From the NCBI GenBank assembly GCA_947632515.1, contig CANRPO010000005.1:1-64000 (forward strand): a DNA stretch of 64,000 bases. Reading direction: 5' to 3'. The notes beneath the pieces were generated by a model. That model had not been told where the DNA came from. It was given only the letters and a program-made list of their open reading frames with translations, and did not search any database. The DNA is from an uncultured Lachnospiraceae bacterium. Its GTDB lineage: Bacteria > Bacillota > Clostridia > Lachnospirales > Lachnospiraceae. Shown here piece after piece: positions 1-64,000 of this stretch. Both the position numbers and the translations under genes were made by a program. Position 1 is the first letter of the stretch; the number at the start of each line of letters is the position of its first letter.

Positions 1-38
1 AAATAAGACTGATTATACGCAAAAACACTTTATCCTTA

Positions 39-66
39 TTGTTACTTTCAAAAAATACTCTATACT
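39..66 (+). promoter_or_regulatory. Predicted promoter of the tyrosine recombinase gene
   Basis: TTGTTA (39-44), a 16-bp spacer and TATACT (61-66), followed by an SD (ggaggt, 91-96) in front of the ATG at 102. It lacks the GTATANTATAC palindrome found at most other promoters here. Confidence 0.45.
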
Positions 67-101
67 GATACTTAAAAAATATATATCACAGGAGGTAACA
101 C

Positions 102-929
102 ATGGTTTCTTATGTACAACAAGATCTCTCATCTTACGAAAAATGGCTGGGTAGGCAAGAATTGTCCGAAAATACCATAAAGGCATATATGTCTACGGCT
201 GTTTACTACACTGGTCACTACTCTTTCATCACTAAGCCAAAGCTGAAACAATTTAAAAAAGATTTGATGGATTCCTACAAACCAAATACAGTTAATGCCC
301 GCATCCATGCCATTAACAAATACCTGGAATACAGTAACAAAAAAAGTTTCATGCTAAAGACGGTCAAACAACAAAACCAATACTATCTTGACAATGTAAT
401 CAGTAATGCAGAACTGAATAAATTTCAGAAGAAACTGAAAGAAAACGGTCAAATGAAATATTACATTTTAATCAGAACGCTGGTGTGTACCGCAGCAAGA
501 ATCAGTGAAACCCTACGGTTTCAGGTCGAAGATGTAGAGTATGGATATGCGGAAATACTGTCAAAGGGCGGAAAAATCCGCAGAATCTACTTTCCAACTG
601 CCCTTAAACAGGAAATTCTTTCATGGTTAGAGTCCGAAAACCGCTCGACCGGTCCATTATTTCTCAACAAAAACGGCGTCACTCTCTCCATGCGCGGCGC
701 CGAATCCATGCTCCGATCCTACGCAAAAAAATACGGCATCAACCCGGATGTAGTTCACCCACACAGCTACCGACACCGTTATGCCATCAACTTTCTTAAA
801 CGCAGACCCAAGGAAATAATAACCCTTGCCGATATATTGGGGCATACCTCCATCAATACAACACGAATTTATACCCGCCTCACCGCCAATGAACAGTATG
901 CTCTCATTAATTCGGTGGTAAATTGGTGA
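102..929 (+). CDS. Tyrosine recombinase (Xer/phage integrase family)
   Basis: A 275-aa site-specific DNA recombinase. An N-terminal SAM-like core-binding domain (about residues 5-90) is followed by a catalytic domain with all expected residues: Arg133 in AARISE, Lys155 in LSKGGK, His221 and Arg224 in HSYRH, His248 in LGHTS and the nucleophile Tyr257 in TRIYTRL. Length is that of XerC/XerD-type proteins, without the arm-binding domain of long integrases. The SD ggaggt at 91-96 supports the ATG at 102. On a plasmid the likely role is resolving multimers, or mobility of a nested element; no dif-like site or attachment repeat was recognised nearby, so the target is unknown. Confidence 0.9.
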   Translation: MVSYVQQDLSSYEKWLGRQELSENTIKAYMSTAVYYTGHYSFITKPKLKQFKKDLMDSYKPNTVNARIHAINKYLEYSNKKSFMLKTVKQQNQYYLDNVISNAELNKFQKKLKENGQMKYYILIRTLVCTAARISETLRFQVEDVEYGYAEILSKGGKIRRIYFPTALKQEILSWLESENRSTGPLFLNKNGVTLSMRGAESMLRSYAKKYGINPDVVHPHSYRHRYAINFLKRRPKEIITLADILGHTSINTTRIYTRLTANEQYALINSVVNW

Positions 930-955
930 AATCTCCTCTCCTCTCAAAAAAAATG

Positions 956-1098
956 TTGATTTTTACCGGCGTCATTGTATAATATACTTAAAATAATTAT
1001 AATTTTTTTTTTCAAATTTAAAGGTGCTCATTAGAGTGCCTTTTTTATATCTAAAAATCAATCCGCAATATTGCGGTTGAAATAAATCTAAAAAAAAG
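956..1098 (+). promoter_or_regulatory. Leader copy 1: promoter, GTATANTATAC, terminator-like hairpin, second hairpin
   Basis: TTGATT (956-961), 16-bp spacer, TATAAT (978-983) inside the palindrome GTATAATATAC (977-987). A purely A/T stretch ends in AAATTT, then a hairpin (AAGGTGCTC/GAGTGCCTT, about 1021-1042) runs into a T tract. A second perfect stem CCGCAAT/ATTGCGG (1063-1076) follows, then the SD aaaggaggt. The same order recurs at 7319, 11990, 16242 and 24929. What is seen is the order and shape; regulation by attenuation is inference. Confidence 0.7.
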
Positions 1099-1115
1099 AA
1101 GAAAGGAGGTCATTT

Positions 1116-1478
1116 ATGGCCAGAAACAACATTATGAGGAATGCGGTTTATAACAACCAGGTTCCGGAGCTAATGAAAGGGCGTGCATACCGGCAGCCCC
1201 ATGTTATCCGCCGTCACAGAAGACCGGAGACGCGCAAAGTTATCTGCACAGAAAGGAAAACGGGCCGTAAGACTACCGGCATCGTCTTTCCCGGCGGGAA
1301 AGTGTATGTCGGTGATGACGTCTGGAGGCTGAGCAACAGAGCTGATTGCTGTGAATATCCCTTCCGTGGATATGTCAATCTTCAGGTCGCGGCAGTTGAC
1401 TATGAGATCCGGGAGGCCGACACAACGTTTCCCGAATATGCTCAAAAACCCGAAAGGGGGTATGCAGCATGTGTATGA
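1116..1478 (+). CDS. Unknown protein, first gene of the RNR operon
   Basis: A 120-aa protein I do not recognise. The N-terminal half is strongly basic (residues 20-50 rich in Arg, Lys and His, including RRHRRPETRK), which would suit nucleic-acid binding; the rest looks like a small beta-rich domain with a Cys-Cys pair near residue 99. No membrane segment or signal peptide. It has a strong SD (aaaggaggt) behind leader copy 1 and overlaps the nrdG start by 10 nt, so it is translationally coupled to the ribonucleotide reductase genes. A role in dNTP supply or its control is only a context guess. Confidence 0.6.
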   Translation: MARNNIMRNAVYNNQVPELMKGRAYRQPHVIRRHRRPETRKVICTERKTGRKTTGIVFPGGKVYVGDDVWRLSNRADCCEYPFRGYVNLQVAAVDYEIREADTTFPEYAQKPERGYAACV

Positions 1479-2035
1479 CCAATTTCCGTTATCATAACAT
1501 CACCCATGATGATATGAGAAACGGTACCGGTCTTCGGGTAGTTTTATGGGTTGCAGGATGCGCTCACCACTGCAGAGGTTGCCACAATCCTCAGACGTGG
1601 GATCCGAACGGCGGGCTTGATTTTACGCCCTGGGAGGAAAGCGAACTCTTTGAGTGGCTTTCAAAGCCCTGGACGGAAGGCGTTACCTTCTCCGGCGGTG
1701 ATCCGCTCCACCCCGCGAACCGGGACGGTATCGGTGAACTGGCAGCGAAGGTGAAACAGTTATATCCGGAGAAGAATATCTGGGTATATACAGGCTATCA
1801 CATGGAAGTTCAGGATGGACATTTCCTTTTCTTCAACCGGAAAAGAGAAAGTTTCAATCTTCCATGGCTGCAACTGGTTGACATTCTCGTGGACGGACGT
1901 TTCGACGCCAAAATACGGGAAAAGAATATCGCGGCGAACGCACTGCCCCACTGGCGGGGATCCTCCAACCAGAGGCTCATTGATGTGCAGGCGTCTCTTG
2001 CTGCGGGAGAAATCGTGGAAAGGAGTGATCTGTAA
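1469..2035 (+). CDS. nrdG: Anaerobic ribonucleotide reductase activating enzyme NrdG
   Basis: A 188-aa radical SAM activase that installs the glycyl radical on NrdD using S-adenosylmethionine and a [4Fe-4S] cluster. The cluster motif is C31-x3-C35-x2-C38 in AGCAHHCRGC, followed by HNPQTW; the GGDP-type SAM-binding segment (TFSGGDPLHP) comes next. The length is normal for the family (about 150-200 aa). Its stop is immediately followed by the ATG of the next gene. NrdG usually lies next to or after nrdD; here it precedes nrdD and is separated from it by two paralogous small genes. The enzyme works only without oxygen, which supports an anaerobic host. Confidence 0.93.
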   Translation: MCMTNFRYHNITHDDMRNGTGLRVVLWVAGCAHHCRGCHNPQTWDPNGGLDFTPWEESELFEWLSKPWTEGVTFSGGDPLHPANRDGIGELAAKVKQLYPEKNIWVYTGYHMEVQDGHFLFFNRKRESFNLPWLQLVDILVDGRFDAKIREKNIAANALPHWRGSSNQRLIDVQASLAAGEIVERSDL

Positions 2036-2407
2036 ATGGTTTCAATTCTGAAAAGTCTCACTATCCTGGCCGAAAAGTACGGTTTTCAGGTGGCGGAGAC
2101 AAAAGAAGAAATCGGTCTGTACTGCACGGCCGCGAACGGGCATAAGAGAAAGTGGCTTTCTTACAGGAAAGCCACCGATCAGGCTCATCTCGCCGGAGAT
2201 ACGGTGCTGTGTAATCTCTGGTTTTCCAAGACCAGACCGGATCTTACTGCAGAACGGCTTTTAGAGTTAGTTCCCGACTTAAACGATGCGCTGGATATGG
2301 GCGAGCCCTATCTTCTGCGTGAGCTGATCGGGAAAAAGGATTGGGAGGCCATCGCCGGAATCGACAATGCCGAAGAGGATCCCCGATGGAGCAGAAATAT
2401 ATTTTAG
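2036..2407 (+). CDS. Unknown protein, tandem paralogue A between nrdG and nrdD
   Basis: A 123-aa soluble protein of unknown function that starts directly after the nrdG stop (SD aggag at 2021-2025). It is clearly homologous along its length to the next gene: both have LAEKYGF or LAEEYGF near the start, a WLSY or WITY segment, NLWFxKTRPDLTxER in the middle, and an LLRxLI..DWxxIAGI..A C-terminus. The pair is a tandem duplication with substantial divergence. No catalytic motif is recognised. Position within the RNR operon suggests a link to dNTP synthesis or its regulation, without proof. Confidence 0.65.
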   Translation: MVSILKSLTILAEKYGFQVAETKEEIGLYCTAANGHKRKWLSYRKATDQAHLAGDTVLCNLWFSKTRPDLTAERLLELVPDLNDALDMGEPYLLRELIGKKDWEAIAGIDNAEEDPRWSRNIF

Positions 2408-2421
2408 GAGGAAACACATAC

Positions 2422-2790
2422 ATGGAAATCAGCATGAAAATGAAAAAACTGGCCGAGGAATATGGTTTCCAGGCCAGAACGTCAGGTAACACTACTGCCC
2501 TGTTCTGTAAGGACACCGATGGTCATGTTTGTAGGTGGATCACTTACGATCAGAAGAAGGCCTGCTGTACAATAGCAGGCAATACCGATCATCTGAACCT
2601 CTGGTTCTGCAAAACCAGACCGGATCTGACGCCGGAACGCATCATCCGGTTTGTAAAGGATCTGAATGCGGTGTTTGAAACGGAGAATGCAATCCTTCTT
2701 CGGAATCTGATTGATCCCGAAGACTGGCAGGAAATCGCGGGCATCCGGGACGCATATGAGGATGACCGTTACAGGCTGAACAAAATTTGA
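2422..2790 (+). CDS. Unknown protein, tandem paralogue B between nrdG and nrdD
   Basis: A 122-aa protein homologous to the preceding gene, with the shared core NLWFCKTRPDLTPER around the middle. The start at 2422 is chosen because of an SD (aggagg, 2406-2411) at good spacing; an in-frame start upstream lies inside the previous gene. It has more cysteines than paralogue A (for example a CC pair in the KKACCTIAG region). No known domain is recognised. The intervening sequence to nrdD contains its SD (aaaggagga). Confidence 0.65.
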   Translation: MEISMKMKKLAEEYGFQARTSGNTTALFCKDTDGHVCRWITYDQKKACCTIAGNTDHLNLWFCKTRPDLTPERIIRFVKDLNAVFETENAILLRNLIDPEDWQEIAGIRDAYEDDRYRLNKI

Positions 2791-2870
2791 AAGTTTGAAA
2801 GCGAGGTGCAAAAACCCATGTTTGAACCATTCAGATGTGAGAGTTGTGCTTACGAAAGGAGGAAGATCTT

Positions 2871-5006
2871 ATGGATCTGAAAAATGTTGTTATTATCAAG
2901 AAAAGCGGGGTAAGGCAGCCCTTTATTCCGGAAAAGATCGTGGCTGCGGTCACAAAAAGCGCGGATCGGGCATGTTATGAGCTGTCCGACGCGGAAAAGA
3001 AAGAGATTGCAAACTTCGTTTCGGCGCGGGTGGAGGCATCCGGTAAAACGGAAGTTCCCATTGCGATCATCCACAATTATGTGGAGGCCGCTCTTGGCAT
3101 GATCTCGCCGAAGGTCCAGAAGTCTTACATGGACTACCGGAACTATAAGCAGGACTTCGCCAAGATGGTGAATGACGTTTACACCAGAGCGAACGCGATT
3201 ATGTTCCGCGGGGATAAGGAGAATGCCAATGCGGACTCCTCTCTCGTTTCCACAAAGAGATGCCTGATCTTTAACCAGTTCAACAAGGAACTGTACCGGA
3301 AGTTCTTCCTGACGAACGATGAGCTTGAGGCGACCAAGGACGGGTATATCTATATCCACGACATGTCTGCACGGCGCGATACAATGAACTGTTGCCTGTT
3401 CGATATGAAGACCGTCCTTACCGGCGGTTTTGAGATGGGTAACATCTGGTACAACGAGCCGAAAACGCTGGACGTTGCGGGAGATGTAATCGGCGACGTG
3501 GTGCTTTCAGCAGCCAGTCAGCAGTATGGCGGTTTTACCGTGCCGGAAGTAGACAAACTGCTTGCACCCTACGCCGTGAAATCCTACACCAAATATGTTG
3601 AGAAATATGTCAACGTATGCGGCATGGAGCAGGCGGCGGCGGATGCACTTGCATGGGCTGATGTGCAGAAAGAGGCCGAGCAGGTCTTCCAGGGATGGGA
3701 GTACAAGATGAACACCGTGGCAAGCAGCCGCGGCGATTATCCGTTCACTACCCTCTCCTTCGGCTTAGGGCGCAGCAGATTCGAGAAGATGATCTCGATT
3801 GCCTGCTTGAAGGTACGCGCCGGCGGTCAGGGCAAGGAAGGCCGCAAAAAGCCCGTCCTGTTCCCGAAACTGGTGTTTTTGTATGACGAAAATCTGCACG
3901 GACCAGGCAAAGAGTTGGAAGATGTCTTTGAGGCGGGCGTTGCCTGCTCTCAGAAAACCATGTACCCTGACTGGCTCTCCATGAGCGGCGAGGGGTATAT
4001 CGCCGGCATGTACAGGCAGTATGGCAAGGTTATTTCCCCGATGGGCTGCCGGGCTTTCCTTTCTCCGTGGTATGAGAAGGGCGGTCTGAAAAGAGCTGAT
4101 GAGTTCGACGAGCCGATCTTCGTGGGACGTTTCAATATCGGCGCCGTTTCGCTGAATCTTCCCATGATTCTGGCTAAGGCGCAGAATGAGTCCAGGGATT
4201 TCTATGAGGTACTTGATTTTTACCTCCAGATGATCCGTAAACTCCATCTGCGTACTTACGAGTATCTGGGCGAGATGAAGGCAAGCATCAATCCGCTTGG
4301 TTTCTGCGAAGGCGGGTTTTTGGGCGGACATCTGAAATACAATGATAAGATCGCCCCGGTGCTGGACAGCGCCACGGCAAGTTTCGGCATTACGGCGCTT
4401 AACGAACTGCAGATGCTCTACAACGGCAAATCCATCGCGAAAGACGGCGAGTTTGCCCTGGAAGTAATGCAGTACATCAACAGGCGTCTGGCCGAGTTCA
4501 AAGAGGAAGACGGCAGACTTTATGCCGTATACGGCACGCCCGCGGAAAACCTCTGCGGCTTACAGGTCAGGCAGTTCCGCGACAAGTACGGCGTGGTCGA
4601 AGGAGTTTCCGACAGGGAGTATGTTTCCAACAGTTTCCACTGTCATGTGTCCGAAGATCTCACCGCATCGGAAAAACAGGACTTGGAGTATCGGTTCTGG
4701 GAGCTGTTTAACGGCGGCAAAATCCAGTATGTCCGCTACCCGCTTGACTACAACACCAATGCCACCAAGGCGATCATCCGCCGTGCTATGGCTATGGGAC
4801 TGTATGAGGGCGTAAACATGAGTCTGGCATACTGTGACGACTGCGGGCACGAAGAACTGGAGATGGATGTCTGCCCTGTTTGCGGCAGCCGCAATCTGAC
4901 CAAGATCGACCGCATGAACGGATATTTGGCGTATTCCCGCGTGAAAGGTGATTCCCGTCTGGCGGATCATAAAATGGCGGAGATCTGCGACCGGGTGTCC
5001 ATGTAA
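2871..5006 (+). CDS. nrdD: Anaerobic ribonucleoside-triphosphate reductase NrdD (class III)
   Basis: A 711-aa glycyl-radical enzyme that reduces ribonucleoside triphosphates to dNTPs anaerobically. The first ~90 residues form an ATP-cone (IIKKSGVRQPF, then EKI) that senses ATP/dATP. The C-terminus has the zinc site Cys655, 658, 668, 671 (CDDC and CPVC) and the glycyl radical site Gly684 in RMNGYLAYSR. The start at 2871 is chosen from the SD aaaggagga; an upstream in-frame start at 2844 has none. Size is normal. Plasmid carriage of a full class III RNR is notable, since it would supply dNTPs for replication independently of the host copy. It is activated by NrdG encoded upstream. Confidence 0.95.
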   Translation: MDLKNVVIIKKSGVRQPFIPEKIVAAVTKSADRACYELSDAEKKEIANFVSARVEASGKTEVPIAIIHNYVEAALGMISPKVQKSYMDYRNYKQDFAKMVNDVYTRANAIMFRGDKENANADSSLVSTKRCLIFNQFNKELYRKFFLTNDELEATKDGYIYIHDMSARRDTMNCCLFDMKTVLTGGFEMGNIWYNEPKTLDVAGDVIGDVVLSAASQQYGGFTVPEVDKLLAPYAVKSYTKYVEKYVNVCGMEQAAADALAWADVQKEAEQVFQGWEYKMNTVASSRGDYPFTTLSFGLGRSRFEKMISIACLKVRAGGQGKEGRKKPVLFPKLVFLYDENLHGPGKELEDVFEAGVACSQKTMYPDWLSMSGEGYIAGMYRQYGKVISPMGCRAFLSPWYEKGGLKRADEFDEPIFVGRFNIGAVSLNLPMILAKAQNESRDFYEVLDFYLQMIRKLHLRTYEYLGEMKASINPLGFCEGGFLGGHLKYNDKIAPVLDSATASFGITALNELQMLYNGKSIAKDGEFALEVMQYINRRLAEFKEEDGRLYAVYGTPAENLCGLQVRQFRDKYGVVEGVSDREYVSNSFHCHVSEDLTASEKQDLEYRFWELFNGGKIQYVRYPLDYNTNATKAIIRRAMAMGLYEGVNMSLAYCDDCGHEELEMDVCPVCGSRNLTKIDRMNGYLAYSRVKGDSRLADHKMAEICDRVSM

Positions 5007-5030
5007 CTGAAAACAGAATTTCAATTTTTT

Positions 5031-5058
5031 AGAGAGTCCGCCTCCTGCGGGCTCTCTT
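5031..5058 (+). terminator. Hairpin after nrdD, weak terminator
   Basis: AGAGAGTCCGC/GCGGGCTCTCT stem. The + strand lacks a good T tract after it, while a T run lies before it. It may slow or partly end transcription; the next gene has no obvious promoter. Confidence 0.4.
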
Positions 5059-5108
5059 CATGGAGAAACAAATATGTTAGTTCTTATAAGAAAAAGGAGA
5101 GAAAAATC

Positions 5109-5951
5109 ATGAAAATATCAAGAGAAATCAACGGAAAGAATAAAGAAATCAATCTCACCGCGGAGGAACTGTCTGCGGCATATTACGAGCAGGAGCATCT
5201 GTTCGACATTGAAGACTGCAGAAAATATGTGGAGAACGAAACTGACTATGACTACAGTCTTCTTATTTACTATCTGGATAAGGAAAGCTACAAGTCTTTT
5301 TTTTCTGAAATGGCTTACAACGAACGTCGCGGCATTGACAAGGTTGGCCTCAGCGATCTGGATATGCCGACACTGATGGAGGAAGTTTTCTGGCAGACGT
5401 TTGACAACATGGACAAAATGGAAATGCCGGACAAGTCCATATCTGTGAAGGATATGTTCGATTACGGCTATACCTGGGGCGGGATGCTGCCGGTTTCTTC
5501 AAAAGAGATCGCAATGGAATTGTTCAAAAACATGGAAGTATTTGCACTGTATCATGATGGCTCCGAATCTCTTCGTGAAAGCGAAAAAGATTTCGATGAT
5601 TCCCACATATACGGCGTTCATAAGGCTGACTGGAAGAAGTATTTGCACAGCAAGGCAAATGCCAAATCAAAAAAATACAGTCCGGATATTTCCACCATAC
5701 TTCATGGCGGTAAGCAGTTCTGCTATATGTTTTTAGACAGGCTCCGTTCAGACTGTGATTATTTTCTCGGTTGCGGAAATGCCAACGAGAAGAGTCTGTG
5801 GACCGGAGATGTAAATGAGCAGATTAGTATGATGGAGGACATTTACACCACTGCTTTCAATGATGATGAGAAACCTCAGTGGATTAACCTTGAGCAGATC
5901 CGCGCGTATCGCGGAAAGATGCTTGAGGCACTGAGGAACAAGGTAAACTAA
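5109..5951 (+). CDS. LPD-domain-like protein (polyvalent-protein type)
   Basis: A 280-aa protein. The C-terminal third (RLRSDCDYFLGCG, LWTGDV, QISMMEDIY, KPQWI, then IRAYRGKML) resembles the LPD11-type domain of large polyvalent proteins on plasmids and phages. The middle (MLPVSSKEIAMELF, VFALYHDGSE, IYGVHKADW) resembles another such domain (LPD28-like). These domains are normally parts of very long proteins injected with conjugative or phage DNA; here they stand alone. The domain names are from memory and not searched. Good SD (aaaaggaga); the following hairpin is a convincing terminator. Confidence 0.6.
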   Translation: MKISREINGKNKEINLTAEELSAAYYEQEHLFDIEDCRKYVENETDYDYSLLIYYLDKESYKSFFSEMAYNERRGIDKVGLSDLDMPTLMEEVFWQTFDNMDKMEMPDKSISVKDMFDYGYTWGGMLPVSSKEIAMELFKNMEVFALYHDGSESLRESEKDFDDSHIYGVHKADWKKYLHSKANAKSKKYSPDISTILHGGKQFCYMFLDRLRSDCDYFLGCGNANEKSLWTGDVNEQISMMEDIYTTAFNDDEKPQWINLEQIRAYRGKMLEALRNKVN

Positions 5952-5960
5952 ACTCAGATG

Positions 5961-5993
5961 GATAGAGGGGCCAGATGCTCCTCTATCTTTTTT
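5961..5993 (+). terminator. Intrinsic terminator
   Basis: GATAGAGGGGC/GCTCCTCTATC stem followed by six T. A short ATCC/GGAT hairpin follows (around 6005-6019), recalling the second hairpin of the shared leaders. Confidence 0.75.
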
Positions 5994-6045
5994 AATTTGC
6001 CAATCCAATCCTTTTAGGATAAAATAAAAAAGGAAGGAAAATAAT

Positions 6046-6360
6046 ATGTATGAGCCATTTTACTTTGATGAGGAAAACATTTCCTTTGAATGGGACGAGG
6101 AAAAAGAACGCACCAATTTCACCAAACACGGGATCCACTTTCAAACAGCAGCCAAGATATTCTTCGATCCGTATAAACTAATACATGAAGACAAAGAACA
6201 TCCGGAAGAATGCAGATATGACATATTGGGATCAGTTGGAAAAATACTGTTTGTAGTGTGTGTTTTTCGAGATAACAATGTGATTCGCATTATATCAGCC
6301 AGGTTAGCAACAAAATCTGAGAAAGAGAGGTACTATGATGGTAAAAATGAATTTGAATGA
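6046..6360 (+). CDS. brnT: BrnT family toxin (ribonuclease fold)
   Basis: A 104-aa protein with the hallmarks of the BrnT/DUF497 toxins: FEWDEEKERTNFTKHGI at residues 14-30, AAKIFFDP, and the C-terminal IRIISARLA followed by ER..Y. BrnT toxins are RelE-fold RNases that stop translation by cutting mRNA and are neutralised by a DNA-binding antitoxin encoded just downstream. Here a 57-aa gene overlaps its 3' end by 23 nt in another frame. SD aaggaagga. The pair would stabilise the plasmid by post-segregational killing. Confidence 0.88.
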   Translation: MYEPFYFDEENISFEWDEEKERTNFTKHGIHFQTAAKIFFDPYKLIHEDKEHPEECRYDILGSVGKILFVVCVFRDNNVIRIISARLATKSEKERYYDGKNEFE

Positions 6361-6511
6361 TTTATCTCCGGTTCTTTCCCAAGAGGAACTCGCAGACTTA
6401 GAAAATGCCGAGACTTTGAATCCCATTTTCGATGAGGACTGCCCGGAAATGACAGAAGAAATGCTGCATCAGTTTCATGGAATAAACAAAAATCTTGTTT
6501 CAACGTACTAA
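6338..6511 (+). CDS. Putative BrnT antitoxin, 57 aa
   Basis: A 57-aa reading frame starting MVKMNLNDLSPVLSQEEL, overlapping brnT by 23 nt (+1 frame) with an SD (gagagg) inside the toxin gene. The central FDEDCPEMTEEMLHQF segment resembles the acidic 'DeDxPEhT.E...qF' stretch of small antitoxins linked to BrnT-like toxins. It is shorter than classical BrnA and shows no clear ribbon-helix-helix, so it may neutralise by direct binding only. A terminator follows at once. Confidence rests on position, SD and this motif. Confidence 0.65.
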   Translation: MVKMNLNDLSPVLSQEELADLENAETLNPIFDEDCPEMTEEMLHQFHGINKNLVSTY

Positions 6512-6516
6512 TTGTA

Positions 6517-6545
6517 AAAAGCCCCTCCTTGCGGTGGGGCTTTTC
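6517..6545. terminator. Bidirectional terminator between convergent units
   Basis: AAAAGCCCCTCC/GGTGGGGCTTTT stem with T on one side and A on the other, placed between the toxin-antitoxin unit (+) and the HTH operon (-). Confidence 0.85.
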
Positions 6546-6896
6546 TCATTCCATAAACCAGTCCGTATCACTTTTCTCTTCCATCTGCTTTATACGACGG
6601 TAAAACGTTGCTTTTGAGATACCAAGAATCTCCCATATCTCTTTCGGACGGCCATTCTGCAGCATTTCCTTTACTTCGCCCACTGTCAGTCTCAACTCAT
6701 CCGTCTTTTTCTTTCGTCCGGCATGACGGGTTGCCCTATCACGCACCGCGGAAGTATCAAAATTAAATTTGAGACTTTCCCGCACGGGAAAATACTCAAT
6801 TTCTATGCCCGAAACCGCCAGAACATCCCGGAGCCTGTTTATGATCTGCTCCGTCTCCGGCGTTTTCCTGATTTTAAGGGTGTAGGATTCTTTCAT
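6546..6896 (-). CDS. Small HTH protein (resolvase-type helix-turn-helix)
   Basis: A 116-aa protein whose C-terminus (GRPKEIWEILGISKATFYRRIKQM, about residues 82-106, split here as GRPKEIWEILG and ISKATFYRRIKQM) is a helix-turn-helix of the type at the end of serine resolvases. The N-terminal half has no serine recombinase core, so it is a DNA-binding protein rather than a recombinase. Basic linker HAGRKKKT. It is the second gene of a two-gene minus-strand operon (11-nt gap). Part of its own sequence, TTTGAGACTTTCC around 6768-6780, recurs in the inverted repeat at 7266-7293 upstream of the operon, which could be its operator. Confidence 0.6.
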   Translation of the reverse strand: MKESYTLKIRKTPETEQIINRLRDVLAVSGIEIEYFPVRESLKFNFDTSAVRDRATRHAGRKKKTDELRLTVGEVKEMLQNGRPKEIWEILGISKATFYRRIKQMEEKSDTDWFME

Positions 6897-6907
6897 ACCG
6901 ATTTCAC

Positions 6908-7210
6908 TTACTCTTTTTCTAATTCTCCGAGTGCGTCCTGCGCCGAATGAATATCAAAGATCCATTTCATCTGAGATTTTATTTTTTCTTTTGTTTCTTC
7001 GTCTGTTTCAGCCTCTTCCAGTGCAAGACTGACATATCCGCGGATAATATCATTGAATGATGAGCTGTCTGCCAGAATGCAAATATCATCTTTGTCGCAG
7101 GCAGCAAGGAACTCATATACCCGGATATATTTATCTGCCGTCGCACTGTCGATCTTTCCCTGTTTTACCAGAGTTCTATAGCTTTCCGCTAAAATCAAAT
7201 ATCCATCCAT
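6908..7210 (-). CDS. Unknown 100-aa acidic protein
   Basis: A soluble, largely helical, acidic 100-aa protein of unknown function (MDGYLILAESYRTLVKQ start, acidic ALEEAETDEETKEKIKS near the end). SD aaggag in front of the start. It precedes the HTH gene in the same operon, transcribed from a promoter near 7239-7262. No domain recognised. Confidence 0.55.
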   Translation of the reverse strand: MDGYLILAESYRTLVKQGKIDSATADKYIRVYEFLAACDKDDICILADSSSFNDIIRGYVSLALEEAETDEETKEKIKSQMKWIFDIHSAQDALGELEKE

Positions 7211-7233
7211 TTTAAAATACTCCTTTTTTTGTG

Positions 7234-7262
7234 ATTATAGCATATTGGGACATTCTTGGGAA
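7234..7262 (-). promoter_or_regulatory. Predicted promoter of the minus-strand HTH operon
   Basis: On the minus strand: TTCCCA (7262-7257), 17-bp spacer, TATAAT (7239-7234). No GTATANTATAC motif. Confidence 0.4.
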
Positions 7263-7265
7263 TAA

Positions 7266-7293
7266 AAAGTCTCAAATTTAATTTTGAGACTTT
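7266..7293. repeat. Perfect 11-bp inverted repeat, candidate operator
   Basis: AAAGTCTCAAA (7266-7276) and TTTGAGACTTT (7283-7293) around a 6-bp A/T centre, between the divergent promoters of the HTH operon and the MoxR operon. No T tract follows, so a terminator is unlikely. Confidence 0.5.
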
Positions 7294-7318
7294 CCGTTTT
7301 GATTTATTCTGATTCTTG

Positions 7319-7497
7319 TTGCAATTTTCTCACATTGAACGTATAATATACCCATAAATATTATTAATTTAATTTTTTATGAAATTTAGCAGAGGAACTT
7401 GCCGTTCCGCTGCTTTTTTTGCGTTCAAAAACAATCCGCCTCGGCGGTTGAAGATAGAAACAAAAATTATAAAAAGGCTTAAAAGCCGGGAATGGAG
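7319..7497 (+). promoter_or_regulatory. Leader copy 2 (MoxR/VWA operon)
   Basis: TTGCAA (7319-7324), 17-bp spacer, TATAAT (7342-7347) inside GTATAATATAC (7341-7351). After an A/T-only stretch ending AAATTT, the hairpin GCAGAGGAAC/GTTCCGCTGC (7389-7413) runs into seven T. The second hairpin CCGCC-TC-GGCGG is at 7436-7447, then AAGATAGAAA and the SD. The first hairpin is almost identical to that of copy 4 at 16312. Confidence 0.75.
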
Positions 7498-7504
7498 GAA
7501 AATC

Positions 7505-9349
7505 ATGAACTTAGTAAACTTTGACAACGTAACTTTCGCCGGAAAGTTGGCAAATATGCCAACTATTTTCAGCGCAATGCAGAAGAACTCCGGCTATGTA
7601 CCCTCCAAGTATTATCAGGATCGGTACAACAAGGGAGTCGTCGTAAGGACGATGGACGTTATCTATGACGTACTTCGACTTTATAAGGGAATAACCTTCG
7701 GCGGGATTTCTGCTTACTGTGCGGAAACCAAAAAGGGGTATATTGCGGAGATTCAGACAGATTCAAATACTCTGGCAATCCATATTCTCCGTAAGAAAGA
7801 CGGTTCTCTTTACTGTAAGGCATCGTCCATCGACGAAAACGATGTCGTTACAAAGATAACCCAAGATAGTAAAGGATTAAAAATCCTTGTACTGACGGCG
7901 CTGATGCCGCTTATCCTGTCCGATCAGGAGGCTGCAGACATCTACTCCGCGATGTCTGATTTTCTGGAGTGGGACGCAGACGCCGACGACTGGATGTACA
8001 ACAACCACATCCATGACTTCGCAATATTGCTGAACAGATTCAGCAGTAACGTGGAGGCACGGCTTTCGTTCCCGATCCCGGAGAAGATCGGGATTGACAC
8101 GGACAGCTTTTCCATGCTGAAACTGGCCGATCTGGAGGTGGATATTGTACGGGAGTACACGACAACCCCCCCCCTTAAATTCCGGGCAAAAACCGCGCCT
8201 GCAGCAAAAGCAGCGGAAGAAAAGGAGAAAACCCCGGATTTCGAGGGAAAATATGCTTACTCCAAACGAGAGTTCAGCGAGGAGGAAAAGGCTCTGGTAG
8301 CGAAACTGCCTGCCGGATATGTTCTGCCGGAGTTTGTTACGGAGATCTGTAGCTACTTCAAGAAATCTACAGATTTCCCGGCACCCATGAGGGTAGCTTA
8401 CCTTGTCGGTCCTTCCGGGAACGGCAAAACGGAGGCTGCCAACGCAATCGGCGCGGGCCTCGGCTTACCAATGAGCCACTACACATGTAACCCCAATACG
8501 GAGATTTTCGACTTCATCGGCCAGGTATTTCCCAACGGATCAGATACCGCCCTCTCCTATGAGGCGGTAAGAAAAGCACTGAATCTTCCTTCCACGGAAG
8601 ATATAGTAAATGACCCGGCATCGGCCTATCGCCTTCTGTATGGTAAAGAGCCGGAAGGCTACCCTGATGAGGGACAGATCATTGTTGACATGATGGAGAA
8701 AGTCATGCAGCACATTTCCAAACTTGGCGGCGGCAAGGCATTTACCTATGTGGAAGGCGGCCTGATTAGGGCTGCGCGCCTTGGGTACTGCTTTGAGGTG
8801 CAGGAGATCGGGATGGTTCTTCGTCCCGGTGTGGCAGTAGGCTTAAATGCTCTGCTTGAATCCGGCGGCAACAGTTTTATCACGCTGCCGACAGGCGAAA
8901 CCATTCGGAAACACCCGGACTGCACTCTCATCTTCACATCCAACGATGGGTACGAAGGCACAAGCAACTTAAACCAGTCTGTTCTTGACAGAATGGCGCT
9001 GGTGTACAGACTGCCGAATCCCTCAAAGGATGACATGAAGAAAAGGATTATGTCCAGACTGAACTTTCCGGATCAAAACATCCTGAACCGTATGGTGGAT
9101 GTCATCTACGACATTCAGACTGCGGCAAAGGAAAAGGATATTACAGACGGCGTATGCGGCTACCGTGCACTGGAAAACTGGTGCATGGCAACCATGATTA
9201 AGGCAATGGATACGGGCTGCATCACAGATGCAATCGTGTACCAGACCGCGATCAACACCGTTATGAACAAGACGTCGCAGCACGAAGAGTATGTGGAGGA
9301 GCTGATGAGCTGCCTTACATGCCAGTTTGCGGCGCCCAACAATATTTAG
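7505..9349 (+). CDS. MoxR/CobS-type AAA+ ATPase
   Basis: A 614-aa protein. Residues 1-270 are a domain I do not recognise; from about 275 it is an AAA+ ATPase of the dynein-related AAA_5/MoxR group: Walker A GPSGNGKT (302-309), a sensor-1-like IFTSND, then NLNQSVLDRM containing the arginine finger. The Walker B region is diverged (CFEVQEIGMV). Such ATPases work with VWA-domain partners to remodel or metallate a target complex, as in CobS/CobT, MoxR/VWA and RavA/ViaA; a VWA gene follows here. The start at 7505 follows an SD (tggaggaaa); upstream in-frame codons belong to the leader. Contains a run of nine C near 8167, a possible slippage point. Confidence 0.85.
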   Translation: MNLVNFDNVTFAGKLANMPTIFSAMQKNSGYVPSKYYQDRYNKGVVVRTMDVIYDVLRLYKGITFGGISAYCAETKKGYIAEIQTDSNTLAIHILRKKDGSLYCKASSIDENDVVTKITQDSKGLKILVLTALMPLILSDQEAADIYSAMSDFLEWDADADDWMYNNHIHDFAILLNRFSSNVEARLSFPIPEKIGIDTDSFSMLKLADLEVDIVREYTTTPPLKFRAKTAPAAKAAEEKEKTPDFEGKYAYSKREFSEEEKALVAKLPAGYVLPEFVTEICSYFKKSTDFPAPMRVAYLVGPSGNGKTEAANAIGAGLGLPMSHYTCNPNTEIFDFIGQVFPNGSDTALSYEAVRKALNLPSTEDIVNDPASAYRLLYGKEPEGYPDEGQIIVDMMEKVMQHISKLGGGKAFTYVEGGLIRAARLGYCFEVQEIGMVLRPGVAVGLNALLESGGNSFITLPTGETIRKHPDCTLIFTSNDGYEGTSNLNQSVLDRMALVYRLPNPSKDDMKKRIMSRLNFPDQNILNRMVDVIYDIQTAAKEKDITDGVCGYRALENWCMATMIKAMDTGCITDAIVYQTAINTVMNKTSQHEEYVEELMSCLTCQFAAPNNI

Positions 9350-9359
9350 GAGGAAAACT

Positions 9360-9644
9360 ATGGAAATGAAACTTTCTGAAGAGGCCTGCAATCTGCAGGC
9401 TGCCTTCTATACTTTCTTGGATGCAAATTCACAGGCGGATAAAGCGTGTTAAGGCTGCCTTTCAAGGGAGATTTGGCGAGACGGGGCTATGATCCTTTTT
9501 TCTGATAAGGAAACATGGCAGAAGTTCGTCGATGTTTTCGATATTCTCGGCATGGATTTTACCACCGGAGAGCCTGATGGCGATGAGTATCCGACATGGT
9601 ACATCGACTTCGAGTTTTCCGATGGAGTGAAGGAGGTTAAATGA
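9360..9644 (+). pseudogene. Small unknown gene with an in-frame TAA (or two short genes)
   Basis: After an SD (aggagga) an ATG at 9360 opens a 30-codon frame that ends at TAA 9450-9452. The same frame continues without another stop to a 51-codon segment starting ATG at 9489 and ending TGA at 9644, overlapping the next ATG as ATGA. Read through the TAA it would be a 94-codon gene. The second part (MILFSDKETWQKFVDVFDIL and so on) looks like real acidic protein sequence. Either a nonsense mutation split one gene or two small genes sit end to end; the second has only a weak SD. Confidence 0.5.
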
Positions 9645-11941
9645 GAAAAGGTGATATGATCAGGGACTTTCGTAAGAAAGTCCTTGAAAAGAAAAAAGAC
9701 ATTACGGATCAGGAAGTACTGCTCTCCGATTACTGTAAGGTCTATTTTGAGAACCTGGTGGAGGCTGTCACCAAGCAGTTCAACCAGAAAATAAAACTTA
9801 ATATCGTGTGGACACCCGATGAGCGGGTCGCCTACGCCACGAACAGACTCGAAGTTATGCTCAACATGAATAACGAGTTTGTTGCGGGCGGTAAAGACCG
9901 CGTGGATAAAGTTGTCCTTGCCAAAGGAATCGTCATCCACGAATGCGGTCATCTCCTCTTCACGGACTATCATCTGATGCGGTCCACAATGGAGGTATTC
10001 AGGAATAAGCAGCAGCTTTTTCCGGCTCCGAAATGTTCCACCTACGAGGAGTGGATGACGGATGCCGCTATCATGGATCCCGGAACCCTCGGCGAGTGGT
10101 TTAAGGTGTGGAAACGCCTGGAGAACACCGTCGAAGACGGCTTTATCGAGTACAAGCTGCTCGAATATCTGCCGGGCGAAGGCCAGTGTCTTTACCGTTT
10201 CAGACAGATGCAGCTTGAAACCTTTGAGTCCGTCAAGGTGATGCGGGCAAAGGGTTTGCCCTCTCCCGCGATTCTCTTTAACTGTATCCTGATGTTAGCA
10301 AAATTCAATACCGTGCTGATGGATGCAGATGACGCACAGGATCCGGCCGTAAAAGCGCTGCTGGATAATTATGATCTGATACAGGAGGCAGTTCATACGG
10401 ATAAGTCCTACAACCGCGTGAAACTGATCAATGAGCTTTTCTGCAATCTGTATCACTTTCTGAAGGAGGATAATGAAGAGGATTCCAATAACGGTGACTC
10501 CGATTCTTCCGAAAAAAGCGACACCGAAAACTCTGATTCCGATTCCGGGGAAAGCGCCGATGAGACATCGGAGAATGACGGGAATGAAGAGGAAGAGTCC
10601 GAAGACGGAAATGCCGATGATGATGCCAGTGATGATTCCGGGGAGAGCGAGAACAATGGCTCTTCTGATGGGTCTGAGAACGCATCAGAAGGCGAAAACG
10701 GCGGCGAAAATCCGTCCAGCGGGGAAAATGCCGACGAAGGGGATTCTGAGGCAAATCAGGGCTCTGGGGAAAACAATTCCACAGGCAGCACAGGAAAAAA
10801 CTCCTGTTCTCCTTCCGATCTGTTAAACCAGTCCCCGGACGGGATGAATGAGCAGATCGACACCGGGACGGGTTCCGTGCTGAATGATAAAAACATCAGC
10901 CAGGCACCCTATAAACCCGCCGGAAACCGGGCGGAAAAGCTGGACAGCATAACAAACAGCCCCGGCGGGGAACAGACCGCACAGATTCCCTCTCCCCAGG
11001 ACAGGCGCCTGGTGGACAGCATCGAAGAGGATATATCCGCAAAGGAAGTATTTGACGAGGCGGAAAAGGAACTCGCTGCAGAACTGAAGGAAGACGCAGC
11101 GAATTGTGATTTCGGTCCTTTCAATAAGGGTATCTCTGTAACCATCACCAGACAGGATCCTTCCAAAGACGCCGAAAGCGTCTATAAGAGCATCATGGCA
11201 GAGGAAGGCTTTCTGATAAAAAAGACCGTCAACGAGCTGCGGAATAAGATCAAGGATCAGCAACAGGGCGGCAAAATAAACGGGATGTACAACGGAAGGT
11301 ATCTGGATCGGAACAGCCTGTTTAGGTACGATATGCGGGTCATGTGCAAAAATGATCTGCCGGAAGACATCCCCGACATGGCAGTTTCCATCCTGATTGA
11401 CGCATCCGGCTCCATGAGAGGCAAAAAGGAAGAAAACGCCAGAAAAACGGCCCTCGTGATCTACGAGGTATGCCGGGCGCTCCATATTCCCGTTATGGTA
11501 TACAGCCACAACGCATTGAGAGCTGTATCTCTTACAGCGCTGGCCGACTTCGGATCCGTTGACGGGCAGGATAAGTACCGCATCTGCGATCTGAGATCGG
11601 ACAACGGCAACCGGGACGGCATGGCACTTCGTTTCTGCTCCGAGCGGTTAGCAAAAAGGCCAGAACCGGTCAGGATCCAGATGATTATCTCAGACGGCCT
11701 TCCGAGTGTTTATCGCAGTGATAAGGATGGACGGGACGATATACGAAACGTTCTGATGGATTTTTCCAAAGCAGGCGTTAAATACATGACATTCGGCCTC
11801 GGAGATGACCAGCAGCGTATCATGGAAATTTACACGCAAGGACTCTCCTCTAAAGTGGCCGCTAAGTTTGTAAAGACGGATGCACCGGATGATCTTCCCA
11901 AAGCGTTCGTTAGGGCCCTGAAAGATCTGATAAAGGTTTGA
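9641..11941 (+). CDS. HExxH and VWA-domain protein (CobT-like partner of the AAA+ ATPase)
   Basis: A 766-aa protein in three parts. The N-terminus carries a zinc-metalloprotease-like HECGH motif (His100-Glu101...His104). Residues roughly 285-400 are a low-complexity, very acidic Asp/Ser/Glu/Asn linker. The C-terminus is a VWA domain with an intact metal-ion-dependent adhesion site: DASGS (Asp587, Ser589, Ser591) and Asp685 in ISDGLP. CobT-type proteins share an acidic linker plus VWA. It overlaps the preceding frame by ATGA and follows the AAA+ gene, so both are expected to form one chaperone-like machine. No chelatase H-subunit is encoded here, so cobalt chelation is not supported. Confidence 0.85.
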   Translation: MRKGDMIRDFRKKVLEKKKDITDQEVLLSDYCKVYFENLVEAVTKQFNQKIKLNIVWTPDERVAYATNRLEVMLNMNNEFVAGGKDRVDKVVLAKGIVIHECGHLLFTDYHLMRSTMEVFRNKQQLFPAPKCSTYEEWMTDAAIMDPGTLGEWFKVWKRLENTVEDGFIEYKLLEYLPGEGQCLYRFRQMQLETFESVKVMRAKGLPSPAILFNCILMLAKFNTVLMDADDAQDPAVKALLDNYDLIQEAVHTDKSYNRVKLINELFCNLYHFLKEDNEEDSNNGDSDSSEKSDTENSDSDSGESADETSENDGNEEEESEDGNADDDASDDSGESENNGSSDGSENASEGENGGENPSSGENADEGDSEANQGSGENNSTGSTGKNSCSPSDLLNQSPDGMNEQIDTGTGSVLNDKNISQAPYKPAGNRAEKLDSITNSPGGEQTAQIPSPQDRRLVDSIEEDISAKEVFDEAEKELAAELKEDAANCDFGPFNKGISVTITRQDPSKDAESVYKSIMAEEGFLIKKTVNELRNKIKDQQQGGKINGMYNGRYLDRNSLFRYDMRVMCKNDLPEDIPDMAVSILIDASGSMRGKKEENARKTALVIYEVCRALHIPVMVYSHNALRAVSLTALADFGSVDGQDKYRICDLRSDNGNRDGMALRFCSERLAKRPEPVRIQMIISDGLPSVYRSDKDGRDDIRNVLMDFSKAGVKYMTFGLGDDQQRIMEIYTQGLSSKVAAKFVKTDAPDDLPKAFVRALKDLIKV

Positions 11942-11944
11942 TTT

Positions 11945-11979
11945 GAGAAAGCCTCCTTCGGGGGCTTTCTTTTTTTTTT
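11945..11979 (+). terminator. Strong intrinsic terminator after the MoxR/VWA operon
   Basis: AGAAAGCCTCC/GGGGGCTTTCT stem with TTCG loop and about ten T. Confidence 0.92.
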
Positions 11980-11989
11980 CAAAAAGATG

Positions 11990-12187
11990 TTGCATTTGTA
12001 CTTAAAACTTTGTATAATATACACATAATAATTACAAAATTTTATTTTTTAAAATTTCAATCCTCATTCGGGGGTTGTTTTTTTTATGAAAATAATCAAC
12101 CGTATTTTGAAGAGGTTGTTGATATAGATGAAACTATAAATATTATATTTTAAATCCAGATCCGGAACGGACTGGTAGAAAGAGGTT
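11990..12187 (+). promoter_or_regulatory. Leader copy 3 (SSB operon)
   Basis: TTGCAT (11990-11995), 17-bp spacer, TATAAT (12013-12018) inside GTATAATATAC (12012-12022). A/T stretch ending AAAATTT, hairpin CAATCCTC/GGGGGTTG (12058-12076) with eight T, then a longer second hairpin ATCAACC/GGTTGTTGAT (about 12094-12123). The remaining 60 nt are A/T rich and lead to the SD agaggt. Confidence 0.65.
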
Positions 12188-12190
12188 TTT

Positions 12191-12631
12191 ATGAACAAAG
12201 TGTTACTTATGGGACGTTTGACGAGAGATCCCGAGGTGAGATATTCCCAAGGAGAGAATGCAACGGCAATCGCGAGATACTCGCTTGCCATTAACCGCAA
12301 GTTTGTGCGCGAAGGTGAACAGACCGCGGATTTTATCAACTGTGTCGCCATTGGAAAACCGGGCGAGTTTGCAGAGAAGTATCTCCGTAAGGGGATGAAG
12401 ATTGTGGTTACGGGGCGTATCCAGACAGGCAGCTACACGAACAGGGAAGGTGTCAAGGTGTACACCACGGATGTGTTCGTGGAGGAGCAGGAGTTTGCCG
12501 AGAGCAAGAACAGCGCCGAAAACAATAATAACGGCGGTTCCGCTCCCGAGAACAGACCCGCACCTGCGGCGGCCGCGGACGGTTTCATGAACATTCCTGA
12601 CGGGATCGACGATGAACTGCCTTTTAACTAA
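12191..12631 (+). CDS. ssb: Single-stranded DNA-binding protein
   Basis: A 146-aa SSB with an N-terminal OB fold (MNKVLLMGRLTRDPEVRY, then FINCVAIGKPGEFAEKYL and VVTGRIQTGSYTNREG), an Asn/Gly/Ala/Pro-rich linker (from about 112) and the acidic tip DDELPFN that recruits primase, helicases and repair enzymes. It coats single-stranded DNA during plasmid replication and after conjugative entry. It is the first gene of a replication operon behind leader copy 3. Confidence 0.96.
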   Translation: MNKVLLMGRLTRDPEVRYSQGENATAIARYSLAINRKFVREGEQTADFINCVAIGKPGEFAEKYLRKGMKIVVTGRIQTGSYTNREGVKVYTTDVFVEEQEFAESKNSAENNNNGGSAPENRPAPAAAADGFMNIPDGIDDELPFN

Positions 12632-12644
12632 ACAGGATTGTGTT

Positions 12645-12679
12645 GAGAACCCGGTGCTGCTGCGCTGGGTTCTCTTTTT
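12645..12679 (+). terminator. Intrinsic terminator inside the SSB operon
   Basis: GAGAACCC (12645-12652)/GGGTTCTC (12667-12674) stem with five T. The next gene begins 15 bp later and has no visible promoter, so read-through is needed to express it. Confidence 0.7.
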
Positions 12680-12694
12680 CAAAGGAGGATAAGG

Positions 12695-13696
12695 ATGGAT
12701 CAAAAAAATTTTTCCCTGTTACAGGGCGTCATGCTGGACAGCATGGCAAAAGAAATCAATAAAAAAATGCCGGAGGACGGTCGTATCGGCTCCTCGGCTG
12801 AGGAGGTTTTCAATAATCTGCCGTCCATTTATGAGATGGCGGTGGATCGGTCTTTCGGAGAAGACAACGGATCCTATAACTATATGCCTCTGCAGTATAA
12901 GGCTATGGTTATGCGCCTGGTCGCGCCGGAATACTGCCCTTCCATTCGGGCAGAGAAGACGGACAATGGTGTCTTTGCGGAGGCATTTTTGTACCTGACG
13001 CCGGAAGATAACAGGCCCGTTGCGTCCGGCAAGATGTTTGTGTCTTTCGCCTCTGTGCGGGAGCGTTTCACCGATGCGGAACAAGAGAATATATTGTTCT
13101 TCACGGAGGAACTGGCCAGAGGCAGCGCGTTGTCTAAAGCATACGAGAAGTTCGGTATCGGGTCGTGGTTTAAGCGAAAGTATACCATGGATGACAACCC
13201 GGATGAAGTTCTCGCTGACTTGGAGAACCAGGACAAGGTGCAGCCGGTAACGGCATACGAGACGGAATCTGTGAAAGAAACTCCTGTGTCAGAAGAATTG
13301 ACACCCGCACAGGAAACCGTACCGACAACCGCGCTTGCAGAAACCTTACGCCAGGACGATGGATCAAATGTTCCGAAGAACGAACAGTCTGTTCCGGACG
13401 CTACGACTCCGGATAATCCCGCCGAGCCCGGCAAGGCCGAAGAGTCTGTTTCTCAGTCCGCTGCAGATAACAGCCTGCAGATAAATCTGGAAGAGGCTAA
13501 GGCTATGAAAGCCACTATCGGTAAGGCTGCCGACATGGGGCTTACTCTGGGTGAGACTGCCGAGAGGTTTCCGGGAAACATCCTCTGGATGTACACCCAG
13601 GATGTCCCCGTAAAAGATAAAGTTGCGCTTACGGTCATTGCAAAAAGCAATCCCAAGATCAGCGGCCTCTTCAAGCAGCGCGGCATCGCCCTGTAA
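12695..13696 (+). CDS. Unknown protein downstream of ssb
   Basis: A 333-aa protein I do not recognise. The N-terminal ~165 residues look folded (PLQYKAMVMRLVAPEYCPSI, then ASVRERFTDAEQENILFF and FGIGSWFKRKY). Residues about 180-265 are a Thr/Pro/Glu/Ser-rich disordered linker. The C-terminal ~65 residues (EAKAMKATIGKAADMGLTLG, then ILWMYTQD) form a small helical domain. Good SD (aaaggagga). Placement between ssb and a primase-like gene suggests a DNA replication or annealing accessory role; this is context only. Confidence 0.6.
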   Translation: MDQKNFSLLQGVMLDSMAKEINKKMPEDGRIGSSAEEVFNNLPSIYEMAVDRSFGEDNGSYNYMPLQYKAMVMRLVAPEYCPSIRAEKTDNGVFAEAFLYLTPEDNRPVASGKMFVSFASVRERFTDAEQENILFFTEELARGSALSKAYEKFGIGSWFKRKYTMDDNPDEVLADLENQDKVQPVTAYETESVKETPVSEELTPAQETVPTTALAETLRQDDGSNVPKNEQSVPDATTPDNPAEPGKAEESVSQSAADNSLQINLEEAKAMKATIGKAADMGLTLGETAERFPGNILWMYTQDVPVKDKVALTVIAKSNPKISGLFKQRGIAL

Positions 13697-13703
13697 TATA
13701 CTG

Positions 13704-13780
13704 CCACTCTTCTCTTCACCGGGAAGAGTGGTCTTTCCTATAATCTTCCCTCTGAGGAAGTAAAAATTTAGAGAAAGGAG
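13704..13780 (+). promoter_or_regulatory. Promoterless terminator plus second hairpin before the primase gene
   Basis: CCACTCTTC (13704-13712)/GAAGAGTGG (13723-13731) stem and a short T run, then a second hairpin CTTCC/GGAAG (13745-13760) flanked by AAT and TAAAAATT, then the SD aaaggagga. This repeats the two-hairpin order of the shared leaders without the promoter. Confidence 0.6.
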
Positions 13781-13790
13781 GAATGGAAAT

Positions 13791-15266
13791 ATGGATGAGT
13801 TTCCGTTCGACATAAGAGATGTCCTTCGTCTGGAGGGCATCAGCTACCAACCCGGGCGAAAAGAGGTCCGGGTAAAGTGTCCCGTCTGCGGAGGTAACAC
13901 GTTTGCGAGGAACCTGACCATAAATCTTGAAACAGAGCACTTCAACTGTTTTACGGGCTGTGGGTTTAAGGGCCGCGGGGCTACTAATTTTTACGCGTTC
14001 CTTCATGGGCTGTCGTCCAAAGAGGCTTATGAAGACATCATGAGCAATCTCGGACTTTCCAGGGAAAAGAAAACTCATGAAACAAAGGCACGCGTTTATG
14101 AACCCATCAAGGAGGAGCCGCAGGCGAAAGAGGCATCTGCTGATGTCAGGGATTATACTTACAGTCATCTGTTCGCGATGCTGAAATTATCCGAAAGACA
14201 TAAGCAGGACCTTCTGGAGCGTGGTTTTACGGAGGATGAGATACATCTTTGCGGTTATGTCTCATACCCCCGGGTGGCCGATAACGGCATCACGGAGGAA
14301 TTGTTCTCCATTCCCAAAAAACTGCTGGACCAACAGTGTGAACTGTTAGGGGTGTCCGGCTTTTACCGGACGAAGAACAAAAACGTCTGGACGATGCCAA
14401 AAAACAGGGGCGGTATCATGATCCCCTACCGTGATTTCTATAACAGAATCACGGGGGTGCAGATCAGGAAGAACGCCGAAGACATCGTGCGGGATCCGGA
14501 AACCGGAAAGATGGAAGGAAAATACTTCTCCTTCTCTTCTGCCGGCTATAAGGACGGCTGCAAAAGTACGGTGCAGGCGCACTATGCCTGTGACTTTGAA
14601 CTGGACAAGGAGACAAAACGGCAGCGGCCTCTGATCCGAAAAGGCATGATAGCTATTACGGAGGGGGCTATGAAAGCGGATCTTGCTTTCAGGATCTCCG
14701 GTATTCCATTCATTGGAATCCCCGGTGTGACCAGTTTCATCCCTGTGCTGCAGAAGAACATTCCGTTACTGAAAAGTATCGGGGTAGATACTATTGCCAT
14801 CGTCTATGACATGGATCGTGTAACAAATATCAACGTGTCAGAGGCGCTTTATAAGGCAAAGGAATTTATAAAGGCACAGGGCATGAAGGTATTGGAAGTC
14901 ACATGGTCCAAAGAGATGGTGAATCCCGATAAGTCGCACCAGATGATCAATGCGGCGACAGATTTTCTGTTTACACCGGAAATCCTTGCAGGAATGATCA
15001 GAAAAGGGGAAAACTCTCCCGTCGTACAGGACTTTGTGGAGAATACCCTCTCCCGCTGCGAACAGATCGGGCGAAAAAATATCTTCTTTGCACTCCGAAA
15101 CAGCTCGGAATGCACTGAAGAAAATAAAGCACTTTTCAAGATTCTTGAAGAGAAGTGCAAAAAGAAAGGAATGGCCTGCAGATCCGTATTCTGGTCACTG
15201 AAATTAAAAGGTGTGGACGACTTTTTCGCCTGTAAAATGCGAAATGTGGACTACACCACAAAATGA
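13791..15266 (+). CDS. DNA primase-like protein (CHC2 zinc finger plus Toprim)
   Basis: A 491-aa protein. The N-terminus has a DnaG-like zinc finger (CPVC about residues 30-33, then CFTGC around 53-57). The second half has a Toprim fold: ITEGAMKADLAF with the conserved Glu, and VYDMDRVTN with the DxD pair; the C-terminus (SLKLKGVDDFFA) matches the end of DUF3854-type Toprim domains. DnaG's catalytic core is shortened, so it may be a plasmid primase or a Toprim nuclease. Probably synthesises primers at the origin or on the incoming conjugative strand, with the plasmid SSB. SD aaaggagga. Confidence 0.85.
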   Translation: MDEFPFDIRDVLRLEGISYQPGRKEVRVKCPVCGGNTFARNLTINLETEHFNCFTGCGFKGRGATNFYAFLHGLSSKEAYEDIMSNLGLSREKKTHETKARVYEPIKEEPQAKEASADVRDYTYSHLFAMLKLSERHKQDLLERGFTEDEIHLCGYVSYPRVADNGITEELFSIPKKLLDQQCELLGVSGFYRTKNKNVWTMPKNRGGIMIPYRDFYNRITGVQIRKNAEDIVRDPETGKMEGKYFSFSSAGYKDGCKSTVQAHYACDFELDKETKRQRPLIRKGMIAITEGAMKADLAFRISGIPFIGIPGVTSFIPVLQKNIPLLKSIGVDTIAIVYDMDRVTNINVSEALYKAKEFIKAQGMKVLEVTWSKEMVNPDKSHQMINAATDFLFTPEILAGMIRKGENSPVVQDFVENTLSRCEQIGRKNIFFALRNSSECTEENKALFKILEEKCKKKGMACRSVFWSLKLKGVDDFFACKMRNVDYTTK

Positions 15267-15365
15267 TTCCGGAGGGAGCGCTGAGAAGGCGCCCCCCCCC
15301 TTAAGGAGTATATAGAGAAGTCCCGGAACGACTACTATGAAAAATGGTGAAAGGAGAAGTTAAAA

Positions 15366-15554
15366 ATGGCAAAAATATCATCTGCTGAGAAAATAAAAAT
15401 GGCAAAAATATCATCTGCTGAGAAAAAAATAGAAAAAGCTAGGAAAAAAAGTGAGAAACTCGCAAAGAAATATGGTGTTCCTGTTTCTTCTGTAGTCTGG
15501 ATCGGCAACAACAAATATATTGTTGTCAAAGACGGCAACGAAATCAGAATATGA
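15366..15554 (+). CDS. Small basic protein with a duplicated N-terminus
   Basis: A 62-aa basic protein. Its first 27 bases after the ATG region are repeated in tandem (33-bp period), giving MAKISSAEKIK then MAKISSAEKKIEK; a lysine-rich helix and a short VVWIGNNKYIVVKDG strand pair follow. Only the first ATG has an SD (aaaggagaag), so 15366 is chosen; the original start was probably 15399 before duplication. The 98 bp upstream contain a GC hairpin with a run of ten C (about 15291-15300). Function unknown. Confidence 0.5.
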   Translation: MAKISSAEKIKMAKISSAEKKIEKARKKSEKLAKKYGVPVSSVVWIGNNKYIVVKDGNEIRI

Positions 15555-15566
15555 GGAGGTGCTTTT

Positions 15567-16166
15567 ATGGGTTGGACAACATATAGAGCACAAAGATACA
15601 AAAAAGGAAGTATAGACCGCAAGGCAGAGTGTGACAGCCTGTTTTCTGACTGGTACAAAGTCAGAAAGTCGGCTATGGTTGGTTCAGTGTACTACAGCGC
15701 CATTGAGGTATGCAAGCGGAGCGGCAAGCCGGACGAGAACGGCAACCTCACTATTGAGGACATACCGGAGAACGAGCGCCGGACATATGGCATAGTCATA
15801 CTTACATCAGTGAATATGAACAGCTTTTTCAATTTTTCTTACAAGGATATGAGCGAGGACATGGGCCCCGGCTATTCCGACTGCCCCGCGTCTATCCTGA
15901 AACTACTTTCACCCACCGATAACGAATGGGCGAACGAGTGGAGGAAGGCCTGTTGGGAAACAATCGAGAAAAAGAAAAGACCAGATGCGCTGAAAAATCT
16001 ACCAGTCGGCTCCGTGATCCGCTTTACCTATGGTGATGAAACTGTTGAACTTGTAAAATGTTCAGCGGCGCATCAGTTCAAACGACCGTTCTGGTATAAC
16101 GCAGACAACAACACATATATGCCTGCAACCCGTATTCCTGATAAATATGAGGTTGTAACAGCATAA
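15567..16166 (+). CDS. Conserved plasmid/ICE protein of unknown function (DUF6927-like)
   Basis: A 199-aa protein. The pattern MGWTTYRAQRYKKG at the start, then YKDMSEDMGPGYSDCP, SILKLLSPTDNEWANEWR and LKNLPVGSVIRF is one I associate with DUF6927-type proteins that recur on conjugative elements of gut Firmicutes. No catalytic motif or membrane segment. SD gaggaggtg. It ends the operon at a strong terminator. The family name is from memory and should be checked. Confidence 0.6.
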   Translation: MGWTTYRAQRYKKGSIDRKAECDSLFSDWYKVRKSAMVGSVYYSAIEVCKRSGKPDENGNLTIEDIPENERRTYGIVILTSVNMNSFFNFSYKDMSEDMGPGYSDCPASILKLLSPTDNEWANEWRKACWETIEKKKRPDALKNLPVGSVIRFTYGDETVELVKCSAAHQFKRPFWYNADNNTYMPATRIPDKYEVVTA

Positions 16167-16183
16167 AGCTATTGGCATATTAT

Positions 16184-16214
16184 AAAAGCCTGACCTTTTC
16201 GTCAGGCTTTTTTT
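16184..16214 (+). terminator. Intrinsic terminator
   Basis: AAAAGCCTGAC/GTCAGGC stem with seven T. Confidence 0.92.
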
Positions 16215-16241
16215 CTGCATTTTTCTGTATCGACTTTTCTA

Positions 16242-16402
16242 TTGCTTTTGTATCGCAATTATCGTATAATATACACATAAAATATTACAAATTTTAATTT
16301 TTTAAAATTTAGCAGAGGAACCTGCCGTTCCGCTGCTTTTTTTGTGCTTAAAAATAATCTTCCTTCGGGAAGTTGAATAATAGAAAGAATTTAAGAAGGA
16401 GG
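16242..16402 (+). promoter_or_regulatory. Leader copy 4 (exonuclease/helicase operon)
   Basis: TTGCTT (16242-16247), 17-bp spacer, TATAAT (16265-16270) inside GTATAATATAC (16264-16274). A/T stretch ending AAAATTT; hairpin GCAGAGGAAC/GTTCCGCTGC (16312-16336) with seven T; second hairpin CTTCC-TTCG-GGAAG (16359-16372, a UUCG tetraloop in RNA) followed by TTGAATAATAGAAAG and the SD aaggagg (16396-16402). Confidence 0.78.
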
Positions 16403-16413
16403 TGTTGTCTGTA

Positions 16414-16566
16414 ATGGCACACATGACCAAAAAGAAACTGGCAGCTCGGGAGAAGAACAACCTGAAAAGGGCATTCTCCCCGATTAACACAGGCACAAGG
16501 TGTATGGGTTTTGAGAGCAATAATGCCCGCAAAGCAGCTCTGCACCGCTATCTTGCAGACTTTTAG
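16414..16566 (+). CDS. Small basic protein, 50 aa, first gene of the exonuclease operon
   Basis: A 50-aa frame (MAHMTKKKLAAREKNNLKRA and on to HRYLADF) with an SD aaggagg 11 nt before its ATG and a stop 15 nt before the next gene. Very basic N-terminus, no known domain. Its place right after leader copy 4 and the good SD argue that it is translated. It could be a leader-encoded regulator or a small recombination accessory protein. Confidence 0.55.
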   Translation: MAHMTKKKLAAREKNNLKRAFSPINTGTRCMGFESNNARKAALHRYLADF

Positions 16567-16581
16567 AAAGGAGGCCACAAA

Positions 16582-17928
16582 ATGAACACTTTGAAGTATG
16601 CCGGGATCCACGGCACACTGGAGAAAAAACGGGAAAGGTATCAACCGATAGCTATCGGTGATATTCGTACCGTTTCCGATGAGGAATGGGCGAAACACTG
16701 GCGGCAGCACGGCTCCGGCTGGCGTGATCCCAGACCCGAAAACATCCGCTACCTGAAAAGGGCTTACGGCGGATCAGATATGGGGGCTCTGATGGGAGTG
16801 TCCCACTTTAAATCCCGGCTGGAATTGTTCCATCAGAAAGCCGGGTTTGTTAATGCCATCGACCGCGAAGGAAACGCCGATGCGAAGGAGCTGGGCCATC
16901 TGTACGAGGTTCCCACGGCTCTTAAATATCATCTCATCCGGAGGAAAAACGGCGCAAAAGTAACGCTTTATCTGGATGGGAAAACCTATATGCCGGACGG
17001 CAGCATAAAACTTAATCCGGATGGCACTGTTTACAATACGCCGCTGTCCATGCAGATGTACAGAGACGGACGTAAGGTTACGCCAACGGCGGATAACGTT
17101 CTGGGGCTTAAATACCCCTGGGCGCTTGTCAACTGCGACGGGTTCATCGTGGAAGACGGCATAGAGGGCATCCTGGAGATCAAAACCACGTCACCCAGAA
17201 ACTTCAGCGTTATTGAAGACTGGAAACGCGGTATCGTACCGCAGGCATATTACTATCAGATCGTCTACTACATGGCGGTTATGAACGTGATGTTCTGCGA
17301 TATATTCTGTTCCTGGGATCAAACCCTGGAAGGCTGCGCCATGATCCGGGTTTACCGCGATTATGAGGTAGAAGAAAAACTCTTTGCCGCTATCACCGAG
17401 TTTGATGAGTATGTAGAACAGATGATAGAACCCGATCCGTCTTTCGACGATCCGGATTTGCTACTCTCTCACTACTACGAGTTATTCGGACCGGCATCAG
17501 AGGATGCCCCCTTCGTGGAGCTGCCTGAAAAGTTCCGCAGTGTTGTTGTCCGTGCGATTGATCTGGACAACCGGATCAAGGCTGCAGAGGAAGAAGTAAA
17601 AAAACTGGAAAAGCAGAGATCTTCAATCTATGCAGAGTTATATCCGGTATATAAAACCTCAACCTACGGCCAGTTTGCACTGGATGATACTCATACCGTA
17701 GGGATCACCCTGAAGACGCCCATGAAACGGGCAAAGATGGATGAGGAGAGGTTTAAGAAAGACTATCCTCAGATGTACGAGGCGTGCAAAGTATTTTCCT
17801 GCACAGAACTCGGAAAAGTAGACGCCAAGTTAAAGAAACAATACATGCTCCCGGCGGAACCTGACACCGAGGATAAAACCAAATTGCCCTCTTTTACGAT
17901 TAAGGTAAAGAAAGTGGCAAAAAAATAG
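16582..17928 (+). CDS. YqaJ-type viral recombinase / lambda exonuclease-like nuclease
   Basis: A 448-aa nuclease of the PD-(D/E)xK superfamily. The YqaJ signature is seen in order: GGSDMGALMGVSHF near residue 55-70, the LGHLYE segment, and the catalytic core NCDGFI...GILEIKTTSPR followed by QAYYYQIVYYMAVMN. A C-terminal helical region (DLDNRIKAAEEEVKKLEKQ) could be a coiled coil. Such 5'-3' exonucleases pair with an annealing protein for single-strand annealing; no RecT/Bet/Rad52-like gene is recognised beside it. SD aaaggagg. Likely acts in recombination-dependent replication or repair of the plasmid. Confidence 0.87.
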   Translation: MNTLKYAGIHGTLEKKRERYQPIAIGDIRTVSDEEWAKHWRQHGSGWRDPRPENIRYLKRAYGGSDMGALMGVSHFKSRLELFHQKAGFVNAIDREGNADAKELGHLYEVPTALKYHLIRRKNGAKVTLYLDGKTYMPDGSIKLNPDGTVYNTPLSMQMYRDGRKVTPTADNVLGLKYPWALVNCDGFIVEDGIEGILEIKTTSPRNFSVIEDWKRGIVPQAYYYQIVYYMAVMNVMFCDIFCSWDQTLEGCAMIRVYRDYEVEEKLFAAITEFDEYVEQMIEPDPSFDDPDLLLSHYYELFGPASEDAPFVELPEKFRSVVVRAIDLDNRIKAAEEEVKKLEKQRSSIYAELYPVYKTSTYGQFALDDTHTVGITLKTPMKRAKMDEERFKKDYPQMYEACKVFSCTELGKVDAKLKKQYMLPAEPDTEDKTKLPSFTIKVKKVAKK

Positions 17929-17943
17929 GAGAAACAGTTAGCT

Positions 17944-18198
17944 ATGAATGACAAATTTATTCTTGAGGAATCCAGAAAACTCTTGGATCTCCTCGATAAA
18001 ATCACCCTGGACGGCGTTGACTGGATTTTGGAGGAAAAGTTCATCCACATGGCGGTTGAACGTGGAATATCTGTTCGTCCGCTTTCCCATCTCATTAACG
18101 CTGGAGTAATAAAATCGTATGAGCCTCGTGCGACAGGCAGACGGTATTTATCCATGAAAGGCGATAAGGAACTGTGTCCAATCAAAGAAACTAAATAG
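17944..18198 (+). CDS. Small protein similar to the N-terminus of the next helicase
   Basis: An 84-aa winged-helix-like protein. Its core (LSHLINAGVIKSYEPRATGRRYLS) matches the N-terminal region of the following helicase (LPGLIERGIIISYSPEGTGRTYYT) in order and spacing, suggesting duplication of that domain into a stand-alone gene. Starts 15 nt after the exonuclease gene; the SD is weak (ggagaaa). Probably a DNA-binding or protein-interaction module for the helicase. Confidence 0.6.
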   Translation: MNDKFILEESRKLLDLLDKITLDGVDWILEEKFIHMAVERGISVRPLSHLINAGVIKSYEPRATGRRYLSMKGDKELCPIKETK

Positions 18199-18209
18199 GA
18201 GGAAAAAAC

Positions 18210-19754
18210 ATGAAACTGGAATATTTTATCCAAAACTGTATTACGGGGAGGCATGGAAATGGTTCCATCTGGATCGAAAAAAAAGATCTGGAAGAAAAAG
18301 CCGGATTCTCCAGAATATCTCTGGCGGCTCTCCCCGGGCTTATCGAACGGGGAATTATCATCTCCTATTCACCGGAGGGCACGGGACGGACGTACTATAC
18401 CACACCCAAGCTGGACAAAATGGAGACGGAGATCGCCGGACATATCATCCGGATAATGGAAAATTACACGGCGCCAATGGTTTCTCAGGAAAACATCGAC
18501 CGCTATATTGAAAAGGCGGAGGCAAAATTCGGAAAAACCCTTCACGAAGAGCAGCGCAATGCCGTAAACATGGCTCTTCAATCCGGATTCTGCGTCATCA
18601 CAGGCGGTCCCGGAACGGGTAAGACCTGTGTACTGCAGACACTTACCTATGTGCTGAAACAACTGAATAAATATGTAGATATTCGGTTTACGGCGCCGAC
18701 AGGCAAAGCCGCCCGCAGAATTGAGGAATCAACCGGATCCCTTGCCAAAACCACGCAGATGGAACTTGGTCTTGCGCCCGGCAATTATCACCGCAGATAT
18801 TTCGGCGGAGACGTCCTCATTGTGGATGAAGTTTCCATGCTGGACATGGAAACCACATATGAGGTTTTAAGGGCAATAAAATCCGGCGATAAAATGATTT
18901 TCGTCGGAGATATTGAGCAGCTCCCAAGCGTCGGGCCAGGCGCTGTCTTACGGGATTTGATCTTTTCGGGCGTTGTTCCCGTAACCATGCTTGCCAAAAC
19001 ATTCCGGCAGGCAGAGGATAGTAACATCTTCGGAAACATCAAACGGATCATCAACAAAGAACCGGACTTTTCCGAAGGTGATGATTTTGTCGTTGTCGAT
19101 GCAGGCGCGGACGGAGCCGATCCTATGGACCAGCTTGTTGCGTTGTATCTGCAGGAACGCGAGAAATATGGCGCCGACAATGTAGTATGCCTACTGCCTT
19201 ACCGGAAATCCGGCGATCTGTGTTCGGACAGATTTAACAACATCATCCAAGATATAGTAAATCCTGTCGGCGACAGGCCCTACCTGACCGTCACATCGGA
19301 TAAAGGGCTGAAAATAAAGCTCTCTTCCGGCGATCCGGTGATGCAGCTTGAAAACCGTGAGGAGGTGGCCAACGGTGATGTGGGATATGTTGTAGCCTGC
19401 AGTGCCAATTCGCTGACGGTTTCATATCCGCAGTACGACGATCTGCAGGTGGTTTACGACAAAACCACCGCCAAAGATCTCTCTCTGGCCTATGCCATGA
19501 GCATACACAAAAGCCAGGGCAGCGAGTATAAAAGCGTTGTTATGGGTATCACCAACGCCCACGCAGCGATGCTTAATAAGAACATCCTTTATACGGGCGT
19601 TACCCGAGCAAAGGAAAGATGCGTTCTTCTGCGGGATGAGGAGGCCATCATTACGGCTCTGCACAAAGAGTCTGAATATGATCGGAATACGTTTCTTGCG
19701 GAAAAAATAAACCAGTGCTACATGGGATCCGGGTGTTCCCACCATGCAGCATAA
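18210..19754 (+). CDS. RecD2-like superfamily 1 DNA helicase
   Basis: A 514-aa helicase. The first ~75 residues form a small domain shared with the preceding gene. Motif I GGPGTGKT (132-139), motif II IVDEVSML, FVGDIEQLPSVGPG (motif III), LPYRKSG, and the C-terminal SIHKSQGSE and YTGVTRAKE (motifs V-VI) place it in the RecD/TraA branch that moves 5' to 3'. It lacks the long N-terminus of chromosomal RecD2, so it is a compact version. With the YqaJ exonuclease it forms a recombination pair. SD aggagga. Confidence 0.92.
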   Translation: MKLEYFIQNCITGRHGNGSIWIEKKDLEEKAGFSRISLAALPGLIERGIIISYSPEGTGRTYYTTPKLDKMETEIAGHIIRIMENYTAPMVSQENIDRYIEKAEAKFGKTLHEEQRNAVNMALQSGFCVITGGPGTGKTCVLQTLTYVLKQLNKYVDIRFTAPTGKAARRIEESTGSLAKTTQMELGLAPGNYHRRYFGGDVLIVDEVSMLDMETTYEVLRAIKSGDKMIFVGDIEQLPSVGPGAVLRDLIFSGVVPVTMLAKTFRQAEDSNIFGNIKRIINKEPDFSEGDDFVVVDAGADGADPMDQLVALYLQEREKYGADNVVCLLPYRKSGDLCSDRFNNIIQDIVNPVGDRPYLTVTSDKGLKIKLSSGDPVMQLENREEVANGDVGYVVACSANSLTVSYPQYDDLQVVYDKTTAKDLSLAYAMSIHKSQGSEYKSVVMGITNAHAAMLNKNILYTGVTRAKERCVLLRDEEAIITALHKESEYDRNTFLAEKINQCYMGSGCSHHAA

Positions 19755-19768
19755 AGAGGAGGTATTAC

Positions 19769-20653
19769 ATGAACAAAGAAGAAAAAAAGCGCCCCAACAC
19801 CAGGAGCGCACTGATGAAGAGCGGCTGCATTGCAGCCTTCTACACGCTGAACGGTTACTTTTTAAAAGTCAAGCCCGCATTCGGGATTGACAAGGTGATG
19901 TTCAGTTTCGTACAAAAAGGCTCCCAGGGCAAGGGTTTCGATGTCTACATGGACGTTGACATTTTTGATAATCTGTGTGACATGATTTTATCCAGAGAAT
20001 TGGATCGGAATCTGACGGGTAGCAGCCAAAAGGAGCCGGCATTTTCCTATGTGACCGGGCAGAACGGTGCAAAGCAGCTCTCCATCTTCGCCGGGAACAG
20101 CGGCACAGTGATCCACGGCTGGTTTTCGGAAAATAAACTGAACGCAAACGTTCCGGTCAAAGCCGAACAGCTGCGAATCATGGCCAAATGGTTCCGCCGC
20201 ATCTGCGGAAAATATTATGAGGAGATGGCAGGCTATTGTCTGGAGGCCATGAAGGGTAATGCCCGCTATTATGAACAGGAACAGGATGAGTCCGATGAAG
20301 ACGGGGAACCGGCGCCGATGCAGGAAACACCCGTCCGGCAGACGGAACCTACTACACCGGTCGCGCCGGTAAAAGCTCCGGAAAAACCGGCTGCACAGGG
20401 AGAAAAGATGGTGAAAACCATCACACCGTTAAAGCCCTTCGGCAATAACGGGAATCTGTGTTTTAAGGCAGTGGACAGGAAGGAACGGGAGGAGGTCTTT
20501 GTTGTATGCGAAGACTACATTTCGACTTTCAATCCCGCTGTCTGGGCTGATTTCCGGTCCAAAGCCGCCAATCCCGGAGTTTTTGTCACCGTCGCTTATG
20601 TACCTCACGGCGACAGGGTTATTGTTACCGATTTTCAGAGAATCGGTCGATAG
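19769..20653 (+). CDS. Unknown protein after the helicase
   Basis: A 294-aa protein. The N-terminal ~155 residues appear as a folded beta-rich domain (SFVQKGSQGKGFDVYMDVDI), residues 165-215 are an acidic then Pro/Thr-rich linker, and the C-terminal ~75 residues form a second domain (NLCFKAVDRKEREEVFVV). The start at 19769 follows the SD aggaggt. Not recognised. Given the exonuclease and helicase upstream, a single-strand annealing or DNA-binding function is possible but unsupported by motifs. Ends at a bidirectional terminator. Confidence 0.6.
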   Translation: MNKEEKKRPNTRSALMKSGCIAAFYTLNGYFLKVKPAFGIDKVMFSFVQKGSQGKGFDVYMDVDIFDNLCDMILSRELDRNLTGSSQKEPAFSYVTGQNGAKQLSIFAGNSGTVIHGWFSENKLNANVPVKAEQLRIMAKWFRRICGKYYEEMAGYCLEAMKGNARYYEQEQDESDEDGEPAPMQETPVRQTEPTTPVAPVKAPEKPAAQGEKMVKTITPLKPFGNNGNLCFKAVDRKEREEVFVVCEDYISTFNPAVWADFRSKAANPGVFVTVAYVPHGDRVIVTDFQRIGR

Positions 20654-20661
20654 AAGAAATA

Positions 20662-20691
20662 AAAGGCTGCCTCGCTTATGAGACAGCCTTT
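20662..20691. terminator. Bidirectional terminator between convergent genes
   Basis: AAAGGCTGCCTC/GAGACAGCCTTT stem (one mismatch) between the helicase operon (+) and the signal peptidase gene (-). Confidence 0.8.
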
Positions 20692-20698
20692 CTTTCTG

Positions 20699-22672
20699 TT
20701 ACATAAAAATCTCTCGCACGGTTTCCTTTAATCTTGCAAGGGGAATGATGGAAAGCAGTTTCCCGCGTATATCCTTTCTCTTTACATACGGATCGTCCCA
20801 GAACCGGGAGTCTTCTGAGTTTTCCCTGTTATCTCCCATCACAAAATAGCATCCTTCCGGAATATCTTCAAAATCCTTAAAGGAATTGGTTTCCGTGTCC
20901 TGCGGTAAATAGGATTCGTATACCGGTTCTCCGTTGATATAGACATACCCGTCAATAAACATGATGGAATCACCGGGGATGCCTACTATCCTTTTGATCA
21001 GTGTCTTGCCATCCGCAGCCCCGGCATGTCTGAATACAACAACATCTCCCCTCTGCGGCTCACGGTTCAGATAAGCAAGCCCGTTCGATATGGCATAATC
21101 GCCGACCATCAAAGTGGGTTCCATGGAGGACGAAGGAACCCAACCGCCCATTATGATCCTGGTAAAAAAAAGATAACTGCATACACAACATGCTATTCCG
21201 ATCAAGAGCGGAACCACCCGGGATTTAAGCGCCCTTTTCTCCCTTGCCTGTGCAGGCTCTTTATTATCTTTTTTCTCCTTCTTGGGCTTTTGAGGCTTAT
21301 CTTCCCTTTTTTCCGAACCGCCCTTTTTCTTTCTCCACAGCCTGATTGCTATGCCGATGATCAGTACCAGTCCCACGCCAACAGGCCATGCATAGTCCCA
21401 GATCGTCGTTTCCCTGACAGCCTTTGTTACAACGGCTGTATACAGTGTTTCATTTCCCGCAATGTCCGCTGCCCTGACGTTCAATACATTCTCGCCATCC
21501 CGCAGGATATATTCCGACTTAAAAGAACCGTCTCCCGCAACGACCGGCTCCGTCTCATTGATCATGAATGTATCATAGTCCCTGATCGTGCCGGTGATCG
21601 TTATTGTATCATCATAGGTGGTTATCCCGTCATACTCCATATCCAATGTAAGCGCCGGTTTAATGCTGTCACGGATCACCGTATAAGACGTGGAGCGCAT
21701 GTTGTGATCTGCATCTACCACATAAGTAAGCACTTCGTTTGTTCCCTCCGTTACGGGAACATCATAAACATACTCTCCTGACGCCAAAATACCCGTTTCC
21801 TTTACCTCTTCACCGTTTACAAGGAACAGCAGCGAATAACTGTCAGAAAGATTGACCGTTACGGGTATCGTATCTGTGTTCACATACTCTTTATCCCCGT
21901 ATGTCACAACAGCATCAGGCTCGTTTACCACCGGGATGTTAAATCTGCTGTTTGCACCGGTAATGTTTGATGAAGTTGCCGGAACTATATCCACCGTAAT
22001 CTCCGTCACAAGTTCCGGGATCAGAAATTCGTAGTATCTGTCCGTCACCGTTTTGGTATCAAGGATCTGGTCCGTATAGGAATCTATAACAGATACCTTA
22101 ACATTGCCGCAACTGGTATCGGTCCATTCCACCACTATGCTGTCATCTTTAAAATAAAGCTGCAATCCGACTATATCCCGCGCAATCTGCACATTCCCGA
22201 TAGAAAAAGCCGTCTTGTCAATGGCTTTCGCTGTAACCTGAATCTTTCCGATCAGTTCCTCCGCATCAACAGGCTCCGCTTGCGCCTCCGGCTCTGCCTC
22301 CGCATCTGCGGACGCGTCCGTTTCCTCCTCCGTGTCTTCCTGCCTGTTTTCAGCCGACGTTTCCCCTGTGACTCTCTGCGTTACAGTTACATCCCAACGT
22401 CCCGCCTTTACATTTTCTACGCTTACGGTACATACGTTGGTATCTTCCATGCTGCCCGTATAGGTTTCCGTACTGTTTTGCGGATGTAAAGTCACATCAA
22501 AGTCGCCCTCCTTCTCCGTTGTAATCTTAAATTCGCACGCCTCATAATCCTTCGCAATTTCAAAGGTGATCTTTTTGCTGACAGATCCATCCGCCTCATC
22601 CGCCATAAATGAACCGATTAATAATAGAGCAAGCGATACAAAAACAGATGCAAAAAATATATGCTTTTTCAT
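20699..22672 (-). CDS. Membrane protein: Ig-like ectodomain fused to signal peptidase I
   Basis: A 657-aa protein. A signal or anchor segment (residues 5-22) is followed by about 400 extracellular residues of beta-sandwich, Ig-like character with an acidic Ala/Glu linker near 107-138, a membrane segment (429-446), a Lys/Glu-rich cytoplasmic linker, another membrane segment (487-507) and a type I signal peptidase domain. The peptidase has catalytic Ser516 (PSSSMEPTL), Lys560 (LIKRIVGIPGD) and the MGDNRENSEDSR box. Ordinary signal peptidases of this group are about 180-200 aa; the N-terminal fusion is unusual. It may process plasmid pilin or surface proteins. Transcribed alone from 22744-22713. 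Confidence 0.9.
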   Translation of the reverse strand: MKKHIFFASVFVSLALLLIGSFMADEADGSVSKKITFEIAKDYEACEFKITTEKEGDFDVTLHPQNSTETYTGSMEDTNVCTVSVENVKAGRWDVTVTQRVTGETSAENRQEDTEEETDASADAEAEPEAQAEPVDAEELIGKIQVTAKAIDKTAFSIGNVQIARDIVGLQLYFKDDSIVVEWTDTSCGNVKVSVIDSYTDQILDTKTVTDRYYEFLIPELVTEITVDIVPATSSNITGANSRFNIPVVNEPDAVVTYGDKEYVNTDTIPVTVNLSDSYSLLFLVNGEEVKETGILASGEYVYDVPVTEGTNEVLTYVVDADHNMRSTSYTVIRDSIKPALTLDMEYDGITTYDDTITITGTIRDYDTFMINETEPVVAGDGSFKSEYILRDGENVLNVRAADIAGNETLYTAVVTKAVRETTIWDYAWPVGVGLVLIIGIAIRLWRKKKGGSEKREDKPQKPKKEKKDNKEPAQAREKRALKSRVVPLLIGIACCVCSYLFFTRIIMGGWVPSSSMEPTLMVGDYAISNGLAYLNREPQRGDVVVFRHAGAADGKTLIKRIVGIPGDSIMFIDGYVYINGEPVYESYLPQDTETNSFKDFEDIPEGCYFVMGDNRENSEDSRFWDDPYVKRKDIRGKLLSIIPLARLKETVREIFM

Positions 22673-22712
22673 TTGACTCTCCTTCTAATAATAATCGCTT
22701 TTATTTTACTAT

Positions 22713-22744
22713 GTATACTATACAATATATTTGCGATATTGCAA
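22713..22744 (-). promoter_or_regulatory. Promoter and operator of the signal peptidase fusion gene
   Basis: Minus strand: TTGCAA (22744-22739), 16-bp spacer, TATAGT (22722-22717) inside the palindrome read on + as GTATACTATAC (22713-22723). Confidence 0.65.
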
Positions 22745-22801
22745 GAGATTCCGAAGAAAAAATTTGAGAAAATAACATTTCCATTTTGTAAAATATACTG
22801 A

Positions 22802-22833
22802 TTGTTTTTTGTATTTTTTTTTGTATAATATCT
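22802..22833 (+). promoter_or_regulatory. Promoter of the XRE regulator gene
   Basis: TTGTTT (22802-22807), 16-bp spacer, TATAAT (22824-22829). The sequence GTATAATATCT (22823-22833) is the GTATANTATAC palindrome with two mismatches, a possible weak autoregulatory site. Confidence 0.5.
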
Positions 22834-22875
22834 TTATACCACATCACATTATAGGGCCAAGGAGGACAAATCACC

Positions 22876-23610
22876 ATGAGAAAATTTACAGAATCGGCGT
22901 CAAGTTTAGTTATTGGCAGCAGGATTTCCCTGATTCGGAGAGCAAATAAATATTCCCAATCGGATTTAGCATTACTGCTATCCGATTTAACCGGATCAAG
23001 AAAATCCCCCATGCTTATTTCGCATTGGGAAAACGGGCGGCGTGTTCCGGATGAAAAAACCATATCTCTTTTCGCGGATTACTTTAACGTGACCGAGGAG
23101 TATCTCAGGGGATATACGGATGACCCTCAATCAACAGAAACGGAAAGGAACGAAGTGAACATTCGGTTAAAACCGGAAGATTATGGCAAATTTGACGGCA
23201 AGGTTGTTTATCTTGCATTTGAGAACTATGAGCATGAAGACCAGCCCGCCATTGTAAATTACCAAAAACATTCATTTATCGTTAAAGACGGAAAAATCCC
23301 TTTTATGAGCGAATCCATCCGTGCTGTTTATGTATCTGAACCGGACTACATGCGTTACAAGTCCTTCAATGGAATGCACCCCATTGATATGGCAACGCTT
23401 TTAGATGACAAAAACAACCTTTTCTGGGTCGAAATGAAATCTCCGGACGCAATAGTCCGAACCAGATATAACGGTTGGTATCGGCGCAGCGAAAAAGGGT
23501 TCTGTCTCGTCAGCGAAACGGAAGGATATGTATTACCCTTTGAAGGACTTAACCTTTCCTACTATGCGTATGTTGGGAAAGACACCATACGAAAAACATC
23601 CGGCGACTGA
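22876..23610 (+). CDS. XRE-family transcriptional regulator
   Basis: A 244-aa regulator. The N-terminal helix-turn-helix (about residues 14-76: SRISLIRRANKYSQSDLALL, ISHWENGRRVPDE, ISLFADYFNVTEEYLRG) is a classic Cro/C1-type domain. The C-terminal ~150 residues form an unrecognised domain without the LexA-like Ser/Lys dyad, so it may bind a ligand or oligomerise. It is encoded divergently from the signal peptidase gene. It is one candidate for the protein that binds the repeated GTATANTATAC sites, which flank it on both sides. SD aaggagga. Confidence 0.88.
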   Translation: MRKFTESASSLVIGSRISLIRRANKYSQSDLALLLSDLTGSRKSPMLISHWENGRRVPDEKTISLFADYFNVTEEYLRGYTDDPQSTETERNEVNIRLKPEDYGKFDGKVVYLAFENYEHEDQPAIVNYQKHSFIVKDGKIPFMSESIRAVYVSEPDYMRYKSFNGMHPIDMATLLDDKNNLFWVEMKSPDAIVRTRYNGWYRRSEKGFCLVSETEGYVLPFEGLNLSYYAYVGKDTIRKTSGD

Positions 23611-23624
23611 TGCCCGGGCAGGAT

Positions 23625-23657
23625 AAAGATCTGCAGAAAACTGCGGATCTTTTTTTA
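23625..23657 (+). terminator. Intrinsic terminator
   Basis: AAAGATCTGCAG/CTGCGGATCTTT stem with about seven T. Confidence 0.85.
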
Positions 23658-23699
23658 TTGCCTTTTATAAAACAACGCGCTATAATATGTATACTATAC
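23658..23699 (+). promoter_or_regulatory. Promoter plus downstream GTATACTATAC palindrome
   Basis: TTGCCT (23658-23663), 17-bp spacer, TATAAT (23681-23686), then GTATACTATAC (23689-23699) across the expected start of transcription. The -35 overlaps the T tract of the preceding terminator. Confidence 0.6.
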
Positions 23700-23721
23700 T
23701 ATCATTTGGGGAGGTACTTAT

Positions 23722-24396
23722 ATGCCACAAACAAAATTTAACTGTAAAGGATGCCGCAGGCTTGTCAGCATAGAATCCGCTTTTTGTCCGTTCTGCAAAA
23801 CGCCAAATGAGCATTATAAAAAAATGGAGGCGCCTACAGCTGCGGAACCGGAGAAACCCGCTCCCGCTCCCGTGCAGCCGACAGAAAACAAGACGTCTGA
23901 TGCCGTTGCTGCTCCATCTCCTTCCGAACCCGCAGTGCCGGAAGAAGAGATAGCCCTGGAATCATTGCAGGCCATGTACAAAAAAGTGCCCGTCAGACAG
24001 ACGGTACGGGAACCCGCGGCCAAAACCGGGCAGGACAAGAAAACAACGGCGCCCGGTCACACAGACCCCGCTCCGGATCCGGAAGATACCGCCGCCGATG
24101 AAACAGACCCTTCCGGTGAAGTCTCCAATAACACCATTTCATCATCCGGAGAGGTCCACAGATCTCCCATCGACTGGAATGACGACAGGGGAAAAAAGGA
24201 ACCGGAATACACGGAAATGTTCGACGAAAAAGGGGAATATTTGGCAAACTATGACGGATATTATAATGACACGCTCCCCAAGATAAAGAATGAGATAGAC
24301 CGCACGCTTGCCAATAGGGAAAAGATCATCCTGAAAGGCGTCTTTTCCGTTTTTGCGGTTATCGCCATTATTATCTACCTTGTCATTACCACATAA
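23722..24396 (+). CDS. Zinc-ribbon, tail-anchored membrane protein
   Basis: A 224-aa protein. A zinc ribbon at the N-terminus (CKGC about residue 7-10 and CPFC near 26-29), a long Pro/Ala/Glu/Thr-rich disordered segment (about 40-150), and a single C-terminal membrane helix (FSVFAVIAIIIYLVIT) that would leave the zinc ribbon in the cytoplasm. Function unknown. Good SD ggggaggt. Its small companion gene follows 25 nt later. Confidence 0.65.
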   Translation: MPQTKFNCKGCRRLVSIESAFCPFCKTPNEHYKKMEAPTAAEPEKPAPAPVQPTENKTSDAVAAPSPSEPAVPEEEIALESLQAMYKKVPVRQTVREPAAKTGQDKKTTAPGHTDPAPDPEDTAADETDPSGEVSNNTISSSGEVHRSPIDWNDDRGKKEPEYTEMFDEKGEYLANYDGYYNDTLPKIKNEIDRTLANREKIILKGVFSVFAVIAIIIYLVITT

Positions 24397-24421
24397 AAAA
24401 ATGAGCAAAGGAGGAATTGTT

Positions 24422-24940
24422 TTGATTTCCAAGTATCTAAGACCCACCGTGCCCTTTAACTCTCTCCCGGGCGATCTGCAGAACGCCATTATATTGCGCG
24501 GGTTGACATACATCCTGATCGGCCCGTTTATTGCCGCCATCGGTATTTCATCCCACAGCCTTCTTTTTGGAGGCATGGCTCTGCTTATCGCATTATTTTT
24601 CCTTCTCTTTCTTTTTTTTCCTTATTTTCTGGCGACAAGGGATCTGATCGTGCAGATTTCGGGAAAATGCATAAGGAAAGCCGATCAAAGCCACCTGATG
24701 AAAAGTATGCACTTTTATTATTTACATGTTCTGTGGGAAGACAAAGAAATTACCGTATGTGTGAATAAACGGATCTACCGCCGCATCCGGACAGAATTGC
24801 CGCTCAATATCTATGTGCTCCCGAAAAACATCCTGCCTAAAGGCAACGGCTATCTGATAAACGATCCCGTTTTTATCCTGCAGACGGAGGGTTTTATCAT
24901 GCAGCCAACGGAATCAGATAATCAGGACTTGAAAAAATAA
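24422..24940 (+). CDS. Membrane protein of unknown function (TTG start)
   Basis: A 172-aa protein with two adjacent membrane segments near residues 30-75 and a C-terminal domain of about 95 residues. The start is taken as TTG 24422 because an SD (aggagg, 24410-24415) lies six nt before it; the in-frame ATG at 24401 precedes that SD. It is probably co-transcribed with the zinc-ribbon gene. The PH-like arrangement (two membrane helices then a small beta domain) recalls YdbT/PH-domain proteins, but this is only a resemblance. Confidence 0.6.
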   Translation: MISKYLRPTVPFNSLPGDLQNAIILRGLTYILIGPFIAAIGISSHSLLFGGMALLIALFFLLFLFFPYFLATRDLIVQISGKCIRKADQSHLMKSMHFYYLHVLWEDKEITVCVNKRIYRRIRTELPLNIYVLPKNILPKGNGYLINDPVFILQTEGFIMQPTESDNQDLKK

Positions 24941-25080
24941 TTTTTGTATAGTATGATATACATATATAATTATAATTTTCATATTTCTTAATTTAAGGAA
25001 TCCTTTCCGGGTTCCTTTTTGTTTCCCTAAAAAATCCGTCTTTGACGGTTAAAAATAGAAAATTAAAAAAAAGAAAGGAG
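24929..25080 (+). promoter_or_regulatory. Leader copy 5 (25-kb operon)
   Basis: TTGAAA (24929-24934, inside the end of the preceding gene), 17-bp spacer, TATGAT (24952-24957) in GTATGATATAC (24951-24961, one mismatch to the palindrome). A/T stretch ending AATTT; hairpin AAGGAATCC/GGGTTCCTT (24995-25017) with T tract; second hairpin CCGTC-TTT-GACGG (25036-25048) then TTAAAAATAGAAA and the SD aaaggagg. Confidence 0.7.
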
Positions 25081-25088
25081 GCATCTCC

Positions 25089-25310
25089 ATGAGAGGTAAA
25101 GCGCTGTCCGGGAAAGAGAAGAATAAAAAAATCATTCTTTCCCAACAAGTAAAAAAAGGGGATCTTGAACAGAAAATCCGGGTTCTTTTGAACTTCGGGT
25201 TTGAGAGATCCGAAGTAGTCTCCCTGTTTGCAGACAGGGAATTTTCATCTTTGAGAGCATTGGACTGTTTTGCAGACAAACTGATCAAAGAAAAACTGGA
25301 AAACCTGTAA
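25089..25310 (+). CDS. Small basic helical protein, 73 aa
   Basis: A 73-aa, lysine-rich protein, mostly helical. The part LEQKIRVLLNFGFERSEVVS looks like a helix-turn-helix-sized bundle, so it may bind DNA, but no family is recognised. SD aaaggagg behind leader copy 5. Followed 14 nt later by a 401-aa gene. Like copy 4, this leader is followed by a small basic gene. Confidence 0.55.
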   Translation: MRGKALSGKEKNKKIILSQQVKKGDLEQKIRVLLNFGFERSEVVSLFADREFSSLRALDCFADKLIKEKLENL

Positions 25311-25324
25311 AGGAGGAGAAAAAA

Positions 25325-26530
25325 ATGAAAGATTTTGAGGTAATCCAATTTGTAAATTTGAATGATGCTCATAACTTTTTTGCCGCACAGGAGAAAACCG
25401 ATGTGTGGCAGAAAATGTTCACCAACGAGATCGAGGCGGTCGCGTTGGAGAACAATCCGTTGAATCTGTACATTAACGGAGCATTTAATTTCATCTGTGC
25501 AGACGGAGCCCGGATCAACGGATTCGAGGCGGACACGTCCGAGGACGACATCGTATCTTCGATGGAGACAACCAAAACGGCCGTTGCCATCAGCAACGGC
25601 ACGAAAAAGGTGCTCTATCCGCTTAGGTATACGGCCTTCGGACATCTGCAGGATCGCGCCGGGATCACGGGGCGCAGCATTAACGCTCTCAAAGATAAAT
25701 CGAGGGCCAGGGAGATGGCGCCTGCTACACGCTGCGAGTGCCTGAATAACGGCCTGCAGTTGTACAGGGATTCGACCCTGGTACTGATTCGTGACGGCAA
25801 GGTAACGGCAATGCTCTCCGGAGATATGAACGATTACTCCGTGATGCCCGTTACACGGCTTATGAAGATTTTGGAGAGTGAGTTGGCGGGTGAGTTCGGC
25901 GGAGTATCTTTCGTCCGCGGTTCCGTAACGCATGAGATCGTGGATCTTATGTACGAGATCACGGACGCCGATTTTGTGGAGCAGATCAAAAATCTGCTGG
26001 AGTCCTACGGGATGCTGGCAGAAAATCTGAAACTTGCCATCCGGCTGACCACATCGGATGTGGGACTGTGCGCGGCGAGACTTACACCGCTCATATCGTT
26101 TGACGGCTCTCCGCTCATTACCTTTGGTAAGAGTCTTTCCGTTGAGCACAAGGGCGGCGATAAGGCAATGACCCTGTTTGTGGACGTTGCCGACAGATTT
26201 CTGGCATCTTTCCGGGATAATACGGATAACATAGTCCGTATGATGAACGTGAGGATCAAGGAACCCTCTCATTGCCTTCAGAACGTTTATGAGGCGCTGA
26301 AACTGAGAGGCTACTCCAGTGAGTTAAGGGACATCAAGGAACGTCTCAAAGCAGAGCACGGGAACGGCTGTACGGCGTTTGACATCTACTGGTATCTGAA
26401 TGAGATGCTGCTCGACTATGAGGAGAAACGGAAGACAAAAAACCTTTCCGTAAGTCCTCTTGACTCCATCAAGTCACAGGAGATCGTTGCTCAGGTTCTC
26501 TTCATGGACCTGGCAGCGTTCGACGCATAG
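25325..26530 (+). CDS. Unknown 401-aa protein
   Basis: A soluble 401-aa protein I cannot name. Segments such as TAFGHLQDRAGITGRSINAL and DSTLVLIRDGKVTAMLSGDM suggest a beta-rich core; the C-terminal part is helical. Some DUF932-type plasmid and phage proteins have a similar size and style, but I cannot confirm that. No membrane segment. SD aaggaggag. Its operon ends at a strong bidirectional terminator facing parB. Confidence 0.5.
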   Translation: MKDFEVIQFVNLNDAHNFFAAQEKTDVWQKMFTNEIEAVALENNPLNLYINGAFNFICADGARINGFEADTSEDDIVSSMETTKTAVAISNGTKKVLYPLRYTAFGHLQDRAGITGRSINALKDKSRAREMAPATRCECLNNGLQLYRDSTLVLIRDGKVTAMLSGDMNDYSVMPVTRLMKILESELAGEFGGVSFVRGSVTHEIVDLMYEITDADFVEQIKNLLESYGMLAENLKLAIRLTTSDVGLCAARLTPLISFDGSPLITFGKSLSVEHKGGDKAMTLFVDVADRFLASFRDNTDNIVRMMNVRIKEPSHCLQNVYEALKLRGYSSELRDIKERLKAEHGNGCTAFDIYWYLNEMLLDYEEKRKTKNLSVSPLDSIKSQEIVAQVLFMDLAAFDA

Positions 26531-26531
26531 A

Positions 26532-26558
26532 AAAAAGCCCCCGTCCGGGGGCTTTTTC
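26532..26558. terminator. Bidirectional terminator between the 25-kb operon and parB
   Basis: AAAAAGCCCCC/GGGGGCTTTTT perfect stem with a four-base loop. Confidence 0.93.
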
Positions 26559-26561
26559 TTT

Positions 26562-27701
26562 TTACGAAAGAATGTCCAGAAGTTCTTTCAGCCTGTCAAT
26601 AATTTTCGCCTTGTTTTCAAACGACGCACCTTTCGCAATGATCTCTATCCTGTCCAGGTAGAAATTCATTTCCCTGTCTCTCGGTTCATCCTTTTCCTTT
26701 TCCGGCACATAGACTTCTTCGACCTTATTTTCATCCTCCGCGAAAGACCCGGGCATATCTATCGGCTCCGGTTCGGCAAATACATCATCCTCCGTCTCAT
26801 CCTCTTCATCGTCCGTTTCAATATCATCGGCGATAAATACATCGTTGTTGTTTTGAAAATTCTTTTTTGTCTCCTGTTCCGTTATTTCCTCATCAAAAAA
26901 CGGTGACGGAGTATCCGTCATGACAGCGTCATTTTGGGGTATCACACCCCTCGTATTTATCTGTTTATTTGATTTCTCACGCTCTTCCTGCAGCATAACC
27001 ATATTAACCTGCTGCTCAATTATTCTGGCAGACAACTGTGCAATATCGCCATTCGGAGCAATTTTCTCCAAAGACTTATACACTTTTTTCTGCATTTCCT
27101 CCGATTTTGCGGTCACAGGCATTAGATTTGTGTATGGGTAGTTTACCTCCTCACACAACTTCTGAAACTCCGGAATCAGGTTGTTTAAGGACAAATATCT
27201 GCCTACTTTCGCAACGGATATATTAAAGAACTTGGCCATATTCTCCCTGATGCCCTTTTGTTCCTCTTTTGGTCCGTTCATTAATATCTTTTCATATTCG
27301 CTTAAACACCTTGCATAATTAAGCGGCGTCAAAACCCTGTTCAGAATATTTCCCCGGATCACACGTTTGGTTCTCTCGTCCTTCGGAAGATATTCATTGA
27401 CGACACAGGGTATCGTCTTATATCCGTTTGCCTTGCAAGCCCTAAAGCGCCTGTGGCCGGAAAGGATTTCGTATCGGCCGTTTTCCATAGCGCACACTTC
27501 AATCACACCATGGAACCCGTCTTCCTCGATAACCTCGTTTGCGAAGTCCTGGTTATCGTAGCCAAACAGATATTCATTCATCGGGTTTTCATCAATCTCG
27601 TCAACCGAAATATTCCTTTTCTTTTCGTCCATATCCGTCTCGTTTGCCTCTCCCATCACCTTATTAATCATATTGTTCGATTTGGAAAAATCCAGTGCCA
27701 T
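26562..27701 (-). CDS. parB: ParB-family partition protein
   Basis: A 379-aa centromere-binding CTPase. The nuclease-fold ParB/Srx domain carries the arginine-rich box LSGHRRFRACK around residues 80-90; a helix-turn-helix (MAKFFNISVAKVGRYLSL) follows, then a low-complexity acidic tail (about 275-340) and a C-terminal dimerisation segment. It loads on parS, spreads, and is moved by ParA to segregate copies. It follows parA by 9 nt in one minus-strand operon. No classical parS sequence was recognised by eye. The acidic tail is longer than in chromosomal ParB. Confidence 0.92.
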   Translation of the reverse strand: MALDFSKSNNMINKVMGEANETDMDEKKRNISVDEIDENPMNEYLFGYDNQDFANEVIEEDGFHGVIEVCAMENGRYEILSGHRRFRACKANGYKTIPCVVNEYLPKDERTKRVIRGNILNRVLTPLNYARCLSEYEKILMNGPKEEQKGIRENMAKFFNISVAKVGRYLSLNNLIPEFQKLCEEVNYPYTNLMPVTAKSEEMQKKVYKSLEKIAPNGDIAQLSARIIEQQVNMVMLQEEREKSNKQINTRGVIPQNDAVMTDTPSPFFDEEITEQETKKNFQNNNDVFIADDIETDDEEDETEDDVFAEPEPIDMPGSFAEDENKVEEVYVPEKEKDEPRDREMNFYLDRIEIIAKGASFENKAKIIDRLKELLDILS

Positions 27702-27710
27702 ATGTCCCTC

Positions 27711-28526
27711 CTAATTGATTAATCCCTTTACTCTTTTTTTGTTCTCATACGATCCGATTTTTGCAAGCAGTTCGCCTGTTAAGTTTTCGTAATCGCCTGA
27801 TACCGCACTTTTTTTATAGTAGTGGATCGGCTTACCGAACTCCTGGGCGTTCACAACATCCGACGCGTCGCGGATGAAACTTGTGAAGAAACTTCTTCCA
27901 TTTCCTTTTTCCTTCCAGAAAGTCCTGTAATACTCTTCCAGTGCCCTTCTTTTATCAACTCTGTTCAGGAAGACCCCAAGAATTTTCAGGTTCACATTGA
28001 ACCCGTTCTGTTTCATGGAGTCGATTTCCTGTACAACGATTCCATACCCGGTCACGGAATCCCGGCCTGCCATGGCGGGAATGATAAGATACTCTGCCGC
28101 GCAAAGCGCATTGATCGTCATGCAGGTAACGGAAGGCGAGCAGTCGATGAGACAGAAATCAAACTGATCGGCAACCTTTGACAGAAAATCACGGATAATG
28201 TACATGTTCTCGGTTGAAATCTTATCCATATCTCGCACCGCGGGAACAATATATATCTTTGTATCTGCGTTCTTTTTGTCCGGCATCTTCGCATTATATA
28301 TTACCCTGTCCGGGCTTATATCCGGATTTGAGAAGATGTCAAGGAGACTGTATCTTACCTTATCAATATCATGCAGCATAAGATATGATGTTGCATTTGC
28401 CTGCGCATCCGTGTCTATGATAAGCACCTTTTTCCCTCTGACTTTATCAAGACAGCCTGCTATGTTCACACAAGATACGGTTTTCCCTACACCGCCTTTT
28501 CGGTTATAGATTGCTATCGTTTTCAT
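27711..28526 (-). CDS. parA: ParA-family partition ATPase
   Basis: A 271-aa Walker-type ATPase. MKTIAIYNRKGGVGKTVS holds the deviant Walker A KGGVGKT (residues 10-16); LIIDTDAQANAT is the A' motif and FCLIDCSP the Walker B. It lacks the N-terminal DNA-binding domain of type Ia ParA, so it is type Ib-like or chromosomal Soj-like. The start at 28526 follows a minus-strand SD (gggaggg); longer in-frame extension upstream would pass through the promoter. Works with ParB to position plasmid copies. Confidence 0.95.
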   Translation of the reverse strand: MKTIAIYNRKGGVGKTVSCVNIAGCLDKVRGKKVLIIDTDAQANATSYLMLHDIDKVRYSLLDIFSNPDISPDRVIYNAKMPDKKNADTKIYIVPAVRDMDKISTENMYIIRDFLSKVADQFDFCLIDCSPSVTCMTINALCAAEYLIIPAMAGRDSVTGYGIVVQEIDSMKQNGFNVNLKILGVFLNRVDKRRALEEYYRTFWKEKGNGRSFFTSFIRDASDVVNAQEFGKPIHYYKKSAVSGDYENLTGELLAKIGSYENKKRVKGLIN

Positions 28527-28574
28527 GTTTGCCCTCCCACAAAGAATGATAACATATAATAACCAAAAGTCAAT

Positions 28575-28607
28575 GGATATTATACAAAAACGCTCCCAAT
28601 TCCACAA
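28575..28607 (-). promoter_or_regulatory. Promoter of parAB with a near-match operator
   Basis: Minus strand: TTGTGG (28607-28602), 17-bp spacer, TATAAT (28584-28579). GGATATTATAC on + (28575-28585) is the GTATANTATAC palindrome with one mismatch, overlapping the -10. Confidence 0.55.
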
Positions 28608-28673
28608 ACTCTGTTTTAAAAAATCTAAAATCTATCCGAAACCCACGAAATAAGAAGAAATAGTACAAAATGT

Positions 28674-28704
28674 TTGACATTTGCATAATTATAGTATAGT
28701 ATAC
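28674..28704 (+). promoter_or_regulatory. Promoter of the parM-like operon with GTATAGTATAC
   Basis: TTGACA (28674-28679) with TATAGT (28695-28700, 15-bp spacer) or TAGTAT (28697-28702, 17-bp). The palindrome GTATAGTATAC is at 28694-28704. Divergent from parAB. Confidence 0.6.
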
Positions 28705-28737
28705 AGATACAATGCTATATTTTTATTGGAGGCGCGT

Positions 28738-29727
28738 ATGAAAAAAAATACTTTATATCTCGTAGGTATCGACGTGGGAAACTACGATACCAAAAGTCCA
28801 CACACCACTACTCCCAGCGGCTATGAAGGCCCATATTCGGAGAAACAACTTCTTGCCAAGGAATGTCTTTACCTTGGCGGCAGCTATTATGTCGTGACAA
28901 ACGAACGGCTCTATTACATGGCAGACAAAACGCAGGATGAAAGATGTCTTGTGCTGACCCTCATTTCTATTGCCAAAGAGATCCTGTACAGAATCTCAAA
29001 GGAAGAAACCAGACACGATGCTGTTCAGGAACGTATCGGCAGAATCACACGGATTGCACTCGGAGCAGGACTCCCCATTGCGCACTATCGGAAGAACGAC
29101 GTCAATAAGCTGAAGGACTATTACATGAAACACATGGGAGAAGGCATCGCGTTCGATTTCAACGAGTATCATTTTGCCTTTACGCTTGAAACCGTTCAGA
29201 TTTACCCCCAGGGTGGTGCTGCCGCAGCCAGCATCGGCAGTTCGGTGCTGAACGAGTACCGGACTTACTACATTTTTGACATCGGCGGCTACACACTGGA
29301 CATTGCTCAGTTTGTGGAAGGCAAACCCCAGAAGGATATGCACTCTCTTGAGCTTGGCATTATCATTCTTTATGACAATATTCTGGATAAGGTATATAAG
29401 GACTTCGATATGAACATTGATTACAGTCTGATCGAAGATGTTTTGAGCGAAAGAAATCATGTCCTGCCCGATAACGTCGTGGAAGTCATTCTCGATATGA
29501 CAAACAGGCATGCCAACAAAATCATCTCGGCAATGCGGCAGGCCAAAATCGCTTTCACTTCCTACCCTTGCATTTTCGTCGGCGGCGGTTCGATCGTCTT
29601 AAAAAAATACATACTGAACAACAGCCAGATCCGGAAAGACATCGTCCACTTCGTTTCCGATACACGGGCCAACGCAAAGGGGTATACCAAAATGTTACGG
29701 TTGTCAATGTCTCAAAAGGGGGTTTAA
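28738..29727 (+). CDS. ParM/StbA-like plasmid actin
   Basis: A 329-aa actin-like ATPase. Phosphate loop 1 is VGIDVGNYDTKS near the N-terminus; phosphate loop 2 is YYIFDIGGYTLDIAQF; the adenosine motif is FVGGGS. Such filaments push plasmid copies apart and bind the centromere through a ParR adaptor, here the next gene three nt away. The start at 28738 follows the SD ggaggcg. Thus the plasmid encodes an actin-type system beside ParAB. Other actin-like families (Alp) cannot be separated without a tree. Confidence 0.9.
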   Translation: MKKNTLYLVGIDVGNYDTKSPHTTTPSGYEGPYSEKQLLAKECLYLGGSYYVVTNERLYYMADKTQDERCLVLTLISIAKEILYRISKEETRHDAVQERIGRITRIALGAGLPIAHYRKNDVNKLKDYYMKHMGEGIAFDFNEYHFAFTLETVQIYPQGGAAAASIGSSVLNEYRTYYIFDIGGYTLDIAQFVEGKPQKDMHSLELGIIILYDNILDKVYKDFDMNIDYSLIEDVLSERNHVLPDNVVEVILDMTNRHANKIISAMRQAKIAFTSYPCIFVGGGSIVLKKYILNNSQIRKDIVHFVSDTRANAKGYTKMLRLSMSQKGV

Positions 29728-29730
29728 TTT

Positions 29731-30243
29731 ATGGGTAAACAAAATCTTGTCCAGAAAACAATCCTGTTTCATTTTAACGATGAAAATGAAATGAGAGTTT
29801 TCCATCTGGTTGATAAGGTGAGATATTCCCAATCCCATTTAATCATCAAACTGCTGGATGATTTTTTCAGGGAATACAACCTGAATGAAGATACTCCTTA
29901 CGATCACTTTGTTTTTGTCATCAACAGCTACATTGAGAGCAGCTCTTCAGATATGATGGCGAAATCACAGATTATGAATATGATGGCAATGAAACAGCAG
30001 AATCAGTTCGGACAGCCTATGCTGCAGCCGCCTCCGGGTTATCCTTACGCCCCGTTTTTACCTTTTATGAATTTTATGCAGGCGATTCAGGGAGCCGCGC
30101 CTCCTCTTCCTCCTCCCGCCCCGGAAGAAAAGGCAAAGCCCAAAACCGACCGGGAGCCGAACACTGAACCTGATGAAAAATTTGATGAGAACGATGCCTT
30201 TCTGGATTCTCTGACATCCGGTTTCGATTCCATGTTGGATTAG
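29731..30243 (+). CDS. ParR-like adaptor for the plasmid actin
   Basis: A 170-aa protein. The N-terminal ~65 residues (VQKTILFHFNDENEMRVFHL, VRYSQSHLIIKLLDDFF) look like a ribbon-helix-helix DNA-binding domain. The middle is Met/Gln/Pro-rich, and the acidic C-terminal tail (NDAFLDSLTSGFDSML) has the form of the actin-binding tail of ParR. It directly follows the actin gene, as parR follows parM. Its centromere is expected near the operon promoter, but no clear repeat set is visible there. Confidence 0.78.
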   Translation: MGKQNLVQKTILFHFNDENEMRVFHLVDKVRYSQSHLIIKLLDDFFREYNLNEDTPYDHFVFVINSYIESSSSDMMAKSQIMNMMAMKQQNQFGQPMLQPPPGYPYAPFLPFMNFMQAIQGAAPPLPPPAPEEKAKPKTDREPNTEPDEKFDENDAFLDSLTSGFDSMLD

Positions 30244-30250
30244 TTCAAAA

Positions 30251-30276
30251 ACGGGTCCGCGCAGGATCCGTTTTTT
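30251..30276 (+). terminator. Intrinsic terminator after the parM/parR operon
   Basis: ACGGGTCC/GGATCCGT stem with six T. Confidence 0.85.
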
Positions 30277-30291
30277 GTTCGGTTTTTTGTT

Positions 30292-30338
30292 TGTTAAATT
30301 TTTGTCACTCAAATTGAGTGATAAATATTTAACAATGT
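30292..30338. repeat. Palindromic element copy 1 (two nested inverted repeats)
   Basis: Outer arms TGTTAAAT (30292-30299) and ATTTAACA (30327-30334) are exactly centred on an inner 15-bp palindrome CACTCAAATTGAGTG (30306-30320). The 33 bp from 30306 to 30338 recur with two mismatches at 44153-44185 upstream of virD4. Confidence 0.75.
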
Positions 30339-30364
30339 CCGTCCTGCTTTTATGAAAAAATCGC

Positions 30365-30407
30365 TTGCAAATGATCCTGTTTATGCTATCCTTATTGTAT
30401 ACTATAC
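30365..30407 (+). promoter_or_regulatory. Promoter of the type IV secretion operon with GTATACTATAC
   Basis: TTGCAA (30365-30370), 16-bp spacer, TATCCT (30387-30392), then GTATACTATAC (30397-30407) over the start of transcription. The block CGCTTGCAAATG and following bases closely match the virD4 promoter at 44246. Confidence 0.6.
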
Positions 30408-30435
30408 AACATAATGATATAAGGAGGATTTCTGA

Positions 30436-30831
30436 ATGCTTAGAACGAAATTTATAGATAGTCTGTATGACTATTGCCAAAACCGGAAAAATGAAATTAT
30501 CGCCAAGGCAGCGGTAATACCGGGTTTTCTTTTCGCACAGAGGATGTTTCTTGCCAGTGAACTGCAGCTGACGCAGAATGCAACGACAACATCGTCCAAT
30601 CTGCTCAGCAATCTGTCAAATCTGTACTGTAAGTCCCTGTGCTGGCTGCTCCTGGTCATTGACGCGGTACTACTTGTTTTTTCAAAGAACGACAAGTTGC
30701 TTGCGTTTGCCAAGTGGAGTCTTGTCGGCTGTATAGTCGTTTACATTGTGTTCAAAATGGTCGGTACAAACGGCGGCATTTTAGCAACGACTGCGGACAG
30801 CATTGCTGACTGGATGGGCGCAACGGAATAA
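30436..30831 (+). CDS. Small membrane protein, VirB2/pilin-like position
   Basis: A 131-aa protein with two membrane helices in its second half (LCWLLLVIDAVLLVFS and LVGCIVVYIVFKMVG) separated by a short loop with KNDK. Size and topology fit the VirB2/TrbC-type subunit that starts many Gram-positive transfer operons, and it precedes a VirB6-like gene. No processing site is obvious. SD aaggagga. Confidence 0.55.
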   Translation: MLRTKFIDSLYDYCQNRKNEIIAKAAVIPGFLFAQRMFLASELQLTQNATTTSSNLLSNLSNLYCKSLCWLLLVIDAVLLVFSKNDKLLAFAKWSLVGCIVVYIVFKMVGTNGGILATTADSIADWMGATE

Positions 30832-30855
30832 TTATTTCATACAGGAATACCAAAT

Positions 30856-30882
30856 AAAAAGGCTGCTGTATGCAGCCTTTTT
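30856..30882 (+). terminator. Terminator between the pilin-like and VirB6-like genes
   Basis: AAAAAGGCTGC/GCAGCCTTTTT stem with TGTAT loop. With no promoter after it, it probably lowers expression of downstream genes relative to the small membrane protein. Confidence 0.8.
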
Positions 30883-30918
30883 ACAATCCGGCAATTTGCT
30901 TAAAAAGAGGTGATTTCA

Positions 30919-32955
30919 TTGCAAACAGCTATCTTCAATCCCATCATTTGTACTACCCTACCCTTTACGGATCTGGTAGAACCCATGATAGAGGGTTCAA
31001 CCAACTATGTCTATTTGAGCTTAACCAAAATATTTGTTCAGGGAGTTTATTGGTTTTTACAGGCTTTTGATGCCTCCAGCCAGGCGTTCTATTCCCTGAT
31101 CGGTATATCAGACTATAATGCCCCTTTGTTTGATGTTTTTTTGTGGACAGGAGGCTTATTGGCTCTGTTTTTATTTTTATATCACGCATTCGTGACTACA
31201 CTCGGACCTTTGGTAGATCAGAAAAACAATATCATTGAACTTGTCATCAGGTTTTTTATTACGATTGTTTTTGTTGTCATAGCGCGTCAGATATGCGGAC
31301 TTCTCAACGATTATATCTGTAACGCTGCTTTTAACAGTCCCGGGGCCAAATCATTAGCAGCCAGATTTTCCGAACAATACATGCACTCACTCAATAACTC
31401 CATAAATGAGTCCGTAAGTGTATCTGAATTTCTGGGATCCTCTCTCGAAGTTTATAAGGATACCATGACAGCATGTTTAATTATTGAAATCATAGCGATT
31501 ATCGCTGTCGGCATCAGTTTTGTCAAGCTCCTGCTAAAGTGTATCGAACGATATGTATTGTGCCAACTATTGATCATTGCCTCTCCGGTTGCTTTTGCAA
31601 CATGGGCCAGCCGCACCACGTCTAATATACTCTCAAATTTCATCCGTATGTTTATAACAACACTGTTTACGATGCTTTTTTGCAGAGTCTATCTGTACAT
31701 GATCTGTTACATGATTACAAACGGCGCATGGATGCATCTGGGAGGTGCATTGATTCTTTTGGCATTTATGAAACAAGTTGAAAACCTGGAGGCGCAGCTT
31801 AGAGCAATGGGCTTATCCGTCGCACAGACCGGGGGATCTCTTTTGTATTCCATCGGCGCAGGCGCTTTAGGTCTTGGCATGATGCTGAGAAAAGGCGGCA
31901 ACTTTGCAGGCAACATTCTCGAAAGATCCGGCGCCGTGAAGGGAAACGTGGGTATGGCCTCCATCGGTACTCACTTAAAATCCCTCTCTCACGGCCAGAT
32001 GCCTACCCGGGCACAGACTATCCGTGCTTTTGGGGAACAGGAAGGCTTTGCAAATGCCAGCCGGGGCAGCAAAGACCAGTATGCTCAGATGGTGAACAGG
32101 GTTGCGGACCTGGCAAAGTCCGGGCAGATCATGAATCTGAAAAATGTCCCCGCAAATATCCAGACCGACGCTATAAAACAGATGTTTACGGAGAACGGCT
32201 ACGACGCTTTTGCCTATGCCACGGGCGGTCTCGGTGCGGATTCCATTACTTCCGCTCATTATAACTTCGACGGATCCGTAACCGGCATGGCCGAAAAAGA
32301 CGGCCAGATCATCAACTTCAAGGCAGGCACGGAGGTTGACGCAAACGCAAAATCCTATGGTATAGTTGACAACTTTGGCGGTAGCAGCCGCTATGTGACA
32401 ACAACTGCCGGCAAGAATTATGAAGGAACCCTTTCCTGCGACTTTTCCAAACTTGCGCCCGGCCAGCAGTCCATTGTAAGCACGATGACAAATCTGCCGA
32501 TTGATAATGCCGCCTTTTCCAAAGCAGGCATTAAAAAAGTCGGTATATCTGACGGCATCATGCACTGCTACGATTCCGGCGATAACTTGAAATTTGCCAC
32601 CAATATGTCCGACCCCAACAGATCTTACTATGTCGGCAGCAAGGATCTGCCTATCTGCGGGCAAAGCGAGATTCTGGCAGAAGGTTCCCCCTATTCGGGC
32701 ATTTCAGGCATGCTCCCGGAAGGCACCGTGCCGACCAAAAGCGGCATCACGGAAACCGAGGACGGCAGCCGCCGATTCGACTATAACTCCGCATCCGGTC
32801 CCGGTATGGTTGTTTTGTCAAAAGCCTCTGACAGCGACATAACTCTTAATTCCCGGTCAAACCTTGTGAATATGGGAGAATACGGAACCATGAAGGTCGA
32901 TATTATTCCTCAAAAACAGGGCGGATATATCAATAACAAAACCGGTCAAAACTAA
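30919..32955 (+). CDS. VirB6/TrbL-like conjugation membrane protein
   Basis: A 678-aa protein with several membrane helices in the first ~300 residues (VFLWTGGLLALFLFLYHAFV, LVIRFFITIVFVVIARQI, CLIIEIIAIIAVGISFVKLL, FMLFCRVYLYMICYMI-type segments) and a long hydrophilic C-terminus with a Gly-rich and repeat-like beta structure (about 400-670). This is the layout of VirB6/TrbL channel proteins of Gram-positive T4SS. The TTG start at 30919 is chosen because an SD (agaggtg) ends six nt before it; the in-frame GTG upstream is part of the SD. The large C-terminal tail is atypical. Confidence 0.8.
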   Translation: MQTAIFNPIICTTLPFTDLVEPMIEGSTNYVYLSLTKIFVQGVYWFLQAFDASSQAFYSLIGISDYNAPLFDVFLWTGGLLALFLFLYHAFVTTLGPLVDQKNNIIELVIRFFITIVFVVIARQICGLLNDYICNAAFNSPGAKSLAARFSEQYMHSLNNSINESVSVSEFLGSSLEVYKDTMTACLIIEIIAIIAVGISFVKLLLKCIERYVLCQLLIIASPVAFATWASRTTSNILSNFIRMFITTLFTMLFCRVYLYMICYMITNGAWMHLGGALILLAFMKQVENLEAQLRAMGLSVAQTGGSLLYSIGAGALGLGMMLRKGGNFAGNILERSGAVKGNVGMASIGTHLKSLSHGQMPTRAQTIRAFGEQEGFANASRGSKDQYAQMVNRVADLAKSGQIMNLKNVPANIQTDAIKQMFTENGYDAFAYATGGLGADSITSAHYNFDGSVTGMAEKDGQIINFKAGTEVDANAKSYGIVDNFGGSSRYVTTTAGKNYEGTLSCDFSKLAPGQQSIVSTMTNLPIDNAAFSKAGIKKVGISDGIMHCYDSGDNLKFATNMSDPNRSYYVGSKDLPICGQSEILAEGSPYSGISGMLPEGTVPTKSGITETEDGSRRFDYNSASGPGMVVLSKASDSDITLNSRSNLVNMGEYGTMKVDIIPQKQGGYINNKTGQN

Positions 32956-32985
32956 CAGCATTTTTAAGAAAGGACAGGCTGTGCC

Positions 32986-35031
32986 ATGGCTTATGATAAC
33001 GACTATCAGGATGAGGAAAGGAAAGAACCCTCCCCTCAGATTTATTCCGGTCCATCCATACATACAACCGATGCTGCACAGAAAAAGGAAAAACCCAATT
33101 CCGGCAAGGACACGGCCTCCCGTAACGCCCCGCCTTCCGACACCGGATCGCAGCCATCGGGCAGTACATTGAATCAGGGTAAATCCGGCGGGAATGCCGT
33201 CGGCAATGCGGCAACCGGGAAAAACGCCATAAACCCCGGCAATCTGCACGCAGGCACCGGCGGGTCTGCCGCCGCGGGGGCAGCCAAAGGAGCAGGCTCA
33301 GCTGCAGGCGGAGCCGCTGCAGGAGCCGCCAAAGGCGCCGTTGCGGGTTCCGTTGCTCCCGGAGTCGGGACCGCGATCGGTGCGGGGCTTGGCGCCCTGG
33401 GGGATGCACTGGCCGGGAGCAGCGCCAAAGCTGCAAGTGACGCCCGGAAAGCAAAAGAAGTGAATGATGCGGCAAAGGTATCGTCAAAGGGGTCTTCCGG
33501 CTCTCTGCGAGAAGAAAAGAAAAGTGAGTCCGATACCGGCACTTTCGTTAAAGTCATTGTCGGTATAATTTCCGTTGTCATTGCCCTTGTTATGATCATC
33601 CTGTTTCTTTCCATGCAAATGGTAGAATCCATTGCCGCGCCCATCATGGCCGTTTTTAAGATATTTCAGTCCGGAGCTGATTCCGTCGAAGGACTGGAAG
33701 GCCGTCTGGATCAGAATGCCACTTTTGAAGATATTCACAGCGTCTTTATATCCGATCTGCAGGATGCCATAAAGCGGGCATACACGGACGTGTGCAAAGA
33801 CGAGGTTTATCAGATCGCGATGGAGCAGGATTATGACATAGATCTGACCATGGAGAGTTATGCCGATACCAAATTCCCTTATGAACTTGACGGGGAGAAA
33901 TGCAATATTAACTATGCCGAGATATTTAATATAATATCTCTTTCCGAAGAATGGTCCGCGGATGATGACTGGCGGTCTTTCAGCTACAGTGAGTTTCAGA
34001 AATTATATGAAGATAAGGAGTTTTTGCGTACCCTCTATTCCCTGAAAGTGGAAAGGGCTGAAAAATATATAGTAAATGAGGCAATGCTTTCTGACGGGGA
34101 AACCTGCGAGATCCACTCCGATAAATCAGTCACCATAACCCACAAAGACAAATCCACCAGTGATTACAGCGGTGCCGACGCGGAGGCGTACTATGATGTT
34201 ATCATTTACGGGGAGGTTACGGTATCTTCTTACGGTCTGCTGGAGCTGTTTGATTACTTTTCCATTGACCCTTATTCCATGTCAGAAATCCTTCCCAACA
34301 TGACAAACTGGAAAGCCATGGATTACCAGGAATATTTCACCAGAGTCTATAAACCGGGTATATTTTGGGGAACGGAAGAAAGGACGCGCCTCATACCTTA
34401 CGAACGGCAGACAGGGGAGATTACACAGACGGCAGGCGACATGTACTTAAAGGATATTTTCGATGCCTCCGTCATAACGGAAGACTATGTGTATTATGAA
34501 GTCAGCCTGTTTAAACAGGCCGATCCCAGATGGGCGGCGCGGAAATATCTCGACAGCAACATGGCCGCTTACGGCTGCTGCGTTACCTCCATGGCCATGG
34601 TTATTAACTATTTCGGCGACAGTTCCACAGACCCCGGCACGCTGTTAGACAAAATGAACCAAAAATATCAGGGCAACTTAAACAGGCCGGCGCTTTCCGA
34701 AGAATACGGCTTTTCCCACTATCTGGATGACAACAGTTTTGCCATGCACTCTGATCTGACAAAGATCACGGGCGAACTGATCAACCACCGGCTGGTTATC
34801 GCCCATATCAGGCCAAACGGCAGCGAGCATTTTGCCACAAAAAACGGGCACTGGATAGTCCTGCACGGATTTCAGCGCTCAGGATCGGAAGAGGATGTTC
34901 CCATATCCCTTACAGGGGACGGAAGTCCCGGATTTTTCTTTGTAAATGACCCGAACCGCAACAATGAAACAATGACTTTTCTGGAGGCCGCAAATCTAAT
35001 AGACCGCATCCAGAGTTATGGCTACCGCTAG
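32986..35031 (+). CDS. T4SS cell-wall hydrolase with C39-like peptidase domain
   Basis: A 681-aa protein. Residues 1-180 are cytoplasmic and low complexity, with a strikingly Gly/Ala-rich run (about 85-150). A membrane helix follows (about 188-206, VIVGIISVVIALVMIILFLS), then an extracellular region with a C-terminal Peptidase_C39_2-like domain: cysteines in AAYGCCVTSMAMVINYFG, His in KNGHWIVLHGF, and FFVNDPNRNN. Gram-positive T4SS carry wall hydrolases at this point to open the peptidoglycan; a C39-type Cys peptidase instead of CHAP or NlpC is less usual. SD aaagga about 14 nt before the ATG. Confidence 0.72.
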   Translation: MAYDNDYQDEERKEPSPQIYSGPSIHTTDAAQKKEKPNSGKDTASRNAPPSDTGSQPSGSTLNQGKSGGNAVGNAATGKNAINPGNLHAGTGGSAAAGAAKGAGSAAGGAAAGAAKGAVAGSVAPGVGTAIGAGLGALGDALAGSSAKAASDARKAKEVNDAAKVSSKGSSGSLREEKKSESDTGTFVKVIVGIISVVIALVMIILFLSMQMVESIAAPIMAVFKIFQSGADSVEGLEGRLDQNATFEDIHSVFISDLQDAIKRAYTDVCKDEVYQIAMEQDYDIDLTMESYADTKFPYELDGEKCNINYAEIFNIISLSEEWSADDDWRSFSYSEFQKLYEDKEFLRTLYSLKVERAEKYIVNEAMLSDGETCEIHSDKSVTITHKDKSTSDYSGADAEAYYDVIIYGEVTVSSYGLLELFDYFSIDPYSMSEILPNMTNWKAMDYQEYFTRVYKPGIFWGTEERTRLIPYERQTGEITQTAGDMYLKDIFDASVITEDYVYYEVSLFKQADPRWAARKYLDSNMAAYGCCVTSMAMVINYFGDSSTDPGTLLDKMNQKYQGNLNRPALSEEYGFSHYLDDNSFAMHSDLTKITGELINHRLVIAHIRPNGSEHFATKNGHWIVLHGFQRSGSEEDVPISLTGDGSPGFFFVNDPNRNNETMTFLEAANLIDRIQSYGYR

Positions 35032-35043
35032 AAAGGAGATCCT

Positions 35044-35526
35044 ATGAACGAAAAAAGAAAATCCATAATTATCATGACTGCCGCAGCGGTTACGGGCATC
35101 GGGCTGCTGTTTGTCCTTACCGGACCTTTTGGGTCCGATAAAAATAAAACACAAAATACGATCGGGCATTTTGATTATCAGGAAGAAACCGGGGTGCCGG
35201 AAGATCTCACCGACCGGTACGACCCCTCCAAGGAGCCGGGATCCGAGCCGGATCCCAATAATGTATATATTACGAATTATGAATTATTGTATGATTTTCT
35301 TCCCGTCAATGCGGCGGGCAGCGTCAGCATTTATGCGGCTGAATTTTTGAATAAGCATGGATATGGCGGCTACCGTGAACTGACCATCTTAAAAGATACC
35401 GTTACTTCCGACGAAACCTATCCCAGATTTATCTGTACCATGGATGAAACGGACAAATATCTGGAAATACGCTACCGCACCGACACAAAAGAATTTACTT
35501 TTGCTCTGCTGAATGAAATTTACTAA
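35044..35526 (+). CDS. Single-pass membrane protein of the T4SS operon
   Basis: A 160-aa protein with an N-terminal membrane helix (IIIMTAAAVTGIGLLFVLTG, residues 8-27), a polar Asp/Pro/Glu linker and an extracellular domain of ~90 residues. Not recognised; it could be a VirB8-like or TcpC-like assembly factor in reduced form. Follows the C39 gene with SD aaaggag and precedes a very strong terminator. Confidence 0.6.
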   Translation: MNEKRKSIIIMTAAAVTGIGLLFVLTGPFGSDKNKTQNTIGHFDYQEETGVPEDLTDRYDPSKEPGSEPDPNNVYITNYELLYDFLPVNAAGSVSIYAAEFLNKHGYGGYRELTILKDTVTSDETYPRFICTMDETDKYLEIRYRTDTKEFTFALLNEIY

Positions 35527-35550
35527 AACCGGTTATCTGCCCTGTTTTTC

Positions 35551-35592
35551 AAGTGCTTTTTCTCAACATGGTGTAAGAAAAAGCACTTTTTT
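35551..35592 (+). terminator. Strong intrinsic terminator
   Basis: Perfect 13-bp stem AAGTGCTTTTTCT/AGAAAAAGCACTT with six T; the T tract runs directly into the next promoter. Confidence 0.92.
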
Positions 35593-35593
35593 G

Positions 35594-35625
35594 TTGCAAA
35601 TGTTTTTGATTATAGTATAGTATAC
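35594..35625 (+). promoter_or_regulatory. Promoter of PrgI/VirB4 genes with GTATAGTATAC
   Basis: TTGCAA (35594-35599), 16-bp spacer, TATAGT (35616-35621) inside GTATAGTATAC (35615-35625). The palindrome is extended by TATAGTA on the left and TATAA on the right. Confidence 0.7.
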
Positions 35626-35648
35626 TATAAAAGAAAGGAGGGTAAAAA

Positions 35649-36104
35649 TTGAACGACGATGAACTGGAAAAAAATGAACGTTTCATACCGCAGAACGCGC
35701 TGACCAAAGGAAAAATCCTGTCTATCGACTGGATCAGATGGCTGGAGGCAGCCATATTCTGTATCATCACCGCGGTTATAGTGATTCACACCAACTTCGT
35801 GACAAATATCAAAGCGATAATCATAATCGTGCTCTGCATCGCCGAAACGTTTCTTTTTCTCAGAGGAATCAAAAACAGAAATGTGCTGCAGGTAATTTTT
35901 GAAATGATTCGCAGCAGACATGAGCGAAAACATTACAAGTTAGGGAGTGTAAATGATGCAAGAAAAGAAAGTACCTACGTCCAGTACAACCATTTCGGTG
36001 GCGAGTCTGCTTTCGATAGGCTCGTTGCCCGGGTCAAATACGGATTCAAAGCCTTCGACGCCAAGTACGGAGACGATCCCGAGTCCTCAGACTCAGACCG
36101 GTAA
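35649..36104 (+). CDS. PrgI/VirB3-like membrane protein (TTG start)
   Basis: A 151-aa protein with two close membrane helices (about residues 33-75, LEAAIFCIITAVIVIHTNFV and AIIIIVLCIAETFLFLRG) and a cytoplasmic tail. Position directly before virB4 and this topology fit the PrgI family, the VirB3 counterpart in Gram-positive systems that tethers VirB4 to the channel. Starts with TTG after a strong SD (aaaggagggt). Its last 152 nt overlap the virB4 reading frame. Confidence 0.75.
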   Translation: MNDDELEKNERFIPQNALTKGKILSIDWIRWLEAAIFCIITAVIVIHTNFVTNIKAIIIIVLCIAETFLFLRGIKNRNVLQVIFEMIRSRHERKHYKLGSVNDARKESTYVQYNHFGGESAFDRLVARVKYGFKAFDAKYGDDPESSDSDR

Positions 36105-38997
36105 CTCCGTATCTTCCGTGCGGATTTCCCGAGATACCGCAGAACCGGAGGCAGAAACCATTTCTGAACCCGTTTTTGAAAATGATGTTTCCGAACCTGA
36201 TTACGGCTCTGAACCGCAGCCTGTATCAGAAGAGGAAACGGAACCCGTGCAGGAAACAGAAGAATATGGCACAGACGTCTCCGGCGAAGATGCCGGGCAG
36301 ATGCCTTTGCACGGAGAAAACCATGTGAATACCTTCGACAGGCTGAAAGCCTTCCGTCTGTCTGTGAATACCGATCCGGAAACGGGGGAGAAAATGTCCG
36401 TTGCGGAATCCATGCTTACATCCTTAAAGGACAGCAGGACGGTAAATCACGCCATCGGAACAGGCTATCGTTCCATCAAAAAGGCTGTCATCAATAAGGA
36501 ACATAAGAAGAAAGCGAAAAAGGAGCGCCGCATCCGGCAGGGGTATTCTCAGGACGCCATACCCGTAAAAGCTGTCAGAAACGGGATCATCCAGACTTCA
36601 AGCGGCATGTTTGTGAAAATACTTGAAGTTCTTCCGATAAACTTTGCGGATATGTCCATAACCAGGCATGACCGCATTGCCCGTGTATTCGCCTCTATTT
36701 TTAACGAAGGGCCTTCCCAGATCCACATGAAATGTATCTGTGACAAAAACAATCCTTCCCGCATGATCGCCCATATCAAGCAGAAATGTGAAGAGGAAAA
36801 ATGGCAGCGCGGTGTATCAGACGGTTTTATCGAGTGTGCCGAAGACCTCATACGCAAAATCAGGAGCATCAGCAATGAGGCCACGGTAACTAAACGATAC
36901 TTTTTTATTTACAGATATGAGGGTACTTCCGGTGAGGCACGGGATATTTGGACCGATCTTGAAACAACCAGGAGTTCTATTGTGCAGGCATTTTCAGAGT
37001 GCGGAAACAGCGTGGTAGATTATGCCATTGACAGATCTTCTTACGAAATTGGAGAAATTCTGTATTACATGCTCAACCGCCGGACCTGCAGATCAGAATT
37101 TTTCCAGGACCGCATTAACCGGATGGTCGGAGATGTCAATTTTTATAACTCATCATCCGGCTCGAAAAAGAAGAAGAGCACTGTCGATATGGATTTCCTT
37201 GCTCCCAAAGGGCTTACCTTTAACAGCCAGGAATATGTGATGATTGATGGACAGTATGTAACGTATTTTGCCCTAAAAGAGTTCGGACATCCCGGCAGGA
37301 CGTACATCGGATGGCCGGAGCTGCTTATGGCGACAGGCGACGGCGTTGACCTTGATATTTACATCATGCGTAAAAACCATGATACCACGCTTTCCGCGCT
37401 GTCACAGGTTGCGAGGGTACAGACGGTGGACTTAAATAACTCTCAATCTTCGTCGAAAAGAGAAAATCTGGTTCCGAAGATACTGAATAAGAACTACATA
37501 GTAGAGCATATGAGCAGAGGTGAGAATCTTTTTGAGGTCGTGATTCTTATATCCATCCGCGCAGATTCCATCATGGAACTCAGACAGAAAAAACAGATAT
37601 TCATGAAGGATATGGCCACAAAAAAACTCTATGTGGAGGACGCCTATGGCAACGTGCGCAAGTTTTTTAACATGACACTTCCATTTTTTGAAGTGGCGGG
37701 AGATATATTCCGGCGCAATAAACGGAATTATCTCACAAGCTCTCTGGGTTCCCTGTATATGTTTACCTCTTTCGAGTTTAACGATTATACAGGCGCTCCC
37801 CTTGGACAGAATGCCATGCAAGGTAATCTGTCCCTTGTGACCATCAATCCGTTCAATACGGCTTATTTCACGAATGCAAACATGACCATTCTGGGCGCGA
37901 CCGGTGCCGGTAAAACCTATACACAGAATATACTTGCCAGATCCTTCAGGATCTCTTTGAGCAGAATATTTTTAATCATACCCCTGAAAGGGCATGAGTC
38001 TTACCGGGGATGTATGCACATCGGCGGCAGTTTCATTCACCTTTATCCCGGTAGCAAAGACTGTATCAATATCTGCGAAATACGGCCGGAGGCAACCATC
38101 GACAAACAGATTCTCAAAGAAACTCCCACTGTTGTCACCTCGCTGTTGTCCGGACAGATAGCTTATTTATTAACATGGATCAACCTGAACCTTAAAGATA
38201 ATCCGATGTCGGATATGGAAAGGGATCTTGTGGAAAATGAACTTTATACGCTGTATAACCGTTTCGGCATAACACACGACAACCAATCCATCTATGATGA
38301 GAGCGGCGAACTAAAGTATATGCCAATTATAGGGGACATATACGACCGCCTTTCCGTTTATCCGGAATTAGACCGCATAACCAAGGCGCTGTCAAAGTAT
38401 GTATTCGGTAACTGCAGCAATTTAAACGGCCCGACCAACGTGGACTTGAATAATAAGTTTATCGTCTTTTACATCGATGAAAACAATATTCCGGAAGATC
38501 TTCTTCCGTCGTTTTTCTATCTGCCAATTAAGTGTACCTACGGTCTTGTAAAACAAAACCGCCTGTCGCTTGATACCATTATTATTGAGGAGGCATGGAA
38601 ACTGATGAAATATAAGGAGGCGGCTCTGGAGATCAAAGAAATGGTCAAGGTCATCCGCGGGTACGGCGGCTCTATCTGTATCACCACACAGGACATTGAC
38701 GATCTTCTTGCCGACGAGACAGGACGTGCCGTCGTCTATGGGACTGCCATTAAATTTATTATGTACATGGAGGAAACCCAGGCGCGGAGGGTTGCCGAGA
38801 ACCTTGGACTTACAGAGGATGATGTATATATGATCACCCACTTTAAACCCGGACAGGCCATGCTGCTTACCAGACATGCAAAGCTCTGTGTCAACATCCT
38901 TCCGTCCGCTATGGAGGACCGGGATTTTACGACCGATCCCAATAAATTGAAGTATTACGCGGAGCAGGAAGAGAAAGCGGCAGTTTCCACAAAATAG
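35953..38997 (+). CDS. virB4: VirB4-type conjugation ATPase
   Basis: A 1014-aa ATPase that powers the transfer channel. Walker A GATGAGKT at residues 648-655 and Walker B TIIIEEAWKLM near 880, with ICITTQDIDDL after it, are typical. The N-terminal ~130 residues are a Ser/Thr/Pro then acidic low-complexity region, partly encoded in the overlap with the PrgI-like gene. The start ATG at 35953 has an SD-like agggag; if translation began later, the first good Met is near residue 120. Ends with no terminator; an intergenic region of 240 bp follows. Confidence 0.93.
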   Translation: MMQEKKVPTSSTTISVASLLSIGSLPGSNTDSKPSTPSTETIPSPQTQTGNSVSSVRISRDTAEPEAETISEPVFENDVSEPDYGSEPQPVSEEETEPVQETEEYGTDVSGEDAGQMPLHGENHVNTFDRLKAFRLSVNTDPETGEKMSVAESMLTSLKDSRTVNHAIGTGYRSIKKAVINKEHKKKAKKERRIRQGYSQDAIPVKAVRNGIIQTSSGMFVKILEVLPINFADMSITRHDRIARVFASIFNEGPSQIHMKCICDKNNPSRMIAHIKQKCEEEKWQRGVSDGFIECAEDLIRKIRSISNEATVTKRYFFIYRYEGTSGEARDIWTDLETTRSSIVQAFSECGNSVVDYAIDRSSYEIGEILYYMLNRRTCRSEFFQDRINRMVGDVNFYNSSSGSKKKKSTVDMDFLAPKGLTFNSQEYVMIDGQYVTYFALKEFGHPGRTYIGWPELLMATGDGVDLDIYIMRKNHDTTLSALSQVARVQTVDLNNSQSSSKRENLVPKILNKNYIVEHMSRGENLFEVVILISIRADSIMELRQKKQIFMKDMATKKLYVEDAYGNVRKFFNMTLPFFEVAGDIFRRNKRNYLTSSLGSLYMFTSFEFNDYTGAPLGQNAMQGNLSLVTINPFNTAYFTNANMTILGATGAGKTYTQNILARSFRISLSRIFLIIPLKGHESYRGCMHIGGSFIHLYPGSKDCINICEIRPEATIDKQILKETPTVVTSLLSGQIAYLLTWINLNLKDNPMSDMERDLVENELYTLYNRFGITHDNQSIYDESGELKYMPIIGDIYDRLSVYPELDRITKALSKYVFGNCSNLNGPTNVDLNNKFIVFYIDENNIPEDLLPSFFYLPIKCTYGLVKQNRLSLDTIIIEEAWKLMKYKEAALEIKEMVKVIRGYGGSICITTQDIDDLLADETGRAVVYGTAIKFIMYMEETQARRVAENLGLTEDDVYMITHFKPGQAMLLTRHAKLCVNILPSAMEDRDFTTDPNKLKYYAEQEEKAAVSTK

Positions 38998-39238
38998 TTG
39001 CAAATTGTACAAATACCGGTAAGAAAAATGGAAATTCACGTTTAGAAATCTAATTTTAGCAAGTGAAAACGGGATTTGTACAATATCCGAACCTTTTTTC
39101 CCGGCTTTTGCCATCCGTCACCCTTTTGTTTGAGTTTTCGGACAGCAAATATACAAATTGGGTGGCCAAAATACAGAAAAGCAAAACCAAATTCCACAAA
39201 AATAAAAAAAATTGTACAAATAAAAGGAGGACACTATC
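38998..39238 (+). promoter_or_regulatory. Intergenic region with three TTGTACAA boxes and a weak promoter
   Basis: The 8-bp palindrome TTGTACAA occurs at 39005-39012, 39076-39083 and 39212-39219. A possible promoter is TTGTTT (39126-39131), 18-bp spacer, TATACA (39150-39155). No GTATANTATAC site. The boxes may bind a regulator of the next gene. Confidence 0.35.
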
Positions 39239-39817
39239 ATGGTACAACTGACAAGAGATGAACGCGAAATTATATCTTATGTTTCAAAATTCGGCTGCCT
39301 CGATATTGAACAGCTTAAAGTGCTGATGCAGCCTATGGAGAGCAGGAACGTGGTTATTTTGGTGAACTGCCTAATCAAAAAACATGTGTTATCGTTTCTG
39401 GCATCCAGATACCTTGTTATGATGAACTGTAAAATATCCATGCCGATTATATCCTGTATCTGGGCCATACTGGAGTTGGATTCTTCCAGGGATGACTTTT
39501 CGGAGGCCATGCGCGCCATTTTCCCGGCCGATATATTTTTTACCGTCGGAAGAAAGGATTCCTTTGATGTTATGTATGTGGACGAAGGCAGCTTAAATAA
39601 GATCTCTCTGCTGCAGGAGCGGTATTTGGAAAAAGAGCATTCCAAGAAGAGTTCCCTGATCCAGTCTGTCCCTATGTTCGTTATGGATGATGTATCCAAC
39701 AAGGATCTTATCATGCGGATTAAGGACTCCGGGTTTTCCTTCCCCTTTATCCTTGCCATAGTCGCTTACGGCGACTCCGCAAGACCCACTATCCGCCTGG
39801 CAAAAAGCGTTCCGTAA
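39239..39817 (+). CDS. Unknown winged-helix-like protein (DUF5697-like)
   Basis: A 192-aa protein. The N-terminus (LTRDEREIISYVSKFGCLDI followed by a second helix and LVNCLIKKHVLSFL) looks like a winged helix as in MarR or FaeA-type proteins; the remainder is a mixed domain. The layout reminds me of DUF5697 proteins on conjugative elements, not verified. It lies between virB4 and the origin region. Strong SD aaggagga. Confidence 0.55.
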   Translation: MVQLTRDEREIISYVSKFGCLDIEQLKVLMQPMESRNVVILVNCLIKKHVLSFLASRYLVMMNCKISMPIISCIWAILELDSSRDDFSEAMRAIFPADIFFTVGRKDSFDVMYVDEGSLNKISLLQERYLEKEHSKKSSLIQSVPMFVMDDVSNKDLIMRIKDSGFSFPFILAIVAYGDSARPTIRLAKSVP

Positions 39818-40106
39818 GCGTTTGGGCCTGTCTCAAAAACGTGCTAATTGCAATCGAAAAAGGTGCAAAAAAAGGATAGTTTAAAAATATTCCAAAAACA
39901 CCCTTTTCAACGGCATTTATATTGTGGTTTTCTGGCTTTTCTGCCGGCCGTTGTCCTTGGGTGTTAAACACAAAAGGACACGTCAAACACCATAACGCGC
40001 GGCATGGAAACGGAAAACGGAGTGGAAAAACGCAGAGACGGGAAGTAGCGAAATATGGGTGCAGAAAAGGCGGCATGTGGAAAAATCAGAATAAGGGTGA
40101 AGTAGA
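39818..40106. other. 289-bp intergenic region without a recognised gene
   Basis: Purine-rich on the right half. It contains an inverted repeat with arms GGTGTT and AACACC around 39959-39991. No promoter of the plasmid type is seen. An origin of transfer could lie here, but there is no relaxase in the window and no known nick-site motif is recognised. Confidence 0.3.
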
Positions 40107-41285
40107 GTGAATAATAAAAAGAACTATAAAAAAGGGTATAAGAATGAGATGATACAACTGCTGTGTCTCGTAGCGGTAATGCCGTATCGGAGTCTCCGCT
40201 TGCTATCAGACAACCACCGCATGTATCAGAGGGCAGTGAAGGAGATGGAAGAAGACGGGACAGTGGTGGTGGATAAGCGCGGCGGCGAGAAGAATATCCG
40301 CTTGCTGAACTATGACAGGCGGCGGGGAGAATATGAGGATTACGTTCCGAAGGAATATGCGGCTTATTACGAAGAGACGGCGAGGGAAAAAATCAAGGCA
40401 TTAAGCGACGAAGTAAATAAGGCGGCATCAGAGCGGGTCATGAAGAACAGCGCGACGCAGATCATGATGTATGCAGGCGATATAGATATAAGCCCGGACA
40501 AGCGTGATCTGCGTCGCGAGATGATGGAGGACAGCGACCTTGCCTATTACACGTCCGGGGAACTGAAACAGATTGAATCCTATCGCGACACGGTAACATA
40601 CCGGAATGAAAAAGGAGAAAAAAGCAAAAAACTGTCAAATTCCAGAATCAGCGGCTTGCTGGTATCACCAGGCGGGATATACGCAGTCTATCATATAGGC
40701 GAATCCCTGATCGAGTGGAAAAAATTCGGCGAAGTCAAGATGGCGGCGTACATCACCCGGATTATCAAGCAAAAGAGCATGTCCGACGTCAGCGCGGACG
40801 AGCCGAAAAATGCAATCGTAATAGCCAGAAACGATAAACTTTTCGTAAAAATATGCAACAGCAGTTATCGTAAGAATGAAAAAGTGGTCATCATGAACAT
40901 GGAGTACGCTTACGACAGACTGTATGTTATTCCGGAAGACAGAAACGGAGTCCTGCTTTTAAAAATGATGGCTGTAAACGGCTGGCGGGGCAGAATCCTA
41001 AATTCGGTTCTTTCAAGAGAAGAACAGATGGCCTCGGCAGAAGTAAGCGTGGACTGCGACGGTTATGATGCGGAACACGGAATTTACAAACTCGTATTCT
41101 GCATACCCAATCTGATCAAACTGAAAGCATTTATCACGAGGGCTCTTCTGGAAAATAACAATCAAAAAAGCTATCAGATCTATTGTTTCAGTTTCCAGAC
41201 GGAAATGGTGGCAGAACTCATAGGGAAGTATGGAACGATACTGACCGTAGATGTAAAAAAGTTTTACGAGGAATATTTCAACTGA
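40107..41285 (+). CDS. Unknown protein next to the origin, replication-relaxation-like N-terminus
   Basis: A 392-aa protein with a GTG start (SD gggtgaag upstream). The N-terminal ~60 residues (MIQLLCLVAVMPYRSLRLLS, then MYQRAVKEMEEDGTVVVDKR) form a winged-helix-like unit, as in plasmid replication-relaxation or MobC-type accessory proteins; the rest is an unrecognised alpha/beta region. It sits between the transfer genes and the iteron origin, so a role in relaxosome or origin control is plausible. It is not a relaxase: no HxH or catalytic Tyr motif is evident. Confidence 0.5.
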   Translation: MNNKKNYKKGYKNEMIQLLCLVAVMPYRSLRLLSDNHRMYQRAVKEMEEDGTVVVDKRGGEKNIRLLNYDRRRGEYEDYVPKEYAAYYEETAREKIKALSDEVNKAASERVMKNSATQIMMYAGDIDISPDKRDLRREMMEDSDLAYYTSGELKQIESYRDTVTYRNEKGEKSKKLSNSRISGLLVSPGGIYAVYHIGESLIEWKKFGEVKMAAYITRIIKQKSMSDVSADEPKNAIVIARNDKLFVKICNSSYRKNEKVVIMNMEYAYDRLYVIPEDRNGVLLLKMMAVNGWRGRILNSVLSREEQMASAEVSVDCDGYDAEHGIYKLVFCIPNLIKLKAFITRALLENNNQKSYQIYCFSFQTEMVAELIGKYGTILTVDVKKFYEEYFN

Positions 41286-41290
41286 GAGGA

Positions 41291-41389
41291 AAACAGAAAA
41301 GTCGGCCTTGGGCGAATCCTGTATAGGAGACGAACAAGGCCGACTTTTCACCAGACCACAAAGCATCAAGAAAACATTTCAACCACAAT
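41291..41389 (-). ncRNA. Candidate ~100-nt small RNA from a palindrome promoter
   Basis: On the minus strand TTGCTT (41422-41417), 15-bp spacer and TATAAT (41401-41396) lie in GTATATTATAC (41392-41402). A transcript starting near 41389 would run about 40 nt to a perfect 15-bp hairpin (arms 41335-41349 and 41296-41310) ending in a T-rich tail. Its 5' end is complementary in 17 of 18 positions to 60371-60388, the leader of the first pilin-like gene. The hairpin may also serve as the + strand terminator of the preceding gene. No experiment supports the RNA. Confidence 0.4.
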
Positions 41390-41391
41390 TT

Positions 41392-41402
41392 GTATATTAT
41401 AC
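41392..41402. promoter_or_regulatory. GTATATTATAC palindrome upstream of the candidate small RNA
   Basis: Perfect match to GTATANTATAC. It contains a minus-strand -10 (TATAAT at 41401-41396). Confidence 0.6.
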
Positions 41403-41452
41403 TATGTCGGCGTAAAAAGCAAGCACTTTTTTTCGGCAGAAGGAGTCCCCGA

Positions 41453-41635
41453 ATGCAAGGAAGGAAAAACAGGGAGAAAAAAAAGAAAAGCCGCGGTGTT
41501 TCGGCATGGGGCTGCGGCCCGGTCGCACATGCGAAGACTGTTTGTGTTCCTGACAGGCCATGCGTAAAACTGAATCCCACGGACAATGGGAAAGAACATC
41601 CCCAACATCCGTTTTTCCCGCAGCCCTTGTTTTAA
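41453..41635 (+). CDS. Doubtful small ORF, 60 aa
   Basis: A 60-aa frame starting MQGRKNREKKKKSRG with a good SD (aaggag, 7 nt spacing). Composition is odd (very basic start, Cys/His/Pro-rich end) and nothing is recognised. It may be a chance frame in the region between the candidate small RNA and the iterons. Included because of its SD. Confidence 0.25.
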   Translation: MQGRKNREKKKKSRGVSAWGCGPVAHAKTVCVPDRPCVKLNPTDNGKEHPQHPFFPQPLF

Positions 41636-41690
41636 ATTTATATTAAAAAATAAACAACATTTTTATTTCATTTATATTGCAGATTGGAAA
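41632..41690. other. A/T-rich stretch at the origin, candidate DNA unwinding element
   Basis: About 50 bp almost purely A/T directly before the first iteron at 41734, the usual place for strand opening in iteron plasmids. No perfect DnaA box was recognised. Confidence 0.5.
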
Positions 41691-41733
41691 AATCCGATAA
41701 ATACGCGGTTTGCAGGCTCAACCTACGGTTGCG

Positions 41734-41910
41734 GATGTAGGTAAAAACGGTGATGAATGTAGACAGAAACGGATGAAAATGTAGGTAAAAACGGCATCCG
41801 GTGTAGAAAACGGAGTCCTGATCTGCGGTGACGGATGTAGACGGAAACGGTTCAAAAGTAGATAAGAGCGGTTAAAAATGTAGATAAGAGCCGTAAATAT
41901 GTAGAAAGCG
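41734..41910 (+). repeat. Iterons: eight direct repeats with ATGTAG core
   Basis: ATGTAG-type cores start near 41735, 41757, 41779, 41801 (GTGTAG), 41835, 41856 (AAGTAG), 41878 and 41899, mostly 21-22 bp apart with one 34-bp step. Each core is followed by a purine-rich segment ending in CGG. Spacing of two helical turns is typical for initiator-binding iterons. They lie upstream of the Rep_3-type gene. Confidence 0.85.
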
Positions 41911-41988
41911 GGGTCGGAGAGAGCCGACAGGCAGGAGCGGAATACCGAAAAGGACGGAAAACCGCAGTTTTTCAGAGGAAACGGGCGC

Positions 41989-42661
41989 CGTCCTGCGGTC
42001 GAAATGTAGAAAATAGGAGTGAGAATCCGGAAAGCGGCCGTAAAAACTACAAAATGACCGCAGGACGTAAGGCAGAAACAATATATTGATGATCGGCCGG
42101 CTGCATACTACATCATAGGGACGACCTACGGTTAAAATGTAGAAAAAGTCTACACGCATAGGGCCGGTGATACCGGCATTTAGGGAGCGTCCTGCGGTCA
42201 GTTTGTAGAAAATAGGAGTGAAAGACCGGAAACTGGAGCGTAAAACCACAAACTGACCGCAGGACGGGGAGAAAAATCAAGATATTGGCAGATGAAAGCG
42301 TAACACCACATAATCCGGGGCGACCTGCGGTTAAAATGTAGAAACAATCTACAAAAAGACGGCAGATAAACCAGCCGTTTTGAACTGACCTACGGTTAAA
42401 ATGTAGAAAAACAGGGTGAAAATCAGAAAATCAGAGCGAAAATCTACAAATTTACGGCAGGACGCAGGAAAAATCTACATATTGTAGTTTCCGAAAATAC
42501 AAGCTACATGATATGGTATATATGCGGTCGAAATGTAGAAAAAATCTACATACCAACCGCATGTCAGACTGAAAAACTGGCCAGACCTGCCGTGAATTTG
42601 TAGAAAATCGGAGTGAAAACCCGGAAACGGGAGCGGAAAACTACAAACTGACCGCAGGACG
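41989..42661. repeat. Array of inverted iteron hairpins between the iterons and rep
   Basis: Four long hairpins have arms of about 20 bp reading GTCCTGCGGTC...TGTAG and CTACA...GACCGCAGGAC: 41989-42067, 42188-42266 (20 of 21 arm positions pair), about 42388-42464 and about 42583-42661, each with a 35-40 nt loop of conserved shape. Short hairpins with ATGTAGA/TCTACAT arms lie between them (near 42137, 42337, 42533). The iteron core is thus repeated in both orientations. Function is inferred to be origin control. Confidence 0.75.
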
Positions 42662-42840
42662 AAAAAAACCGTGACTGCGTCTTTCGGATTGGACATGCCG
42701 TCGCGGTCCGTAAGAACGGGAGAGTGAGGAAATCTACAAATTTAACCGTGTGCAGATCCCAAAAACCGAAATATTGGAAGAGTTTTCAGCGTCAGCCACA
42801 ACATCTAGTTATAACCTACAGATAAATTTGTAGAATTTTA

Positions 42841-42870
42841 TTGACACAACACAGGAATATCATATATAAT
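42841..42870 (+). promoter_or_regulatory. Promoter of the replication initiator
   Basis: TTGACA (42841-42846), 18-bp spacer, TATAAT (42865-42870). No GTATANTATAC site; an inverted TACAG/TTTGTAG iteron-like pair lies just before it (about 42817-42835), which may serve autoregulation. Confidence 0.7.
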
Positions 42871-42923
42871 CTTTGTATGCAATGGTGATAAGAAACTTAG
42901 TAACAAAAGGTGAAGGAAAATTC

Positions 42924-44141
42924 ATGGACGAAGAAAAAAGGAAGATTAAAGAGGTAGATACGGAAAACAATCAGGATAGTAATTATTATGGATCATTGCT
43001 GCCATCCGTTTATAATAAGTCAAATACCCTGATCAGCGCAAAATATAAATCAACCCTGTTTGAAAATAAGCTGCTTGCGCTTGCACTGTCAACATTGAGA
43101 ACAGACTCAAAGACAGGAGAGATCTCTTCGACAATTAAAGCCGGTCATATCAGAAAAGTATTAAACGCAAACACCGGCAGTTTCTATAATCAGTTGGCTA
43201 AGGCTGCAAAAAATATGACAGGGAAAAAAGTCGGTTACAATAATCCTGAAGTCCAGAAGTTTGAATATATGGCAGTGGTTATCTATGCAAAATATGATAA
43301 CGGGTATTTCACGATTGAATTTAACCCGAAAATGAAAGAGTACCTGGTGGAGATCAAAGGAAACTACACCAGGCTGTCCCTTCCTGTTATGATGAGTTTT
43401 AATTCCGTATACAGTTTCCGTCTCTATGAATTTTTAAGGAGCAGAGCATACACACCCAAGAATCTGCAGCATATAGGGGAGAAGAGCAGATTTACCGTTA
43501 CGGCCTCCCTTGCGGAACTTAAAATGATGCTTGGCGTGGTAAATGCGGCAGAGGATAAGGTACAGGAAATATTGGATGCATCCGAAAACCCGGATTACGA
43601 TATGGCGGTTCAGGTTGCATCGGAGAAAATGTTTGAGAAAAACCACGAGTTCAAAAAGCAGGTCGTGGACGTGGCTGTCAGCGAGATCAATGAAAAGAGC
43701 GATATAGAAGTAGCATATGAAATCATGAGGGCAACCCGAAATGAAATATCCGGGTTTTTGTTTGACATCCGCTTTAAGAAGAAAGAGGCGATTGCCCTCA
43801 CGGATGAGGAAAAAGATGAGATTTATGAAAAGATCAGCGACCTGATCGACGAACCTCTTAAAATTCGTGATGTGAAAGCGATCGCCGATGCCGCGGAATA
43901 TGATTATGAACTGGTCCGGAAGACTTATGAGGGGATCACGGAGGCTTACGGTGACTGCTCATCCATAGATAACTTTACCGGGTTTATCATCAGCGCCATC
44001 AAAGACGGTTATTATGAAAAGCCGGTGAAGAAAAACGGGAAAAAGGCCAAACCGGGAAAAAAGGAAAATCCGTTTAACCGGTTTGAACAAAATGAATATG
44101 ACTTTGAAACGCTGGAGAAAGAGCTGGCAGGCAATCTTTGA
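42924..44141 (+). CDS. Plasmid replication initiator (Rep_3 family)
   Basis: A 405-aa initiator with two winged-helix domains. SNTLISAKYKSTLFENKLLA and the GSFYNQLAKAAKNMTGKKV region match the first winged helix, and NYTRLSLPVMMSFNSVYSFR then LYEFLRSRAY the second, as in RepA/RepE/Pi-type proteins. The C-terminal ~130 residues are an extra helical and basic tail. It binds the iterons upstream and opens the origin. The start at 42924 follows aaaggtgaagg; the longer frame starting TTG 42873 would begin at the promoter and is less likely. Confidence 0.9.
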   Translation: MDEEKRKIKEVDTENNQDSNYYGSLLPSVYNKSNTLISAKYKSTLFENKLLALALSTLRTDSKTGEISSTIKAGHIRKVLNANTGSFYNQLAKAAKNMTGKKVGYNNPEVQKFEYMAVVIYAKYDNGYFTIEFNPKMKEYLVEIKGNYTRLSLPVMMSFNSVYSFRLYEFLRSRAYTPKNLQHIGEKSRFTVTASLAELKMMLGVVNAAEDKVQEILDASENPDYDMAVQVASEKMFEKNHEFKKQVVDVAVSEINEKSDIEVAYEIMRATRNEISGFLFDIRFKKKEAIALTDEEKDEIYEKISDLIDEPLKIRDVKAIADAAEYDYELVRKTYEGITEAYGDCSSIDNFTGFIISAIKDGYYEKPVKKNGKKAKPGKKENPFNRFEQNEYDFETLEKELAGNL

Positions 44142-44152
44142 CAAATAATTAA

Positions 44153-44185
44153 CACTCAAATTGAGTGATAAAAAATTAACAATGT
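44153..44185. repeat. Palindromic element copy 2
   Basis: CACTCAAATTGAGTG (44153-44167) plus the right flank matching 30306-30338 in 31 of 33 positions. The left outer arm is not conserved here. Confidence 0.75.
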
Positions 44186-44217
44186 AAAGGGCATCCTTCA
44201 CGGATGCTCTTTTTTTG
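44186..44217 (+). terminator. Intrinsic terminator after rep
   Basis: AAAGGGCATCC/GGATGCTCTTT stem with TTCAC loop and seven T. Confidence 0.88.
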
Positions 44218-44248
44218 TGGTTTTGAACATACAGACAGAAAAAAACGC

Positions 44249-44299
44249 TTGCAAATGTTCCGCATTCTGCTAATATTTATCCAACAGAGTATAGTATAC
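44249..44299 (+). promoter_or_regulatory. Promoter of virD4 with downstream GTATAGTATAC
   Basis: TTGCAA (44249-44254), 16-bp spacer, TAATAT (44271-44276), then GTATAGTATAC (44289-44299). The CGCTTGCAAATG block matches the T4SS promoter at 30363. Confidence 0.6.
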
Positions 44300-44312
44300 A
44301 ATAACTGGCGGG

Positions 44313-46838
44313 ATGAATATGATTCAAAGACTGAAAAACAGGATTCGGGACAAACTGGCAAATACGGTATTCGGAAATGCGTCGAGCGGCATCCGGTATC
44401 TGTATGAGCGTAACGAGAAATTCTTTTACGGGCAGATGGCCGTTGTGTTCCTTCTGTCCATTCTTATATCCGGCGCTCTGACCCTGTTTGTCATGAACCT
44501 GGGCGGAAACGGGTATCTGATGAATCTGCGCAACATTCTGGCGGCCTGGCTGAACAAGGGGATCCTTTTGTCTCTGGTGTTCTTCCTTTTTCTGGAATGG
44601 TTGTTCTTCCGCTGCGTCCTGTTATTTAAGACCGGGTTTAAAAAAGACACCGACCGCAACTATGACGTGTCGAACGAGGGAACCTATGGAACGAACACCA
44701 TGATGGAAGAGGCGGAGATGAAGAAGGTCTTCAATCTGGGTTCCATCGAGGAGATCAGGGATCCGATTTTCGGGAAAAATCCCTATAACACGGCGGAGGT
44801 AGTCGGACAGAAACATCCGGTAAGAAAGATAAACCGAAACGTCCTCATGGTGGCCGGTCCTTCCGCGGGTAAATCCGCCACCTATATTATCCCTCTTATT
44901 CTGCAGATTCTCAGAAAAGGGGAGAGCGCGATCATCAACGATCCGAAATCCGAACTTTTCAAAATAACCTCGGAGCTGGCAAAGATGCTTGGCTATGAGG
45001 TCAGGATTTTAAATCTAAATCCCATGTTTCTGGAAAACTCCGATCCATGCAACTTCATGATGTATGTGGGGGACGACGTGGATAAGGCGCAGGTATTGTC
45101 CACCGCGATCATTGCCACCACGGATTACGGCGAGGCAATGTTCGATTACTGGCAGGACGGCGCCCTCAATCTTCTGCAGGCGCTTATTTTAAGGATCACC
45201 ATCGGCAGGGAATACAGGCCCGAGGACAAAAACCTGGCAACCCTTTTCCACTACGTCATGCAGTATGACGTGGAGGGACTGGAGGCTGATTTTTCGTCCA
45301 TTCCGCAGTCGCATCCCGCCTATGCGCCGTTTAAGATTTTCGCGGACGGCGACGAAAAACCGAAAGAGCAGGTGTTACAGGGGCTGCGCTTAAAGCTGAA
45401 ACTGTTTAACTCGAAAAAACTGCGCACCATCCTGTCGGCCACGGAAGGAAACATTGATTTCTTAAACCCCGGCAGAAAGCGCTGCCTTTATTTTGTCGGG
45501 TCCAACGATCAGGACGAATCCATGTCACCCATCGTTTCCCTGTTTTTCACCCTGTTTTATCAGGAACTTGTCCGATATGCGGACATGAGGATTGACGGGG
45601 AACTGCCGATAACGGTACATATGGTTCTGGATGAGGCGCCCAGTATTACGATCCCCAAATTTGAAAAAAAGCTGTCCACCGTGAGGAGCAGGAACATAGT
45701 CACGCATATGGTCTGCCAGGACATCAACCAGTTAAAAAACCGCTACCCCCTGGAGGCGTGGCGTACCATCATGAACGACGTGGATTACTTCCTGATGCTC
45801 AAAACAAACGACCCGGAAACGATGAGGTGGTGGTCGGAGATGAGCGGCGAACAGACCATCAATGTGAAAAACAAGCGCTACGACAGAAACAAGATGGATA
45901 TTCTGGGAATCCACGCGCAGGAATCCATCACGGAAGGACAGGGTACAAGACAGGTTTTTACCTCCGGCGAAGTCAGATCCTTAAAAGAAGACGAAGTTTT
46001 GCTGCTGGTCTCCCAGCATAACATTATTAAACTAAAAACGTTTTTTTGGGAGACGGATCATCCTTACGGGAGATTTATCAGTAAAAACAAGGATAAAATG
46101 TATGTACTGCCGGCGCAGCACTATCCCTTCTGGCGTCTGATCCGGGATGGAATAGTGGACAGGGATTTCGATTATGATAAAGAGCCGAGCTATATACTGG
46201 AATTGGAAAAGGATGAAAAGTTACAGATCGACGATGATTATGATCCGGACGCCATACTGAAAGTAAGGACGCGGCATAAAAATACCATAAAAACAAAGAT
46301 CATCACAAACGGCGGGAAGATAGCGGCAAGAGTGAAAAATAAATCAAAAGCGGTCACGGACCACAGACAGGATGCGGAAGAGCCGGAGCATGAAAATACG
46401 CCTGCCCCGGGGCTGCGTATCGTGAAAAGGGAGGACAGAAAGGAACCGGAACCTTATGCACCGGAACCCGTAAATTTAAAGCCAAGGAAGACGGCGGAAT
46501 GTGAAACAAAGCGGGCTGATGCCGGAAAAAAACAGATGTTTGTCCCCGTGCCGGAGAAGGAAGTAAAACAGACTGCCGGACAGCAGGAGACGCAGCGGAG
46601 CCGGGCGGCTCCCGCTCCGATAAACGGCTCTGAGTACGGGACGGAAGAGAAGAAAGTGGAAACGGTATCCGTATCAGATATGCTAACATTTGAGGAAACC
46701 GTCATACAGCCGTCTGAACCGTCGGAAAGCGTTCCACCGCCGGAGCCGGAAGATTCCGATGAAAAAACAGAGGCCGCCGCGGCAGACGCATTTTCCATCT
46801 TTAACGGAATGCAGTCGCTTGAAGACCTTATATCATAA
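44313..46838 (+). CDS. virD4: VirD4/TraG-type conjugative coupling protein
   Basis: An 841-aa T4SS ATPase that brings the relaxase-DNA complex to the channel. Two N-terminal membrane helices (about 38-60 and 80-105), Walker A GPSAGKS (182-188), INDPKSELF, and Walker B VLDEAPSI are all in place. The C-terminal ~180 residues are a Pro/Glu/Lys-rich disordered tail ending with DAFSIFNGMQSLEDL. The SD is weak (ctggcggg), and the start may be ATG 44313 or 44319. It is expressed from its own palindrome promoter, apart from virB4. Confidence 0.94.
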   Translation: MNMIQRLKNRIRDKLANTVFGNASSGIRYLYERNEKFFYGQMAVVFLLSILISGALTLFVMNLGGNGYLMNLRNILAAWLNKGILLSLVFFLFLEWLFFRCVLLFKTGFKKDTDRNYDVSNEGTYGTNTMMEEAEMKKVFNLGSIEEIRDPIFGKNPYNTAEVVGQKHPVRKINRNVLMVAGPSAGKSATYIIPLILQILRKGESAIINDPKSELFKITSELAKMLGYEVRILNLNPMFLENSDPCNFMMYVGDDVDKAQVLSTAIIATTDYGEAMFDYWQDGALNLLQALILRITIGREYRPEDKNLATLFHYVMQYDVEGLEADFSSIPQSHPAYAPFKIFADGDEKPKEQVLQGLRLKLKLFNSKKLRTILSATEGNIDFLNPGRKRCLYFVGSNDQDESMSPIVSLFFTLFYQELVRYADMRIDGELPITVHMVLDEAPSITIPKFEKKLSTVRSRNIVTHMVCQDINQLKNRYPLEAWRTIMNDVDYFLMLKTNDPETMRWWSEMSGEQTINVKNKRYDRNKMDILGIHAQESITEGQGTRQVFTSGEVRSLKEDEVLLLVSQHNIIKLKTFFWETDHPYGRFISKNKDKMYVLPAQHYPFWRLIRDGIVDRDFDYDKEPSYILELEKDEKLQIDDDYDPDAILKVRTRHKNTIKTKIITNGGKIAARVKNKSKAVTDHRQDAEEPEHENTPAPGLRIVKREDRKEPEPYAPEPVNLKPRKTAECETKRADAGKKQMFVPVPEKEVKQTAGQQETQRSRAAPAPINGSEYGTEEKKVETVSVSDMLTFEETVIQPSEPSESVPPPEPEDSDEKTEAAAADAFSIFNGMQSLEDLIS

Positions 46839-46853
46839 GTCGGAAAAAAATGG

Positions 46854-46906
46854 TTGTTTAATTTAAAATTTATGCTATGATTGTAGCATAACAATGTATA
46901 TTATAC
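46854..46906 (+). promoter_or_regulatory. Promoter of the surface-protein cluster with GTATATTATAC
   Basis: TTGTTT (46854-46859), 16-bp spacer, TATGAT (46876-46881), then GTATATTATAC (46896-46906). A small hairpin ATGCTA/TAGCAT overlaps the -10 region. Confidence 0.55.
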
Positions 46907-46933
46907 CATTATGGAGCAGAGGGAGAAAAGTAA

Positions 46934-47407
46934 ATGAAAAATCAGAAAATGACAAAGGATGCAGTTATGATCGGATTGGGCGCGGGGGCGGTATGCGCGG
47001 CGGCACTTTCAGCGCTTACCTTCCATGAGAAAAAGGAGCGGAAAGAGCGGTTAAGAAATTCCGCGCTTGCCATATGCCCCATCTGTGGCACTATCCTCAC
47101 CACCAACAATGAATGTCCCGCATGCGGCGGTCATTTCCACCCATGTCCTTCCTGCGGAAAAATGATGAAGGACACGGCATGTTTCTGTAAGCACTGCGGT
47201 ATGGAGAACGAAGACGCAAACTACTGCACGCTCCGGGGATTCAGATACAAAGTACCTAAGAGGGAGCCGGAGTCTAAGATGGAGGTAAACCATTCGTACT
47301 GCAGCTGCGGCACGCCGTTTGCCCCTGACGCAAAATACTGCCAGTTCTGCGGGAAAGTAAGGCCGAAACCGGGAGAGAGTTATATCAGAAAGGATTTGCC
47401 GTCATGA
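46934..47407 (+). CDS. Multi zinc-ribbon membrane protein
   Basis: A 157-aa protein. One N-terminal membrane helix (AVMIGLGAGAVCAAALSALTF) is followed by at least three zinc ribbons made of CPIC/CPAC, CPSC/CKHC and CSC/CQFC knuckles. Such proteins often serve as scaffolds in membrane complexes. It overlaps the next gene by ATGA. Function unknown. Confidence 0.65.
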   Translation: MKNQKMTKDAVMIGLGAGAVCAAALSALTFHEKKERKERLRNSALAICPICGTILTTNNECPACGGHFHPCPSCGKMMKDTACFCKHCGMENEDANYCTLRGFRYKVPKREPESKMEVNHSYCSCGTPFAPDAKYCQFCGKVRPKPGESYIRKDLPS

Positions 47408-48231
47408 AAAAGTTCAGTGTAAATAAATCCAAACAGAAAATCAAAAAGATCAAAAAACAGATCTGGTTTAAACCGCTTTGTCTGTTGGGCCTCGTCGTCT
47501 GCATTATCCTTTTAATCTTTGGCAGCGCGGCGGTTGCCCGTTTTTCCGCAGAGAAGAAGGTTTCCCTCCGGGCGTTTAACGGCAAGGCAGAACAGGCGGG
47601 AGCGCCGGACGATAACGCCTATGATATTTTCTATGATGCTGACAGTGACAGGACTTCAAGGGAAAGCGGGATCATGGTGACGATCGGCAATCTCTATGAC
47701 AGGATCATTGGAGATGAAGGGAAAAAGGATGTTACCATTACGTCACAGGCAGATACGGACGGTTTCTCCAACGGAACGGCTAAAGATCTGGCCACGATGG
47801 AAAAGCGGATCACGGAGTCGGTCATATCTCAGGTTGGAACGTCCGCAACCGAGGTTCTGGAAGGGGCTGCAGGAAAAGACGGGGAACCCGGAGAGAAGGG
47901 CGACCGCGGGGAAACGGGACAGCGCGGGGCCCAGGGACCGGCAGGACGGACCGGGGCATCGGGTAAGACCGGGAGCGTCGGGGCCACCGGGGAAAAAGGA
48001 GATCCGGGAGAATCGGGGAAAGACGGACTCAGCACGTTTATCGTCTACGCAGATACTAAGGACGGTAAGAACATGAGTATGACCCCAAAGGAAACCTCCA
48101 AATTCATCGGTACATACCAGGGGACAACCAGAAGTTCGGATCCGAAGGACTATACCTGGACCGAGTATAAGGATAAGATCATCACTTATACCAATGATGA
48201 CGGCAAACCGACCATCCACATCTTCAACTGA
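47404..48231 (+). CDS. Membrane-anchored collagen-like protein
   Basis: A 275-aa protein. A basic cytoplasmic start (KKIKKIKKQ), one membrane helix (about 24-46), a stalk region, then 18 uninterrupted Gly-X-Y triplets from Gly154 to Gly208, and a 65-aa C-terminal domain ending TIHIFN. Collagen-like triple helices in bacteria form surface stalks that display a tip domain, so it is probably a trimeric surface fibre anchored by the N-terminus. Its TYTW or DYTW tip segment is echoed in the later coiled-coil protein. Placed just after virD4, it may help mating contact. Confidence 0.82.
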   Translation: MKKFSVNKSKQKIKKIKKQIWFKPLCLLGLVVCIILLIFGSAAVARFSAEKKVSLRAFNGKAEQAGAPDDNAYDIFYDADSDRTSRESGIMVTIGNLYDRIIGDEGKKDVTITSQADTDGFSNGTAKDLATMEKRITESVISQVGTSATEVLEGAAGKDGEPGEKGDRGETGQRGAQGPAGRTGASGKTGSVGATGEKGDPGESGKDGLSTFIVYADTKDGKNMSMTPKETSKFIGTYQGTTRSSDPKDYTWTEYKDKIITYTNDDGKPTIHIFN

Positions 48232-48248
48232 GAAGGGAGGAAGTAAGC

Positions 48249-48581
48249 ATGAAAAAGAAGATAATTCTTGCGGCAGTCGCAACGGCAGTATGTATTGCGG
48301 CATTTGGAACCGGGGTTTGCGCAGCCGTGTCTTCCTGGACGGTGGAAGATGCCTTTCGCCACACCATACGTTCAAACGGACAGTTTGTGTATGACTATGA
48401 CGAAGACGGAGACTTTTCGGGTGAGAATGATGTAGTGCTGGATGCAGACGACATCAAAGCGCTTGACAGGAAGACCGAGGTAACAGTGTTCGGTAAGTTT
48501 GAACCGTATACGGACGAATACGGAGACAGCACGGGCACGGGTATCCTGCATCTCCGCATCGGAGAAAACCCGCAACAGTAG
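48249..48581 (+). CDS. Small secreted protein with a dockerin-like calcium loop
   Basis: A 110-aa protein with a signal peptide (AAVATAVCIAAFGTGVCAAV, residues 8-27). The mature part has DYDEDGDFSGENDVVLDADD, a run of acidic residues with the spacing of a dockerin or EF-hand type calcium-binding loop, and a beta-rich end. No second dockerin repeat is seen, so cohesin binding is not claimed. SD gggaggaag. May cap or modify the collagen-like fibre. Confidence 0.6.
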   Translation: MKKKIILAAVATAVCIAAFGTGVCAAVSSWTVEDAFRHTIRSNGQFVYDYDEDGDFSGENDVVLDADDIKALDRKTEVTVFGKFEPYTDEYGDSTGTGILHLRIGENPQQ

Positions 48582-48616
48582 AAAAAGTATGACCGTCCGG
48601 CAGAAAGGAGTATGTC

Positions 48617-50194
48617 ATGAAAGAAAAAGAGTTACATCTGAACAACTGGATAGTGAGAATCATCGGAATCGCGACCGTTCTGATTCTGCTTTTGTGTGTG
48701 ATGATCGGAGCGCAGTCCGAAAAAAGGAAAAAAGATCTGCTGTATGGTGAGGCAACCGAGGCGGCAAAGGAGAATATCGCCGTGGAACTGAAAGAATACT
48801 TCGGGCAGTATCTCACCAATCAGAAAGGGGAACTGAAGGAACTGACCAATACCGTGGAGGCCATGCAGGACACGGGCGCCATGTCGATCGAACTGACCGG
48901 GGAACAGCAGGATCTCCTGATCGCCGGGGTCCTGGACAATCTTACCCCGGAAAAGATAATGGAACTGGCGGACGTAAACAGAGAGGCATCCGCCAACGCG
49001 ATCACCGGTATGGAGAAAAATATCTATGACCGGCTGGTAGAAAAGTTTTCCGATTATTACGATGATGCAAGGCTGACGGATTCCCAGAGGGAGGCTGTCG
49101 CGGATGCCGTAACCGTCATCGTCGAGAAAAATATCTATGATGAACTGGAGAAAAGGTTTGAATCGCAGGAGAAGTACCTTACCGAAATAGAAAAGTCGAT
49201 TTCGGAAAAGCTGGATAAAGTGACCAATACGGTCAATAATTACCGGGAGACGGTAAAGGAACTGGAGACAAAGTTAAAGGTTGTCGAAAAGGATTCCACG
49301 AATCTTGAAGAAGTGGAAAAGCTGCGGGAAGAGCTGTCGGAGTTAAGCAAAAGCTATCAGTCTTTTGTCTCGACGGCGCAGCCTGCCATCAATATCGTCA
49401 CAAACCTTTCCGTAGCTCCTACGGGAGACAACGATGTGTTATCGGCGCAGGCGGGTTATACGCTTAACCAGAAAATATCCAACCTCAACGTTACGCTGAC
49501 GAACGCCTATGATGAGTTTGCGACGGAAATCACGCAAAAAGTGAATGACAACGACAAAAAGCAGAGCCGGAAACTCGCGGATGCCAAAGCAAACCTGGAA
49601 AGCCAGATCGCGGACAACACGGAGAAGATGAAACTTCTGGATGAGGCGAGACAGGCGGCGGAAAAGGCGCTGCAGACAAAATCCGAGGAGGACGTCAATG
49701 CTCTTAAGAACGCCATGAACAAACTCGGCGGCGACATGTCCGATGATCTGCAGGCGGCTTATGATTCCCTGATGGCTGCAGATACTTCCAATATGGAGGA
49801 AACGGGACGGATCATTGAGGCGCTTGAAGGCAGTCTGAACAAAGACATTGCGGCGGCCAACAATAACATCACCAGCCTGCGGTCCGATCTGAAAGATGCC
49901 GAGAATGCCTTGAAACAGGAGCTTGCCGCCACGCAGACGAACCTGGAGGGGCAGATACAGGCCAATGATCAGAAACAGGACCGGAACCTTGCAAACGCGC
50001 AGAGCACTTTACAGGGACAGATGGATGCAAATGATGAAAAGCAAAGCCAAAATTTAGCGGATGCCAAAAACAATCTGCAGCAGCAGATCCAGCAGATGGG
50101 AGATGACGTGAACAACAATATCGTTGCCAAACTGCCTACCTATACCTGGAGTGAGGACGGGAACCATTTGTCGATTTCCATTCCACAGCAGTAA
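48617..50194 (+). CDS. Membrane-anchored coiled-coil protein
   Basis: A 525-aa protein with an N-terminal membrane helix (about 12-35, IVRIIGIATVLILLLCVMIG) and a very long extracellular coiled coil. The last third holds repeats of about 22 residues of the form NDxKQxxNLADAKxNLxxQI (seen near 305-330 and 440-500). The C-terminus is a short TYTWSEDGNHLSISIP tip. Looks like a trimeric or dimeric stalk or phage-tail-fibre-like adhesin. Asn/Gln-rich composition. Ends at a strong terminator. Confidence 0.75.
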   Translation: MKEKELHLNNWIVRIIGIATVLILLLCVMIGAQSEKRKKDLLYGEATEAAKENIAVELKEYFGQYLTNQKGELKELTNTVEAMQDTGAMSIELTGEQQDLLIAGVLDNLTPEKIMELADVNREASANAITGMEKNIYDRLVEKFSDYYDDARLTDSQREAVADAVTVIVEKNIYDELEKRFESQEKYLTEIEKSISEKLDKVTNTVNNYRETVKELETKLKVVEKDSTNLEEVEKLREELSELSKSYQSFVSTAQPAINIVTNLSVAPTGDNDVLSAQAGYTLNQKISNLNVTLTNAYDEFATEITQKVNDNDKKQSRKLADAKANLESQIADNTEKMKLLDEARQAAEKALQTKSEEDVNALKNAMNKLGGDMSDDLQAAYDSLMAADTSNMEETGRIIEALEGSLNKDIAAANNNITSLRSDLKDAENALKQELAATQTNLEGQIQANDQKQDRNLANAQSTLQGQMDANDEKQSQNLADAKNNLQQQIQQMGDDVNNNIVAKLPTYTWSEDGNHLSISIPQQ

Positions 50195-50209
50195 TATTTC
50201 CGGCGGTCG

Positions 50210-50241
50210 GACGAGGCGCTATGCGCCTCGTCTTCTTTTTT
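50210..50241 (+). terminator. Strong intrinsic terminator
   Basis: Perfect GACGAGGCGC/GCGCCTCGTC stem with TAT loop and T-rich tail. Confidence 0.93.
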
Positions 50242-50409
50242 ATCCTTACGGATAAAAAATTTTTTTGGAAATTTCATTTTTTCTTTTTTTATACAAAGTT
50301 CTTCCTACACTTCCTTTTCTTACCGGTCTTTTCCATTTTGACTTCTCTCTTTTCCATTATTTCCTTTTCAATTCCACAAACTACCCCTTCTTTTGTATTT
50401 TTCGGCGGT

Positions 50410-50440
50410 TTGACGGTGTTTTTGTTATGGTATACTATAC
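50410..50440 (+). promoter_or_regulatory. Promoter of the wall hydrolase and pilus operon with GTATACTATAC
   Basis: TTGACG (50410-50415), with TATACT (50431-50436, 15-bp spacer) in GTATACTATAC (50430-50440). The ATG of the next gene is only four bases after the palindrome. Confidence 0.65.
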
Positions 50441-50444
50441 AAAC

Positions 50445-52196
50445 ATGACCCTGAAAACCAAACGTTTTATAAACAGAATACAGGCCATTGTTCTGATCCC
50501 CCTTATGTTGCTGTCTCCTGTGCAGACCGTCTTTGCGGCTACGGATCCCGCGGTGGTGGAAAAGAGTATCTTTGAGGCTACTTCCCTTTTGGAATCGGCG
50601 ATCACCAATTCCCTTGAAGGAGCGGAAATGCGGATAAAGGAAGAAATCGTTAAAAAAAATCTCGACTATCACCTTACCATGGAGAGCTTTCACAGATGCG
50701 AAAATCCCTACCTGGATGCGGACTATCCTGCCATGATCTCAGCCTACATCGTGGCAGCGGAATCCGCGGAGAAGAGCCGTATGGACACCCTGTTTTACGG
50801 ACTGCCTTTTATCCGGGAAAAACTGGTCATCACATACGCATGGGAATATGAACCCGTAGCGGTTGACGAATACGGGGAAACGGAAGAGGGATCGGGAAAA
50901 TATGAAAAAACGGGCACGGTGCTGATTGACTCTCCTCAGACCGTGCAGGATTTTAAAAAAACCGCGGACGGATTTTTTATCCCCTGTGGCACAAAAGACA
51001 TAAATCCCGAAAAAAAACTGATCCGCTACGGGGAAGTTTCCTTAGAAGGGCTGACCCCTGAGGACATCTTAGACTTTTTTGATCTCGACACCGAAAAGTA
51101 TCTGCTCTCTGCACAGGAGAAGAAGGAAAAATTTGAGCGGTTAATCAACCCCAACGGCCTGCAGGAATCCGTCTTTCTCAATGCAAGGCATGAAGACCTT
51201 TTGGACGAAAAGACACGGGCGTATATCACGGGACTTCTTGCAGATGAGGATCTGGATCTGTCCAGAAAGCAGCTGATAGACCGGGCAGCCTCCCTGATCG
51301 GACTTGTCCCTTATGAATGGGGAGGAAAAGCCGAAAAGCCCGGCTATGACACTTCCTGGTGGACCATAGACGGCACGGGAAGACAAAAAGGTCTGGACTG
51401 TTCCGGGTTTGTCCAGTGGGCGCTGATGAGCGCGGGCTTTGACGAATCCGTCTGGAAGAACATGGTTTCCACGGGAGCGATACTGAGCCATACCGCATCC
51501 ATAACGGAAGAAGAACTTGTTCCCGGCGATCTGGGGCTGCTTAACAACGGACAGGGCATCAATCATGTGGGGATATATCTGGGAAACGGGATGTGGATCC
51601 ACTGCTCCAGCGGGGAACGGACGGTCGTGGCGGAAAAAACGGGTATGTTTCGGATCTACAAGAGACTGCCTGAGACGGACGGCGTTGGAAATCTGATCCG
51701 GGAGGTGCCGCAGGACGTTCCGACCGTCAGAAACCGGACGGATATGGAACCGGCACAGGAACAGCCAGAAGAGGAGGAGGAACGGATAAATGAGACGGAG
51801 GAATCCGTAACGGTATACCGTTCTGAATGCCCTTTTACCGACAGCGAGATTTATCTTGCCGCGCAGCTTGTTTATAACGAGGCCTGCGGCGAAGGCTTAA
51901 ACGGCTGGGCGGCCGTGGCGGAGGTGCTCTTAAACCGGGTGAAAAGCGGGCAGTTCCCGAACACCATAAAGGACGTCATCTATCAGGAAGGACAGTTTTC
52001 CGATTCCGACCTGATAGAAACAAGGGAACCGCCGGAGGAGATGGTGCTTGCCGTAAAGGATGTTCTTTCCGGCAACATGAAGGTCTTAAATGATTCCGAC
52101 ATCCTGTATTTCAGGAATGCCGGAGGAGATGAAGGAAATTGGGGAACCCACGCTTTTTTTGCGACGGTCAATTCCCATCAATTTTACAGGCAGTAA
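50445..52196 (+). CDS. Cell-wall hydrolase: NlpC/P60 plus SleB domains
   Basis: A 583-aa secreted enzyme. Signal peptide at residues 1-33 (IVLIPLMLLSPVQTVFAAT). The middle is an NlpC/P60 endopeptidase with Cys319 (LDCSGFVQWAL), His374 (NHVGIYLG) and His386. The C-terminus is a SleB/hydrolase_2 domain (YLAAQLVYNEACGEGLNGWA, VLLNRVKSGQFP, EGQFS). It would cut peptide and glycan bonds so the transfer or pilus apparatus can cross the wall. The start is placed at 50445 because the upstream frame (to 50265) passes through the promoter and encodes no plausible protein. No SD precedes it, so the message may be leaderless. Confidence 0.88.
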   Translation: MTLKTKRFINRIQAIVLIPLMLLSPVQTVFAATDPAVVEKSIFEATSLLESAITNSLEGAEMRIKEEIVKKNLDYHLTMESFHRCENPYLDADYPAMISAYIVAAESAEKSRMDTLFYGLPFIREKLVITYAWEYEPVAVDEYGETEEGSGKYEKTGTVLIDSPQTVQDFKKTADGFFIPCGTKDINPEKKLIRYGEVSLEGLTPEDILDFFDLDTEKYLLSAQEKKEKFERLINPNGLQESVFLNARHEDLLDEKTRAYITGLLADEDLDLSRKQLIDRAASLIGLVPYEWGGKAEKPGYDTSWWTIDGTGRQKGLDCSGFVQWALMSAGFDESVWKNMVSTGAILSHTASITEEELVPGDLGLLNNGQGINHVGIYLGNGMWIHCSSGERTVVAEKTGMFRIYKRLPETDGVGNLIREVPQDVPTVRNRTDMEPAQEQPEEEEERINETEESVTVYRSECPFTDSEIYLAAQLVYNEACGEGLNGWAAVAEVLLNRVKSGQFPNTIKDVIYQEGQFSDSDLIETREPPEEMVLAVKDVLSGNMKVLNDSDILYFRNAGGDEGNWGTHAFFATVNSHQFYRQ

Positions 52197-52228
52197 CCAA
52201 AATAAAACATATGAAGGAGGATTAAGGA

Positions 52229-53575
52229 ATGCCGAGAACGAAAAAAGACGCAGAGACAGTTTCCGTAGAGGAGGCTCTGGCAAAAATGGAATCCGAAGAG
52301 GAAACCGTGCAGGAAACAGGATCGGAAGAGAATGGTCCGGAAACCGCGCGGGAGGCACGGGAGGCGCCCTACGGGACGGAGGAAGAGACAGATCCGGTGC
52401 CGGAGGCAGTCATTGATAAAACGGAAATGCCTATCGAGGAAAGCGGCATTACGCCTGAGAAGGTGGCCGGTTTTGAAGTCACCATGGAACTGGCGGATGC
52501 CTTTATCAGAAGGACGGTCAATGTGCCCGGCTCCAACCGCAGAATGCGTAAGGCTGCAAGGGAGGCTTTCGGCGAAAACGAGGAGATCATCGGCGACGAC
52601 AATGAGGAACTGATGACCTACGGCAAAGCGAAAAAACTGGAGTATGAAATTCTTTCCGACAGCGCAAACAGCTTAAAGCCCAAGGTGCTTTACGGCGTGG
52701 TGGACGGTATTGAGGATGTAAATCTGGGTTCCGTGAGGACGATCATGGCGGTCTGCCATCTGGTCGCGACGAATGCGGCGGATATTAACACGGAGAAAGA
52801 GATCCGGTCGGCGATCTACAAGATCAGGATCCCGGCGCCGCTGTTCTTTATTGATGAAAATGGTAAATATGAGAGTCCGGATGCTTATGATAATCTGCGC
52901 TACAGCATGTCCATGCGGATCGGCTCAATCATTGAGTTTGTGGTCTACAACATCAGCCTGGAGGATGAGGATGTGCTGGCATCCCGAATCGGCGCTATGC
53001 AGATCCGGTCCTATGACAACTATCTGGGTAAGCGTGCCCGCATTAAACCCGGCAGTCTGGCAAAAGGCAGGATCGTGCATGTCAGCAGGAGCGGCATCGT
53101 GGTTGATGTCATGGGTGCGGATGTGTTCATCAGGCGTGATGAACTCACATGGCGTTATCTCGACGATCTGGTTTACGAGAAGGAATTTAAGCTCGGCAAG
53201 GCGATCCTTGTGCGGGTTACAAGCGTAGATACGGGCAAAACAAATATCTACGGTAGGGAATATCCGTATGTGAAGATCAAGGCATCGGCCAAGGACGCCA
53301 AGGAAAACCCGAACAAGATGTACTTTAAACGTTATGAGGTCGGCCAGAAGTATGTCGGCTATATCGCGTACCACTTAAAGACCGGGGAGTACATCGTGAA
53401 TCTCGGACAGAAGAATACGGGCATCAACAGTGAGCAGGCAACCTGCATCTGTAAAGCCCCCGCCATGGAGTTGGGCGGCGTGCCCCACAACGGGCAGAAA
53501 TGCGTAATCGCTATCATAGCAAAGGATCCGGCCACGTTCAGGATTATGGGAGCGTTTACCCATATGGAGCCTTAA
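52229..53575 (+). CDS. S1-domain protein in the hydrolase/pilus operon
   Basis: A 448-aa protein. The first ~75 residues are acidic and disordered. The centre is an unrecognised folded region. From about residue 270 an S1-type OB fold can be read: KPGSLAKGRIVHVSRSGIVV, then VFIRRDEL and a second related segment (EVGQKYVGYIAYHLKTGEYI, GINSEQATCI). S1 domains bind RNA; no nuclease motif is visible. No signal peptide. It may act on plasmid mRNA or be a repurposed beta-barrel scaffold. SD aaggagga. Confidence 0.65.
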   Translation: MPRTKKDAETVSVEEALAKMESEEETVQETGSEENGPETAREAREAPYGTEEETDPVPEAVIDKTEMPIEESGITPEKVAGFEVTMELADAFIRRTVNVPGSNRRMRKAAREAFGENEEIIGDDNEELMTYGKAKKLEYEILSDSANSLKPKVLYGVVDGIEDVNLGSVRTIMAVCHLVATNAADINTEKEIRSAIYKIRIPAPLFFIDENGKYESPDAYDNLRYSMSMRIGSIIEFVVYNISLEDEDVLASRIGAMQIRSYDNYLGKRARIKPGSLAKGRIVHVSRSGIVVDVMGADVFIRRDELTWRYLDDLVYEKEFKLGKAILVRVTSVDTGKTNIYGREYPYVKIKASAKDAKENPNKMYFKRYEVGQKYVGYIAYHLKTGEYIVNLGQKNTGINSEQATCICKAPAMELGGVPHNGQKCVIAIIAKDPATFRIMGAFTHMEP

Positions 53576-53611
53576 ATCAACGGAAAGGAGCAGCATTCGC
53601 TGAGGATTAGC

Positions 53612-54733
53612 ATGAAAAAGAAACTTAAATTACTGACAATTTTTATGATTCTTTTTGCGGTCATGTTTTGCTGTGCGCTGGCAGCCTTTATCGTAACCAG
53701 AATGACCCTGAATGATGAGGTCGCCATCAACCGGGAGGCAATGGGGGAGATGGAGGCCAATAAAAAGACCGTGTATGTGGTATCTACGCAGGACGGCAGC
53801 GGCATCGGCCACGGAGAGATCATCGAAGAAGGCGTAAACGTGGTGAAACAGACCGTGTACACGGGACTGGAAGAATACAACTATATCACGGAAGAAGACC
53901 TGGGGAGCACCGCGATCGTGGACATCTACGAGGGCATGACGGTGATGGACAACATGGTGACACCCGTTTCCATTGAATCAGATACCCGCGAGTACGAGAT
54001 GCAGGTGGTAAATCTGATGACGGATCAGCAGGAAAACGACGTGGTGGACATCCGGATCATGTTCCCGGACGGCAGCGATTTTCTGGTACTCCCCAAGAAA
54101 CAGATTAAGAATCTGAACCTCCCCAACTGCGTGTTCTGGACATATCTGAACGAGGAAGAGATCCTGCGGATGGCATCAGCTACCATTGATGCCTATACCA
54201 TCACCGGCACTAAGATCTACGCCACCAGATATGTGGAAAGCAATCTGCAGGAGGAGGCTGTGCCTACCTACATGGTCAATGCAGCGGTGGCGGACCAGAT
54301 GGATCCGACATGTTCCTACTATGACAAAAATCTGCTTACCAAAGCGGAGACGACCCTTAATACGATTGCCCGCAGCAACCTGGAAGAAAGCCTTGCGGTA
54401 TTGTCGGATGAGCGTCTTGCGGCAGTGGCGGAAGGCCATAACCTGGAAGATACCGCCAACACTTCCGTTCTGACCGGCGTAAACGCCTACGATTACGAAA
54501 AATCCCTGGAAGATGGGACCGCATCGGACCGGACGTTTTCAGGTACGGAAGACGATCTGTATGGAACCGGGGAGGAGTCGGATTCGGAAGACACGGAAGA
54601 CGGTGAAGAGCAGGATGGTCTGACGGATATGGAAGAAGATACGGATCAGACGGCTTTATCCTCTGACGGGGAGAATGTCTCTTCCGCGGCGGAAAAAACA
54701 GACGCAGACGACAAGAGCAAAACGGGAAAGTAG
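53612..54733 (+). CDS. CpaB/RcpC-like SAF-domain protein
   Basis: A 373-aa protein with an N-terminal membrane helix (residues 8-30) and an extracellular SAF-like region (about 85-115: DLGSTAIVDIYEGMTVMDNM) followed by a beta-rich domain (VVDIRIMFPDGSDFLVL), the layout of CpaB/RcpC, the Tad pilus assembly protein. The C-terminal ~90 residues are acidic and disordered (GEESDSEDTEDGEEQD). It starts a block of Tad-like genes. The SD is either aaaggag at distance or gagg just upstream. Confidence 0.75.
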   Translation: MKKKLKLLTIFMILFAVMFCCALAAFIVTRMTLNDEVAINREAMGEMEANKKTVYVVSTQDGSGIGHGEIIEEGVNVVKQTVYTGLEEYNYITEEDLGSTAIVDIYEGMTVMDNMVTPVSIESDTREYEMQVVNLMTDQQENDVVDIRIMFPDGSDFLVLPKKQIKNLNLPNCVFWTYLNEEEILRMASATIDAYTITGTKIYATRYVESNLQEEAVPTYMVNAAVADQMDPTCSYYDKNLLTKAETTLNTIARSNLEESLAVLSDERLAAVAEGHNLEDTANTSVLTGVNAYDYEKSLEDGTASDRTFSGTEDDLYGTGEESDSEDTEDGEEQDGLTDMEEDTDQTALSSDGENVSSAAEKTDADDKSKTGK

Positions 54734-55423
54734 GTGATAAAAGTGGCATCATCCATGAAAACGACAAAAATGGTATCGGTAGTAGGGCTTGAAAACGGCG
54801 GCTTTCCCTATTTTCTTACGAGATCCTTTGAAGAAAAGAAATACCGGATTCTGGTGATCGACAATTCCATGAGCCACGATCTGTTTCATGCGCTGCATAA
54901 CGCGGATGAAGAGAGCGATTATGTGGAGCGCGGCCGGACGGTATTCATGCGCAACAAAACGGTACAGCCGGACCGGATGGGGGCATTTGAGAAGTTTGAC
55001 ATCGTGATTGTCTATCACGGGCTAAACGTGGACTATGATCTTGCGGATCTGTCTGACATACTGGTGCTCCTTACGGATTACAGGCCCGCCACCATCCGTA
55101 AGATCAACGATGAGATCGACATGAACTATCTGAATCTGTATACGCCGAAGGAAAATTTCTTTCTCGTGTACATGGATAAGCCTTCCGGAAAGATTTCGGA
55201 ACAGTTCCTTAAAAAAGAACTGTTTTTAACGGAAGTAGAGAATGAGAACGTGATCTGCTATGACGAGGGCAATTACAACGCGTACATTAATCTGTGCTAT
55301 AACGGGGCGCAGACGATGAAAGGGCTTTCCTCGGAATACAGGAATACTTTGAAGGAGATCAGAGGCGTGACTGTCGGTGACGCCGGGAAAAGGAAGAAAA
55401 CAGAGGAGGGCAGTGAGGAATGA
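54734..55423 (+). CDS. CpaE-like degenerate ParA/MinD-fold protein 1
   Basis: A 229-aa protein with a GTG start right after the previous stop. The start (MVSVVGLENGGFPYFLTRSF) aligns with the P-loop region of MinD-like proteins but has no GKT/S, so nucleotide binding is probably lost. FDIVIVYHG and ILVLLTDYR sit where Walker B-like strands would be. The next gene overlaps by ATGA and is of the same kind. CpaE proteins position Tad pili in other bacteria. Confidence 0.6.
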   Translation: MIKVASSMKTTKMVSVVGLENGGFPYFLTRSFEEKKYRILVIDNSMSHDLFHALHNADEESDYVERGRTVFMRNKTVQPDRMGAFEKFDIVIVYHGLNVDYDLADLSDILVLLTDYRPATIRKINDEIDMNYLNLYTPKENFFLVYMDKPSGKISEQFLKKELFLTEVENENVICYDEGNYNAYINLCYNGAQTMKGLSSEYRNTLKEIRGVTVGDAGKRKKTEEGSEE

Positions 55424-56400
55424 TTGTTTCTGTAAGAGATCTGGAAAACAACCTGCAGGATGCCGCCGCGGTTACGGCGCTCATTGCCGGGGTCTGTTCC
55501 ATCGTAAAATCGAAAAAAACACTGGTGCTGCAGCTTACCGACGCGGTATCTGCACAGGCGTCAGTCCTTAGCGTTCTGTCCGGCAAGGAGATCCGGGAAA
55601 ACAGCATCCGTGACATGTACAATTTCCAGGATGACGGTCTTGACGCCATCCTGTTAAGGGCGGAGACGGCGGATCTGTCCAAAGAACACTATGATGACAC
55701 GGTGACGAAGATGCTGAACCGCGAAAACATGTTTGATGTATTCAGGCCCACGGCCAAGTCTTCCCTTCTGGATATGGTGAAACCGGAACTGATTAAGACG
55801 GTAATTAGGAACGCCAGAGACATTTATGAATACATATTTGTCATGATCCCCGGAAACAACAGGGGGATTCTGGATCTGGCAAAAGAGGTATCTGATGAAA
55901 ATATCGTTATAATCCCGCAAGGCAGAGCCGTCGGCGAAATCAGGCCGGATAGCACCACGAGTCTGATCGTCAAGGATTATGAGCCGGATTCCCGGTTCGA
56001 TCTTGCCGGGATGAGGAAAAAATACGGCGTAAAAAAACTTTATACCGTGCCCCACAACGTGGGATTCAGGGATGCGGTGATCATGGAAAACACGCTGGAT
56101 TTTATCTTAACGAACAGAAAAACCATACGGGATGACGACAACTATATGCTAACCGCATCCGTCAATGTCCTGTTGAGCAGATTCGTATCTGCGGATACGC
56201 CGCTGGAAGACGAAAGGCCCCTCCTTGCGCCCAAGGAGGAAAAAAAGACCGGGGCAGGAGACATTCCTTCCGTGCTGCCTGAGTCGGCGGTGCAGGAGGT
56301 GACAACCGTGAAAAGGGGTCTGTTTCGCAAAAAGAAAGCGAGCCAGATCATGATCGACCTTCCGGGCACGGGGGAAAGGAGCCGAAACGATGGTAATTAA
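55420..56400 (+). CDS. CpaE-like degenerate MinD-fold protein 2
   Basis: A 326-aa protein. It has ALIAGVCSIVKSKKTLVLQL at the start (a P-loop-like turn with no GKT), YEYIFVMIPGNNRG and NIVIIPQGRAVGEI in the positions of later MinD-fold strands, and a basic C-terminal tail (VKRGLFRKKKASQ). Together with the preceding gene it may form a heterodimeric, non-hydrolysing platform for the CpaF ATPase. Overlaps the cpaF start by 11 nt. Confidence 0.6.
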   Translation: MIVSVRDLENNLQDAAAVTALIAGVCSIVKSKKTLVLQLTDAVSAQASVLSVLSGKEIRENSIRDMYNFQDDGLDAILLRAETADLSKEHYDDTVTKMLNRENMFDVFRPTAKSSLLDMVKPELIKTVIRNARDIYEYIFVMIPGNNRGILDLAKEVSDENIVIIPQGRAVGEIRPDSTTSLIVKDYEPDSRFDLAGMRKKYGVKKLYTVPHNVGFRDAVIMENTLDFILTNRKTIRDDDNYMLTASVNVLLSRFVSADTPLEDERPLLAPKEEKKTGAGDIPSVLPESAVQEVTTVKRGLFRKKKASQIMIDLPGTGERSRNDGN

Positions 56401-58333
56401 CCTGATATTGATCGTGCTGATCCTTGCAGGCTGCGGGTATGTGGCATACAGATATATGCAGTCTTTGTCCGATGTGCGGGACGATGACATGGATGAGAAT
56501 GACTATACGGATATTGATACGCTGCGCGATAAGATCACGCGGGAGTTTTCGTCCATGTTAAAGGATAATCTGCGCGACAGGAATCTCAGCAAAAAAGAAT
56601 ATGAAAAACGTAAGAAATCCAAGTCGGAGTTCCGCAAGAATCTGAAGAAATCCGCCTCCGGGGATCACCGCGCGAAACATTTCGTCAAGATGTACATCCG
56701 GAACATGCTGCTGGATCCTTCCATGCACCTGGGAGTTAATGAGGCGTCGATCGACTTTATTATACCCTTTGGCCGCGCGGATGAGCTGAAACCGGAAGAT
56801 AAGTTCGAGATCATGTTATACATAGCCTACAACTATCTGATGGATGAAAAAGAGGAACCCCTTAAACAGAACGGTTTTTCTGCCCTGATTAAGGGATTCG
56901 ACATCCTAAAGCCCGTGGAGATACCGGAGACGGGAGACATGATCTACGATTTTACGAGGCAGAAACTCGATCAGATCTTTGCCTACTTAAACAGCAAGTA
57001 CACGCTTACTTATAACGATAAACTGGAGATTTTATCCCAGCGTATCTTTGAAGATTACAAAGGGTTCGGGATCGTTGACATGCTCTTTGATACGGGCATT
57101 GATGAAGTGGCCGTGGGCTTATCCGGCGTTTCCAAGGACGGCTATGAGATCATGAACGCCAAAAATCTGCGCTATACCTACCAGTCCATCTGGGTCATGG
57201 TTGGCGGTGTAAAACTCAGGATGTCCTGCGTGCAGCTGAAAAGCCAGGAAGAACTGGTGCGCATTGTCAGCAATATCTACAAGTACGGCGCAAACCGCAT
57301 CCTGTCCAGAAAGAGCGGATATGTTATCTCTACCATGCGTAACGGCTCCCGTGTGGTTGTGGCAAGACCGCCCTTTGTCAATACTTACTTCTTTATTTCC
57401 CGTAAGTTTGACTCGGCGCCGTCCCTTGCCCCTGAAAACATCATTAAGGGCAACAACAACCTGATCGCGCTTACTATGATCAAGTGGCTCATAAAGGGGC
57501 AGCGGACCATTGCCATTACCGGAGCCCAGGGTTCCGGCAAAACCGTAACCTTAAAATCCCTGATCCGGTATATTGACGCAAGGCTTTCCCTTCGTGTGCA
57601 GGAGATCTCGGCGGAGCTTAATCTTAACTACGCCTATCCTTACCGGAACATCATTTCCATGCAGGAGACGGAGTCCATCGGCTCACAGGAAGGCTTGAAC
57701 TTCCAGAAAAAGACCTCCGGCGACGTGAACATCATCGGTGAGGTGGCAGAGGCGGTACAGGCGAACTACGTTATCCAGACCTCCATGGTAGCGTCCCTGT
57801 TTACCATGTTTACGCACCATGCAAAAACCACCATTGATCTGGTTTTATCCTTTGCCAATAACCTCCTTGACCCGGTGGTCGGAATTTACCGGGATAAGAA
57901 AGAGGCGGTGGAGATGTCGGCCAAGATACTGAACATTGATCTGCACATGGAGAACAAGAAAGGACACCGCTACCTGGAGCGGATCACGGAGATTAAACCT
58001 CTTACAAACGTGAAATATCCCTCCGACAGAAAAGTAGCGGCCACCCATGAAGAGGATGAGAAGGAATACTGGAAACGCCAGACAGACAGAGAACTCTTTG
58101 AATGCCGGGATCTGGTTCGCTTTGATAACGGCGAGTTTGTGCTTGTGAATCTCCCCAGCGACGAAATGATGGATGACATCAAATCCAAGCTAACCGCGGA
58201 TGAGGAAAAGCAGTTTATAGCGGACATGAACATGATCCGGGCCATTAAGAGAAATCCATACAGGGGCGATTTCTTCGGCGTTACACCTGATCCGGTCGAT
58301 GAACTTTTCCCGGATGAGGCACGGGTATCCTGA
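56390..58333 (+). CDS. cpaF: CpaF/TadA-type pilus assembly ATPase with N-terminal anchor
   Basis: A 647-aa secretion ATPase. Walker A is GAQGSGKT (378-385); NIIGEVAEAVQ is the Walker B/Asp-Glu box region and FTMFTHHAKTT the His box. A hydrophobic helix at residues 1-21 (VINLILIVLILAGCGYVAYR) is unusual, since these ATPases are normally soluble hexamers recruited by the TadB/C platform. The extra N-terminal ~200 residues are charged. It supplies energy for pilin extrusion. The start overlaps the previous gene. Confidence 0.9.
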   Translation: MVINLILIVLILAGCGYVAYRYMQSLSDVRDDDMDENDYTDIDTLRDKITREFSSMLKDNLRDRNLSKKEYEKRKKSKSEFRKNLKKSASGDHRAKHFVKMYIRNMLLDPSMHLGVNEASIDFIIPFGRADELKPEDKFEIMLYIAYNYLMDEKEEPLKQNGFSALIKGFDILKPVEIPETGDMIYDFTRQKLDQIFAYLNSKYTLTYNDKLEILSQRIFEDYKGFGIVDMLFDTGIDEVAVGLSGVSKDGYEIMNAKNLRYTYQSIWVMVGGVKLRMSCVQLKSQEELVRIVSNIYKYGANRILSRKSGYVISTMRNGSRVVVARPPFVNTYFFISRKFDSAPSLAPENIIKGNNNLIALTMIKWLIKGQRTIAITGAQGSGKTVTLKSLIRYIDARLSLRVQEISAELNLNYAYPYRNIISMQETESIGSQEGLNFQKKTSGDVNIIGEVAEAVQANYVIQTSMVASLFTMFTHHAKTTIDLVLSFANNLLDPVVGIYRDKKEAVEMSAKILNIDLHMENKKGHRYLERITEIKPLTNVKYPSDRKVAATHEEDEKEYWKRQTDRELFECRDLVRFDNGEFVLVNLPSDEMMDDIKSKLTADEEKQFIADMNMIRAIKRNPYRGDFFGVTPDPVDELFPDEARVS

Positions 58334-58350
58334 CAGAAGGGAGCAGAAAA

Positions 58351-60354
58351 ATGGAAGGATATGATAACTGGATGATTGCGCTGATTATCTTTGCAGTCAT
58401 CTTCATGGGGATCGGCATATTTTTGTCCGTGACCGGAAAAAACAGGGAAAAGCGGATCAATAAGGCTTATGCCCTGAATAAACACAGCGGCAGAAACCGT
58501 CTGCATTTCCTGTACAGGCTTTTTATGATAACGCCCGGCATAAACCGCATATTCCATAAAGTCATTATGGACACTGAGTCCGTATTTCCGGCTGATATGA
58601 TGAGCGTCAATAAGGAAGCCACGAAGGTGATGTTAAAGAACCTTTTGATCGCGGGCATTTTAGCAGTCTTTACCGTGGTGTTTACCCGCGGCGACTTATG
58701 GTATCTCATCATGGGGCTTACGGGGGCATTCGTGATATTTTACCAAAACATACAGACCTCTTACGCAAAAAAAGAGTACACGATCCTTTTGCAGCTTAAA
58801 GATGCGCTGTCTACCATCCGGCATAATTACACGGCCTGTTGGGACGTTGTGGATTCCATCTATGACGCTCTGGAGGATGTGCCCTACGAGATCAGTCTGC
58901 ACCTTGAAAAGATCCATGAAATTCTGGTATCCCCAACAATGGAGGAGGACACGGAGGAATACACGCAGATGAGTCCTAACCGCTTTCTTCTGCTGATGCT
59001 GTCCATAGCCTCCTCCACAAAAGAGTACTCGAACGGGGAACAGGGGTTTTTAAAGAGCCTGTCTTATTTGGAAGAGGAGATCGGACAGGAGATTCTCAAA
59101 AAGAATCTGATCAATTCCGCCTTCCGTACCATGCAGGGGGTCAGCATTCTCAGCATCTTCCTGCTCAAACCGATTCAGATCTGGGCTTACAGCAACATGC
59201 CTGAAACCCGCAGTTTTTATGAGAGTACGCCGGGCAAGGGGCTGATGGTGATGATCTTTTTAATATCTTTTGCCAGCTTTTATATGATCGACGTGCTGAA
59301 GGAAGGACGGCGGGGCGAGATCGTAAGGGAAACGGTCTTCAGCAGAATATCCGCCATCAGGCCGTTCTCCAAGCTGCTTAACAGAATCGTCAATCATCGG
59401 TATCTGTACTATTTGAAACTGAACGAAGATTTAAAGGAGGTGGGAGATCAGACAGGGCCGAAGGCTTTTGTCACCAAACAGATCATTTTTGCGGCCGTAG
59501 CCTTTATCTGCATCAATACATCCGTCGTTTTTACCACGGTGCATGAGAAACTGACCATGTTAAAGGATTATGTGGCGGAGTTTGACGACAGTATCATCCC
59601 CAACGAAGAATACAGACAGTCCATGGAGGAAACGGCAAAAAACTTCATATTGGCAAACAAAAAAATGAAAGTGGACGAACTGGACCGCTATGCTCTGGCA
59701 GACCGGATCCGGCAGGAGGGGATTCATAACGGCGAGTATGCGGACATCATAGCAGCCGAGGTAATCAGAGAGCTGACCGCCTATAAGAATACCTATTACA
59801 AGTGGTATATTCTGCTGATTTCCGTATTTGCCGCTTTAGTCGCATTTTATATTCCGATCTGGTATCTGAAACTGCGGATCAGGATCTCAACAACCAACAA
59901 GGATGACGAGGTCAACCAGTTTAACACGCTTGTGCTGATCTTATCAAATGCTGACGGTATCAAGCTGGATGAGATTATGGAATGGCTCAGTATGTTCGCT
60001 TATTCCTTTAAGGCCGGCATTGACGACTGTATCAATGAGCTGGAACACGGTGAGCAGAGGGCCTTGGAAAGACTGAAGGACTCAGAGAGCAACGATGCTT
60101 TCAGGCGGTTCGTGGACAGTCTGCTGATGATCGACTCGACAGATCTAAAGACCGCCTTTGCCAACGTGGAGATTGAGAGGGCGTATTCCCTTGGGAACCG
60201 GAAACAGCGGACAGAGGATCTGGTCAACAGCCGATCCAGGACAGGCGGGCTGATAGCCATTACGCCTTTTATGCTGAGCATTGTGCTCTACCTGATGCTC
60301 CCGATGATCCTTTTAGCGGCCAAGATGTACATGAGTCTGGATCTGACGGTATAA
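58351..60354 (+). CDS. Double TadB/TadC-like pilus platform protein
   Basis: A 667-aa membrane protein. It has hydrophobic helices near 8-28, 88-110, 115-128, 285-320, 385-400, 475-500 and 635-660. A type II secretion F-like segment occurs in each half: DALSTIRHNYTACWDVVDSI in the first and LSNADGIKLDEIMEWL with AFRRFVDSLLMID in the second. TadB and TadC are separate ~300-aa proteins in most Tad loci, so this single protein looks like their fusion. SD aagggag. Confidence 0.75.
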   Translation: MEGYDNWMIALIIFAVIFMGIGIFLSVTGKNREKRINKAYALNKHSGRNRLHFLYRLFMITPGINRIFHKVIMDTESVFPADMMSVNKEATKVMLKNLLIAGILAVFTVVFTRGDLWYLIMGLTGAFVIFYQNIQTSYAKKEYTILLQLKDALSTIRHNYTACWDVVDSIYDALEDVPYEISLHLEKIHEILVSPTMEEDTEEYTQMSPNRFLLLMLSIASSTKEYSNGEQGFLKSLSYLEEEIGQEILKKNLINSAFRTMQGVSILSIFLLKPIQIWAYSNMPETRSFYESTPGKGLMVMIFLISFASFYMIDVLKEGRRGEIVRETVFSRISAIRPFSKLLNRIVNHRYLYYLKLNEDLKEVGDQTGPKAFVTKQIIFAAVAFICINTSVVFTTVHEKLTMLKDYVAEFDDSIIPNEEYRQSMEETAKNFILANKKMKVDELDRYALADRIRQEGIHNGEYADIIAAEVIRELTAYKNTYYKWYILLISVFAALVAFYIPIWYLKLRIRISTTNKDDEVNQFNTLVLILSNADGIKLDEIMEWLSMFAYSFKAGIDDCINELEHGEQRALERLKDSESNDAFRRFVDSLLMIDSTDLKTAFANVEIERAYSLGNRKQRTEDLVNSRSRTGGLIAITPFMLSIVLYLMLPMILLAAKMYMSLDLTV

Positions 60355-60357
60355 ACC

Positions 60358-60432
60358 AACAAAAAGACAGGAAAACACTTCAACCACACAGCTGCATCAA
60401 ACCAATTTTTTTAAAAAAAGGAGTGATTTTCT
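60358..60432 (+). other. Leader of the first pilin-like gene with complementarity to the small RNA
   Basis: GAAAACACTTCAACCACA (60371-60388) is identical in 17 of 18 positions to + strand 41370-41387, so it can pair with the 5' end of the candidate minus-strand RNA. A T/A stretch and the SD aaaaggagtg follow. Confidence 0.4.
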
Positions 60433-60885
60433 ATGTCAAGTCTTGTTGAAAAAGTAATTGCCATCGGCGGCGTCACTATCGGAGCGCTTATATTGCTTGG
60501 AGTCCTGTTTACCTCGATTAACAAGGGAAAGGATTTCACTGAATCCGCAAATGACAAACTTACGTCAATGTCGATAGCGGTAGAGGAAAGCGACTACACG
60601 CGGTATGACGGCGCTATCGTGACCGGGTCGGATGTGGTGAGTGCGATCAAATATTTTGATTCCACGGACGATGTGTGCATCACCGTAACCACGAGCAAAG
60701 GAACAAACAACTTTATATTCACGGGGCCGGATCTGTCTACGCCGTCGGATATTTCCGTGGCAAACACGAGGGACAAGACAAGCCAGTATTACATCAACCC
60801 CGGTTCTAAATTTCTGGGTGAGTGCGTCAGGGATTCGGACGGGACAATCACAAATATCATCTTTACGGTGCAGACGACGCCGTAA
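60433..60885 (+). CDS. Pilin-like protein 1
   Basis: A 150-aa protein with a short polar start and one N-terminal hydrophobic helix (about 8-28, VIAIGGVTIGALILLGVLFT), then a soluble domain rich in Thr, Ser, Asp. This is a major pilin candidate: first of three such genes after the platform, and the only one with its own spacer and a downstream stabilising hairpin. There is no classical prepilin cleavage motif G|xxxxE, and no prepilin peptidase is present in the window. No cysteine pair typical of sorting; no LPxTG. Confidence 0.6.
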   Translation: MSSLVEKVIAIGGVTIGALILLGVLFTSINKGKDFTESANDKLTSMSIAVEESDYTRYDGAIVTGSDVVSAIKYFDSTDDVCITVTTSKGTNNFIFTGPDLSTPSDISVANTRDKTSQYYINPGSKFLGECVRDSDGTITNIIFTVQTTP

Positions 60886-60896
60886 CAGAAAAGAAG

Positions 60897-60933
60897 GGAA
60901 TGTGACATCCGGTTTATCCGGGTATCACATTCC
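60897..60933 (+). promoter_or_regulatory. Intercistronic hairpin after pilin-like gene 1
   Basis: GGAATGTGA (60897-60905)/TCACATTCC (60925-60933) perfect arms with an inner CCGG/CCGG stem, no T tract. Likely an mRNA 3'-end stabiliser that favours the first pilin over the next. Confidence 0.6.
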
Positions 60934-60951
60934 AATGCCGGAGGTGGCCTT

Positions 60952-61410
60952 ATGAGTTCTTTAATGTACAAATTTTACCTGATGGCCGCGGAGACTTTTG
61001 CCTGTATAACGATTATCTTTCTGATATTCGGGATAGCGGATAAAAACGAAGAGATCGAGCAGGAAGTGAATGCCTCCGTAAACAGGAAGATTGATATTGC
61101 GGCGACTTATGAGGATTATGAATCGCCGGAGGCATATGAAACGGGAATCGGCAGCAATAATCTGTATCTTACGGGAGGGGCGCTGCTGTCGGAACTCATC
61201 ACCTATGACGGATCCGTGACGGTTCAGGTCAATGACATGGTGATCAATGGGTACAGGACACCAACGGGGGAGGATGTCTTTGAATACATGGCAAAATACG
61301 GCGTGCCGGATGATCTGGCGGATACCGTGTCTGTCACCAGACAGTATGAAAAGACCTATACCGCCGACAGGAACGGAAAACTGGTAAAAGTCATGTACAG
61401 ACTGCGATAA
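60952..61410 (+). CDS. Pilin-like protein 2
   Basis: A 152-aa protein with an N-terminal hydrophobic helix (ETFACITIIFLIFGIAD, about 12-28) and an acidic soluble domain. Size and layout resemble minor pilins. It is preceded by ggaggtgg and follows the intercistronic hairpin. Function inferred from neighbours only. Confidence 0.55.
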   Translation: MSSLMYKFYLMAAETFACITIIFLIFGIADKNEEIEQEVNASVNRKIDIAATYEDYESPEAYETGIGSNNLYLTGGALLSELITYDGSVTVQVNDMVINGYRTPTGEDVFEYMAKYGVPDDLADTVSVTRQYEKTYTADRNGKLVKVMYRLR

Positions 61411-61425
61411 AAAGGAGTAATTCGT

Positions 61426-61968
61426 ATGATTCAGGAGTTTTTGACCCCGGTTAATTATGTGGTAGGTATATTTTTGGTAGCAATTTTAGGGATAGGCACT
61501 CTCTGTCTTAAAATGGACTCGAATGCACAGAGTTTATGCAACGATGCTGTGGTAGAGTTCGTTGACAAGGCCCGCGCATCAGGCTATATCTCCGCGGAAT
61601 CTTATACGGAAATGATGCAGCGCATCAATGCAACAAATAATCTGTATCAGGTATCTTTCAGACATGAATCCAAAACATCCGTCCCTCAGACAAACGATGC
61701 GGGGCAGACTACGGGCGACGTGGTGAATGCCTATAATGCGTACTATCAGGATGAGATCCTGGGTTACATCTTCGAGGGGGACGGTTCAGCCGGATTCCAC
61801 AATTACCCTTTGAAAAACGGAGATTATATCCAGGTGACTTTTGAACTGAAAGAACCTACCCTTGCCACCAGAATCGTCACTTTTTTTTCTGCGCGTGCCC
61901 CTAAAACCATCTCGGGTTCCTACGGCGGGTATGTAGGCAGCACGGAAGAAAACGGGAACGCATACTAG
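61426..61968 (+). CDS. Pilin-like protein 3
   Basis: A 180-aa protein with an N-terminal hydrophobic helix (VVGIFLVAILGIGTLCL, about 11-27) and a soluble domain with FVDKARASGYISAESYTEMM, a helix-rich motif often seen in TadE/F-like or pseudopilin proteins of Firmicutes. It is 15 nt after pilin-like 2 with SD aaaggag. Confidence 0.55.
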   Translation: MIQEFLTPVNYVVGIFLVAILGIGTLCLKMDSNAQSLCNDAVVEFVDKARASGYISAESYTEMMQRINATNNLYQVSFRHESKTSVPQTNDAGQTTGDVVNAYNAYYQDEILGYIFEGDGSAGFHNYPLKNGDYIQVTFELKEPTLATRIVTFFSARAPKTISGSYGGYVGSTEENGNAY

Positions 61969-61977
61969 GAGGAGTAT

Positions 61978-62679
61978 ATGGATGAACATGTTGTATATCA
62001 GCCGTTTAAGATTACCCCTTTTGACTGGAAGGTAGAGCAGGACGGCATAAGGCAGATTGACGGCAGACAGATGGTTACGGTTATCATCGGGAAGAAACTG
62101 ATTAAGGACGGGGCAGGCAGTATCCTGTCGGAGGAGCCGGTGAAAGAGGATATTTGGCAGGAAACCCTTCTTGGTGTCTTCACGGAAAAGAGCGCATACC
62201 GGGTAAAGGTAAGACCCGGCAAGGTGCCGGGACTCTTTGTTACCTACGGCGGTGAGATGCTCCCTCATAACGACCGGCTGGAAAAGGATATGGAAAGGCT
62301 CATATCTTATCTGGAAACGGCGGACGTTTCCGATGCTGTCGATGTTATGACGGATGGAGTGCTTAACGGAACGATGGAGAAGAGATTCGGCCGGGACACC
62401 CAGAAATTCGTAGCCGATGTCAATCGGGCGCTGCAGGCAGAGTACCCGACGGAACTGGTGGTGGAGGCGTTAAAACATCTCTATCTGTCGGAAAAAAGAG
62501 ATCTTTCTTTGCCGGGCGCGGCGGAAATGCGTTACATGACGGGAGAGGGACTTGTTCTGGCAGCCGGAAAGGTTTTAAAGGGCAGAGTGAAAGGCATATT
62601 TGACGAAGAATATGAGGATGCACTGTTAGATGAACTTCTTTACCGGGTCTTATCCGGAAGACTGTGGGAGAAGGCATAG
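61978..62679 (+). CDS. Unknown soluble protein of the pilus operon
   Basis: A 233-aa protein without membrane segment or signal peptide. A beta-rich N-terminal half (QMVTVIIGKKLIKDG, YRVKVRPGKVPGLFVTYGGE) and a helical C-terminal half (VVEALKHLYLSEKRDL). Not recognised. SD aggagga. Probably a cytoplasmic factor for the pilus. Confidence 0.5.
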   Translation: MDEHVVYQPFKITPFDWKVEQDGIRQIDGRQMVTVIIGKKLIKDGAGSILSEEPVKEDIWQETLLGVFTEKSAYRVKVRPGKVPGLFVTYGGEMLPHNDRLEKDMERLISYLETADVSDAVDVMTDGVLNGTMEKRFGRDTQKFVADVNRALQAEYPTELVVEALKHLYLSEKRDLSLPGAAEMRYMTGEGLVLAAGKVLKGRVKGIFDEEYEDALLDELLYRVLSGRLWEKA

Positions 62680-62696
62680 AAAAGAGGAGTAAGGAC

Positions 62697-63053
62697 ATGA
62701 TCAGAGGACAAAATATAGATACTCTTACCGTGATCCGTGACACCACGGCGGGAAGAGTCTCGGTCTGGATGATGGTGATAATGCTTTTCATGCTGTACAT
62801 GCTCTATCTGGTGGTGCTGTACAGAATGGAAATGGTGCGTCTGGAGCGTTTCGTAAAGCTGAAACACGATCTGGAACAGGAACTTTCAGCCTGCAGAAAA
62901 AGGATGCCCGGCGGTGTGCAGACGGAAACTAAACCAAACGGGAAATTTCCATCCATAAACATAAAGAAATCAGAAAACAGGGAATCAGCCGCAGAAGACA
63001 CGGAAACGATAAATCATTTTAACGATTTGAAACATAACCATAGAAGGTGGTAG
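62697..63053 (+). CDS. Small membrane protein with coiled coil
   Basis: A 118-aa protein: one membrane helix (about 21-43, VWMMVIMLFMLYMLYLVVLY), then a short coiled coil (LERFVKLKHDLEQELSAC) and a polar tail. The start at 62697 follows an SD (aagaggag); an earlier in-frame start lies in the previous gene. The layout resembles a divisome or pilus accessory factor but is not specific. Confidence 0.5.
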   Translation: MIRGQNIDTLTVIRDTTAGRVSVWMMVIMLFMLYMLYLVVLYRMEMVRLERFVKLKHDLEQELSACRKRMPGGVQTETKPNGKFPSINIKKSENRESAAEDTETINHFNDLKHNHRRW

Positions 63054-63059
63054 CGGCTT

Positions 63060-63521
63060 ATGCAGGAAACAAAGACAAATGACATGGTACTGTATCACGG
63101 ATATAGGGTATATCGGGACGGCAGGATCCTCTCGAAAAGGGGTAGGGAAATACAAAGCTATTATTTTACCTATCCCAACTCCCATGTATCTCTGACAATC
63201 GACGGCAAGGTGGTCAAAAAGAACAAAGCGCTGCTTATTTATAATCTGTTCTCCGAGGCGCCGGCAGATACGTCAATAAACGTATTGCGGTTTAAGGACG
63301 GCAATACGGCAAACGCGGATTTTGATAACCTCTACCTGGTAAGCAGAAAGGAGCATTACAAGGAATGTAGGGAACAGGGCCGCGGCAGCAACCGGTTCGA
63401 TGCCAAGACAAAAAAGAAGATCAGAAGGGAATATTACGGGAAAAATGTGTCTTTGCGGGCGCTGTGCAGTAAGTACGGCTGTTCCCTTTTGACCATACAG
63501 AAGATCGTAAACCAGACATAA
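63060..63521 (+). CDS. HNH-derived DNA-binding protein lacking the catalytic His
   Basis: A 153-aa protein similar in layout to NUMOD4/HNH_3 homing endonucleases: YRVYRDGRILSKRG at the start, then ALLIYNLFSEAP, LRFKDGNTANADFDNLYLVS, and a C-terminal helix-turn-helix (VSLRALCSKYGCSLLTIQKI). In active enzymes the core reads 'nHxDGnxxNn..NL' with a catalytic His; here that position is Leu-Arg (VLRFKDGN), so cleavage is doubtful. It may be a domesticated regulator. It follows the pilus genes by 6 nt. Confidence 0.65.
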   Translation: MQETKTNDMVLYHGYRVYRDGRILSKRGREIQSYYFTYPNSHVSLTIDGKVVKKNKALLIYNLFSEAPADTSINVLRFKDGNTANADFDNLYLVSRKEHYKECREQGRGSNRFDAKTKKKIRREYYGKNVSLRALCSKYGCSLLTIQKIVNQT

Positions 63522-63554
63522 ATTTTTCAGAAAAGAATGGAGGAGAGAAAGAAG

Positions 63555-63728
63555 ATGGAAAATGACATGTTCGTTATGCCAAACGGCGTTGTGAATCGTG
63601 AAAAAAATGTTGTTCCGATCGAGTTTGAACCTTTTACGGATGCCACTTATCCGGTTGAATCGGTACGGATCATGAAATACTATCGAAAATTACGGAGACG
63701 GAAGGGATCAAAGAGTCATGTATTGTAA
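63555..63728 (+). CDS. Small unknown protein, 57 aa
   Basis: A 57-aa protein (MENDMFVMPNGVVNREKN start, basic YYRKLRRRKGSK end). The start at 63555 is chosen over 63537 because the SD ggaggag lies between them. Overlaps the following lipoprotein gene by 11 nt. Not recognised. Confidence 0.5.
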   Translation: MENDMFVMPNGVVNREKNVVPIEFEPFTDATYPVESVRIMKYYRKLRRRKGSKSHVL

Positions 63729-64000
63729 GCATTTCAGAAAAACGGCTGTTCTGCTGTTTCTTTTGCTGCCGGCATTGTTTCTGTCCGGCTGTGAAAAGCA
63801 GATCTTTCAGGATAAAGGGGCCAAGTACAGGCTGAAGGCTGTAAATGACTCTGCGCTTGCCGCGGATGTCTATTACGTCAAGGACGGTACGAAGTTCTAT
63901 GAAGTGCATGAGCTGAACCGTTCGGGAAGTGGAAGGGATCCTGATGCCTCGAAATGCGCCTGGGCGGTTAAGGATGAAACCCTGATTCCGTCTTATTACA
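63718..64000 (+). CDS. Lipoprotein, cut by the window end
   Basis: An open frame from ATG 63718 to the window edge (94 codons visible). It begins with a lipoprotein signal peptide (VLLFLLLPALFLSGC) with the lipobox LSGC, lipidated Cys25, then a polar domain (KYRLKAVNDSALAADVYYVK). It would be anchored to the outer face of the membrane. Too short to identify; in this context it may be part of the pilus or exclusion apparatus. SD aaggg upstream. Confidence 0.65.
   Translation, partial: MYCKHFRKTAVLLFLLLPALFLSGCEKQIFQDKGAKYRLKAVNDSALAADVYYVKDGTKFYEVHELNRSGSGRDPDASKCAWAVKDETLIPSYY

Follow-up and report, generated by a model that had tools for sequence, protein, structure and literature searches.

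What does a short palindrome do that recurs ahead of many genes on a Lachnospiraceae plasmid, and which protein reads it? The window (the whole stretch of DNA analysed, 64,000 nucleotides) is the start of a plasmid-like contig of 140,209 bp, here called C5, and the word in question is GTATANTATAC. We consider it very probable that this word is the operator of a transcriptional repressor encoded by the plasmid itself. Judged by titles, little work seems to exist on how the large conjugative-type plasmids of gut and rumen Lachnospiraceae are regulated, and with an operator of one word the regulon of such a plasmid could be read off its sequence and tested using a single protein.

Distribution of the palindrome

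All 13 perfect copies listed for the window by the first-pass annotation were recovered (13/13), and its two one-mismatch copies, at 24951 and 28575, are both real. Three further one-mismatch copies lie at 22788, 31620 and 35620, the last overlapping the perfect copy at 35615. With at most one mismatch the window holds 18 copies, against a mean of 0.81 (largest 4) in 100 dinucleotide shuffles. The whole genome (3.13 Mb, 66 contigs) was searched for perfect copies with the reversed pattern as control, and we obtained 38 sites versus 4 for the control. Twenty-five are on C5, five on C43 (14.5 kb), two on C2, one on C58 and one each on C3, C12, C27, C29 and C34. Many backbone promoters of the plasmid carry the palindrome, and elsewhere in the genome its frequency is that of background, a distribution that supports the earlier proposal of one plasmid-specific set of sites fronting ribonucleotide reductase, recombination, partition, conjugation and surface genes. 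C5 also holds nine one-mismatch copies beside the 25 perfect ones, so the core is sharp. Among palindromes with 5-bp arms and one central base, GTATA-N-TATAC is the most frequent on C5 (25, next 6), and a blind scan of intergenic palindromes there also ranked GTATANTATAC first.

It had further been claimed that the palindrome stands at nearly every promoter and that all copies are intergenic or at a gene edge. The former is too strong: among the 63 C5 gaps of 80 bp or more preceding a gene, a perfect site is present in 22, and a site with at most one mismatch in 26; the word stands where roughly one in three C5 gene groups begins. As to the latter, 23 of the 25 perfect C5 sites are clear of called genes. 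The one-mismatch copy at 31620 sits within the called gene 30919-32955. As for the two other perfect sites, the one at 35615 touches by one base a low-scoring and probably spurious ORF on the opposite strand, and the one at 50430 lies inside an ORF called at 50265-52196 with in-frame ATGs at 50427, just before the site, and at 50445, just after it. This site is a gene-edge case, possibly within the first codons.

Genes behind the sites and related plasmids

Four plus-strand sites read GTATAATATAC and head a leader cassette. The first (977..987, with the -10 inside) opens the cassette at 977..1096, which is composed of a promoter, an AT-rich leader, a terminator-like hairpin and a second hairpin, and is followed by 1116, a radical-SAM activase-like gene of ribonucleotide reductase (RNR; 1469) and NrdD (2871). 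The others are at 7341..7351 (cassette 7341..7475), before an AAA_5 ATPase (7505) and a VWA-type protein (9641); at 12012..12022 (cassette 12012..12142), before SSB (12191); and at 16264..16274 (cassette 16264..16398), before 16414, a YqaJ-type recombinase (16582) and a RecD-like helicase (18210). Another plus-strand cassette (24951..25076, before 25089) is headed by the one-mismatch copy GTATGATATAC at 24951..24961. The cassette has 14 copies, and every copy has an intrinsic-terminator-like hairpin when folded individually; run on the leader alignment, RNAalifold recovered the second hairpin alone (5 pairs, covariation term -0.17).

The remaining sites in the window are also on the plus strand, except where noted. 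GTATACTATAC at 23689..23699 starts 8 bp past the start of the predicted -10 and precedes 23722 (zinc-ribbon-like by eye); the same form lies past a predicted -10 at 30397..30407, before 30436, the gene following the parM operon, and at the start of an NlpC/P60 cell wall hydrolase gene of uncertain start codon (50430..50440). GTATAGTATAC precedes parM (28738) at 28694..28704, 35649 and a VirB4-like ATPase (35953) at 35615..35625, and a VirD4-type coupling protein (44313) at 44289..44299. GTATATTATAC is found at 46896..46906, before 46934 (zinc ribbon) and a collagen-repeat protein (47404), and at 41392..41402, where no promoter was recognised and a repeat-rich region follows before Rep3 (42924). 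On the minus strand, the one-mismatch copy at 28575..28585 lies 49 bp upstream of the called start of parA (27711-28526, minus), and a perfect site (22713..22723) belongs to the lepB/XRE region treated below. Rfam gave no match on the window and two tRNA matches on the remainder of C5. No DNA-level relative of window positions 40000-64000 was found in the plasmid collection.

The same or a substitute palindrome occurs at orthologous promoters in two relatives. On the plasmid contigs of G143, from another Lachnospiraceae, there are 11 of that genome's 14 GTATANTATAC copies (0.13 in simulations), among them sites upstream of parM, of the operon after it, of virB4 and of the topoisomerase operon; the blind palindrome scan placed the word second there, below GTATCATNATGATAC. 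The syntenic plasmid pCY186 carries GTTCACNGTGAAC instead, with 8 copies against 0.005 expected, first in its blind scan, at the lepB/XRE, parM and virD4 promoters, although two of the eight are intragenic. The parM promoters of C5, G143 and pCY186 each have a palindrome, and the two words are mutually exclusive (GTATANTATAC/GTTCACNGTGAAC: C5 25/0, G143 11/0, pCY186 0/8, G544 0/0). The syntenic contig G544:C135, which has both XRE and lepB, contains neither word on 128.6 kb, and a blind palindrome search of its 113 gaps found nothing enriched; a k-mer search revealed the non-palindromic AAAAGTGAT in 17 of the 113 gaps (0.51 expected). Seventeen other genomes of the family have a Rep3 match, and in the seven of them examined for XRE and motif there was neither a full-length XRE nor a clear motif excess over control, the Rep contigs holding no site in six and one in G122. 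Four clustered sites on G022:C1 were taken as unrelated, because two 20-kb stretches gave no C5 homolog at E 1e-4.

A two-layer establishment programme that unites these features, namely a single-operator repressor, read-through of the leader cassette and wholesale operator replacement across plasmids, is conceivable though rather unlikely. In the first layer one repressor, acting on a single exact operator, would keep some two dozen promoters silent; in the second, the 14-copy cassette would add a terminator and a post-terminator hairpin to the promoter, and with this terminator the DNA-handling genes (RNR, SSB, YqaJ, AAA/VWA) would also need read-through. The operator would be swapped wholesale among syntenic plasmids of different hosts (GTATANTATAC, GTTCACNGTGAAC and perhaps AAAAGTGAT), leaving mutually blind regulons. 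An exchange of this kind at orthologous promoters would amount to a natural example of a whole regulon rewired in concert, with possible consequences for how plasmids coexist.

Candidate binding proteins

The XRE-family protein encoded at 22876..23610 (plus strand, 244 aa) had been suggested as a binder, and we lean towards it as the protein that binds GTATANTATAC. Its N-terminal domain is HTH_3 (PF01381, E 3.7e-8), and its gene adjoins lepB, which encodes a signal peptidase I domain protein (20699..22672, minus), in all four syntenic plasmids (C5, G143, pCY186 and G544). In C5 the divergent intergenic region contains the perfect site at 22713..22723, which reads GTATAGTATAC on the minus strand and covers the predicted -10 of lepB, and the one-mismatch copy GTAAAATATAC at 22788..22798 (plus), 88 bp upstream of the XRE gene and possibly its autoregulatory operator. 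A local palindrome is likewise present in pCY186. These features make XRE the best candidate; the correspondence is weaker in G143, whose lepB/XRE region has two-mismatch copies only, and absent in G544, which has no detectable palindrome. Profile matches to XRE at E 1e-20 were obtained in only 5 of 397 family genomes, including both that carry the word on a plasmid.

The XRE protein could also be a local regulator, given the contexts of its relatives: the closest (45%, L056) is at the edge of a chromosome-like contig that lacks the motif, XRE/lepB pairs occur in G137 and G300 on stretches lacking the remaining backbone, and in G206 XRE adjoins a ParB-like gene. The HTH of XRE resembles those of ImmR of ICEBs1 and P22 c2 (PDB 7t8i, 3jxb) by sequence (ImmR chain E 3.3e-8 with profile A3) and weakly by fold; its C-terminal domain is different, and ImmR acts on its own element. 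The AF2 model is modest (pLDDT 77.1, pTM 0.39), and a structure search with it found nothing at E 0.001 or better, nor anything convincing for the C-terminal domain. NCBIfam has no family for the protein, PHROGs pointed to general transcription regulators and to one family whose function is unknown, and viral contigs yielded one partial match.

The main rival to XRE is the plasmid ParB (26562..27701, minus; PF02195), which might act like KorB of RK2, whose scattered partition sites also repress promoters; we regard this as unlikely. ParB, like Rep3, is conserved in all four syntenic plasmids, a one-mismatch copy precedes parA by 49 bp and a perfect copy precedes parM, and the odd-length palindrome with one central base is reminiscent of the KorB operator. 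In the PDB the protein is matched best by a chromosomal ParB (E 1.7e-8), with KorB weak (E 0.012). The placement of the sites argues against it: in C5 they lie over or just past predicted -10 boxes and form no array near parAB, and in pCY186 a TTTACATA-like repeat array before parA (seen by eye) is likely a separate centromere, away from which the palindrome is located, save one two-mismatch copy.

That some other DNA-binding protein of the plasmid is the binder seems likewise doubtful. The candidates are a conserved 392-aa protein at 40107..41285 (plus), which has no family match and a winged-helix look by eye, Rep3, a BlaI-like protein (C5:126786, by eye) and small XREs (C5:70033 and C5:97043). 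The 40107 protein is matched in G143 and pCY186 but not in G544; Rep3 is matched in all three but has its own repeat-rich region; and two perfect sites precede the small XRE at C5:70033. In the G143 plasmid contigs, where the word is the same, tblastn at E 1e-3 found no counterpart of the small XREs, the BlaI-like protein or a DUF5697 protein.

Promoter geometry and comparison with known systems

For 24 of the 25 C5 sites a promoter of the sigma-A type could be drawn, and in each case the operator overlaps the predicted core promoter; when 3000 intergenic positions were picked at random, 8.7% had a candidate promoter in that box. Sixteen sites enclose the predicted -10 in the palindrome, at 8 the -10 begins 8-20 bp before the palindrome, and one site has no recognised promoter. 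This mixed position fits a repressor operator and not a special sigma preference, which the first-pass annotation had offered as an alternative. It is very improbable that the word is merely the preferred -10 box of the plasmid, even with 16 boxes inside it and TATAAT in the N=A form, because 8 sites have a separate -10 ahead of the word, N is not A at 12 of 25 sites, the rest of the genome is at background level and orthologous pCY186 promoters carry quite a different palindrome. A host-wide -10 style was excluded: 33 of the 38 sites are on C5, C43, C2 and C58, and in a scan of 299 family genomes the present one, G000, is extreme (38, control 4), followed by G270 (22, control 20) and G173 (17, control 4) with sites scattered across many contigs.

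The C5 sites are not all independent, since one repeated leader cassette accounts for six of the 25 and a common -35 element links about six others, but an origin by chance or cassette duplication is hardly credible, as other sites lie outside both groups, 0.025 perfect sites are expected at intergenic composition, and the 11 copies on G143, a separate plasmid, are not explicable by duplication within C5.

With moderate confidence, we favour overall a plasmid-encoded repressor, most likely XRE, that would dampen backbone genes in the manner of KorA or Reg(p576). Sitting on the -10 box or the transcription start, the repressor, probably dimeric, would block RNA polymerase at some two dozen promoters of the plasmid. 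In an established host the genes for replication support, recombination, partition, conjugation and the surface would be dampened; upon entry into a repressor-free recipient the promoters would fire jointly until the repressor accumulates (zygotic induction). What has been observed is the set of sites, its plasmid specificity, its placement against predicted promoters and the matching or substitute palindromes in two relatives; that the promoters are repressed, which protein binds and that transfer sets off a burst are what we infer.

The conjugative plasmid RK2/IncP-1 similarly has short palindromic KorA-KorB operators at several of its backbone promoters, in one network spanning replication, partition and transfer (PMC4889941), and KorA has seven operators of 12 bp and acts together with KorB (PMC4889941, PMC11790492). 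The present word differs from the KorA operator GTTTAGCTAAAC, belongs to another host group and has 25 perfect sites on one contig, and a second palindrome occurs here only at a subset of promoters. No KorA family is among the Pfam matches of 40 window proteins. In R388, PMC3937220 describes ssb, ardC, stability and T4SS promoters under plasmid repressors with negative feedback, where maintenance and transfer have different main repressors (ArdK and KorA) and StbA overlaps both; plasmid repressors over backbone promoters are predicted here too, but one palindrome covers both sets. Reg(p576) of the pLS20 family, a predicted ribbon-helix-helix protein, binds TTATCCCnnTTATCCC beside four promoters, and the account consulted (PMC8708921) presents a Gram-positive conjugative plasmid with several operons behind similar regulatory regions, an autoregulated repressor and a post-transfer burst, the last two of which are predicted for C5. 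In contrast, our candidate is an XRE, the palindrome covers the -10 or the start, there are 25 sites, and the dual heptamer TTATCCC of Reg(p576)/EGeRS2 differs from the word.

By title, the literature searched with four exact words and the IUPAC form held no paper on a plasmid regulon, nor was a regulator of large Lachnospiraceae plasmids found, while work on pLS20, RK2, RA3 and R388 was. A paper on the repressor LmrR (PMC5428041) contains GTATAATATAC once.

Distribution of the palindrome on the plasmid and in its genome

The first-pass annotation had reported 13 perfect copies of the palindrome GTATANTATAC (GTATA-N-TATAC) in the window, and our pattern scan found all 13 exactly in place; with up to one mismatch there are 18 copies, against 0.81 in shuffled sequences. 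The window forms positions 1-64000 of contig C5 (140,209 bp), and the whole contig carries 25 perfect but just 9 one-mismatch copies, while 0.025 perfect copies are expected by chance in sequence of intergenic composition. In the genome (3.13 Mb, 66 contigs, 84% complete), 38 perfect copies are present: 25 on C5, five on C43, two on C2, one on C58 and the other five as singles on other contigs. As a control, the reversed pattern occurs four times. C5 encodes Rep3, ParM-, ParA-, ParB-like, VirB4- and VirD4-like proteins together with cell wall hydrolases, an anaerobic ribonucleotide reductase (RNR), SSB and YqaJ, and on this gene content we take it to be a putative conjugative-type plasmid; a search for an end overlap that would indicate circularity found none.

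C43 is probably part of the same element or of a sister element, because it also has the leader cassette described below. The sites C2:1364 and C58:5166 lie in copies of a promoter region present also at C43:13509, which on C43 and C2 stands upstream of similar genes with a product of surface type (SH3-like by eye); the site C2:1834 is separate from this region. C2 and C58 bear chromosome-like genes, and these two copies (L021:1364 and L027:5166) may represent plasmid-to-chromosome crosstalk or contig-end placement.

As had been proposed, the sites are intergenic or at gene edges: 23 of the 25 on C5 lie outside called genes and the other two are gene-edge cases. The accompanying statement that nearly every promoter has the palindrome was too strong, since a perfect site is found in 22 of 63 pre-gene gaps of at least 80 bp (26 with up to one mismatch).

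Promoter words of syntenic plasmids

Among 299 family genomes scanned for GTATANTATAC, the present genome (G000) is the extreme. The genome G143 has 14 sites in total versus 12 for the control, and 11 of the 14 are on its contigs C12 and C136, where 0.13 are expected. The ends of these contigs match two pieces of one VWA gene, from which we infer a single replicon. Ten of the 11 sites are intergenic and one is within a called 71-aa ORF. In both plasmids GTATANTATAC stands upstream of orthologs of parM (33 bp downstream of the word), of the operon after it, of virB4 (342 bp) and of the topoisomerase operon (third gene downstream of the word). In a blind scan for intergenic palindromes, GTATA-1-TATAC ranked first on C5 (23/132 gaps) and second in G143 (10/112), where GTATCATNATGATAC came first (5 gaps). 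This 15-bp palindrome occurs at seven places on G143:C136 (44735, 63256, 65479, 65526, 67964, 68020 and 76157), and some copies adjoin genes (RecG, RecD-like) whose C5 orthologs have GTATANTATAC.

Plasmid pCY186 of Butyrivibrio proteoclasticus B316 has the backbone order of C5, including YqaJ, the RecD-like helicase, lepB and the divergent XRE gene. We found no GTATANTATAC in it and eight copies of GTTCACNGTGAAC, against 0.005 expected, of which six are intergenic (parM, virD4 operon, lepB/XRE region and three more places) and the remaining two lie within genes; GTTCAC-1-GTGAAC ranked first in the blind scan (6/167 gaps). The fourth syntenic plasmid, G544:C135, comes from a host of another family, and its searched 128.6 kb contain no GTATANTATAC, no GTTCACNGTGAAC and no enriched palindrome. 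Instead, AAAAGTGAT recurs in 17 of its 113 intergenic gaps (0.51 expected), by eye upstream of -10-like boxes. The G544 result counts against a general rule that plasmids of this kind all have a palindromic operator. Copies of GTATANTATAC, GTTCACNGTGAAC, GTATCATNATGATAC and AAAAGTGAT, with AAAAGTGAT counted on both strands, number 25, 0, 0 and 3 in C5, 11, 0, 7 and 1 in G143, 0, 8, 0 and 1 in pCY186, and 0, 0, 0 and 19 in G544; therefore every syntenic plasmid has a promoter word or words of its own.

Candidate binding proteins and mode of action

The best explanation, to which we give somewhat better than even odds, is a plasmid repressor acting on GTATANTATAC operators, most likely the XRE protein at 22876. 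This 244-aa protein has an N-terminal HTH like those of ImmR and P22 c2, and sequence and fold comparison identified no family for its C-terminal domain. Full-length relatives are rare, being present in five of 397 family genomes (G000, G137, G143, G206 and G360), to which 392 order genomes add G544; the XREs of pCY186 and of loci L056 and L057 come from other collections. Of 14 C5 candidate proteins compared, XRE, ParB and Rep3 were matched in G143, pCY186 and G544. Rep3 matches occur in 17 further family genomes besides G143, and seven of the eight best of these (all but G232) were examined and lack a full-length XRE; their GTATANTATAC/control counts are 1/1, 1/1, 6/9, 4/9, 6/11, 7/5 and 6/9, and their Rep contigs hold one GTATANTATAC in total, on G122:C103. 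Against XRE as binder, the contigs that carry its relatives in G300, G137 and G299 (L056, closest at 45%) have no GTATANTATAC. Around the G360 gene (60 of 168 kb) there is neither GTATANTATAC nor backbone, and around the G206 gene (40 of 468 kb) no GTATANTATAC and no backbone save a ParB-like gene, which directly follows the XRE relative (G206:C2 near 361538). The G206 neighbourhood and the G143 lepB/XRE region slightly weaken the case for XRE.

ParB, acting on the palindrome in the manner of KorB, is a reasonable rival, but its likeness to KorB is weak (E 0.012) and pCY186 has, by eye, a separate repeat array upstream of parA. A sigma factor preference fits less well with the promoter geometry, since a sigma factor would hold the word at one position, which a repressor need not do: with TTG-type -35, TAnnnT-type -10 and spacers of 16–18, the predicted -10 is inside the palindrome at 16 of the 25 C5 sites and starts 8–20 bp ahead of it at eight, and only at 41392 did the search find no promoter (8.7% of 3000 random intergenic positions pass). 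At the centre, 13 sites have A, seven C, three G and two T.

In the best-supported account, modelled on KorA, ArdK and Reg(p576), the repressor would occlude the core promoter at GTATANTATAC sites. For Reg(p576), one account describes a recipient that receives DNA but no repressor, which leaves the promoter active until repressor has built up (PMC8708921), and a similar post-transfer burst might occur on C5. Plasmid-wide repressor regulons are already known as a kind. This one has an uncharacterised candidate repressor and an operator word for which a literature search, judged by titles, gave no plasmid context; word replacement between plasmids and the leader cassettes are the parts that could take the regulon beyond the known kind.

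Leader cassettes and other elements

A 135-nt leader cassette, made up of a promoter, an AT-rich leader, a terminator-like hairpin and a second hairpin, is present in 13 copies on C5 and one on C43 (L020:8921-9069, minus strand, without the perfect word). At E 1 there is no match to it in the seven other contig pieces of the same genome searched or in pCY186, the G143 contigs, a 20-kb stretch of G137, L056 and L057. Six of the 14 are headed by perfect GTATANTATAC (977, 7341, 12012, 16264, 83075 and 113551) and four by a one-mismatch copy (24951, 76745, 80281 and 130452), while three on C5 have neither (106155, 120421 and 138676). In all 14, the terminator-like hairpin (-10.0 to -15.3 kcal/mol) is followed by a T run, and the stem sequences differ; among 100 segments drawn at random from C5, 13 satisfy a less strict threshold of -7. 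The best fold of the 12012 cassette has two stems. On C5 the cassettes lie about 140–230 bp ahead of the next called start codon, and downstream operons include RNR, AAA/VWA, SSB and YqaJ. The cassette may serve attenuation or antitermination of establishment-type genes, antitermination being described for Gram-positive conjugation operons (PMC8955417, PMC11658703). In G544, promoter-leader-terminator regions of unrelated sequence were seen by eye upstream of SSB and others.

A second, 18-bp palindrome, TGTCAA-N6-TTGACA, lies over the -35 in a subset of GTATANTATAC promoters, at C5 69538, 90142, 102316, 110910, 117605 and 122858 (L016-L018) and near 2876 of L020 on C43; it is perfect at 122858 and has one mismatch at five. 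The promoter of RecG (117692) is among them, and two further one-mismatch copies are elsewhere (32816 and 60434). C5 69273-70437 (L016:5273-6437) holds a plasmid tRNA-Glu(TTC) and, at 69671-69734, a less strong match to a tRNA; a small XRE gene (70033-70356) lies there downstream of two GTATAATATAC promoters. Upstream of Rep3, positions 41720-42850 of the window comprise about 1.1 kb of repeats with AAATGTAGA and GCGGT words, including a 100-nt unit present four times at a spacing of 197–199 bp, and this region is perhaps the replication origin.
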